Source: a virus
Reading direction: 5' to 3' (one strand)
Length of the DNA stretch: 31,915 nt
Virus record (IMG/VR): IMGVR_UViG_3300045454_000089
Location: 1-31,915 of that record
In this document: positions 1-31,915 of the stretch, piece after piece
Layout of the letters: each line of letters begins with the position of its first letter
Position numbering within the stretch: position 1 is the first letter of the stretch
Program-made: the position numbers and the translations under genes
Notes under the pieces: generated by a model
Database searches by the model: none
Seen by the model: the letters and a program-made list of their open reading frames with translations, nothing else
Told to the model about the DNA's origin: nothing

Positions 1-105
1 GCCGAGAGCCCGACGAAGATGATTCCGGCCCGATCCACCCCAGAAATCTATCAGTTGGAGGGGATGCCTCCAAGTATTAAGACCCTGCCAGAGGATCCTT
101 TTGTT
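1..105 (+). pseudogene. Host reading frame interrupted by the prophage (left part)
   Basis: Frame 1 is open from base 1 to 105 (35 codons). If the prophage and one TTGTT copy are removed, the same frame runs on into 31898-31915 without a stop. All five other frames of the joined flank contain a stop, so the insertion most likely splits a plus-strand host gene. Only about 41 codons are visible and neither gene end lies in the window. I do not recognise the protein. Confidence 0.7.
101..105. repeat. Target site duplication, left copy (TTGTT)
   Basis: TTGTT sits immediately outside the terminal TGT at 106 and is identical to 31893-31897 outside the right terminal ACA. Five base pairs is the duplication length made by Mu-family transposases. 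Confidence 0.92.
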
Positions 106-187
106 TGTCACGCGCCACGCTATTTGCCCATTTTACGCCACGCTAAATGTCACCACTTGAAAGATGAGAAACACGCTAAATGTCACC
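106..187 (+). promoter_or_regulatory. Left-end transposase binding sites L1-L3
   Basis: Three direct copies of the end motif are present: L1 118-129 (CGCTATTTGCCC), L2 141-154 and L3 174-187 (both CGCTAAATGTCACC). The steps are 23 and 33 bp. The right end carries the same motif inverted. In Mu, MuA bound at such multiple sites synapses the ends; the same role is inferred here. The rest of the left-end gap (188-241) has no gene I can support, only an AT-rich stretch. Confidence 0.9.
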
Positions 188-241
188 AGTTTTGGCTTTG
201 AATGGATTAGCAACCAGTGAAATACGCATGAGATAAATAAG

Positions 242-715
242 TCATTTATTAGAAGCTTCAGGATAAGTTTGCTCCACCTCCAGCTTGAGCCGGAGCGGCA
301 ACGCCTCCCACCCTACCCATTCCGGCCAAGGGATTTTATTTACCACTTCTACGCTTTCGGCCTTTTCCAGCTTCTGGAGCAGCGCCTTTGCCTCCCGCTC
401 CAGCTCATCCAGCGCGTCGTAGTAGGCATTCAACTGCTCACGCTCGGCAGGGGTGATTCTGCCGAGCTGTAGTTTGACAGTCAGATCAGAGAAATTCGCT
501 GGGCGACGGGATTCCTGGGCGGCGGTTAGGGCGTTTTTGATTTGAATGGCCGCCTCTTCCTTGGCAAGCTCGAGCCATTCAACCTCGAGTTCGGCTTGTA
601 GCGCCTCGAGGTCTACGTCATCGCGGAAGCCGCTAAGTATGAGCGTAGAATTTTCTGTCTTCGACAAAATGCCTTTGTCGGCAAGGGGCAACAGTTTGAC
701 AAGCAGACTCCTCAT
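242..715 (-). CDS. Protein downstream of the tail fibre (possible fibre-assembly factor)
   Basis: This 157-residue protein is the last gene of the left-arm tail operon, 8 bp downstream of the tail fibre gene. ATG at 715 is preceded by GGAGGG. The middle (about residues 30-120) is charged and probably helical or coiled coil, and the C-terminus contains a Trp/Pro-rich stretch (IPWPEWVGWEALP). Genes at this position in tailed phages often encode fibre-assembly chaperones, and many end in a similar aromatic/proline tail. I see no clear family signature, so the role rests on position only. Confidence 0.6.
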   Translation of the reverse strand: MRSLLVKLLPLADKGILSKTENSTLILSGFRDDVDLEALQAELEVEWLELAKEEAAIQIKNALTAAQESRRPANFSDLTVKLQLGRITPAEREQLNAYYDALDELEREAKALLQKLEKAESVEVVNKIPWPEWVGWEALPLRLKLEVEQTYPEASNK

Positions 716-723
716 ATGCCCTC

Positions 724-1866
724 CTACCTAATTTCCAGTTCAATCATCGCGCCATGACCTTGTTGTACCGTCTGGCTCGAGCCTGACACGTTGTCTGCTC
801 CAACGTACACAAGTTGAGATGCTGGGCCCGCCAATACGTTTTGATTGATGTCTGCATCTAATGCAGCTTGCCCTGCTACCCAAACGCTGCCCGTTATTGC
901 GGCCACCCTGGCGCGAAAATCGCCTGTAAAATGTGCTCGCACACGCCTCACATAAAGGCTTCTACCGCTTGGCACAGTAACGAAGATTCCGCCCAGTACA
1001 GTAAAGCTGTTGCCACTGACAGCTATACCCTGCCCTGCAAATGCGCTCACCACAAACCGGTTTTGGTGGTCGTAGCGGCCAGAAATTTCGTTGAATACAA
1101 CCCGCCCGCTATTACGCTCTGCTCTGAAAGCCTCACCTAGAAAATTGCCCGCATCATCATATCTCCATAAAAAAAAGTTTGCTCCCGAATTACTGCCACT
1201 CTCATTCGCCCCTAGGCCCATACCCCAGCGCAGGCTTGAAGTTCGCAATTCTATATGGCGAATCCCGAATCCGTTGGTCCCCACAGTGGTAACTACATTA
1301 GGCAAAGACAGCTCCCCCATCATCGTGTCCCCCGCCTTATTCAGCGGGGTGTAGCCCAAATGACCCACCACACTGCCGGGGGCCAGTTTGGCAGAAGTTA
1401 CCGCCTGATTAGCAATGTGTTGGGTCAGGATGCTTGCATCCCGCACATCCTGCGCCAGCCGCTGGCTCGAGTCCAGCGTAGCCAATCCATTGCCAGCGCC
1501 CCGCATATCCCGTAGGGTATGCACCCACCGCCCGCCCCCAGCGGCGTTGAGCACCCACAAGCCGTCGGCAGTAAGCCCGGAGGGGTTGTATAGCCGGTAG
1601 CGCCCATAGCCTTCAACGTCCACCGTGTCGCCGTCGGCCATTCCGGCCAGGTTTTGCAGCGCGGTCAGACTGACCACGCGCTGGATGCGCCGGACGCCGG
1701 TGGTCTCGACCACCTGTCGGCTGGTGTGCAGGTGCTCGGTGCGGTTGAGTACCGCCTGCACGGCGCTTTCCAGCGGACCGATGGCCACTGGCTCGCCTGC
1801 GCCGGCCAGGGGAAAGTTGGGTATGCTGGACGGAAAGACAGAGACGGGGGTGAGGGTTTTTGGCAT
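724..1866 (-). CDS. Tail fibre protein
   Basis: This 380-residue protein starts at ATG 1866 behind a GGAGGA site. The centre contains GYTPLNKAGDTMMGELSL, the G-Y-x-P-L-N-K-A-G-D-T-M-x-G motif typical of phage tail fibres. Before it lies a linker (TSAKLAPGSVVG) of the kind often seen in fibre shafts. The N-terminal part would attach to the baseplate and the C-terminal part would contact the host receptor. Bases coding for the C-terminal half (about 730-1340) look less GC-rich than the neighbouring tail genes, as expected for a receptor-binding region exchanged between phages. It lies directly after the gp48-like gene, as in Mu. Confidence 0.85.
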   Translation of the reverse strand: MPKTLTPVSVFPSSIPNFPLAGAGEPVAIGPLESAVQAVLNRTEHLHTSRQVVETTGVRRIQRVVSLTALQNLAGMADGDTVDVEGYGRYRLYNPSGLTADGLWVLNAAGGGRWVHTLRDMRGAGNGLATLDSSQRLAQDVRDASILTQHIANQAVTSAKLAPGSVVGHLGYTPLNKAGDTMMGELSLPNVVTTVGTNGFGIRHIELRTSSLRWGMGLGANESGSNSGANFFLWRYDDAGNFLGEAFRAERNSGRVVFNEISGRYDHQNRFVVSAFAGQGIAVSGNSFTVLGGIFVTVPSGRSLYVRRVRAHFTGDFRARVAAITGSVWVAGQAALDADINQNVLAGPASQLVYVGADNVSGSSQTVQQGHGAMIELEIR

Positions 1867-1875
1867 TCATTCCTC

Positions 1876-2484
1876 CTACGGGAAAAGCTGAACGGGAGCG
1901 TCGCCCCAGACCTGGCCGGGCGGGTCCCAGGTCAGGCCCGGGGGGTCCCAGGTGAGGGGTCCAAAACTGACGTAGGTGAGCTGGCGCAGCCGGGTGTGGC
2001 CGGCCTTGACCTGGCCAATGATAGAGAGGATGCGGTGGCGCTCGGCTGGCGACCCATCAAAGCTCCTGCGGGCCGGGTAGATGAAAACGTCGAATTCCGA
2101 CCAGTCGGCCGGAACCGATAGCCAGCGTGGCACAATCGCTGAGCTGTAACCGAGTTGAGCCAGGGCGGTCTGCATCCCGTGCTCGGTGCCGGCCCAGGTC
2201 CAGAATTCCCAGGCCCCCAGCACCCGGTCCCGCCAGGTCTCCAGCGACTCGCCGGGGTAGCGGGTCAGGCCGCGCTCGGCCCCGAGCAGGTTGAGGGCGT
2301 CTTCGGGGGCCAGTTCGGCGTGGCGGGCCCGAATAGCGGTGGCCACCCACTCTGCATGTTCGTCCAACAACCTGCCGTGCCCCTCAATCTGCGGCCCCGC
2401 TTCCGGTCCCTGGAACCACGGCGGCGAGCGGTCGCGCAGCCAGTCTTCCAGCAGGCGGATGCGGTAAAGAGCAATCTCGGACAT
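1876..2484 (-). CDS. Baseplate/tail protein, Mu gp48-like position
   Basis: This 202-residue protein sits between the baseplate J protein and the tail fibre, where Mu has gp48 and P2 has gpI. The middle segment (LTRYPGESLETWRDRVLGAW, about residues 73-92) and the later IIGQVKAGHTRLRQL resemble this family, which links baseplate wedge to tail fibre. The C-terminus has a 7-residue tandem repeat (LTWDPPG twice), matched by a 21-bp imperfect DNA repeat near 1920-1960. The start is ATG 2484, 2 bp after the stop of the previous gene. Confidence 0.72.
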   Translation of the reverse strand: MSEIALYRIRLLEDWLRDRSPPWFQGPEAGPQIEGHGRLLDEHAEWVATAIRARHAELAPEDALNLLGAERGLTRYPGESLETWRDRVLGAWEFWTWAGTEHGMQTALAQLGYSSAIVPRWLSVPADWSEFDVFIYPARRSFDGSPAERHRILSIIGQVKAGHTRLRQLTYVSFGPLTWDPPGLTWDPPGQVWGDAPVQLFP

Positions 2485-2486
2485 GT

Positions 2487-3566
2487 TTAGACCTCGAGCC
2501 AGCTCGGGCTGAACGTAAACTGGGCGACCTGGATACTGGTTAGGGTCAGGTCGGCGGCGGGCTGTGACAGGGCAACATCGGCAACATGTGGGCCAAAGAG
2601 GGCCTCAATAATGGCTGAGCGAAAGACTGTAGCGCCAATCGGGAGGGCTAGCTGCAGAGCCGAGAGACCGGCGGCAGCCTGGCTCTGGGCCTGCGCCAGA
2701 AAGCCGCTGCGCACCCGGATGGTGGCGGTCACCGAAATACCGACTGCAGAGGCCGCGTAGACCGCAACATTGGCGGTTAGCGGTTTGCGCTGCTGAATGC
2801 TGGCGTTGGCAGCCGCCACCGCTGCCCCACCCAGGCCACCTTCGCCCCACAGCACCACATCGAGCGTGCCCTGCCCGCGCGGGTTCTGATCCAGCACCCG
2901 CACCTTGGTGATGCTGGGGTCGGCCGAGAGCGCCCAGGATTGATACGCGGCAGCAGTGCTGCCGTAGCCCAGCTCGGCCCAGCGCAGCCGGCAGCGCTCG
3001 CGGAATAGCGCGTCTGTTTCGCGGTTGATGGCCGCCTCGATTACCTGGTCGTTGGTAATGGTTACTCCGGGCAGAGGCGTGAATAGCGTGGTGCCGGTGC
3101 CCAGAGCGATGCGGTAGGCGGTGCCGGTAGATTCGGCCCGGAACTCCAGCGAGAGCGTGCTGCCGGGGTTGAGCAGGCCGCCCACCAGGTTATTGAAGCG
3201 CAGGTCGCCAATTCCGGCCCAGAGCTGGTTAGCCTGAATGTTATAGGGGCCGAAGCCAGACAGGCAGGTCAGGGTAAACCGCTGCCGCTCGAAGGTGGCC
3301 TCTTTGCGCAGCAGGCTGTAGGCATTGAAGCCCAGCAGGTCGAGGAAAGCCCCCTCGGCGGTGTCCAGGTAACCGCCCCGGGTGATGGCAACCCGCAGGG
3401 CTTCTAGCTCGGCCATGCCCTCGGCGTGCAGCTCGATCAGGGTGCGCTGCTCCGAGCCAGCGATCCAGTCGTTAGGTCCGTAGCCCTTGGTCTGCAGGAT
3501 GGCCAGCAGCCGCGCCAGTACCTGTTGCTGGTTGCGGGGTTGCAGTAGTTGCTCAAGCGTCGGCAC
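2487..3566 (-). CDS. Baseplate J-like protein (Mu gp47 family)
   Basis: This 359-residue protein is about the size of Mu gp47 and P2 gpJ, the baseplate wedge component of contractile tails. It shows the expected order: an N-terminal helical region (GSEQRTLIELHAEGMAELEA), then a beta-rich middle (ESTGTAYRIALGTGTTLFTPLPGVT) with the family-type step from an NxG/PxG-rich core into an ETDALFRERCRLRW helix. The start is GTG 3566, overlapping the end of the gp46-like gene by 14 bp, which suggests translational coupling. Gene order gp46-gp47-gp48-fibre is as in Mu. Confidence 0.88.
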   Translation of the reverse strand: MPTLEQLLQPRNQQQVLARLLAILQTKGYGPNDWIAGSEQRTLIELHAEGMAELEALRVAITRGGYLDTAEGAFLDLLGFNAYSLLRKEATFERQRFTLTCLSGFGPYNIQANQLWAGIGDLRFNNLVGGLLNPGSTLSLEFRAESTGTAYRIALGTGTTLFTPLPGVTITNDQVIEAAINRETDALFRERCRLRWAELGYGSTAAAYQSWALSADPSITKVRVLDQNPRGQGTLDVVLWGEGGLGGAAVAAANASIQQRKPLTANVAVYAASAVGISVTATIRVRSGFLAQAQSQAAAGLSALQLALPIGATVFRSAIIEALFGPHVADVALSQPAADLTLTSIQVAQFTFSPSWLEV

Positions 3567-3924
3567 GCAGCACCTCCACGGTCAGGGCAGTAGCGTCAAT
3601 CACCAGCGCAAACGGCCCGGCGGCGGTCTGGCCCCGGATGGTCAGCCGGATGCGCTCTAAGTCAATCTGCCTGGCCTCCACCTCGGCCTCCAGCACCCGG
3701 GGGTCGCGCTCCACGGCGGCCTGAGCGAAAGTCTCGAGCTGGTATCTGGTCTGAGCGTTCCAGGGCGCGTTTACCGCCTCGCGCAGATCGAAGCCATAGC
3801 CGGGGTCGTAGAACAGCCCCCCGCGTGGGGTTTGTAGCTGTCGCAGGATGGCCCCCCGCAGGTTGTCCAGGCCGGTCTTGAGGCGGCGCTCAATCAGGCT
3901 GTAGTCGGTGCCCAAATCGGTCAT
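3553..3924 (-). CDS. Baseplate protein, GPW/gp25 family (Mu gp46-like)
   Basis: This 123-residue protein has the size and pattern of the gpW/gp25 family, a baseplate wedge subunit. The segment LFYDPGYGFDLREAVN (about residues 37-52) matches the family-type G-x-x-x-x-x-P-x-x-G-x-x-L region. It is followed by a helix with RYQLETFAQAAVERDPRV and a beta-rich end. ATG 3924 comes directly before the TAG of the spike gene (3925-3927), so the genes abut. The start of the next gene overlaps its end. Confidence 0.85.
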   Translation of the reverse strand: MTDLGTDYSLIERRLKTGLDNLRGAILRQLQTPRGGLFYDPGYGFDLREAVNAPWNAQTRYQLETFAQAAVERDPRVLEAEVEARQIDLERIRLTIRGQTAAGPFALVIDATALTVEVLRADA

Positions 3925-4404
3925 CTAGCCCACCGCCTTTACGATGCTCGAGCCCCCCGCCACCGGGTCAGCGCTAACCGGCACACCGGGCACCACCGGG
4001 GCCGCAAAGACCCAGGTGACCGATTTATTCTGCCGCAACACCCCGGTGCCGCCCTCGTCGCCCAGGTCCAGATCGGGAGTCTGAAGAGTGATGGAGGTCT
4101 GGGCGTGAATGGTCAGATTTTCCAGGGCCCCGCCGTCGAACAGGGTGGCCACGGGCCGGCTGGGGTCGCCATTTTCAAAGCCCAGCAGCACCCGCGCACC
4201 CTGCCGCACCCGCACCGTTACCCCCGGCAGCATGGTGCGCAGGGGAATGTGCACCAGCAACGGCAGATCGGCCCGGTCGGGCTGCAGGTCGAGCCGCATA
4301 TCGCCGTGGTCGCGCAGCACCTGGCAGGGGTAGAGCGCCAGCGAGTCTATCCGCTGGTCGCTCACCAGCTTCAATAACGCCCTTTTGAGCCGCTCAGTTG
4401 CCAC
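3925..4404 (-). CDS. Baseplate spike/assembly protein, gpV/Mu gp45-like
   Basis: I place the start at GTG 4404, giving 159 residues (VATERLKRALLKLVSD...). This GTG overlaps the stop of the preceding gene (4394-4396) by 11 bp, and the residues further upstream in this frame read as antisense-like Arg/Ser/Cys-rich shadow. The N-terminal OB-like part (PLLVHIPLRTMLPGVTVRVRQG, then VLLGFENGDPSRPVATLF) matches the gpV/gp45 family, whose trimers form the membrane-piercing spike. The G-D-P-S-x-P-V segment is a hallmark. The C-terminus (HAQTSITLQTPDLDLGDEGG) would be the beta-helical tip. Confidence 0.85.
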   Translation of the reverse strand: MATERLKRALLKLVSDQRIDSLALYPCQVLRDHGDMRLDLQPDRADLPLLVHIPLRTMLPGVTVRVRQGARVLLGFENGDPSRPVATLFDGGALENLTIHAQTSITLQTPDLDLGDEGGTGVLRQNKSVTWVFAAPVVPGVPVSADPVAGGSSIVKAVG

Positions 4405-5065
4405 AGAACACCTCGGTGCGGTTGGCGCGGCCAATGTGATGAACCACTCGTTCGACCGGCCCGAACTGGATTTCGTGGCCGCCCACCGAGCCCTCCAGGC
4501 GCACTCCCGGCTGCAGCGCCGGAACCAGGGTGAACCAGTAGCGGCGCTGGGCAGCGTCGTACTGCACCGCGCGCAGCTTTTGAGCAAAGGCGGGCCAGGT
4601 CTCGCGGCCCACCCAGACCTGTCCACCTGGTTGTATGCGCCAGGTGCGCCCCTGCAGCAGCAACAAGAGCCGCCTTAGCTCCTCCCAGGCCGGGTGAGCG
4701 TAGCGGGTGTAGCGCAGCAGCACCTCGGGGGCGTCAACCTCACCGGGGGTCTCGCCTACCTCCTGCAACAGGTCGAGCAGGACGGTGCGGGCCGGAATTC
4801 CCTCGTAGAACTTGGGCCGTAATAGCCGGTCCAGCCCGCCCGCTCCGCCGACCAGGTAGAGCCGCCAGAAGCCCCCGTCCCGGCCCACGTCCAGGCAGGT
4901 GGTGGCCAGGCTTTCCCCGGTCTCGAAACGCAGGGTGACAGCCTCGCCCCGGCTGACTGGGGCGCTGGTAACCGCCAGGCGCAGGCTGGCCGTCAGGCGG
5001 CCGGTGCGGGGCAGGGTGATGCGGCCCTCGGAGACTGGAGCGGTGTTGGCGAGCAGCAGGGCCAT
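4394..5065 (-). CDS. Tail/baseplate hub protein at the Mu gp44 position
   Basis: This 223-residue protein lies immediately upstream of the spike gene, where Mu has gp44 (gpP), the baseplate hub. It is shorter than Mu gp44, so a direct match is uncertain. It contains a beta-rich N-terminus, the segment FYEGIPARTVLLDLLQEVGE (about residues 86-105) and a C-terminal region (GGHEIQFGPVERVVHHIG) that resembles the end of hub proteins near the lumen. ATG 5065 follows a GGTGAG ribosome site. The end overlaps the GTG of the spike gene. The assignment is by context plus general fold impression. Confidence 0.62.
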   Translation of the reverse strand: MALLLANTAPVSEGRITLPRTGRLTASLRLAVTSAPVSRGEAVTLRFETGESLATTCLDVGRDGGFWRLYLVGGAGGLDRLLRPKFYEGIPARTVLLDLLQEVGETPGEVDAPEVLLRYTRYAHPAWEELRRLLLLLQGRTWRIQPGGQVWVGRETWPAFAQKLRAVQYDAAQRRYWFTLVPALQPGVRLEGSVGGHEIQFGPVERVVHHIGRANRTEVFCGN

Positions 5066-5069
5066 TGTC

Positions 5070-5687
5070 TCACCTTCCCAGCCGTCTATTGGCAGCAGCC
5101 GAACCGTCGGTTATGCCCTGCTCGACCCTGCCCAGCCCCGCTACGCTGGGCCGGTTCTGGTCGGCTTTCTGGGCGCTGGTCTGGTTGCCGCCGGGGGCTG
5201 CCGTGCCCGCGCCGCCGGGGGGCGGGTCGCCCACCTTGCTGGTCTTTTCGGTATTGCGCCGCTCGCTGGCCTGCCACTCGCGCAGCTTGAAGCGCAGCAC
5301 AAAACCGGTATCGCGGCTAAAGTCGGGACTTTCCACCTCGAAGAGATAGACGTGGCGCACGCCATGTAGCTGCAGGTTGGGGTGTGCAGCCTGGAGCACG
5401 CTGGGCGGCTGGCCCCGGCGGTTGCGGTAGAGCTCCAGGACGGCCCGCAAATTGTCGAGCTCGGCCTGGGTATCGGCCACGGCCTCCACCTCGACCTCGG
5501 CGTCGCGGTAGCCCAGAATGGTGCGCTCGCCGCCGTCGTTGCCTGGGTTAGGGGCATGGTCTTCCTCCAGCCCCCCACCGCGCACATTGACCGTAACGTT
5601 GGGGATGGTGACCCGGCCCTGCGGCCCCAGCAATACCAGGGTCTCCCAGATCTCGGGGTTCCGCCAGGGGTCAGGAATTCGGGCCAT
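5070..5687 (-). CDS. Tail protein between tape measure and hub (Mu gp43 position)
   Basis: I start this at ATG 5687 (MARIPDPWRNPEIW, 205 residues), preceded by GAGGAGGGTT. The longer frame upstream is shadow inside the tape measure gene. It overlaps the 3' end of the tape measure by 17 bp. The first 130 residues are acidic and beta-rich (TIPNVTVNVRGGG, HVYLFEVESPDFSRDTGFVL). The last 60 are a low-complexity Gly/Pro/Ala/Gln tail. By position it is a hub-proximal tail or baseplate protein. I do not recognise Mu gp43 (gpN) sequence features, so the exact family is open. Confidence 0.62.
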   Translation of the reverse strand: MARIPDPWRNPEIWETLVLLGPQGRVTIPNVTVNVRGGGLEEDHAPNPGNDGGERTILGYRDAEVEVEAVADTQAELDNLRAVLELYRNRRGQPPSVLQAAHPNLQLHGVRHVYLFEVESPDFSRDTGFVLRFKLREWQASERRNTEKTSKVGDPPPGGAGTAAPGGNQTSAQKADQNRPSVAGLGRVEQGITDGSAAANRRLGR

Positions 5688-8076
5688 AACCCTCCTCGAC
5701 GGCCGCTTCTTCAAAGGCCAGCAGCACCGCCTCGCGCAGCGCCGACTGCAGGCCCTCCACCACCTGCTGGGGCGACTGGCCGGCACCAATATGGATATTT
5801 TCGATGGTGATATGCACCTGGGGGGCCTGCCGGGCGGCGCGCTGGGCCTGCGGCGGGGCGGGCACGGCCAGGGGCTGGGCGATCTGCATCTGGGGCTCTA
5901 TCGCCATTGCCGCTACTGCGTCGGCCACATGGGGCAGACCCGACTCAATGCCCTGGGCCAGGCCCAGCGAAAGCATCAGGCCATAACCGGCAAAGACCCG
6001 GCTGGGGCTGCCGAATTTCATCAGGTTGCTAAACCAGCCCTTGATGGCTTCGGCCCCCTCGGTTATTTTGGCTCGCACCCAGGCCAGGCCGTCAGCAATG
6101 CCGGTGGCCAGGCCGATCATGATGTTCCGGCCCCAGTCCACCGCATCCTGGCCCAGCACCCGCAGGGGCGCGGTGATGACCTGCAGCACGCCCTCCATAA
6201 TCACGCTTACCCCGGCCCGGGCCCGGTCGAAGTTGCCGGTGAAGAGGCCCACAATCACCTCCAGCAGGCCGCGCACGATAGTCACCCAGCCGATCAGGCT
6301 CTGCAGGATGGCCGCCCCGATGCGGGCGAAGACCCCGATGGTAAAGGTGAAGAGGAAGCCCAGCACAAACCCGTAGACATAGGCCAGATCGCCCAGGGCA
6401 AGCTGGGCCCGGCCCAGGCCGGCGGCGATAAACTCGCCCACTGGCCCGAACTGGGCCGCCAGGCCGGCGATGGCGGCGCGGAAATTGTTCCAGCCCAGTA
6501 TCAAGGGGAAGAGTGCCTGCCACACCTGGTCGCGGAACTGGGCCACGCGGTTCCAGGCCCAGACGAAGGCCGCGCCCAGGGCTATTACTGCCGTCGCAAT
6601 CAGCACCACCGGGTTTTTCAGCATGGCCAGGGTCAGGACGCGGAAGGCCCCCGCCAGGGCCAGCACCCCCGCTCTGGCCGCCCCAAGGGGGCCACCCAGG
6701 GCCCAGAAGCGGGCAATCAGGCGGTCTAATGCCCCCGCCAGATCCCAGGCCCGCAGCAGGGCGACCTCAAAAGTCTGGCGCAGGGTCAGCACCCCGATGG
6801 AAGCGTAGCTGGTGGCAAAGCCCAGGGCACCCAGGGCCATCACCAGACCGCCCGCGCCGATGACCAGCAGGCTCAGGGCGGCCACGGCAAAGCCGATGCC
6901 CTGGGTGAGGCCGGGGTACTGCTGGGCCAGGTTCAGCACCGCGTCGGCGCCGCTGCGCAGCCAGCCCACCACCGCCCGCAGGGGCGGCAGGAAGTAGTTG
7001 CCGATGGTGATGCCGATGGCTGCGAGGTCGTTGCGCAATAGCTGCATCTGATTGGCGGTGGTGGCGCTACGGGTGATGAACTCCTGCTGTACCGATCCGG
7101 CAAACTGGGTGGTGTCGGAGACATAACCCAGGGCCTGACGCACCAGACCGAGATTGCCCGCCAGCCGGGATACACTGGGGCCATACTCGGCGCCGAAAAG
7201 CTGCGAGAGCGCCCGCACCGGGCTCTGGGCCTGGTTGGCGGCCTGGAGCACATTCATGATGGTACCAACCGCGTTGCGCTGCATGGACTGTTCGAGACCC
7301 TCGGCGGTGAAGCCTAGCTCCTCGAGGCCTTGTTGAAACCGCTTTTCCCCCAGTGTGGCCGTGCTGAGGATGCGGATCATCGCGTTCAGGCTGGTGCTGA
7401 CGATCTGGGGTGCGGCGCCGGTGGAGAGCATGGCGCTGCCCAGGGCGGCTACCTGCTCACCGCTCATTCCCGCCTGTCTACCCAAGGACCCGACTCGGGA
7501 CAGCACCTCCAGAATGTCCGGCGCAGTGCTGGCCATCCGGTTAGACAGGTGGTTAACCGCGTCGGACAACTGAAATACGTAATCGAGGTTCTGCTCGTAA
7601 ACGGTGCTCAGCCGGGCCAGGACATCGCCGGACTGCTGGGTGGTCATATCAAAGGCCGTGCTGACCCTAGCCGCCTGCTCGGTAAACCGGGTCAGGTTAG
7701 AGATCTCCACCCCGGCCTGACCGGCGGCGGCGGTGATGTTAGTTAAACCGGCGGCACTGATGGGAATTTCTCGCGACAGGTTGACCAGCTGGGCCGTCAG
7801 CCGCTCGGGCGGGTACTCGGGGGTAAAGTCCACCACCTTGCGCACATCGGCCATCGCGGTCTCGAATCCTATGGCGGCGTTGGTGGCCAGAACCAGCGGC
7901 GCGGCAGCGGCTATTCCGGCAGCGGCGATAACCGCCCCGGTCTGCAGGCGGTTCATTGCCAGGTCGGCCTGGTGGGCGGCCCGCTCAATGCCGTGCAGCG
8001 AGCGCTGAATAGCCCCGGCAGGCCCGGTGATGCGATCCACCAGGTCTACCAGCACTTGCAGCCGCATCTGGCTCAC
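5671..8076 (-). CDS. Tail tape measure protein (TP901 type)
   Basis: At 801 residues this is the largest gene and sets tail length. The N-terminal third matches the TP901 core family: FETAMADVRKVVDF (about residues 71-84), then LSREIPISAAGLTNITAAAG and a helical segment around MSGEQVAALGSAM. Hydrophobic segments occur near residues 48-68, 390-415, 488-508 and 565-595, as usual for tape measures. The start is GTG 8076, whose GTGA overlaps the stop of the 55-residue gene upstream. In most phages the tape measure follows the tail chaperone; here the chaperone is more than 23 kb away on the other arm and strand. Confidence 0.93.
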   Translation of the reverse strand: MSQMRLQVLVDLVDRITGPAGAIQRSLHGIERAAHQADLAMNRLQTGAVIAAAGIAAAAPLVLATNAAIGFETAMADVRKVVDFTPEYPPERLTAQLVNLSREIPISAAGLTNITAAAGQAGVEISNLTRFTEQAARVSTAFDMTTQQSGDVLARLSTVYEQNLDYVFQLSDAVNHLSNRMASTAPDILEVLSRVGSLGRQAGMSGEQVAALGSAMLSTGAAPQIVSTSLNAMIRILSTATLGEKRFQQGLEELGFTAEGLEQSMQRNAVGTIMNVLQAANQAQSPVRALSQLFGAEYGPSVSRLAGNLGLVRQALGYVSDTTQFAGSVQQEFITRSATTANQMQLLRNDLAAIGITIGNYFLPPLRAVVGWLRSGADAVLNLAQQYPGLTQGIGFAVAALSLLVIGAGGLVMALGALGFATSYASIGVLTLRQTFEVALLRAWDLAGALDRLIARFWALGGPLGAARAGVLALAGAFRVLTLAMLKNPVVLIATAVIALGAAFVWAWNRVAQFRDQVWQALFPLILGWNNFRAAIAGLAAQFGPVGEFIAAGLGRAQLALGDLAYVYGFVLGFLFTFTIGVFARIGAAILQSLIGWVTIVRGLLEVIVGLFTGNFDRARAGVSVIMEGVLQVITAPLRVLGQDAVDWGRNIMIGLATGIADGLAWVRAKITEGAEAIKGWFSNLMKFGSPSRVFAGYGLMLSLGLAQGIESGLPHVADAVAAMAIEPQMQIAQPLAVPAPPQAQRAARQAPQVHITIENIHIGAGQSPQQVVEGLQSALREAVLLAFEEAAVEEGYGPNS

Positions 8077-8240
8077 GCCCCGGTTACCTCCGGCTGGTCA
8101 AGGTCTTTTACCCGCTGTTCCAGGGCCTTCTCGCGCTCCTGGGCGGCTTCCAGACTGGCCTGGGCGTAGGCGTTGTTGACGATCTCCTGGGCCAGGCGCT
8201 GGCCCAGGAGCTGGGTGGTGCGTTCGAGGGTATCGCTCAT
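8073..8240 (-). CDS. Small protein between endolysin and tape measure
   Basis: This 55-residue frame (MSDTLERTTQLLGQRLAQEI...) begins at ATG 8240 behind AGGAGG and ends in TGA 8073-8075, which overlaps the tape measure GTG. Its start overlaps the endolysin stop. It is charged, predicted helical and coiled-coil-like (QASLEAAQEREKALEQRVKD). The tight coupling on both sides and the ribosome site support it as real. The function is unknown; helper of tape measure or tail initiation is a guess from position. Confidence 0.72.
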   Translation of the reverse strand: MSDTLERTTQLLGQRLAQEIVNNAYAQASLEAAQEREKALEQRVKDLDQPEVTGA

Positions 8241-8743
8241 GCTACCTCCTGTTGTTGTGGCCAGGTGGAACGCACCACCTGGTTGAACCTCAGACCCATG
8301 CGCCGGGCAAACGGCACCACGCCCTCCCGCAGCAGCCCGCGCGTCTGCAGGTGCGGCAGCTCGCCGGGGATGGTCTCGAGGCCGTATTGCCCTGGTGGCA
8401 CGGCTTTATAGAGTTCGGCCAGCAGGTCCCAGCGCGCCACCCAACGCTGGCCCTGGCGCAATTGCGGCACCACGTCCACCGCGTGGCCAATTTCGTGGGC
8501 GCTGTCGGTGGTCCAGGTCACGGGCCGCCCAAAAACCCCGTAGCCACGCACCCGGCCGATTTTCCACAACCACTCCTGCCGCTCGGCGGTGCGAAAGGTT
8601 TCTACGATTAGCACGCTGGCCTGGCCCTGGCCGTAGGTTGTGGCCAGCCAGGCGTTGGCGGCCTCGCGCCAGCGCTCGAAGGCGGGGCGGAAATTCGGGT
8701 GCAGTGTGTCGGGGTTGCGGTTCTGGCGGGGTTCGGGCTGCAT
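8237..8743 (-). CDS. Endolysin, M15-type L,D/D,D-peptidase
   Basis: This 168-residue protein has the M15 (VanY/CwlK-like) metal site: S-x-H-x-x-G-x-A-x-D at residues 81-90 (H83, D90) and E-x-P-H at 128-131 (catalytic E128, ligand H131). The upstream ETFRTAERQEWLW segment (about 48-60) is the usual substrate-side motif. These zinc enzymes cleave the peptide stems of peptidoglycan. It has no signal peptide, so it would need a holin; a candidate is at 24603 on the other arm. It is the first gene of the tail/lysis transcription unit behind late promoter P3. ATG 8743 follows AGGAG. Confidence 0.86.
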   Translation of the reverse strand: MQPEPRQNRNPDTLHPNFRPAFERWREAANAWLATTYGQGQASVLIVETFRTAERQEWLWKIGRVRGYGVFGRPVTWTTDSAHEIGHAVDVVPQLRQGQRWVARWDLLAELYKAVPPGQYGLETIPGELPHLQTRGLLREGVVPFARRMGLRFNQVVRSTWPQQQEVA

Positions 8744-8761
8744 GGCGCTCCTGTAAGCAAC

Positions 8762-8791
8762 AAAAAAACCAGCCCTGGGTTCAGGGCTGGT
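8762..8791 (-). terminator. Intrinsic terminator in the leader of promoter P3
   Basis: A perfect 10-bp stem (8768-8777 with 8782-8791, loop of four) is followed in the minus direction by seven T. It ends the portal/MuF transcription unit and also lies about 10-35 nt inside the predicted P3 transcript, so lysis/tail transcription must pass it. Confidence 0.88.
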
Positions 8792-8792
8792 T

Positions 8793-8824
8793 AGGTTAGA
8801 TTCAGTTTAGCGGTTTACTGGGGG
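8793..8824 (-). promoter_or_regulatory. Late promoter P3 (lysis and tail operon)
   Basis: On the minus strand: box CCCCC (8820-8824), 10 bp, -10 TAAACT (8804-8809), 5 bp, TAACCT (8793-8798), then the hairpin at 8768-8791. Spacing is identical to P1, P2 and P4. The box lies within the last codons of the 71-residue gene. I see no -35 hexamer. Confidence 0.75.
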
Positions 8825-9030
8825 TTTGGGAAGGGGGCAATCACCTGGTCGCGCCATTCGGGGTCTGTCTCGGCGGCCAGAGCGTCCAGAATACCAGAGT
8901 TGCGGCCAAAAAGCTCAACCGCCTCGGCACGCAGGCGGCGGTACTCCTGTGGCGACCAGCGGCCAGACTCGCGCAGATGTTCGACCTCCTGGCCGAACTC
9001 ACGGGGGGTTTTTCGGGTCGTCGTGGTCAT
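8815..9030 (-). CDS. Small protein after the MuF gene
   Basis: The start is ATG 9030, giving 71 residues (MTTTTRKTPREFGQEVEHLR...). Its ATGA overlaps the stop of the MuF gene. The longer frame upstream is shadow. The protein is charged and helical (SPQEYRRLRAEAVELFGRN) with a short Pro-containing tail. It is the last gene of the portal/MuF transcription unit. I do not recognise it. Given the fused peptidase domain on the gene just upstream, a cognate inhibitor or immunity protein is one possibility, but nothing in the sequence proves it. Confidence 0.7.
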   Translation of the reverse strand: MTTTTRKTPREFGQEVEHLRESGRWSPQEYRRLRAEAVELFGRNSGILDALAAETDPEWRDQVIAPFPNPQ

Positions 9031-10298
9031 AGCGGAATCCCCAGCCTCTCGCGCATCTGCCCAATTATAGCACGGCCCGCTGGGTCGTGCCGGCGCAAAA
9101 GCTCCTGGTGGTAGATATAGGCGACATTGGTCTCGCAAAGATACTCGCGCCAGCTAAAGCCCGCCCGGGCAGACACCGGGTTGGCCCGGTTAAATACGGG
9201 GCGCACAACCTGCTCCACCGCTGGAAAGCTGCCGAGGGCCTCTGCCCACGCCCAGATGAGGTCGTGAGTTAGCTCGTGAGCCAGTGATTTTTGCATAGAT
9301 TGCACTGGGTTGGGGGCCACATCCGAGACCCGCTCGACGGCGCCCCAGTCGCCAGACCGGAAAGTACGTTTCAGCCGGGGCCGCTCCGCCGAGATGCGTA
9401 TGCTTCGAGTGCGCGGGTCGTAATCACCGCCAACCAGCCCTCCGTCCAGGGGATCGGTCAGGCGCTCTAATATTCTGATGTCGCCAAGAGATCTGCGCTC
9501 GAGAAAGCCCAGCACTTTAGCCTTGTCAAGCGCTCTGAGTACGGTCTCGCGATCGGTTGCTGACAGATGGGTTACAGCCCGTTGATAATGCACTCCGGGC
9601 CTGGCCCGCTCGTGCTCTACTGCCGGGCTATCGTCGGCGCGCAGCCGGTTATAGGCCGCCCAGAGCTCGGGGTGGTAGTCGGCGGGGTCGGGGCTCCAGG
9701 CCCGGCGGCCCGGCGGGCTGCCAAAGCCCTCCATCGGAGGCTGAAAGGGCACCATCCGGGTCACCCGGCCCTCGGCCTGCTCTGCGCTAAATGTCACCAG
9801 TGCGGTCCGGCATCTGAAGTGGAGTGGCGGGGTGTGTGTGTGCCAGAAGGTATCGTCCGCCGGCCGCACCACCCCCGCCAGGTTCAGGCAGATGCGCGAG
9901 GTGCGGCCATCCAGCACCACCGCCAGGCCCCAGTAGGGGCGCTCGGCCCGCAGCTCGTCGGCGGCCTTATAGCGCCCCGCGCCGTAGGCCATCTGGATGT
10001 TGGTGTCAAAAATAGTTTTCAGCCGATGGGGGCTCTGGCCGCCCCAGGCCTTTTGCACCCGCAGGGATAGCCGGCTCTGGAACTGCTCGAAGGTCTCGCC
10101 CTCGGCCAACCCAGCGTCCAGCGCGTCCACCACCTCCTGCACCATGTCCAGCTGCGCCAGCCCAGTCACAAAAAAGGCCCGCTGTCGGGCCTGGTCGGCC
10201 AGGTTGAAGTACTCCTGGTCGGTGAGTGGAAGCCGGGCGCGGAACCACTCGATGGCGGCCTGGGGGTCAACCGGGTTGGCGTCTGGGGGCCAGGGCAT
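9027..10298 (-). CDS. MuF-type head morphogenesis protein fused to a zinc-peptidase-like domain
   Basis: This is a 423-residue protein. Residues 1-170 are a MuF/SPP1 gp7 minor head protein: helical N-terminus, then LKTIFDTNIQMAYGAGRY (93-110), VVLDGRTSRIC (127-137) and the closing HTHTPPLHFRCRT (153-165). Residues 230-423 are unrelated to this domain and contain HELTH (341-345), the HExxH zinc-binding motif, with CETNVAYIYH (388-397) offering E389 as a third ligand. MuF proteins with C-terminal effector domains are known as a phage polymorphic toxin class. MuF is a capsid protein, so the domain may be packaged and delivered. The transposase-type site at 9784-9798 lies at the junction. Confidence 0.88.
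   Translation of the reverse strand: MPWPPDANPVDPQAAIEWFRARLPLTDQEYFNLADQARQRAFFVTGLAQLDMVQEVVDALDAGLAEGETFEQFQSRLSLRVQKAWGGQSPHRLKTIFDTNIQMAYGAGRYKAADELRAERPYWGLAVVLDGRTSRICLNLAGVVRPADDTFWHTHTPPLHFRCRTALVTFSAEQAEGRVTRMVPFQPPMEGFGSPPGRRAWSPDPADYHPELWAAYNRLRADDSPAVEHERARPGVHYQRAVTHLSATDRETVLRALDKAKVLGFLERRSLGDIRILERLTDPLDGGLVGGDYDPRTRSIRISAERPRLKRTFRSGDWGAVERVSDVAPNPVQSMQKSLAHELTHDLIWAWAEALGSFPAVEQVVRPVFNRANPVSARAGFSWREYLCETNVAYIYHQELLRRHDPAGRAIIGQMRERLGIPL
9784..9798 (+). promoter_or_regulatory. Internal transposase-type site, left-end orientation
   Basis: GCGCTAAATGTCACC has the same CGCTAAATGTCACC core as L2 and L3, but lies inside the MuF gene where it encodes V-T-F-S-A on the minus strand (about residues 168-172), at the end of the MuF domain. 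Confidence 0.7.
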
Positions 10299-10372
10299 AA
10301 GAAGGGTCGCAAGTCGCAGGTAGATGGTCGAAGGTCGAAGGTCAAATGCTATCGGCTATAGTGTATCGGCGC
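10299..10372. repeat. Degenerate heptamer repeat tract between portal and MuF genes
   Basis: The gap reads as successive 7-bp units such as TGGTCGA AGGTCGA AGGTCAA ATGCTAT CGGCTAT. Similar 7-bp periodic tracts occur at 15535-15597, 18150-18186 and 24385-24490. I see no gene in it. Confidence 0.65.
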
Positions 10373-11947
10373 TCACAAATCCTCCCGCTGGGCCAGCATC
10401 CCAGCCATCTCGCCCAGCAGCCAGGCCGCCTCGACCAGCCTGCGCATAGAGCGGATGTCTAATTCGGGGAATAGCTCAATCAGGCGCTGACGCAGCCGCT
10501 CCGGGCTGGGCGCGGCCTGGATCTCGCGCACCAGGCGTTCCAGGGCGGGGGCGATGGCCTGGGCGGCCTCTTCGGTGCTGGCCCCCACCAGCTCGAAGAT
10601 GAACTGCTGGCCGCTCATCATGCCCGGTCTCAGCTCGCGCTCCAGGGCCGCCAGCGGGGTGCGGGCCTCCTGGGCAGCTCGCAGGGGCGCCTGCAGCGCC
10701 GCCCCCAGCCGCGCCAGCACCGGCTCATCCGGGGCAGGCTCAGGCACCCCGAATTTCTCGGCCACCCAGCGCTGCGAAATGGGGTAGCCCATCTGCTGCA
10801 GGATGTCCAGGGTTTTGGCTTTTTCGGCCAGGTCCTCACCTTCTTCGATGATCCCGATGACCTTTGGGGCCAGCCGCAGGTTCTCCGGCCCGGCGTTGAA
10901 GGCGGTAAAGGGGCGTGCCAGGTCGCGCCGGATGGTGCCGGCCAGGGCCTGCACGTCCACCTCCAGCAGATCGGTGCGGGTGCGGCGGTGCTCGCGCCCC
11001 AGGGCCTGGGTGCCGTGCTCGCCCTCGCCGCTGGTGAGGGTCTGGCCCAGGGTAGCCAGGGTCATCTCGCGGTTGGCCAGCTCGTAGATGCCCCGGTAGA
11101 CGTCGGGGCCGCCGGTAGCGCGGGATACCTCGATAATTTCGATCTCGGTATCCTTGCTGATGATGCCCGCCGCGTCGGTGCCCAGCGCCCGCACCGCCCG
11201 CTCCAGCGCCGCCAGCTCATCCTTGCCGGTGGCGGGGTCGTACTTGCCCAGCCGGTAGGGCTGGCCGAAAACCTCGGCGTAGACCACCCAGTCTTTGACG
11301 GCATAGTGCTTGAACAGATACCACCAGGCATTGGTGCGCATCAGGCCGGCCCGGGTTGGGCTGCCGGCACGGGCCTTGTAGCGGTGCTCCACCACCTGGC
11401 CGTAGGGCGGCAGGTAGCCCTGGGGGTGCTCCTGGGAGCGAATTTTGAAGCGCTTTAGCTCGAAGTCCCAGACCAGGAAGCGGGCCTCGATGTGCTCCAT
11501 CTGGCCGGGGAACCACAGGCCGCCCTGGCGCTGCCAGGCCACCCCGACCTGGCTGACGCCCTGGCCCAGGGCGTCCTGCAGGTCCAGCATCCAGCCCACC
11601 CGGCTCGAGTTCTCCCACCACTCCCGGAAAGCCTCGGCCAGGCGCCCGGCCTGGGCGCTATTATCGGCGGGCTCGATGCGCCATTCGATGCCAACGGCCG
11701 AGAGCTTGCGGTCCTGCATCACCTGGGCCAGCTTGCCGTCGCGCTCCTCCATCTCGCTGAATAGCTCGGCCTGTTGCTCCAGAAAGCCCTCGTCGGCCTC
11801 GTAGATGATGCGGCTCAGCTTCTCCGGGGTCAGGCCCCGACTGGGGTAGCTCTGGTAGCGCTGCTCCAGGCCCACCACCGGGCTGGGCTGTTGGCTGGTG
11901 GGGGGTCTGCCGGTTATGGGGTTGCCGTACTGATCCAGGATGGGCAT
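10373..11947 (-). CDS. Portal protein, Mu gp29 family (DUF935)
   Basis: This 524-residue protein is close to Mu gp29 in length. Typical DUF935 segments are present: the start ILDQYGNPI, MEERDGKLAQVMQDRKLSAV (about residues 66-85), WRIEPAD, and VYAEVFGQPYRLGKYDPATG followed by IISKDTEIEIIE. The portal is the dodecameric channel through which DNA is packaged and ejected. ATG 11947 follows GGAGG. It is the first gene behind late promoter P4 and is followed by the MuF gene after a 74-bp repeat gap. The order portal-MuF matches Mu gp29-gp30. Confidence 0.93.
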   Translation of the reverse strand: MPILDQYGNPITGRPPTSQQPSPVVGLEQRYQSYPSRGLTPEKLSRIIYEADEGFLEQQAELFSEMEERDGKLAQVMQDRKLSAVGIEWRIEPADNSAQAGRLAEAFREWWENSSRVGWMLDLQDALGQGVSQVGVAWQRQGGLWFPGQMEHIEARFLVWDFELKRFKIRSQEHPQGYLPPYGQVVEHRYKARAGSPTRAGLMRTNAWWYLFKHYAVKDWVVYAEVFGQPYRLGKYDPATGKDELAALERAVRALGTDAAGIISKDTEIEIIEVSRATGGPDVYRGIYELANREMTLATLGQTLTSGEGEHGTQALGREHRRTRTDLLEVDVQALAGTIRRDLARPFTAFNAGPENLRLAPKVIGIIEEGEDLAEKAKTLDILQQMGYPISQRWVAEKFGVPEPAPDEPVLARLGAALQAPLRAAQEARTPLAALERELRPGMMSGQQFIFELVGASTEEAAQAIAPALERLVREIQAAPSPERLRQRLIELFPELDIRSMRRLVEAAWLLGEMAGMLAQREDL

Positions 11948-11962
11948 GGGCCTCCAAGCAGA

Positions 11963-11989
11963 AGCCCCTGCTCGCGGCGAGCAGGGGCT
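11963..11989 (-). other. 12-bp perfect hairpin in the P4 leader
   Basis: AGCCCCTGCTCG at 11963-11974 pairs with CGAGCAGGGGCT at 11978-11989 across a 3-base loop. It begins directly after the TAACCT element of P4. No T run follows in the minus direction, so it is not a typical terminator. Confidence 0.85.
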
Positions 11990-12021
11990 AGGTTATTAGA
12001 AGTATACAGAGTTTTGGTGGG
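11990..12021 (-). promoter_or_regulatory. Late promoter P4 (portal and MuF operon)
   Basis: On the minus strand: CCCAC (12017-12021), 10 bp, TATACT (12001-12006), 5 bp, TAACCT (11990-11995). Spacing is the same as P1-P3. It lies between the portal gene and the divergent moron. Confidence 0.78.
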
Positions 12022-12136
12022 CACTGCTGAGCGAACTACTCAGGATTGTGCGTAACTACCTTTTTACACCTGGTTGAGTCTGCCGGCTTTAGGCCAGATG
12101 CCGCATCTGAGGTGCGCCGTCTTGTTAGTATGGGGC

Positions 12137-12646
12137 ATGGACGCCGAGCCCACTGGGTTAACAGTAGTATTGTTGCTTGCTGGATTTATCGGATTTTGGT
12201 GGGGAGTCTTCAGAAAAAGGGGCCACAAGGCCCGTTGGATAATCCCCTCTCTCATTATGTTGATGGCTGCACCCTACTTCTCCCCCGCCTGGCAGGCTCA
12301 GCTTCGGGAGGAGAATGCCCGACCCGAGGCCGCCAGCGTCGGTACGCCGCCAAAGCCCACCCCGCCACCAGCCCCAGCCCAGCCCGCCGCCCCAATAGTT
12401 AGAGACGCTGATGTGATTGTTGCCTGCCGGAACTTAATGCGCGACAATCTACGGGCGCCCTCTACCGCAAAGTTCCCCGGCTGGTTAGATGACCCAGGCA
12501 AGGTCTGGAAGTACCAGGGGACGTATCGGGTGCGCTCGTGGGTAGACGCGCAAAACGCCTTTGGGGCGATGGTCCGGACAGACTATCTGTGTGAGTTCAA
12601 TCCCACAAACAACGTCGTGACTATCCTCGAGGCCAGAACCCGTTAG
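12137..12646 (+). CDS. Membrane-anchored moron protein with C-terminal YRVRSWVDAQN-type domain
   Basis: This is the only plus-strand gene within the left arm. I start at ATG 12137 (169 residues). Two membrane segments (about residues 8-25 and 33-49) precede a Pro/Ala-rich linker (70-86) and a soluble C-terminal domain (90-169). That domain contains APSTAKFPG and YRVRSWVDAQNAFGAMVRTDYLCEF, a pattern I associate with many secreted or lipid-anchored bacterial and phage proteins of unknown function. It lies between two late transcription units and is transcribed against them, as expected of a gene expressed in the lysogen. Superinfection exclusion or another conversion function is possible but not shown. 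Confidence 0.78.
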   Translation: MDAEPTGLTVVLLLAGFIGFWWGVFRKRGHKARWIIPSLIMLMAAPYFSPAWQAQLREENARPEAASVGTPPKPTPPPAPAQPAAPIVRDADVIVACRNLMRDNLRAPSTAKFPGWLDDPGKVWKYQGTYRVRSWVDAQNAFGAMVRTDYLCEFNPTNNVVTILEARTR

Positions 12647-12795
12647 CGGCAATTAGGAAACCGCTCTGCGCTAAATGTCACCAAGCCAAACCGCCTAAAA
12701 CCGTTTTTACGGCCTTTCTAGGATTGAACCGAGGGGGAAAAACCCAGACCACAGCCAACACCCGGCTAGATTTTGCCCTGGCGCGGCCAGGCGGG
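12647..12795. other. Convergent gap between moron and terminase
   Basis: The 149-bp gap holds one transposase-type site (12668-12682) and a short GC stem near 12777-12791 (CCTGGC with GCCAGG) that could end terminase transcription, though its T run is poor. I see no gene. Confidence 0.5.
12668..12682 (+). promoter_or_regulatory. Internal transposase-type site, left-end orientation
   Basis: GCGCTAAATGTCACC shares the full CGCTAAATGTCACC core of L2/L3. Even the bases before it (CTCTGCGCTAAATGTCACCA) match the copy at 9779-9799. It lies in the noncoding gap after the moron and faces the inverted copy at 15598-15612. Confidence 0.75.
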
Positions 12796-14073
12796 CTAAA
12801 AGGTGCCCTGAAGCCTCTCTTCCCGACCGGCAAACCGGCTGCGCTGGACGGTGTGGTACTCGATGGGGCCCCGGACCCGGCCCCGGGCGTGTTTGGCCAG
12901 GGCCTTGGCCCAGAAATGATCGGCGTGACCAGCCTCGTTGCGCTCGGCGTCGTAGCGCACATTGCCCGCGCTGGTCAGGATGCGCTTGATGGAGTGCAGG
13001 CTCTGGCGCAGGGTCTGGTCGCCCCGGGGGATGCGCTCCTTGCGGTCCTCGAAGCCCAGGCGCAGGTTCTGGGCCAGGTCGGCCTTGGTCTGTAGGTTGA
13101 ACTGCACCGGCTCCACCTTCCAGCCAAACCGGCGGCGGGCCTCCTCGGCCAGCATCTCGCCCATGCCGGTGCTGTCAATGCAGGCCCGGCGCACGCGCGG
13201 AATCAGGGCCAAGAGGGCCTCGAGCTGGGCGTGAAAGGGGGTGTTGTGCAGCTCGACAATTTTGCGGCACCAGGCCACATCGCCCACCACCTCATCAATC
13301 CAGATTACGGTCAGGTCGCGCCGCCGGGCGATATCCATGCCCAGGTAGGCATTTTCGGCGATCCACTCGTCCGACAGCGTGTCCGGGGACTCGGCGGCCA
13401 GAATCAGGTCGTAGGGGATAAAGGCGCTGGACTCGTCTAAAAACTCCAGCAGATACTCCTGCTGCCAGGCCAGGGGGTCGTTCAGGGCGATGCGCAGCTC
13501 CTCGGGGTCCACTGCCAGCCCATCGGCCACCGCATCGTAAATGCTGGTTTTGTGTCGGCTCCAGCCCTCGGCCTTGTGCCACAGCTCGGCAAACTGGTTG
13601 AGCTGGCCGTTGGGGGTGCTGGTGATGCGCACCTTGTAGCTGGGGTTGCGGGTGATGATGGGGAAAACCGCCCGCCAGATGCCCGCCGGGTCTTTGTGGA
13701 AGGCAAACTCGTCCAGGTTCAGGTTGCCGCTGTAGCCGCGCGCGGTGGCCGGGTTGGCGGGCAAGAACAGGTGGCGCGAGCCGTTGGGCAGCCGGTACTC
13801 GAACTGGGTCACCCGCTGCTCACCGTCGAAAAAGGTGTCTTCCAGGGCTTTGGCCGCGATCTGGTAGGCGTCCAGGTGTAGCTTGACCTTCTCGGCCAGC
13901 TCCAGGGTCTGCCGCTGGCCGCTGGCCAGGTGAATCCACAGGGTTTTGCGCTGCACGCTGTCGTCCACGGTCTCCAGGGTCGCGGCAAACGACTTGCCGA
14001 TCTGCCGCGCCGCCAGCCAGATTTTGAAGCGGCTCCGGTCTTCCACCCAGCGTTTTTGATAGGGCAGCAGCAT
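12796..14073 (-). CDS. Terminase large subunit, Mu gp28-like
   Basis: This 425-residue protein is the packaging motor. The ATPase has Walker A ARQIGKS (22-28), Walker B LNLDE (118-122, catalytic E122) and the coupling motif TSTPNG (151-156). The RNase H-like nuclease has acidic residues D247 (LGMDIARRRD), D300 (CIDSTGMG) and D385 (HADHFW). It lacks the extra N-terminal extension of some terminases and is shorter than Mu gp28. The start at 14073 lies directly after the small subunit stop. Mu-type terminases cut phage DNA integrated at random sites, so headful packaging with host DNA at the ends is expected. Confidence 0.93.
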   Translation of the reverse strand: MLLPYQKRWVEDRSRFKIWLAARQIGKSFAATLETVDDSVQRKTLWIHLASGQRQTLELAEKVKLHLDAYQIAAKALEDTFFDGEQRVTQFEYRLPNGSRHLFLPANPATARGYSGNLNLDEFAFHKDPAGIWRAVFPIITRNPSYKVRITSTPNGQLNQFAELWHKAEGWSRHKTSIYDAVADGLAVDPEELRIALNDPLAWQQEYLLEFLDESSAFIPYDLILAAESPDTLSDEWIAENAYLGMDIARRRDLTVIWIDEVVGDVAWCRKIVELHNTPFHAQLEALLALIPRVRRACIDSTGMGEMLAEEARRRFGWKVEPVQFNLQTKADLAQNLRLGFEDRKERIPRGDQTLRQSLHSIKRILTSAGNVRYDAERNEAGHADHFWAKALAKHARGRVRGPIEYHTVQRSRFAGREERLQGTF

Positions 14074-14074
14074 A

Positions 14075-14629
14075 TTATTTGCTCAGTCCGTAAATTTCCT
14101 GCCGGATGGTCTCTAAGGTCTCGGGGTCCAGGTTGCGAGTGGCCAATTTGCCCACCACCTTGTCGGCGGCTGCGGCGGCCTGGTCTTTGGAGAACACCCG
14201 CTCGGCCTTTTCCAGGGCCAGGCTGGCCTGTACCGCCCGCACCCCGGTCAGTAGCATTCCGCCCACCGCCTTGGGCTCAATTTCGGCGGGGTCAAACTGC
14301 TCCAGGAATCGTAGCAGCTTGTGAATCAGCACGTTGGTAAAGGCTACCTGCAAGGACATCTGCTTGCCGGTGGATTTGCTGATGGCCTCCATCACCTGCT
14401 GGGCCTCCAGTGCGGCCCCCAGCGCGGGCAGCAGGTGGTTGGTGCGGTGGCGCGAGAGCCCGCCGGTGCTGATCTGTTCGCCCTGCTGGGCAGTCCAGAT
14501 TACGATGTCCTCCACCCGCCAGACCGAGCCGTCCGGCTTTCGGGTCTCGCCCAGGAGCATCTGGTCTAGCTGGTCGCGCAATGGCGACTGGCAGACCTTG
14601 CACCGCGTGGACTGCACATAAATGGCCAC
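14075..14629 (-). CDS. Terminase small subunit, Mu gp27-like (DUF3486 type)
   Basis: This 184-residue protein lies just upstream of the large subunit, as Mu gp27 does. It has a DNA-binding-like N-terminal half with C-x-x-C (C10, C13) and the segment QQGEQISTGGLSRHRTNHL (about residues 48-66), similar to the helix-turn-helix region of gp27. A helical C-terminal half probably serves oligomerisation. The start is GTG 14629 after GGAGGGTGA, immediately behind the stop of the preceding gene. Only one Cys pair is visible, so a zinc site would need other ligands. Confidence 0.8.
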   Translation of the reverse strand: MAIYVQSTRCKVCQSPLRDQLDQMLLGETRKPDGSVWRVEDIVIWTAQQGEQISTGGLSRHRTNHLLPALGAALEAQQVMEAISKSTGKQMSLQVAFTNVLIHKLLRFLEQFDPAEIEPKAVGGMLLTGVRAVQASLALEKAERVFSKDQAAAAADKVVGKLATRNLDPETLETIRQEIYGLSK

Positions 14630-14637
14630 TCACCCTC

Positions 14638-14835
14638 CTAGCGGGGCAGAACCCAGCCCACCAGGGCTGCGGCCAGCAATAGCAGGTAAAACCGCCAGCC
14701 AGGTTGGCGGGCAGTGCGCTGTATCAGCAGTTTTTCCAGGCCATCCAGCCGGGCCAGGATGTTGCGCTGGCTGCCCTGGGCCGCCAGCCGCAGGGCGGTA
14801 ATCTCCTCCCGCATCTGGCGCAGCTCGTCGTTCAC
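14638..14835 (-). CDS. Small coiled-coil protein with C-terminal membrane segment
   Basis: This 65-residue protein starts at GTG 14835, whose GTGA overlaps the stop of the preceding gene. Residues 1-42 are a charged coiled coil (MREEITALRLAAQG...). Residues 47-64 are a single membrane helix (GWRFYLLLLAAALVGWVL). The shape and position just before the small terminase recall the DUF2730-type small proteins of Mu-like phages. A lysis-related role (holin or spanin-like) is also possible. Confidence 0.75.
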   Translation of the reverse strand: MNDELRQMREEITALRLAAQGSQRNILARLDGLEKLLIQRTARQPGWRFYLLLLAAALVGWVLPR

Positions 14836-15188
14836 CGGCCCCTCCGGGGGAAAGCCACGCCGGGGTCGGAGATGTCACCGTTGCAGAGGTCAATGCCTCT
14901 GGCGGTGATCTCGGCGTACTCGAAGCCGCCCCGGCCATCGTTGCGCCAGGCCACCTGCAAATACTCCTTACCAGGGGCACTCAGGTAGCGCAGGATGGAC
15001 TCGAGCTCGTCGTTGCTGGGAAGCTGGTGCAGCCCCTCCAGCGTTAGTTTGAGCGCCCGCTCGGGCAGGCGCCAGGGGGCATCGGGATAGAGCGGCTTGT
15101 CATCCAGCCCGGCGGCAAACAGGAAGAGCGCGTAGAGCACCTCCCCCCGCAGAATCTTAATTCGTTGTTGGCTTCCCAGTCTCGACAT
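14832..15188 (-). CDS. Unknown protein of the terminase operon
   Basis: This 118-residue protein has its ATG at 15188 with GAGGACAT ahead. It has a helical N-terminus (RGEVLYALFLFAAG), then LTLEGLHQLPSNDELESILRYL and a beta-rich C-terminus (YLQVAWRNDGRGGFEYAEIT followed by ARGIDL). This pattern looks like a small winged-helix fold, but I cannot name a family. It ends by overlapping the next start. In Mu the comparable interval between lysis genes and terminase carries gp24-gp26. Confidence 0.72.
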   Translation of the reverse strand: MSRLGSQQRIKILRGEVLYALFLFAAGLDDKPLYPDAPWRLPERALKLTLEGLHQLPSNDELESILRYLSAPGKEYLQVAWRNDGRGGFEYAEITARGIDLCNGDISDPGVAFPRRGR

Positions 15189-15194
15189 ATGTCC

Positions 15195-15443
15195 TCACGG
15201 ATTCAGGCCCCCAGGCAGTTTGACCCCCAGCAACGCAGCAATCAGCACCATAAACACCAGTGCGACCCGCCACAAATCCCCCTGTTGCCACCAGGGTGGC
15301 CGCCGATCGGGGATCCGCTCCAGCAGTTTTATGGCCAGCATCGTCTCGCGCATCTTGCGGATATGCTCCTTGCGTTCCGGTGTTGCCTGCGCCGCCAGTT
15401 CATCCAGCATGTCCTCCAGTAGTGAGCGTTCCAGTTCATTCAT
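15195..15443 (-). CDS. Small membrane protein, first gene of the terminase operon
   Basis: I start at ATG 15443 (MNELERSLL, 82 residues). The alternative start at 15467 would put the codon inside the leader hairpin, while 15443 has GGGGCGGA in front. Residues 1-55 are charged and helical, and about 58-76 form a membrane helix (WRVALVFMVLIAALLGVKL). It lies directly behind late promoter P2. Its topology resembles that of the 65-residue protein downstream. The function is unknown. Confidence 0.72.
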   Translation of the reverse strand: MNELERSLLEDMLDELAAQATPERKEHIRKMRETMLAIKLLERIPDRRPPWWQQGDLWRVALVFMVLIAALLGVKLPGGLNP

Positions 15444-15458
15444 TCCGCCCCATAGCAA

Positions 15459-15482
15459 AGCCCCCACCGGAAGGTGAGGGCT
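15459..15482 (-). other. Hairpin in the P2 leader
   Basis: A 10-bp stem with one G-T pair (15459-15468 with 15473-15482, 4-base loop) begins right after TAACCT of P2. Three T follow in the minus direction, so it could act as a weak terminator for early transcription entering from 15606. Confidence 0.72.
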
Positions 15483-15514
15483 AGGTTAGCTTCAGTATAG
15501 CGCTTTTTTGTGGG
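15483..15514 (-). promoter_or_regulatory. Late promoter P2 (terminase operon)
   Basis: On the minus strand: CCCAC (15510-15514), 10 bp, TATACT (15494-15499), 5 bp, TAACCT (15483-15488). Spacing is identical to P1, P3 and P4. It lies in a noncoding gap behind the early genes. Confidence 0.8.
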
Positions 15515-15534
15515 TTTTTGTTCAACTTTAGGCT

Positions 15535-15597
15535 TCAAGCTTTCGGCCTTCAGCTTTCAGCTATGGGCTATCGGCTATTGGCTATAGGCTAGAGGTT
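15535..15597. repeat. Degenerate heptamer repeat tract
   Basis: Units of seven, such as GGCCTTC AGCTTTC AGCTATG GGCTATC GGCTATT GGCTATA GGCTAGA, run without a break. The tract lies between the end of the early genes and P2. Confidence 0.8.
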
Positions 15598-15612
15598 GGT
15601 GACATTTAGCGC
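15598..15612 (-). promoter_or_regulatory. Internal transposase-type site, right-end orientation
   Basis: GGTGACATTTAGCGC is the exact inverted complement of GCGCTAAATGTCACC. It overlaps the stop codon (15606-15608) of the next gene. With the site at 12668 it forms an inward-facing pair around the terminase transcription unit. Confidence 0.75.
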
Positions 15613-15812
15613 GAATCGCCCAGCGGCTGGATCATAAACAGCGCCCGGTCGCCCACCCGCTTCCACCAGACCCAGGCCCCGTTGTAGCGGAACCAGTTAT
15701 CCAGGAAGTGGCCGTCGGCGGTCATCGGATAGCCCCGCTGGGTCAGGCCCCGGTAGGCCGGTATGCAGCGGGCCTCGGCGTGTACGGCGGATTCAAATGG
15801 CCTCTGATACAT
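15606..15812 (-). CDS. Small hypothetical protein, last early gene
   Basis: This 68-residue protein (MYQRPFESAVHAEARCIPAY...) overlaps the start of its upstream neighbour's end by 20 bp. It has an aromatic-rich C-terminal half (FLDNWFRYNGAWVWWKR) and no recognisable family. It ends the early cluster. Its stop codon lies in the internal transposase-type site. Confidence 0.65.
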   Translation of the reverse strand: MYQRPFESAVHAEARCIPAYRGLTQRGYPMTADGHFLDNWFRYNGAWVWWKRVGDRALFMIQPLGDSR

Positions 15813-16203
15813 TCCGCACCTCCTTGCAGACCCGGCGCAGCCGGTGCGCCAGCTCGCACACCTGTTCGGGCACGTTCGCGCGTTCGAACCGTCCGCGTAC
15901 AGGCCGCCAACGGAACAACATGTTCCAGCGCGCGGTGTTCAGGTGTGCGTTCAGGGCCTCGCGTTCGGCGGGCGAGAGCTCGGCCAGGAACGACTCCAGG
16001 TCGCGCCTCCACAGCCGCAGCTCGTGCGCCCCGATCCGGGCGTCCGGCAGCTCGGGCACGAAGACCGCCAGATAGCTGGCCCGGTGGGGGTTGTGGCCGC
16101 CCAGTACCCTCTGCCAGGACTTGAGCCCCCGGCCCGCCATCCAGAGCGTCCGAACCACGTGTTCGGCCTGCCAGGTTGCGCGGTGTTCGGGGCGTTCGTT
16201 CAC
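15793..16203 (-). CDS. Hypothetical early protein
   Basis: This 136-residue protein is rich in Arg and Trp. An N-terminal segment (TWQAEHVVRTLWMAGRGLKSW, within residues 10-31) precedes a helical C-terminal half (SPAEREALNAHL, VCELAHRLRRVCKEV). No family is recognised. The start is at 16203, overlapping the preceding gene by 4 bp. Its position at the end of the early genes corresponds to where Mu carries middle-operon regulator genes, but I see no Mor/C-like sequence. Confidence 0.65.
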   Translation of the reverse strand: MNERPEHRATWQAEHVVRTLWMAGRGLKSWQRVLGGHNPHRASYLAVFVPELPDARIGAHELRLWRRDLESFLAELSPAEREALNAHLNTARWNMLFRWRPVRGRFERANVPEQVCELAHRLRRVCKEVRNVSEAI

Positions 16204-16478
16204 AGTTCCTCCGTCCAGGTCCAGGTACCAACATTTAGTTCCTCCAGCCGGGTACCGGCATCTAACGTGGCCAGATCGAAGGCCTCGAGTAGCTTGTGGT
16301 ACTCCGACGCGGTGTCCCAGTGCTCGTAGTTGATGCCCAGCGCGCCTAAAGCTCTACGGATGGTTTCAACGATCTGCCACTGTATTTGCGCGGTCGCAAC
16401 GTAGTGGCCTTTCGATTTAGGCGCCTCTCGTGCTACTCGAAGCGCTGCAAAAAGTAGATCTCGTTTGGTTTTGTTCAC
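16200..16478 (-). CDS. Hypothetical early protein
   Basis: This 92-residue protein starts at GTG 16478, with GTGA overlapping the stop of the gene upstream. It has helical segments (KRDLLFAALRVAREA, IQWQIVETIRRALGALG) and an acidic C-terminus ending TWTWTEEL. Several codons are less GC-rich than in the neighbours, which hints at separate origin. No function is assigned. Confidence 0.65.
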   Translation of the reverse strand: MNKTKRDLLFAALRVAREAPKSKGHYVATAQIQWQIVETIRRALGALGINYEHWDTASEYHKLLEAFDLATLDAGTRLEELNVGTWTWTEEL

Positions 16479-16819
16479 TTCAGCACCTCCCGCCCCAGGT
16501 CTTCAATCGGAGCATCGTCGCCCTGGGCCTTGCGCCAGTTGGGGCCGTAGATTGTGATGGAGTTGCCCTCCAGTATGCAGCGATAGTCGCTAACCGCGCC
16601 ACCCTGGGTATGGCGCACAAAAAGCCGCTTACACGCATCCATAGCCGCCGGGGTCAGGTCTAGCTGGATTATCTGCCGACTGGCTGCGGCCAGCGCGGCC
16701 TGGGCTTGCAGCCGCTCGACCTCCAGCTTCTTCTCGGCCTCGTAAAATCCGATCAGCAGACCCACCACCGCAGCAGCCACCATGACCCAGGGCACGACCA
16801 AGAACCCGTCCCCTCGCAT
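16475..16819 (-). CDS. Membrane-anchored early protein
   Basis: I start at ATG 16819 (MRGDGFLVVPWVM, 114 residues) behind AGGAGGTGGTGAG. The longer upstream frame is shadow. Residues 6-24 form one membrane helix, followed by a short coiled coil (EAEKKLEVERLQAQAALAAA) and a soluble end with two Cys (C about 62 and 82). The layout of a single N-terminal anchor plus coiled coil resembles i-spanins, but it sits among early genes, so a different membrane role is also possible. Confidence 0.7.
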   Translation of the reverse strand: MRGDGFLVVPWVMVAAAVVGLLIGFYEAEKKLEVERLQAQAALAAASRQIIQLDLTPAAMDACKRLFVRHTQGGAVSDYRCILEGNSITIYGPNWRKAQGDDAPIEDLGREVLK

Positions 16820-16820
16820 C

Positions 16821-17225
16821 TCACCACCTCCTGAGAGCCGTTTCAGCTTCAAAGAGCGCCTGCTGGATAGCCGCTGGTTGCTCAATCTCGCCCCACCTGA
16901 GCGTCCTGGCCTCACGGTAGGCCAGGCAGCGCTCCAGGCCGCTTTTTATGTAGCTCAGCGCGTAGGCCATGATGCGGTCGGCCTGGTCGGCGGAGTTGGC
17001 GATGTGATACCGCCGCGTCATGGGGTCAAAGCCCACGACCTCGGGAGGCACCCCCGGCTTGCTAGGCCGGGCCGAGAGCCGGGCGCACAGCTCCACCGCC
17101 TCCCGCATCTCGCGGTCACCCGCTCCAATTGCATGGGCCAGGGCGTCGCGGTCCAGGCCCGCCGGCCCAGCCTCCCACAAGGCCTGGTAGACCGCGCGGG
17201 CCAGGTCAAGCCTAGGGTCGCTCAT
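16821..17225 (-). CDS. Hypothetical early protein with winged-helix-like N-terminus
   Basis: I start at ATG 17225 (MSDPRLDLARAVYQALWEAG, 134 residues), preceded by GGAGGTGCGGG and overlapping the previous gene by 14 bp. Residues 5-75 look like a winged helix: helix LARAVYQALWEAG, then LDRDALAHAIGAGDREMREAV, then a beta hairpin (PEVVGFDPMTRRYHIA). The C-terminal half is helical. This makes it a candidate early DNA-binding or regulatory protein. The family is not recognised. Confidence 0.68.
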   Translation of the reverse strand: MSDPRLDLARAVYQALWEAGPAGLDRDALAHAIGAGDREMREAVELCARLSARPSKPGVPPEVVGFDPMTRRYHIANSADQADRIMAYALSYIKSGLERCLAYREARTLRWGEIEQPAAIQQALFEAETALRRW

Positions 17226-17529
17226 CCCGCACCTCCCAGGTATAGGGCCCGTACATGGCCAGGTAGTCGCGCAGGGTGCGTCCAGAGATGGGCATCCACT
17301 CGGATAGCGCGTAAAGGTAGATGCTGTAGCGCGGCCCAACGCCAGCCGCGCCCGCCTCGCTGGTTTCGGGTCCGTCGTAGCGCACCCGGATGACCAGGTC
17401 GGCGCAGGAAAGTTCCACAATCTGGCCCTGGTGGCCGTGCAGCACCCGGAGGGCCTCGGCCAGGTTGCTGCTGCGGTCCTGCTTGCGTTCACCAGCGCGT
17501 TGTGCGGCCAGGGCACGGGCGCTAGGCAT
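17212..17529 (-). CDS. Hypothetical early protein
   Basis: This 105-residue protein starts at ATG 17529 after GAGGAGGT. A basic N-terminus (AAQRAGERKQDRSSNLAEAL) precedes a beta-rich core (IVELSCADLVIRVRYDG, YSIYLYALSEWMPISG). No family is recognised. Its stop overlaps the start of the winged-helix-like protein downstream, so the two are probably translated together. Confidence 0.65.
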   Translation of the reverse strand: MPSARALAAQRAGERKQDRSSNLAEALRVLHGHQGQIVELSCADLVIRVRYDGPETSEAGAAGVGPRYSIYLYALSEWMPISGRTLRDYLAMYGPYTWEVRDERP

Positions 17530-17540
17530 GGTCTACCTCC

Positions 17541-17780
17541 TCAGGCGGCGCAGTGAAAACACAGGATGTCATCCAGCCTCCCGGTGTTGCCGCACGTCGG
17601 GCAGATGTAGCCCTGCAGCCGCATAATCGAGCGGATGCGCTCGGCGGCCTCCAGGGCCTCGGCCACGTCGGCGTAAAGCTGAGCGCCATAGCGGTTGCCG
17701 TTCTGCTTGCAGACCCGCCCGTAGCGGCGGGCCTGGCTGGGGCTCAGCTTGCGCTCGTAGATGCGGTCCAGACCAGTCAC
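17541..17780 (-). CDS. Small zinc-ribbon protein
   Basis: This 79-residue protein has a helical, basic N-terminal part (KLSPSQARRYGRVCKQNGNRYG) and a C-terminal zinc ribbon CPTCGNTG...CFHC (C-x2-C at about 60-63, C-x2-C at 74-77). The start is GTG 17780, with GTGA overlapping the previous stop. Zinc ribbons of this size often bind nucleic acid or RNA polymerase, so this is one candidate for a transcription factor of the late promoters. That is speculation from fold and position. Confidence 0.75.
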   Translation of the reverse strand: MTGLDRIYERKLSPSQARRYGRVCKQNGNRYGAQLYADVAEALEAAERIRSIMRLQGYICPTCGNTGRLDDILCFHCAA

Positions 17781-18139
17781 GGCAGCTCCACCCCCTTCAT
17801 CCGGTGCGGATTGCGAAGTGTGTCCTGCACCTGCTCGTCCGATGCCTGGCGGCCAAGCACGCCAAACAGGTCCAGTGCAACCAGGTGCGCGGCCATAATG
17901 CGCCTCGCTGCAAATTTGAGCTGCGAGGGCTCGACCTCGTTGGTCTCGGACAACTGCCGCGCCGCGTAGATGAGGTCGCTGGCGATGTCGTGCAGGTAGT
18001 AGTACAGGAGCTTCTCGGGCTCAATCTGCGCCTTGGCGACCAGGGCCTCGATAGCGTCCTGGCTGGCCTGATACGCCTCGTTCGGGAGGTGCTGGTTCTG
18101 CTGGGGCTGGGTCTGCTGGGGCTTGTTGGGCAGTTTCAT
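17777..18139 (-). CDS. Hypothetical helical early protein
   Basis: This 120-residue protein starts at ATG 18139 behind AAGGAGAGAA. A Gln/Pro-rich N-terminus (KPQQTQPQQNQH) is followed by an all-helical region (EKLLYYYLHDIASDLIYAARQ, AARRIMAAHLVALDLFGVLG). No family is recognised. It begins a new translation block, separated from the MraZ pair by a heptamer-repeat tract. Confidence 0.68.
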   Translation of the reverse strand: MKLPNKPQQTQPQQNQHLPNEAYQASQDAIEALVAKAQIEPEKLLYYYLHDIASDLIYAARQLSETNEVEPSQLKFAARRIMAAHLVALDLFGVLGRQASDEQVQDTLRNPHRMKGVELP

Positions 18140-18149
18140 GGTTCTCTCC

Positions 18150-18186
18150 TTGGTCTTTCGGCCCTAGGCTTTCGACCTTCGACCTA
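18150..18186. repeat. Short heptamer repeat tract
   Basis: Units such as GTCTTTC GGCCCTA GGCTTTC GACCTTC GACCTAT follow a 7-bp period. The tract overlaps the 3' end of the small gene at 18164. Confidence 0.6.
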
Positions 18187-18292
18187 TTGACGAGGGTTGC
18201 TTTTTGTCGCTGCGGCCCCGGCTGCGCTTGGGCTCTGCCTCGCCCCAGAGCGGGCGCAGGTCGGGGTCGCGGTATGAAGGGAAGGGTCTCAT
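18164..18292 (-). CDS. Small basic protein coupled to MraZ
   Basis: A 42-residue frame (MRPFPSYRDPDLRPLWGEAE...) begins with ATG at 18292, whose ATGA overlaps the MraZ stop. The second half is strongly basic (KRSRGRSDKKQP). Its end runs into the heptamer tract, so the C-terminus may have been extended by repeat insertion. It is probably translated by coupling with MraZ, but its small size makes the call tentative. Confidence 0.5.
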   Translation of the reverse strand: MRPFPSYRDPDLRPLWGEAEPKRSRGRSDKKQPSSIGRRSKA

Positions 18293-18717
18293 CGCAGCAG
18301 GGCCCGTACCGGCTCGGGTACGGCGTACTGGGCGCTGGACAGGCGGGTTAGCTCGGTGTCCCAGCGTTCGGGGTTCCAGAGCTCCAGCCGGGTTTTGAGG
18401 CCCAGCACCACCACCTGGTGCTCGAGCTCGGCATAGTCGAGCAGCTGGGGCGTCAGGGCGATGCGCCCCGCCCGGTCGGGCCGGGTTTGCAGGGCCGCCC
18501 CGATAAAGAACCGGGCCAGGGCAACCGCCCTGGGGTTGTTGGCGGGCAGCTCGGTCAGGGCGGCTTCCAGCCGCCGCCAGGTGGCCAGCGGAAAGACGTA
18601 CAGGCAGCCCTCCAGGCCCCGCGTTACCACCAGGCCGCCGGCCAGGGCGGGGCGGAACTCGGCGGGCAGCATCAGGCGGCCCTTTTCGTCCAGGGTGTGG
18701 TGGTGCTCCCCGATCAC
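18289..18717 (-). CDS. mraZ: MraZ-family transcription regulator
   Basis: This 142-residue protein has the full MraZ layout of two AbrB-like repeats. The first is GEHHHTLDEKGRLMLPAEFR (3-22, DxKGR signature 10-14). The second is DRAGRIALTPQLLDYA (81-96, DxxGR signature). The linking segments are also family-typical (RGLEGCLYVFPLATW 33-47; LELWNPERWD 111-120). Bacterial MraZ is encoded first in the dcw division/cell-wall cluster, forms rings and binds repeated TGGG-type sites. Here it lies in an early phage operon, with GTG 18717 overlapping the previous stop. It may control phage promoters or the host division cluster. The family call is firm; the role is inference. Confidence 0.93.
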   Translation of the reverse strand: MIGEHHHTLDEKGRLMLPAEFRPALAGGLVVTRGLEGCLYVFPLATWRRLEAALTELPANNPRAVALARFFIGAALQTRPDRAGRIALTPQLLDYAELEHQVVVLGLKTRLELWNPERWDTELTRLSSAQYAVPEPVRALLR

Positions 18718-19148
18718 GACAGCACCCTCCCCCGGCCGGCCATGTCGGCGATGGTCTTTTCGTCCAGCTTTTTCTCGAAAATTTCGGCGGCGTAGGCCAG
18801 CAGGGCGGCGTACAGCGCTTTGCGCTCGTGTTCCAGGCCGTCCTTTTCAAAGGTCAGCTTGTCAATCTGCACCGCAATCTGCTCGGCCCGCTCGGCCAGG
18901 CCCTCGTAGTCCAGGTCTTCCAGCACCTGCACCTTCAGGTAGTCCGAGCGCTCGGCCTCGGATTTAAGGGTCTTGTAGCTCTCGCGCAGCCGCGCCCCCT
19001 GCCGCACATACACCTCGCGGCGCTCCAGATCTTTTTTCACCTTGTCGCGCTCGGCCCGCATGGCCACCAGCTGCCGGTTGATGCGGGTAATCTCGGCAGG
19101 TATCGAAAGCAGCCTGGTGCGGCGTTGTTCAGCGAAGTCGTGGGTCAT
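18714..19148 (-). CDS. Coiled-coil early protein
   Basis: This 144-residue protein starts at ATG 19148 behind GGAGGAG. It is almost entirely charged helix with long coiled-coil stretches (ITRINRQLVAMRAERDKVKK; IAVQIDKLTFEKDGLEHERK). Mu has a DNA-end-binding coiled-coil protein (Gam) among its early genes. Position and architecture allow that comparison, but I do not see sequence evidence for Gam. It directly precedes mraZ with a GTGA overlap. Confidence 0.72.
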   Translation of the reverse strand: MTHDFAEQRRTRLLSIPAEITRINRQLVAMRAERDKVKKDLERREVYVRQGARLRESYKTLKSEAERSDYLKVQVLEDLDYEGLAERAEQIAVQIDKLTFEKDGLEHERKALYAALLAYAAEIFEKKLDEKTIADMAGRGRVLS

Positions 19149-19486
19149 GGTTGGCTCCTCCAGGTCTGGGAAATCTCGGCCTCGCTCGGGCGAGTCGCAA
19201 GCAGCACCCGCCGCAGCACCTGGCCGTACTTGCCGGCGTGTAGCTGGATCTCGGTCTGGGTGGCGATCACCTGCACGGTCTGGGTGGCGCCCATCTGACC
19301 GCTGGGGTCCAGGTTGCGCAGGGTGAGCACTGCGCCTTCCTGCAGCCAGGTGATGTCGCCCCGGATGTAGTTGATGGGGCGCTGGGGCCAGTCGCCCTCC
19401 GGGGTGGCCATGTAGAGCAGGGTGGCCACGTCGTCCAGCCGGGGGATGCGCTCGCCCGCCACCTCGATCTCGCGGCGTTTTTTCAT
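19145..19486 (-). CDS. Hypothetical early protein
   Basis: I start at ATG 19486 (MKKRREIEVAGERIPRLDDV, 113 residues) because its ATGA overlaps the stop of the preceding gene. A GTG at 19498 is the alternative. It is a mixed alpha/beta protein with a beta-rich middle (VLTLRNLDPSGQMGATQTVQ followed by VIATQTEIQL). The family is not recognised. Confidence 0.66.
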   Translation of the reverse strand: MKKRREIEVAGERIPRLDDVATLLYMATPEGDWPQRPINYIRGDITWLQEGAVLTLRNLDPSGQMGATQTVQVIATQTEIQLHAGKYGQVLRRVLLATRPSEAEISQTWRSQP

Positions 19487-19953
19487 GGCAGCACCCACCG
19501 GAGCGCCCCGGTGTGTGGCGCTAGCAACAGGGGCGGGCGTTGGCGGTCGCAGTGCCCGGCCCAGGGGGCTCTGGGGTCGTAGCGGCAGGGCTCCGCGAAA
19601 ACCTTGAGCAGGTAGGTCAGGCCGTAGTGGTTCCAGCCCTCCACATGGCCCAGCTCGTATAGCTCCATAGCCGTTCGGAGTTCCTGCTCCTGCTGGTCGG
19701 TCAGCCAGGGGTGGTGGGGGTCAAAGTAGACCACCGTTCCGCCCAGGGTTACGCCGTAACCCCACCATCGCTGGTGCAGGGGGCCGTCGGAGATGCGAAT
19801 AATGGTGATGGGGGTGAGGTAGAGAGCCGGGCTGCGCTGGGCCACAAACTCGGCGCTGAGGGCAAAGCCGCCCCCCACCACCTGGCCCCCGGCCAGCAGG
19901 CCAAAGGCCAGCGCAACCAGGCTCAGAATGCCCACCGGGGTCAGTTCGGGCAT
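19483..19953 (-). CDS. Membrane-associated protein with degenerate zincin-like motif
   Basis: I start at ATG 19953 (MPELTPVGILSLVALAFG, 156 residues), 2 bp after the stop of the tiny gene upstream. A hydrophobic N-terminal segment (about 8-30) could be an anchor or signal. The segment MELYELGHVEGWNHYGLTYL (about 110-129) looks like the helix of small metallopeptidases (HExxH-x-x-Q-x-x-x-x-G) but the first His is Tyr, so zinc catalysis by the usual route is unlikely. Three Cys-containing or His-rich features follow (EPCRYDP, GHCDRQ). The function is unknown. Confidence 0.66.
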   Translation of the reverse strand: MPELTPVGILSLVALAFGLLAGGQVVGGGFALSAEFVAQRSPALYLTPITIIRISDGPLHQRWWGYGVTLGGTVVYFDPHHPWLTDQQEQELRTAMELYELGHVEGWNHYGLTYLLKVFAEPCRYDPRAPWAGHCDRQRPPLLLAPHTGALRWVLP

Positions 19954-19955
19954 GG

Positions 19956-20051
19956 CTACCGACCCCCCCACCAGACAATGGCGTGGATGATGGCCACCAT
20001 AAACGCGCCGGTAGTCACGTCCCGCAGCAGGTCTTTCACGCGGTGCTTCAC
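19956..20051 (-). CDS. Tiny membrane protein
   Basis: A 31-residue frame (VKHRVKDLLRDVTTGAFMVA...) starts with GTG at 20051, overlapping the stop of the 77-residue gene, and ends 2 bp before the next start. A basic N-terminus and one hydrophobic helix (about residues 16-27) suggest an inner-membrane peptide. It is too short for a firm call, but it fits exactly between two coupled genes. Confidence 0.5.
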   Translation of the reverse strand: MKHRVKDLLRDVTTGAFMVAIIHAIVWWGGR

Positions 20052-20281
20052 AGCCGGCCTCCTTCTTTCCAGCGCTGCACGGTCTGGATGCAGTCGGCCA
20101 GGGCGGCCAGGGCCGCCAGCGGGCTGGGGGCCGCCGTGGGGGTCTTGTGGGTGTGGCCCGTCCACTGGTCGGTCACGCACACCAGGTAGCCGCCCTCCAC
20201 GTGGACCCAGGCGGTGGTGAACCCCTCCAGCCGCAGTTCTTTGGCCAGGGCGCGGGCTTTGTCCAGGTCGTCTTCGGTCAT
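20048..20281 (-). CDS. Hypothetical protein after MuB
   Basis: This 77-residue protein starts at ATG 20281, with ATGA overlapping the MuB stop. It starts with a charged helix (DDLDKARALAKELRLEGF), then a beta hairpin (AWVHVEGGYLVCVTDQWTG) and a C-terminal Ala-rich helix. No family is recognised. Coupling to MuB suggests an early role in replication or its control. Confidence 0.66.
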   Translation of the reverse strand: MTEDDLDKARALAKELRLEGFTTAWVHVEGGYLVCVTDQWTGHTHKTPTAAPSPLAALAALADCIQTVQRWKEGGRL

Positions 20282-21096
20282 GGCTGTCCTCCTCCGGCCA
20301 GGTTGAGTTTTTTGGCCACCGCCGTCACGTTCTTGGGGGCAAAGTTGGCGCGGTTTAGTCCCTTGTCGGCGTTCTTGCCGATAGCCCGGTCAATCTGCTT
20401 CATCAGGCGCAGCACGTCGCGCATCACCCCGCCGGTCAGGTCGTGGATTTTTTGCAGGCTGGCCCGGGGCAGGCCCGCCAGCAGGGGCATCTGGGCCAGC
20501 TCGTCGGCCTCTACCGGCTCGGCTTCGGCAATTACCCCGATGCGGCTCTCGATGTCGCGCCAGCGGCGAATCTGGGGGGCAAAGTCTTCGGTGGCGATCA
20601 GAATGAAAGTGCTGCTGGTCTCGTCGGCCAGATATTTGAGCACCTCGTAGCTGTCGCGTGGCATGCGCTGGGCCTCGTCCACCACCGCCACCATGCGCTT
20701 GGCCCCCAGCTGGGTGTGTACCGTGCCCAGCAGGTCGCGAAAGCGGCGGGTGCGGGTGATGTAGAGGTTCAGGGCCAGGTCTTCCAGCAGGGCGCCGGGC
20801 TCGTAGCTGGGCTGGGCGTGGATCCAGGCGGTGTTCAGGTCGGGCCACTGCTCCCGCACGTAGCGCAGAAAGTGCTTGGCGGTTACGGTTTTGGAGCAGC
20901 CCGCCGGGCCGGTCACCAGCGCGAAGGGGAACTGGTCTTCCACCGCGTCGCGCAGCCGGGCGGCAATAATGCGGGTGGCGCGGGTCTGCACAAAGTCCAC
21001 CTCGTCGTCCAGCACGTCGCCGTACTCGCTGGCCAGCCAGTCTTCCACGATCTTGTCTACGTCTGCCGGGTTGATGTAGTCTTGTGTCTGAGCCAT
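20278..21096 (-). CDS. MuB-like AAA+ ATPase, target-DNA activator
   Basis: This 272-residue protein has Walker A GPAGCSKT (63-70), Walker B VVDEAQ (138-143), a sensor-1 region (TFILIATED, about 163-171) and an arginine-finger-like IRRWRDIESRIG segment. MuB polymerises on DNA, delivers target DNA to the MuA transpososome, stimulates strand transfer and gives target immunity. It is slightly shorter than Mu B (312 residues), with only about 40 residues before the ATPase core, so the N-terminal DNA-binding region is reduced. ATG 21096 follows AAGGAGAG. It lies 46 bp after the transposase gene. Confidence 0.93.
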   Translation of the reverse strand: MAQTQDYINPADVDKIVEDWLASEYGDVLDDEVDFVQTRATRIIAARLRDAVEDQFPFALVTGPAGCSKTVTAKHFLRYVREQWPDLNTAWIHAQPSYEPGALLEDLALNLYITRTRRFRDLLGTVHTQLGAKRMVAVVDEAQRMPRDSYEVLKYLADETSSTFILIATEDFAPQIRRWRDIESRIGVIAEAEPVEADELAQMPLLAGLPRASLQKIHDLTGGVMRDVLRLMKQIDRAIGKNADKGLNRANFAPKNVTAVAKKLNLAGGGQP

Positions 21097-21142
21097 ACTC
21101 TCTCCTTTGGTTCCATTTGCTTCGACGGGGTGGGTGGTAGCC

Positions 21143-23401
21143 CTAAGCCCCGTTGGAGCCGGTGTCGGGCCTGGGCGACAGGTCCAGCTCGTCGTCCAGG
21201 GTGAAGCCCTGGGCCAGAAAATCGGCCACGGCTTCTTCGGCCTCGCGCTGAGCGGCGCTATGGGTAGCCAGCGCCACCTGGGGGCCGGAAATTTGCAGGG
21301 GTTGGATCTCGGGTTTGGGCAGCTCGGGGGCCGCGCGCTCCAGGGCCTGGTCGTGCCGGTAGGTCGGGTTCATAAACTGGGCCCTTATCTCGTCGGCAGC
21401 GGTGTGGATGTCGCGGATGTGCTGTCGCAGTTTGCGGCGGTGCTCGCGGGCCTCATCGCCCAGGGCGTTCCAGTTCTGGCTCTGGAGGGGGCCCAGAATT
21501 TCCAGGGTGCCGTCGCGGCGCGGCAGGGCCACCGACAGCTCGGCGGCGGGCAGTATCTCGTTGATCAGCACCACCACCTCCATGCCCTGGTAGCGGACCA
21601 GGCTGCCATCGGCCAGACCCCAGGGGCGGCCGCGCAGGGTGATGGTGCCGTTGCCGCGCACCCGGCGCTTCTCCTGGCGGGCAAACAGCAGCATCAGGTC
21701 GCCAAAGTGATACTGGGCCCGGCTGGCGGCGGGGGCGGTCTGGACAAACCACTCCTCGCGGGTTTTGCTGCCCCGAATCAGCGACTTGTGGTAGTCGCGG
21801 GTCAGCCAGAGCAGGGCCTGATATTTGAACTCTTCCTCGGTGAGAAGGCGCTCGGGGTAGGGGTCGGGGCCGCACTGGGCCATCCAGCGCCGGGTGTTGT
21901 GCAGGTAGCGGGCAATCTGCTGGTGGTCGCGCTCGTGTACGTCCGAGCCGGCATAGCCGCTCAGGCCGGCCTCGAACTGCTGGTGGAACAGGCCAAAGAA
22001 ACGCTCGATGTTGCCCCGGCTGTGCGAGACATAGGGGCGGGAGTGAACAGACTCGATCTCGAGGTCGGACAGAATGCGCTCGCTTTTCTCCGAGCGGTAC
22101 ACCTTGCCGTTGTCCCAGTAGATCTGGTCGGGGCGGCCCCAGACCGGCCAGTGCTGGTCCCAGGGCTGGGGCTTTTCCAGCAGGGCCAGCATCAGCATCC
22201 GGTCGGTGGCGGCCTGGTCCTCATCGCGCGAGAAGGTAAACCCTGCCACCGCCCCCGAGAACACGTCTATGGCCGCGTGGATGCGCAGCCGCAGCACGCT
22301 GTTGGAATAGGGGTCGTAGACGAAGGTGTCGCACCTGGTCATGTCCACCATCCAGAGCTGGTTGGCCCGCTCGGTTAGCACGTGACCACTCCAGACCCGC
22401 AAATGCTCCTTGCGGGCCTTGTCGTCCATCAGGGTGGCCCGCAGCACCGGGTCGGCCTCCATCAGTTGGCGGATGCGCCGGATGGTGCCGGGCGAGAGCC
22501 GGTTCACCTCGCGGGCATTGGGGTAGGGCCGGTACAAGAGCAGGCTGGGGTCGTTGAGCTCGAGCACCCGGCGGATGCGCGGGGCCGAGTAGCGTGGGTA
22601 GAGCATCCACAGACCGACCACCATCTGTTGCAGCTCGGGCGGCAGCCGAAAGGTGCCCAGGTCGCGGCGGGGCCTGCGGGCCAGGTCGGCCTCGGGCTGG
22701 CGGGCCTGGGCCAGCCGGTCCAGCAGCCGCTGGATCTGCCGCCGCGAGTAGCCGTGCTGCCGCGCGGCCTGGTCCAGCAGGCGGCTGCGCTCCCCCGGCC
22801 CGGCAGCCTGGTAGGCCCGCGCCAGAGGAATCAACCAGGCCACAATCTGCCTGGCCCGCTCGCGGTGATGGGCCGGTATCGCCGCCGGGTTTCTTAATCT
22901 TTGGCTCTCATAAATGGCCTCTGGCGGATGTGTATTTGGTGAGAGATTTTGGTGGGTAGTCTGCGGTTTTTCGGTGGACTTAGGGTCTGTCCCAGTGACC
23001 CCGGCTTGTCCCAGTGACCCGACACCGTGTGATAGCTCGCACTCAACCTCATACGACGTCCTGGACGGCTTTTGAGTCACTGTGACACTGCCAGCACCCG
23101 GGCAGGAGATTAAGAGGTTTGATGAGGGGTTTTCGTGTCCCAGTGACTTTATGAGAACCGGAGTCACTGTGCCAAGTTGTCCCAGTGACTCCCCTGTGAT
23201 CCGCTTAGGTTCCTGGAGAACTCTAACCAAGTCATTTAAATCCACCATTCGCTTTCGGGTTGCCCCCCCGGTTCGAGTTCGGACTTCGACTAGGCTCGAG
23301 CTCAGGGTTTTGCTGGCCAGCAGTCGCTTGATAGTCCGCTCGGACACGCCGAGCCGCTGAGCAGCATCGGAAATAGAGACGAATCTAGTTTCATCGGTCA
23401 T
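21143..23401 (-). CDS. MuA-like DDE transposase
   Basis: This is a 752-residue protein. Residues 6-64 are a helix-turn-helix of MerR/excisionase type (SDAAQRLGVSERTIKRLLAS). A low-complexity linker (about 65-165) follows, then a second DNA-binding helical region (about 175-240, HGYSRRQIQRLLDRL). The rve-type catalytic core carries D353 (LWMVDMTRCD), D430 (IYWDNGK) and E466 (GNIERFF). The C-terminal part includes a Mu-transposase beta-barrel-like region and a charged tail that in MuA contacts MuB and ClpX. The linker region of the gene contains the repeat cluster at 22988-23191. ATG 23401 has GAGGAG ahead, within the end of the Ner-like gene. Confidence 0.95.
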   Translation of the reverse strand: MTDETRFVSISDAAQRLGVSERTIKRLLASKTLSSSLVEVRTRTGGATRKRMVDLNDLVRVLQEPKRITGESLGQLGTVTPVLIKSLGHENPSSNLLISCPGAGSVTVTQKPSRTSYEVECELSHGVGSLGQAGVTGTDPKSTEKPQTTHQNLSPNTHPPEAIYESQRLRNPAAIPAHHRERARQIVAWLIPLARAYQAAGPGERSRLLDQAARQHGYSRRQIQRLLDRLAQARQPEADLARRPRRDLGTFRLPPELQQMVVGLWMLYPRYSAPRIRRVLELNDPSLLLYRPYPNAREVNRLSPGTIRRIRQLMEADPVLRATLMDDKARKEHLRVWSGHVLTERANQLWMVDMTRCDTFVYDPYSNSVLRLRIHAAIDVFSGAVAGFTFSRDEDQAATDRMLMLALLEKPQPWDQHWPVWGRPDQIYWDNGKVYRSEKSERILSDLEIESVHSRPYVSHSRGNIERFFGLFHQQFEAGLSGYAGSDVHERDHQQIARYLHNTRRWMAQCGPDPYPERLLTEEEFKYQALLWLTRDYHKSLIRGSKTREEWFVQTAPAASRAQYHFGDLMLLFARQEKRRVRGNGTITLRGRPWGLADGSLVRYQGMEVVVLINEILPAAELSVALPRRDGTLEILGPLQSQNWNALGDEAREHRRKLRQHIRDIHTAADEIRAQFMNPTYRHDQALERAAPELPKPEIQPLQISGPQVALATHSAAQREAEEAVADFLAQGFTLDDELDLSPRPDTGSNGA
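22988..23191. promoter_or_regulatory. Cluster of TGTCCCAGTGAC repeats inside the transposase gene
   Basis: Exact copies lie at 22988-22999, 23007-23018, 23136-23147 and 23178-23189. Inverted near-copies lie at 23076-23087 (one mismatch) and 23163-23174 (two mismatches). They are read in different frames (VTGT in one, SLGQ in another), so the DNA word is conserved, not the peptide. The cluster is probably an operator or transposition enhancer. Confidence 0.78.
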
Positions 23402-23407
23402 GTTGAG

Positions 23408-23650
23408 TTACTCCTCGGAGTGAGTTTCCGCTGGCAAAAAGTAGCTTATGGGCTTGTGTAATGCTCGAGACAGCCTGGCGGCCGTTCTCACAGTCAGCCC
23501 TCGTTGCCCCCGTTTGCCCCCCAGTAGCATAGCAACATGGCCCGTTGAAAGGTGCGCCTCACGCGCTAGATCGGCCTGTGTCAGACCGCGTTCCAGCAGC
23601 GCCGTGCGGATTCGTTCTGCCAATGTGTCGGTAGGTCGCTTTACTCCCAT
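23408..23650 (-). CDS. Ner/Cro-like helix-turn-helix regulator
   Basis: I start at ATG 23650 (MGVKRPTDTLAERIRTALLE, 80 residues). The longer frame upstream would run through the operator and the divergent repressor gene and reads as shadow. Residues 9-62 are an HTH of the Cro/C1 type (LLERGLTQADLAREAHLSTG, then HVAMLLGGKRG). The minus-strand promoter TTGACT-18-TAGACT places the transcript start at about 23652, so this mRNA is probably nearly leaderless. It precedes the transposase gene by 6 bp. By position it is the Ner/Cro equivalent that damps early and repressor transcription. Confidence 0.85.
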   Translation of the reverse strand: MGVKRPTDTLAERIRTALLERGLTQADLAREAHLSTGHVAMLLGGKRGQRGLTVRTAARLSRALHKPISYFLPAETHSEE

Positions 23651-23688
23651 GTGTGAGTAGTCTACACTTACACGCGGGAGTAAGTCAA
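23640..23688. promoter_or_regulatory. Divergent early/repressor promoters with dyad operator
   Basis: An imperfect dyad has TTACTCCC (23641-23648) and GGGAGTAA (23676-23683) as perfect outer arms, with partly matching inner arms. It overlaps a plus promoter (TTTACT 23640-23645, 17 bp, TACACT 23663-23668) and a minus promoter (TTGACT at 23683-23688, 18 bp, TAGACT at 23659-23664). This is the expected lysis-lysogeny switch. Confidence 0.78.
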
Positions 23689-23689
23689 T

Positions 23690-24391
23690 ATGCCAAAACC
23701 AAAGCGTCACGACCTGAAGGGTCCATTCAACGACGAGATTCGGCGTGTGATGGACGAGCGTGGTTGGACAAAATTGGAGCAGTTTGCCGACCACTTTGGC
23801 ATCGGTCGCACCACGGTATATACCCTGGTACTGGGGAGACACACCGCCCAGGGTGAGTGGATAAAGCCCAGTCTGGATACATTAATCCGACTTGCAAGGG
23901 CTTTGCAGCGCCCTGTAGACCATTTGTTAGAGCGTTTGTACCCAGAACTTGACTTGCCAAAACCATCAGCCCAACTTGGCGCAAAAGATGCCGTAATGGT
24001 CCCGGTGGTTGGCATTGTCGGCGCCGGGCCGGGCCAGAGTGTGGAGCGGGAGACCAGCGCGGTCTTTGTGCCCAACCGGGTGGCCAGGGGCAAGCGGCTG
24101 GCGGCCTACCAGGTGCAGGGCGACTCGATGTGTGCCGGCAAGCGGCCCATCTGCGATGGCGACCTGGTGGTGGTGAACCGCAACGACAAAGGGGCCAGCG
24201 AACAGGTGGTGGTGGCCCGGCTGGCCGATGGCAGCTATGTCTGCAAGGCCCTCAAGGACGACCGCTTTGGCCGGCGCTTGATGTCGCTAAACCCCCTGTA
24301 TACTAACAATGCCCCTCCCATCATCCCCGCCGAGCATGTGGATGAAATCATCGGGCGGGTGGTCTGGGTGCAGGGGGCGGTTGATAGCTGA
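23690..24391 (+). CDS. LexA/CI-type S24 repressor
   Basis: This is a 233-residue protein. The N-terminal HTH (about 10-80) includes KLEQFADHFGIGRTTVYTLV. The C-terminal S24 peptidase domain (about 100-230) has the cleavage-type dipeptide A112-G113 (VGIVGAGPG), catalytic Ser146 (QGDSMCAG) and catalytic Lys186 (SYVCKALK). Such repressors bind operators as dimers and can self-cleave when RecA filaments form, which would make this prophage inducible by DNA damage. Mu's own repressor is not of this class. ATG 23690 follows GGGAG. The C-terminal stop at 24391 lies at the edge of the heptamer tract. Confidence 0.92.
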   Translation: MPKPKRHDLKGPFNDEIRRVMDERGWTKLEQFADHFGIGRTTVYTLVLGRHTAQGEWIKPSLDTLIRLARALQRPVDHLLERLYPELDLPKPSAQLGAKDAVMVPVVGIVGAGPGQSVERETSAVFVPNRVARGKRLAAYQVQGDSMCAGKRPICDGDLVVVNRNDKGASEQVVVARLADGSYVCKALKDDRFGRRLMSLNPLYTNNAPPIIPAEHVDEIIGRVVWVQGAVDS

Positions 24392-24490
24392 TAGTTGATA
24401 GCTAATAGCCTAAAGCTGAAAGCTAAAAGCATTAGGTTTTCAGTCTTCAGCCTTTATTTGACCTGCGACCTGTGACCTGAGACCTGCGAC
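24385..24490. repeat. Long degenerate heptamer repeat tract
   Basis: About 15 consecutive 7-bp units drift gradually, for example GTTGATA GCTGATA GTTGATA GCTAATA, later GTCTTCA GCCTTTA, and then TGCGACC TGTGACC TGAGACC TGCGACA. The tract lies between the repressor gene and P1. I see no gene in it. Confidence 0.85.
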
Positions 24491-24503
24491 ATTCTATTCA
24501 CAG

Positions 24504-24535
24504 CCCACTGCGACGTGCTATAGTAGAGCTAACCT
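24504..24535 (+). promoter_or_regulatory. Late promoter P1 (right-arm structural operon)
   Basis: CCCAC (24504-24508), 10 bp, TATAGT (24519-24524), 5 bp, TAACCT (24530-24535). It is the plus-strand member of the four-promoter family. A TTCACA 16 bp before the -10 could serve as -35 here, but it is absent from the other three. Confidence 0.8.
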
Positions 24536-24545
24536 AGCCAACTTA

Positions 24546-24570
24546 CCCCCGGGGGAAACCCGGGGGTTTT
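24546..24570 (+). terminator. Terminator-like hairpin in the P1 leader
   Basis: CCCCCGGG (24546-24553) pairs with CCCGGGGG (24559-24566), followed by TTTT and a second T stretch. It would end repressor transcription and also lies about 15-40 nt into the P1 transcript. Confidence 0.85.
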
Positions 24571-24602
24571 GGTTTGGCAGTTTTGAGAGAGGAGGTGGGC
24601 AC

Positions 24603-24911
24603 GTGCTAAACAAGCTTAGGTCGGTTTTGTCGGTGGTCAAGCTGGTCTATGCCGCTATCGTTCTGATCGTGCTGGTGGTCGAGGACATCATGGACGGCCA
24701 GCCGGGGGCGCAGAAGAAGGAGGCTGCCATCGCCCGCATCAAGGAGGTGGTGACGGCCATTCTCGGCTTCTGGCCCTCGTGGATTCCCGATGCGCTGCTG
24801 GGCGTGATTATTGACTGGGTGGTGGGTCGGTTCAACACCGATGGCACCTTTCGACCGGGCAGCAGCGCTCAGGTCAGCGCCCCCGCCAGCGCCGGAGGCA
24901 GGCAGTCGTAA
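24603..24911 (+). CDS. Holin candidate
   Basis: This 102-residue protein starts at GTG 24603 behind GAGGAGGTG. There is one strong hydrophobic segment near residues 10-26 (VKLVYAAIVLIVLVVED) and a second amphipathic or membrane segment around 50-75 (TAILGFWPSWIPDALLGVII). The central QKKEAAIARIKEVV and the W-P-x-x-x-P-D-x-L-x-x-x-I stretch resemble LL-H-type phage holins. It would form the membrane lesion that releases the M15 endolysin. It is the first gene behind P1, while the endolysin is the first gene behind P3, so both lysis partners open late operons. The holin assignment is moderate. Confidence 0.65.
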   Translation: MLNKLRSVLSVVKLVYAAIVLIVLVVEDIMDGQPGAQKKEAAIARIKEVVTAILGFWPSWIPDALLGVIIDWVVGRFNTDGTFRPGSSAQVSAPASAGGRQS

Positions 24912-25021
24912 ATCATGGCCACTCTCGCCCGATACCGCACGGCTGGAGAACCGCGCCTACTGGCGACTCAAGACGCGGCAGCCGCTAAGGTTATTCGACG
25001 GGCTGCCGCAGGAGGTGCAGT
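24912..25021 (+). other. Gap before the capsid protease gene; possible small reading frame
   Basis: From about 24925 to 25110 the frame ending at TGA 25108-25110 shows strong GC at third positions (ENRAYWRLKTRQPLRLFDGL...) but has no good start codon or ribosome site. An ATG at 24915 in another frame gives 39 codons with poor third-position bias. I therefore call no gene. Confidence 0.35.
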
Positions 25022-26005
25022 TTGCACACCCTGACCTATTCCGGCAGCACTTCGCCGATGTCCTGGCAGGCCGGTTCGCCGGGCCGCATTCCCCTGCACC
25101 CCTGGGGTGAGTTTTTTGGCAACGGCCGCCGGTTTGTCTTCGACGAGGCCAGCCTGGCGGCGGTTCGTCAGCAGCTCGCTACCCAGGGCCGGCCCTGGGT
25201 GCTGGACTGGCACCACGCCACCCTGGACGCAGAGCAGGGCAAGCGCGACAAGGCGCCAGCGGCGGGCTTCGTCTACGACCTGGTGGTAGAGGAGGGCTAT
25301 GTCTACGGCCTGGTCGAGTGGACCCCCGAAGGAGCGCTGGATGTAGTCAAGGGTGCGTTTGGCTTCATATCCCCGGTACTGATGCACACCGAAGATGGGC
25401 ATATCGTGGGATACCACTCCCACGCGCTAACCAACCGGCCCGGCACGCACTGGCAGCGCCGGATCGGCCTGGAGGAAAAGATGGACTGGTTGAAACAACT
25501 ATTAGGGCTGGCCCAGGACGCCACCGAAGAGCAGACCAAAGCTGCTCTGGAGGCCCTGACGGCCAGGGCAAAGCTGGGCGACCTGCTGGTGCAGGCGCTA
25601 CAGCTCACCGACACCAGCCTCACCCCCGAGCTGCGGGGCCGGGTAATCCGGCTGGCCGCCAGCGAGGGCGTGATGGAGGAAGTAAAAACCCTGCGGGCGC
25701 AGCTCGAGCAGGATCGGCAGGAGCGCGACCAGAACCGCGTCGCAAGTCTGGTAGAGGCCGCGCTGGAAGATGGGCGCATCCTCGAAACTCAAAAAGCTAC
25801 CTTTTTGCGCCTGGCGGCACAGGACTTTGAGGGCGCCAAAGCCGCGCTGGAGGCCCTGCCCAAGCGGGTCCCCACCGGCCTGCCTGCGCTCAACAAGCAG
25901 CCCGCCCAGGCCCAGGCCACCCGGCTCAGCGACAACGACCTGGCCGTGGCCAGAATTGTGGGCGTCTCGGAAGAGGCCCTCAAGAAGTATGGAGGTGATG
26001 AGTAA
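25022..26005 (+). CDS. Capsid maturation protease, Mu gpI-like
   Basis: This 327-residue protein is near Mu gpI in length. I use TTG 25022 because GGAGG lies 7 bp upstream (25010-25014) and the Mu I-type start region (RIPLHPWGEFFGNGRRFVFD, 22-41) follows. The N-terminal 150 residues are the protease domain (HHATLD 64-69; GFISPVLMHTEDGHIVGYHS about 114-133). The C-terminal half is helical and charged, the scaffold part. A strong internal start at 25481 would make the scaffold alone. It lies directly upstream of decoration and major capsid genes, as in Mu. Confidence 0.88.
   Translation: MHTLTYSGSTSPMSWQAGSPGRIPLHPWGEFFGNGRRFVFDEASLAAVRQQLATQGRPWVLDWHHATLDAEQGKRDKAPAAGFVYDLVVEEGYVYGLVEWTPEGALDVVKGAFGFISPVLMHTEDGHIVGYHSHALTNRPGTHWQRRIGLEEKMDWLKQLLGLAQDATEEQTKAALEALTARAKLGDLLVQALQLTDTSLTPELRGRVIRLAASEGVMEEVKTLRAQLEQDRQERDQNRVASLVEAALEDGRILETQKATFLRLAAQDFEGAKAALEALPKRVPTGLPALNKQPAQAQATRLSDNDLAVARIVGVSEEALKKYGGDE
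25481..26005 (+). CDS. Nested scaffold protein from internal start (Mu gpZ-like)
   Basis: ATG 25481 (residue 154 of the protease) is preceded by GGAGG at 25471-25475 with a 5-bp spacer, an ideal ribosome site inside the gene. The 174-residue product (MDWLKQLLGLAQDATEEQTK...) is all charged helix, including VMEEVKTLRAQLEQDRQERD. In Mu the scaffold Z is made from an internal in-frame start of gene I, and the arrangement here is the same. Confidence 0.8.
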   Translation: MDWLKQLLGLAQDATEEQTKAALEALTARAKLGDLLVQALQLTDTSLTPELRGRVIRLAASEGVMEEVKTLRAQLEQDRQERDQNRVASLVEAALEDGRILETQKATFLRLAAQDFEGAKAALEALPKRVPTGLPALNKQPAQAQATRLSDNDLAVARIVGVSEEALKKYGGDE

Positions 26006-26409
26006 TGCCGCCTGCCATCGCACCCCGCGACACACCCGAGCGTGACGGCCAACTATTTTCTGTGCCCGTGGGCGCCAACCGCCACATCTGGCAGGGCACC
26101 CTGGTGGTCTCCGATGCCGGCTGGGCCGCCCCTGGCCGCACCGCGCTAAACCTCAGAGTAATTGGCCGGGCCGAAGAGAACGCCAACAACACCGGCGGGG
26201 CCAACGGCGCCATCCGCGTCCTGGTGCGGCGTGGGGTCTTCAAGTTCGACAACGACCCCGCCGACCTCGTTACCCAGGCCGAGCTCTGGGCCGACTGCTT
26301 CATCACCGACGACCAGACCGTCAGCCGCACCAACGGCACCAACACCAAAAGCCGCGCCGGCCGGGTGGTGGGCCTGGACGCCGATGGGGTCTGGGTAGAC
26401 ACCAGATAA
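26005..26409 (+). CDS. Head decoration-like protein
   Basis: This 134-residue protein lies between protease/scaffold and major capsid genes. Its TAATG overlap with the scaffold stop indicates coupling. The sequence is beta-rich and short of long helices (GTLVVSDAGWAAPGRTAL, GAIRVLVRRGVFKFDN) and ends GRVVGLDADGVWVDTR, like DUF2190-type capsid cement proteins. It probably sits on the capsid surface. The family call is by composition and position. Confidence 0.7.
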   Translation: MPPAIAPRDTPERDGQLFSVPVGANRHIWQGTLVVSDAGWAAPGRTALNLRVIGRAEENANNTGGANGAIRVLVRRGVFKFDNDPADLVTQAELWADCFITDDQTVSRTNGTNTKSRAGRVVGLDADGVWVDTR

Positions 26410-26421
26410 GGAGGGTAAGCT

Positions 26422-27327
26422 GTGATTATAAACGCCGAAAATCTGGCCAGTCTGCGCCGCAATTTCCGCGCACTGGCCTACGAGAGCCTGGCCCGGGTAG
26501 ACCTGCAGTGGCGCAATATCGCCATGCTGGCCCCCAGCAACACCGGCTCCAACACCTACGGCTGGCTGGCCGACGTGCCGGGGATGAAAGAGTGGGTGGA
26601 TGAGCGGGAGATCAAAAACCTCTCCGAGTCCAGCTACAACATCCGCAACCGCGACTTCGAGCTGACCGTGGCCGTGCACGAGAATGACATCGCCGACGAC
26701 AACCTGGGAGTCTACACCCCCATGTTCCAGATGCTGGGCGAAGAAGTGGCCTACCACCGCGACCAGCTGGTCTTCGATGTGCTCCGCGACGGTTTTACCC
26801 AACTTGGTTACGATGGTGTAACCTTCTTCGCCACCAACCACAAGGTGGGCAAGGCCAACGTCTCCAACCGCAGCGCCCTTCCCCTCACCGCCGCCAACTT
26901 CGAGACCGCCCTGGCCCAGATGCAGCAGATGCGCAACGCCGCAGGCCGCCCCATGCGCCTGTTCCTGGGCACCGGCGAGCGGGCCCCGCTGCTGGTGGTG
27001 GGCCCCACCCTGCGCTCCACCGCCGAGAGTATCGTGGCCATGCGCACCCTGGCCGCCGGAGGCGACAACCCCAACTACCAGAAAGCCCGGCTGCTGGTGG
27101 TGCCGGAGCTGTCCGGTGCCTCGGCCAACCACTGGTTCCTGCTGGAGACCAGCCGCGCGGTCAAGCCCCTGATCCTCCAGGTGCGCACCGAGCCGCGCTT
27201 TACCGCGCTGGACCGGCCCACCGACGAGAATGTCTTCACGCGCAAAGAGTACGTCTACGGCTTCGACGACCGAAAGAACGCCGGTTATGCCTTCTGGCAG
27301 CTGGCCTACGGCAGCACTGGCGCATAA
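26422..27327 (+). CDS. Major capsid protein, Mu gpT-like
   Basis: This 301-residue protein is nearly the same length as Mu gpT (296). The start is GTG 26422 after AAGGAGGG. Family-typical stretches are NLASLRRNFRALAYESLARV (5-24), YGWLADVPGMKEWVDEREIK (about 49-68), the E-loop region DFELTVAVHENDIADDNLGV and GRPMRLFLGTGERAPLLVVG. It assembles as the HK97-fold shell around the scaffold. Confidence 0.93.
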   Translation: MIINAENLASLRRNFRALAYESLARVDLQWRNIAMLAPSNTGSNTYGWLADVPGMKEWVDEREIKNLSESSYNIRNRDFELTVAVHENDIADDNLGVYTPMFQMLGEEVAYHRDQLVFDVLRDGFTQLGYDGVTFFATNHKVGKANVSNRSALPLTAANFETALAQMQQMRNAAGRPMRLFLGTGERAPLLVVGPTLRSTAESIVAMRTLAAGGDNPNYQKARLLVVPELSGASANHWFLLETSRAVKPLILQVRTEPRFTALDRPTDENVFTRKEYVYGFDDRKNAGYAFWQLAYGSTGA

Positions 27328-27336
27328 GGAGCATAG

Positions 27337-27783
27337 GTGTTTAGCCTAGCCGATGTCCGGGCCAACCTCGCCGAGGATGTGCTGATCTATCTCGTGGACG
27401 ACGAGAACCTCAAGACCATCTCTCCGGCGGGCGAGGCCCGCATTTTAGAGGACATCCGCAAGGCCCTGGCCGAGGTTAACTCCTATGTGGCCCAGCGCTA
27501 CGCCCTGCCCCTGCCCGAGACCCCCGATGTCCTGCGGGACAAAGCAATGGACGTGGTGCGCTACAAGCTGTTCTCCAGGCGCGGTATCCGGCCGGGCACC
27601 GCCGACGAGACCATCCGCACCAACTACGAGGATGCCGTCAAGTGGCTGCGCGACCTGGCCGTGGGCCGCACCAGCCTGACCTTTTCAACCGGCGGCGCCG
27701 GGCCCACCGCCTCCAGCGAGGCCGTGGCCCGGATCACCGCCGACGAACGGGTCTTCTCGCGCAAAAAAATGGAGGGTTTCTGA
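27337..27783 (+). CDS. Head-tail connector, Mu gp36-like (DUF1320)
   Basis: This 148-residue protein directly follows the major capsid gene, as Mu gp36 does. DUF1320 features are VLIYLVDDE near the start, LEDIRKALAEVNSYVAQRYA with PLPETPDVLRDKAMDVVRYK, then LFSRRGIRPGTADETIRTNY and an AVKWLRDLAVGRTSL helix. It is a likely adaptor below the portal. The start is GTG 27337. Its stop overlaps the HU-like gene (TGATG). Confidence 0.9.
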   Translation: MFSLADVRANLAEDVLIYLVDDENLKTISPAGEARILEDIRKALAEVNSYVAQRYALPLPETPDVLRDKAMDVVRYKLFSRRGIRPGTADETIRTNYEDAVKWLRDLAVGRTSLTFSTGGAGPTASSEAVARITADERVFSRKKMEGF

Positions 27784-28055
27784 TGACTAAAACCGATCTG
27801 GTCGAGGCCGTGGCCGCTCAGACTGGCCTCCGTAAACTGGCTGCACACGCGGCCATCGAAGCTCTGCTTCTCTCCATCCAGGCCGCGCTCGCCGACGGCC
27901 AGGCCGTCAGCCTGCCCGGCTTTGGCAGCCTCGAACTGGCCGACCGTAAAGAGCGTCTGGGTGTGCGGCCTGGTACCAGCGAGCCTATCATCATCCCGGC
28001 CAAACGGGTGGTGGTCTTCCGTGCGGCCAAGGCCCTGAAAGACGCGGTGAGGTAG
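27783..28055 (+). CDS. HU/IHF-family DNA-bending protein
   Basis: This 90-residue protein is a full-length HU-like subunit. It has the start MTKTDLVEAVAAQTGL, the dimer helix (HAAIEALLLSIQAALADG), the hallmark VSLPGFGSLELADRKERLGV (about 43-62), the DNA-binding arm with RPGTSEPIIIPAK (intercalating Pro in the arm) and a C-terminal FRAAKALKDAVR helix. It is embedded between the gp36-like and gpG-like genes and coupled to both, so it is made late with the virion proteins. HU is a cofactor of Mu transposition and a DNA compaction protein; either use fits. Confidence 0.93.
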   Translation: MTKTDLVEAVAAQTGLRKLAAHAAIEALLLSIQAALADGQAVSLPGFGSLELADRKERLGVRPGTSEPIIIPAKRVVVFRAAKALKDAVR

Positions 28056-28057
28056 AT

Positions 28058-28540
28058 ATGGGCGTGCGCATCCAGGGCGATCTGAAGGAGCTGAACCGCA
28101 GGGTGCGGTCTCTCGCCCAGGTTCGCCTGGATCGCGTAGCAGCCAATGTTGGCGAGGCCCTGGTCTCCTCCACCATCCAGCGCTTCATGGAGCAAAAAGA
28201 CCCCACTGGGCAGCCCTGGCAGCCCCTGGCAGCCGCTACGGTAGCGCCCAGGGCGCGGGACTTTACCAAGGGCGGCAGGCTGCGCAAGGGCGTGGAAGAG
28301 CGGCTACAGGGCCGCAAAATCCTGATTCAGAGCGCCCGGCTGCGCAACTCCATCACCTCCAAGCGCGATGGCACAGCAGTAGCAGTAGGCACCAACGTGG
28401 TCTATGCGGCCATCCACCAGTTCGGCGGCATGGCCGGTCGCGGCCGTCGGGTGCGCATCCCGGCCCGCCCCTACCTGGGCGTCTCCCGGGCCGACCAGGC
28501 CGAGATCACCCGCATTCTGCAGGAGGAGTTAGGTGCTTAA
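28058..28540 (+). CDS. Virion morphogenesis protein, Mu gpG-like
   Basis: This 160-residue protein belongs to the phage virion morphogenesis (gpG/P2 gpS) family: FMEQKDPTGQPWQPLAAATV (about 43-62), ILIQSARLRNSITSKRDGTA (about 88-107), VVYAAIHQFGG and the closing IPARPYLGVS. This family contributes to tail completion or head-tail joining. ATG 28058 is 2 bp after the HU stop. Its end overlaps the next gene by 8 bp. Confidence 0.9.
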   Translation: MGVRIQGDLKELNRRVRSLAQVRLDRVAANVGEALVSSTIQRFMEQKDPTGQPWQPLAAATVAPRARDFTKGGRLRKGVEERLQGRKILIQSARLRNSITSKRDGTAVAVGTNVVYAAIHQFGGMAGRGRRVRIPARPYLGVSRADQAEITRILQEELGA

Positions 28541-29048
28541 CCTGGTCCGCCAGCACCTGACCACAGGCCTGGCCCACACCGGCCTGCCGGAGCGTTTTAT
28601 CCGCCAGGAGCAGCGCAGCCGGGGCGAGGCCTTTCCCACCGACCTCTCGGCCTACCTCTACCCCCTCCAGGGCAGCTTGGAGCGGGCCGGAAAGCGCCTA
28701 TCCATCACCCCGCCGCCAGGCCGGCGCACCCGGCGCTGGCTCTGGCTGGGTTCCGCCCGCATGCGCTGCGAGCTGTACGCCCGCCATGAAAACGAACTGA
28801 ACCAGATTCTGCAGGGCTTTCTGACCTGGCTCTTCGACAACACCTTTGTGGACGCGTCGGGGGTCAGGTTCAGTATACCTGCTGAAACCATCGGCTTTAC
28901 CTACCAGGATGAAGAAGGAGTCCTCATCTCCCAGAACGGGATCTGGCTCGAGATCCCGGTCGAGATCGGCATCTACCGCGACATCAACTGGATCCCCATC
29001 TCGGTACACCTCGAGTACGAAATTGAAGGAGGCGCAAGTGGCGAATAA
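28533..29048 (+). CDS. Tail-terminator-position protein (Mu gp37 position)
   Basis: This 171-residue protein starts at GTG 28533 inside the end of the gpG-like gene. The segments LYARHENELNQILQGFLTWL and ISQNGIWLEIPVEIGIYRDI, with an acidic C-terminus (SVHLEYEIEGGASGE), suggest a compact alpha/beta neck protein. It lies where Mu carries gp37. Function by position: tail terminator or neck. Confidence 0.68.
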   Translation: MLNLVRQHLTTGLAHTGLPERFIRQEQRSRGEAFPTDLSAYLYPLQGSLERAGKRLSITPPPGRRTRRWLWLGSARMRCELYARHENELNQILQGFLTWLFDNTFVDASGVRFSIPAETIGFTYQDEEGVLISQNGIWLEIPVEIGIYRDINWIPISVHLEYEIEGGASGE

Positions 29049-29265
29049 CGAAAATAAGTCCGTCGCCGAGCTGCCCACCGTGGAGCAGCTGGCAGACCAG
29101 CACGCTATTCCGGCCTGGACCTTAGCAGGCGTCCGGGTGCGCGAAGGCTGGCCGGTCGGTCAGCGGGTCGCGGAGAGCGAGTTCGTCGCAGCAGTAGAGC
29201 GTTTTCTCACCGGGCCCACTGATGGGCCTGGCCCAGTAAAGCGCAAGAAGGGGGTTGACGCATGA
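29038..29265 (+). CDS. Small protein before the sheath gene (Mu gp38 position)
   Basis: I start at GTG 29038, preceded by GAAGGAGGCGCAA, giving 75 residues (VANNENKSVAELPTVEQLAD...). The longer frame is shadow inside the previous gene. A central helix-turn pattern (WTLAGVRVREGWPVGQRVAE) is followed by a basic tail (KRKKGVDA). Its stop is overlapped by the sheath ATG (ATGA). Mu also has a very small gene immediately before the sheath gene. Confidence 0.75.
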   Translation: MANNENKSVAELPTVEQLADQHAIPAWTLAGVRVREGWPVGQRVAESEFVAAVERFLTGPTDGPGPVKRKKGVDA

Positions 29266-30674
29266 GCAGGCTACCGGGCGTATATCCCACCATTCAAGAC
29301 GGCGGCCTGGGCGCCATTGCCCCCGCCGGCGACGGCCAGCGGGTAGTGGTAGGCGTCTCCTCGGCTGGCCCGCTCAACCAGGTGCTGGGCCTGGCCGACC
29401 TGGCCCAGGTGCCCGGCCTGCTGGGTACGGGGCCGCTGGCCCGGGCGGTCGCCGACCAGCTGGCTTTTGGCGGCGGCCAGGTCTTCGCAGTGCGGGCCAC
29501 TGCCGACATCGCTGGTGTGGTTACTCCCGACGCCGGCAACCCGGCTACACCAGCAGTTACCGTCACCGGCGCACCTCTCGACGCCTACGAACTGGTGGTC
29601 ACCATCACCCGCGCGGGCGCGGTCGGCACCGCCACCTTTATTTACAGCCTGGACGGCGGCGACTCGGTCAGCGTCGAGCTCGCCACCGCCGCAACAGTGG
29701 CTCTACCCGGCACCGGCCTCTCGCTCAACTTCGCGGCTGGTACTTATGTCCTGAACAACGTCTACCGCTTTGGCATCACCGCACCCAGGGCCAGCGTCAG
29801 CAACGTCCAGACCGCAATCCGGGCCGCCCTGGGCTCCGGCTTCCTCTACGAATACATCCAGCTGGCCCAGCCCTCCGACTCGGCCATGTGGGCCGCGCTG
29901 GATGCCCTGGCGATTGAAGCCGAAAATGCCTTCCGCTACATCTACTTCGTCGCCGAAACGGTAGCACCCGGCACAGACCCCAATGCCTGGGTCAACGCAC
30001 GCCTGACCGAAAAGGCCGCCTTTGCCTCCACACGAGTGCAGCTGGTAGCCGCCTACGGCGAGGTGGTGGACACCCTGAGCGGCCGGCTGAATATCCAGAG
30101 TCTGGCCTCGCGCATCGCTGCCCGCAGCAGCCGCAACCCCGTCCATATCAAGACCGCCTGGGTGCAGCAAGGCCCCCTTTCGGGCCTGGTGGTGCCGGCT
30201 CCCTTTACCACCGACCAGTATGGCAAATACACCTCCTTCAACAACGCCCACGCCCTGGCCCTGGATCAGGCCGGTTTCACCACCATCTATAAGCTGATCG
30301 GTCGCGACGGCTGGTTCGTGGTCGAAGACCGGATGGCGGCAGCCGCCACCAGCGACTACCGCATCGTGCCCAACCGCCGGGTGATGAACAAGGCCACCAC
30401 CCAGGTGCGCCAGGCCCTGCTCGACTTCGTGCAACAAGGTGTAGACCCCACCGATCTCAACGCCTCGCTAGCTGCCCTGGTAGCCCGCTCCAACACTCCC
30501 CTGCGAGTCATGCAGACCGAGGGTGAAATCGCCCGGGGACGGGTCATCATCCCACCCGGACAGAATATTCTGGCCAGCTCCCACCTGATTGTGCGGGTGC
30601 GCATCGTCCCGCTGGGCTACCTGCGCGAGATCACCCTGGACATCGGCTTCGAGAACCCCTTTTTGGCGGCCTGA
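29262..30674 (+). CDS. Contractile tail sheath protein, Mu gpL-like
   Basis: This 470-residue protein is close to Mu gpL (495). It begins with the sheath-type SRLPGVYPTIQDGG, has VVVGVSSAGPLNQVLGLADL (about 27-46) and ends with the conserved sheath C-terminal region (NRRVMNKATTQVRQALLDFV, GRVIIPPGQNILASSHLIVR, GYLREITLDIGFENPF). Sheath rings contract to drive the tube through the cell envelope. It confirms a myovirus-type virion. Confidence 0.94.
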   Translation: MSRLPGVYPTIQDGGLGAIAPAGDGQRVVVGVSSAGPLNQVLGLADLAQVPGLLGTGPLARAVADQLAFGGGQVFAVRATADIAGVVTPDAGNPATPAVTVTGAPLDAYELVVTITRAGAVGTATFIYSLDGGDSVSVELATAATVALPGTGLSLNFAAGTYVLNNVYRFGITAPRASVSNVQTAIRAALGSGFLYEYIQLAQPSDSAMWAALDALAIEAENAFRYIYFVAETVAPGTDPNAWVNARLTEKAAFASTRVQLVAAYGEVVDTLSGRLNIQSLASRIAARSSRNPVHIKTAWVQQGPLSGLVVPAPFTTDQYGKYTSFNNAHALALDQAGFTTIYKLIGRDGWFVVEDRMAAAATSDYRIVPNRRVMNKATTQVRQALLDFVQQGVDPTDLNASLAALVARSNTPLRVMQTEGEIARGRVIIPPGQNILASSHLIVRVRIVPLGYLREITLDIGFENPFLAA

Positions 30675-30686
30675 AGGAGGTGACAC

Positions 30687-31127
30687 ATGATTAACGGCAG
30701 ATACTACGACTGGGAGCACATCACCATCAATCTCAAGTCCCGCACCCTGGTAGATGTCAAATCCATCAGCTACGGCGACGAGCGCGGAGCCGAGAAGGTC
30801 TGGGGCAAGGGCCTGCGGGCCCGGGGCTACCGCCTGAAGCGCTACAACGGCAAGGATGGCTCCCTGGTGCTGCTGCGCGAGGAGTATGATCAGATGCTCC
30901 AGGACGCCGACATCCAGTCCAAAGGCCTCTACGGGATTGACCCCTTCGAAATTGTGGTTTCGTTTGATAAGGGCGACGGCAACCCGCGCACCGACAGCCT
31001 GCAAGACTGCATCTTCACCGAGCGCGACTTCGACAACGTCGAAGAAGACGGCGACGAGCTAACCGTCACCCTGGGCTTCCAGTACCTGGGTCTACGGTCC
31101 AACGACCAGGACGCCATCGCCCAGTAG
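30687..31127 (+). CDS. Tail tube protein
   Basis: This 146-residue protein follows the sheath gene at ATG 30687 with GAAGGAGGTGACAC ahead. Beta-rich segments (YYDWEHITINLKSRTLVDVK, GIDPFEIVVSFDKGDG) and a closing LTVTLGFQYLGLRSNDQ fit the two-layer beta-sandwich of tail tube proteins (XkdM-like or Mu gpM-like). The sheath-tube-chaperone order is standard for contractile-tail phages. Confidence 0.85.
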   Translation: MINGRYYDWEHITINLKSRTLVDVKSISYGDERGAEKVWGKGLRARGYRLKRYNGKDGSLVLLREEYDQMLQDADIQSKGLYGIDPFEIVVSFDKGDGNPRTDSLQDCIFTERDFDNVEEDGDELTVTLGFQYLGLRSNDQDAIAQ

Positions 31128-31149
31128 GTTGAGTGAGGATTGAACAAAC

Positions 31150-31416
31150 ATGGCCGAAAAAACCGTTATTTTCCACACCTTTGAAACGCCCGAGGGCAAA
31201 ACTGTTGCCTTCCAGAAGCCCACTGTCGCCCAGATTGACGTGCTGGTCAGCAAGATTCGCAAGAGCGCGATCCAGGCCACGGCTAACTTTACCCTGGCCA
31301 TTGTGCAGCCCGACCAGCGGGCTGCCTGGGAGGCCCTGCTGGCCGACAAACCCGGCTACGCCAGCGATGTCACCGAGTCCATCATGGAAAAGCTGGGTTT
31401 TCCGATGCGGGGCTGA
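31150..31416 (+). CDS. Tail assembly chaperone, short form
   Basis: This 88-residue protein follows the tube gene. The helical core (VAQIDVLVSKIRKSAIQATA, QRAAWEALLADKPG) is like the G-type chaperones that coat the tape measure during tail assembly. Near its end, bases 31395-31401 (GGGTTTT) form a canonical X-XXY-YYZ slippery heptamer in the correct phase (G GGT TTT), 12 bases before its stop. Such genes normally also give a longer frameshift product. Confidence 0.88.
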   Translation: MAEKTVIFHTFETPEGKTVAFQKPTVAQIDVLVSKIRKSAIQATANFTLAIVQPDQRAAWEALLADKPGYASDVTESIMEKLGFPMRG

Positions 31417-31580
31417 TCCTCGATGACGCCCTCAGCCCTTTCGAGCAGTACGCCGCCCTCATCGAGCACTGGCTCAAGCAGCCCGCAAGCAGCGACCTAG
31501 ACGAGTTCCGCATCCAGGCCCGCAAAGCGCACTGGCTCGAGCGTCGCTACAATCCACCCGCCCCCCGGCCCCCGAAATAG
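31150..31580 (+). CDS. Tail assembly chaperone, -1 frameshift product
   Basis: Slipping by -1 at 31395-31401 moves ribosomes into the frame SDAGLILDDALSPFEQYAAL..., open to TAG 31578-31580, with good third-position GC and helical character (DEFRIQARKAHWLERR). This gives about 143 residues. The second frame has no credible independent start. This is the G/GT arrangement of tail phages. In most phages the tape measure follows directly; here the operon ends. Confidence 0.85.
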
Positions 31581-31585
31581 GGGGC
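31568..31585 (+). terminator. Terminator of the right-arm operon
   Basis: GCCCCC (31568-31573) pairs with GGGGGC (31580-31585) across GAAATA, followed by ATTTCTAT. It overlaps the stop codon of the frameshift product. Confidence 0.7.
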
Positions 31586-31591
31586 ATTTCT

Positions 31592-31613
31592 ATACACTCC
31601 GGTGTATGTTTTT
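31592..31613 (+). terminator. Second terminator-like hairpin
   Basis: ATACAC (31592-31597) and GTGTAT (31602-31607) form a 6-bp stem, followed by G and five T. Together with the preceding hairpin it makes a tandem terminator before the right end. Confidence 0.65.
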
Positions 31614-31697
31614 ACCACTCTGCGGATAATGAGCCTGTTCTCATTCATCACTCTGCCCCGGTTTTCGCCCCTCATCTTTTTCACAATGCTCTCAAGA

Positions 31698-31892
31698 TGA
31701 CAAATAGCGCGAAGCGCCGTGACATTTAGCGCGAAGCGAAATTGGCCCTGATGACATTTAGCGCGAAGCGTGAACCCAGTTCACCTTTTTCCACTCCGAC
31801 CCTACACTATTCCAGTCGCACACGCTTTTCTTGCAGTTTATTCCGCTTGCTTCCGGCTCTTCCGCCTGTGACAAATAGCGCAGAGCAGAACA
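31698..31892 (-). promoter_or_regulatory. Right-end transposase binding sites R4-R1
   Basis: Four inverted copies of the end motif are present: R4 31698-31709 (TGACAAATAGCG), R3 31720-31731 and R2 31752-31763 (TGACATTTAGCG), R1 31869-31880 (TGACAAATAGCG). The steps are 22, 32 and 117 bp. R1 ends 12 bp inside the terminus, the same distance as L1. The two ends are asymmetric in site number and spacing, as in Mu. Confidence 0.9.
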
Positions 31893-31897
31893 TTGTT
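31893..31897. repeat. Target site duplication, right copy (TTGTT)
   Basis: Identical to 101-105 and directly outside the terminal ACA. Confidence 0.92.
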
Positions 31898-31915
31898 GCA
31901 TCAGAAAGGCGGATT
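31893..31915 (+). pseudogene. Host reading frame interrupted by the prophage (right part)
   Basis: Bases 31898-31915 continue the frame of 1-105 (codons for A-S-E-R-R-I) after one TTGTT copy is removed. The rest of the gene lies beyond the window. Confidence 0.65.

Follow-up and report, generated by a model that had tools for sequence, protein, structure and literature searches.

A conserved late-promoter module with Q/AlpA-like anatomy in Mu-like phages of the Thermales

The stretch of DNA analyzed here (the window) spans 31.9 kb of a virus record and has a Mu-like gene content, as judged from gene-family matches. It encodes a Gp27-like TerS, TerL, Portal_Mu, Phage_Mu_F, a Mu-like protease and a gpT head subunit, together with a transposase of the rve type and an ATPase resembling MuB. 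Its closest named relatives reside as prophages in Meiothermus hypogaeus and Meiothermus sp. KatS3mg071, and the phage is a Mu-like one with Meiothermus-type hosts. The genes that matter for what follows are these:

24603–24911 (+): first gene of the P1 unit
25022–26005: Mu-like protease, P1 unit, downstream of the first gene
26422–27327: gpT major head subunit, P1 unit, downstream of the first gene
15793–16203 (−): LateR, 136 aa, basic (pI 10.9), candidate Q-like late regulator
15195–15467 (−): 90-aa protein, first gene of the P2 unit
14075–14629: Mu Gp27-like TerS, P2 unit, after the 90-aa gene
12796–14073: TerL, P2 unit, after TerS
10373–11947 (−): portal (Portal_Mu), first gene of the P4 unit
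8237–8743 (−): endolysin-like protein, first gene of the P3 unit

The four units are headed by four sites with rigidly shared spacing, P1 to P4. The pattern CCCMC-N10-TAWAST-N5-TAACCT occurs exactly four times, at 24504 (+), 15514 (−), 12021 (−) and 8824 (−), and nowhere else in the window; the reversed pattern, used as a control, gave no match. As the original prediction described, each site has the 5-bp spacing, TAACCT and a leader hairpin. A generic scan of the window for TANNNT-N5-TARNNT followed by a GC hairpin recovers P1–P4 only, compared with an average of 0.1 matches in dinucleotide shuffles. With start sites placed from the position of the −10 hexamer, the elements are as follows:

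24504–24508 (+): P1 spacer box CCCAC, about −27 to −23 (motif scan)
24519–24524 (+): P1 −10 TATAGT, extended (TGC before); weak −35 TTCACA at 24497
24530–24535 (+): P1 −10-like element TAACCT, about −1 to +5
24545–24567 (+): P1 leader hairpin with T-rich tail, terminator-like
15510–15514 (−): P2 spacer box CCCAC
15494–15499 (−): P2 −10 TATACT
15483–15488 (−): P2 −10-like element TAACCT
15460–15481 (−): P2 leader hairpin, weak T tail
12017–12021 (−): P4 spacer box CCCAC
12001–12006 (−): P4 −10 TATACT
11990–11995 (−): P4 −10-like element TAACCT
11963–11989 (−): P4 leader hairpin, weak T tail, just 5′ of the portal ribosome-binding site
8820–8824 (−): P3 spacer box CCCCC(A)
8804–8809 (−): P3 −10 TAAACT
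8793–8798 (−): P3 −10-like element TAACCT
8767–8792 (−): P3 leader hairpin then T run, clear terminator

Two further parts of the original description need qualifying. The absence of a shared −35 holds for P2, P3 and P4, which have no convincing hexamer, but P1 carries an imperfect TTCACA at 16 bp spacing. The proposed immediate terminator is clear at P1 and P3, where the hairpins form intrinsic terminators; in a terminator scan of the window promoters P2 passes weakly and P4 is not called.

We examined whether this arrangement extends beyond the window in relatives that were collected through the portal protein, and so independently of the promoter motif. The module recurs at homologous genes in these relatives, as the original prediction implied that it should. 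Clade A comprises the relatives G001, G002, G029 and G026 (the last with a portal 60% identical), in which CCCA-N11-TANANT-N5-TAACCT precedes the terminase, portal and right-arm units as it does in the window; in another Thermales genome, G042, the promoter cores are identical to those of window P1 and P2. Clade B consists of Thermus-type prophages with portals about 50% identical. Their module has a CCCCA box, TARNNT, N5, TAAGGT and a hairpin, and is found at the head of the terminase and right-arm units and in front of an endolysin-like gene. The endolysins of the window and of clade B are unrelated and are nevertheless preceded by the same module. In clade C (portal about 38% identical) an AGCAAAA box, a −10, N5, TA(A/G)NNT and a hairpin precede the terminase and protease units. 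Each phage has two to four late promoters of this kind.

Across 24 promoters from the three clades, the invariant core is a −10 hexamer, 5 bp, TA(A/G)NNT and a GC-rich hairpin within the first ~40 transcribed bases. The generic scan (TANNNT-N5-TARNNT plus hairpin) of eight regions returned 19 matches at spacing 5, all of them late promoters, compared with 0–2 matches at any other spacing from 0 to 15 and 0.05–0.18 per region in shuffles. A departure is seen at P2 of G025, where the spacing is 6 instead of 5. Across 15 whole genomes, the pattern of clade A matched 14 times and the clade B pattern 17 times, each confined to the genomes of its own clade and each with no match for the reversed control. 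An exact-motif scan of viral contigs found 28 contigs with one site each, just one of them a true relative, which by our own estimate (2^-31 per position) is about the chance level for such a collection. The promoter module is real, conserved and confined to late units.

In the second element T1, A2 and T6 are present in all 24 promoters and position 3 is A in 23, while positions 4–5 vary with clade, being CC in A, GG in B and mixed in C. The three invariant positions are the letters that sigma reads in a −10 element. With a start seven bases past the −10, the second element would span roughly −1 to +5, a −10-like sequence at a fixed register (N5) in the initially transcribed region. Upstream, every clade has a conserved box in the −35/−10 spacer at about −27 to −20, a position at which, from its sequence conservation, it is a candidate binding element. 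The box reads CCCA in clade A, CCCCA in B and AGCAAAA in C, and both the box sequence and LateR follow this clade division. The −35s of clade A and clade C promoters are poor. Clade B promoters have the box together with a TTGACA-like −35 at 17–18 bp, so the box there adds to the −35 and does not substitute for it.

A GC-rich hairpin is found in all 26 leaders examined. It is nearly always of 8–12 bp, starts between +6 and +17 and ends by +41, and its sequence varies even among the promoters of one phage. T-rich tails follow the hairpin at window P1 and P3, at P2 and P4 of G026 and in most clade C leaders, although part of the T-rich stretch may be the ribosome-binding region. Clade B leaders have no U-tract directly 3′ of the hairpin, which is followed instead by CAAAACCTTTTGG or similar, and is thus not a canonical intrinsic terminator in that clade. 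Since all leaders have the hairpin and not all have the U-tract, an immediate terminator is not supported as a general part of the module. The hairpin may possibly act as a 5′ stabilizer.

The gene that we call LateR adjoins P2, the promoter of the terminase unit, on its upstream side at the end of the early region. This placement, which is seen in clades A–C, sets a candidate regulator gene immediately 5′ of a late promoter, the arrangement known for lambda Q. The gene ends at or shortly 5′ of P2 and overlaps the −10 region in clades B and C. LateR is kept in all relatives. Of 111 Thermales genomes, 15 carry it, and in nearly all of these this prophage's portal is present too; it was also found in ten viral contigs. 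A remote homologue (L116, about 31% identical) lies in a region in which the 12 kb examined contain a promoter followed by a hairpin, but not the second element and hence not the module. LateR matched nothing in Pfam, PHROGs, NCBIfam or the PDB sequences and belongs to no known family. Lambda Q gave no match to a LateR profile, and no Mor domain was found in LateR or the other early ORFs scanned.

Models of LateR from two clades are confident (pLDDT 89.8 and 87.7) and show an alpha/beta fold in which two neighboring helices and a beta-hairpin could, going by the predicted secondary structure, form a winged HTH. Foldseek searches of the models against the PDB and BFVD returned nothing significant and no clear PDB relative. 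On a second look, the only rows common to the two models were chimeras of sigma-A region 4 and the flap tip (Z 2.4–2.8, within noise); given the resemblance of 21Q to sigma region 4 (PMC6606751), we retain them as a lead only. No link to any Q or AlpA protein was found by sequence or fold. From its location and conservation LateR is the best candidate for a Q-like factor. A tentative extension, to which we give somewhat less than an even chance, is that LateR is the first of a new and unrelated family of promoter-loaded antiterminators with a fold of its own. Such a family would have evolved in Thermales Mu-like phages and would work with a polymerase of the Thermus type, each phage having two to four promoters for it; the DNA box would differ from clade to clade and the sigma pause element would stay the same.

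On balance we lean, if narrowly, towards factor loading of the Q/AlpA type at each late-unit promoter of Thermales Mu-like phages. Host sigma-A RNA polymerase would initiate at the −10, after which sigma region 2 would re-bind TA(A/G)NNT and make the polymerase pause early. The paused polymerase would then be loaded with a phage protein from the clade-specific box, most likely LateR, and would thereby pass the leader hairpin and later terminators. In clade A, with its poor −35s, the factor may also aid initiation. The Q-like reading of the original prediction thus gains from the letters and register of the second element, the presence of a box in all clades and the position of LateR, while the terminator as a general component is not supported.

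The main rival is a conventional late activator combined with stabilizing leaders, an account that we consider unlikely but that deserves serious attention. LateR or another early protein would bind the box near −27 and recruit polymerase, the hairpins would stabilize the 5′ end of the mRNA or insulate the ribosome-binding site, and the second element would express a start-site preference. A factor at the box could touch sigma, the weak −35s of clades A and C are what an activated promoter would be expected to have, and hairpins that lie close to the 5′ end, immediately ahead of the ribosome-binding site, and do not always have a U-tract suit a stabilizing role. The combination of box and TTGACA-like −35 in clade B is harder to accommodate, and a start-site preference leaves unexplained both the strict N5 and a T6 that is invariant in three clades while positions 4–5 are free.

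It is improbable that these are simply strong, factor-independent sigma-A promoters with stabilizing leaders, with no timing beyond that set by DNA replication or by release of a repressor. Several of the −10 hexamers do come close to consensus and that of P1 is extended, but such an account gives no role to a clade-specific box at the same place in each phage promoter, nor does it explain why the module marks late units only. RNA-borne antitermination of the put- or nut-like type, in which the leader hairpin or a protein on it modifies the polymerase, draws on the hairpin being the most universal leader feature and lying at the very 5′ end. It leaves the spacer box and second element unexplained and we regard it as slightly more improbable again. 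Sequence-specific recognition of the RNA hairpin is unlikely because the hairpins differ between promoters of one phage.

Loading of a factor from the box, as we favor, also raises the question of which protein reads it. The window is a natural recombinant, in which the ORFs at 17541–17780 and 17777–18139 are nearer clade C while the promoters, LateR, MuA and MuB are of clade A. By this mosaic test the two ORFs are unlikely box readers, since they are clade C-like and the window promoters are of clade A. The ORFs at 18714–19148 and 19145–19498 are conserved in all clades and are possible alternative candidates beside LateR. The boxes of MraZ have a TGGG core, to which CCCA is the complement, and MraZ sites are spaced repeats. 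Although a phage MraZ (18289–18717) is encoded in the early operon of the window and its closest relatives, it is very doubtful as the box reader: no MraZ was found in the G026 region, whose box is of the clade A type, the mraZ copies in the neighborhood of clade B and C prophages are the host gene beside rsmH, and the phage sites are single boxes.

What is known of Q-type control comes from enterobacterial phages and one Pseudomonas regulator, and we found no report of Q-like control in Mu-like or Thermus phages in the open-access literature. If our reading is true, the same promoter grammar occurs in Thermales phages beside an unrelated protein, which would suggest that loading a regulator onto sigma-paused polymerase is a widespread strategy that arose repeatedly. 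Structural biologists favor the Thermus polymerase, which makes the claim open to direct test, and the system could yield high-resolution loading complexes. The three clades would provide a natural set of matched protein–box pairs for work on specificity.

Among the known systems, Mor/C of phage Mu belongs to the same phage type and likewise has several late promoters, with its late regulator encoded where the early region closes. It differs in that no Mor/C homologue was found among the ORFs scanned here and in that the box here lies in the −35/−10 spacer, whereas Mu C activates late promoters at sites positioned otherwise. Phage-encoded antitermination of the Thermus polymerase has a precedent in gp39 of Thermus phage P23-45, but to our knowledge neither gp39 nor the P7 protein of Xp10 requires a spacer box and pause element in several late promoters. 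P7 is also a phage antiterminator that acts on host polymerase (PMC6624301).

The lambda, 21 and 82 Q systems share with the Thermales module a −10-like element just past the start. They have a binding site in the spacer, where the module has its candidate box, and an early terminator, where the module has a hairpin in all leaders and a terminator only in some (PMC6606751, PMC9371919). Lambda pR′ reads TTGACT-N17-TAAATT-N6-AACGAT, and so has a good −35 and N6 in place of N5; lambda has one late promoter compared with two to four here, and its Q gene lies directly upstream of pR′ as the LateR gene does of P2. Known Q families have no sequence similarity to each other (PMC6606751, PMC9371919). 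LateR cannot be assigned to one of them, since the searches of Pfam, PHROGs and NCBIfam and the comparison with lambda Q gave no homology.

AlpA of Pseudomonas aeruginosa is all-helical, with an N-terminal ring and a C-terminal HTH, whereas LateR is predicted to be alpha/beta and has no sequence link to it; AlpA also controls a host lysis program, while the module here precedes Mu-like virion genes. The promoters nevertheless invite comparison. AlpA acts at more than one target promoter, with a binding element in the −35/−10 spacer (at −25 to −20), a −10-like element at −1 to +5, in which A+1 and T+5 are required for function, and an early terminator, which begins at +26 in one case and +54 in another (PMC7969949, PMC9371919). 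The second element of the Thermales promoters shares the register of this sigma-dependent pause element, and the box (about −27 to −20) and the leader hairpin (between about +6 and +41) likewise match the AlpA binding element and the +26 terminator in register. By those features that can be read from DNA, the terminator and box binding apart, the Thermales module would be classed with Q/AlpA-type control.

The late promoter module (a -10 element, N5, TA(A/G)NNT and a GC-rich leader hairpin) is common to unrelated endolysin-like proteins in the window, whose promoters are of clade A, and in the P3 units of clade B, another of the three clades (A to C) of related Thermales prophages. The protein encoded in the window is carboxypeptidase-like, and those of the clade B units are, judged by eye, M23-like.

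8237-8743, window: endolysin-like gene
G067:107975, clade B relative: P3 unit with endolysin-like gene
G055:137701, clade B relative: P3 unit with endolysin-like gene

A clade A and a clade C prophage occur within the single assembly of Meiothermus sp. KatS3mg071 (G002, contigs C2 and C19), and their late boxes differ. The remote relative IMGVR_UViG_3300045912_000463, which carries a homologue of the candidate late regulator LateR and two terminase-small-subunit-like regions, has, over the 12 kb covered, in place of the module a promoter, TTGAAA-N17-TAAAGT, followed by a long inverted repeat.

The window is itself a mosaic, since several early genes at 16475-18139 (-) find their nearest match in clade C prophages; ORF 17541-17780, for example, matches clade C at 79% and clade A at 51%. 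Between terminase and P4, the promoter of the portal unit, lies a 190-aa ORF (12074-12646, +) on the strand opposite to its flanks; no counterpart was found in the relatives searched, and it is possibly a cargo gene.

At 18289-18717 (-) the window encodes a phage MraZ (Pfam 2e-30), a gene common to the window and its closest relatives. Host mraZ-rsmH genes lie close to prophages of clades B and C, and the phage copy may have been acquired from this host site, near which a prophage site has previously been reported in Thermus aquaticus (PMC4605624).
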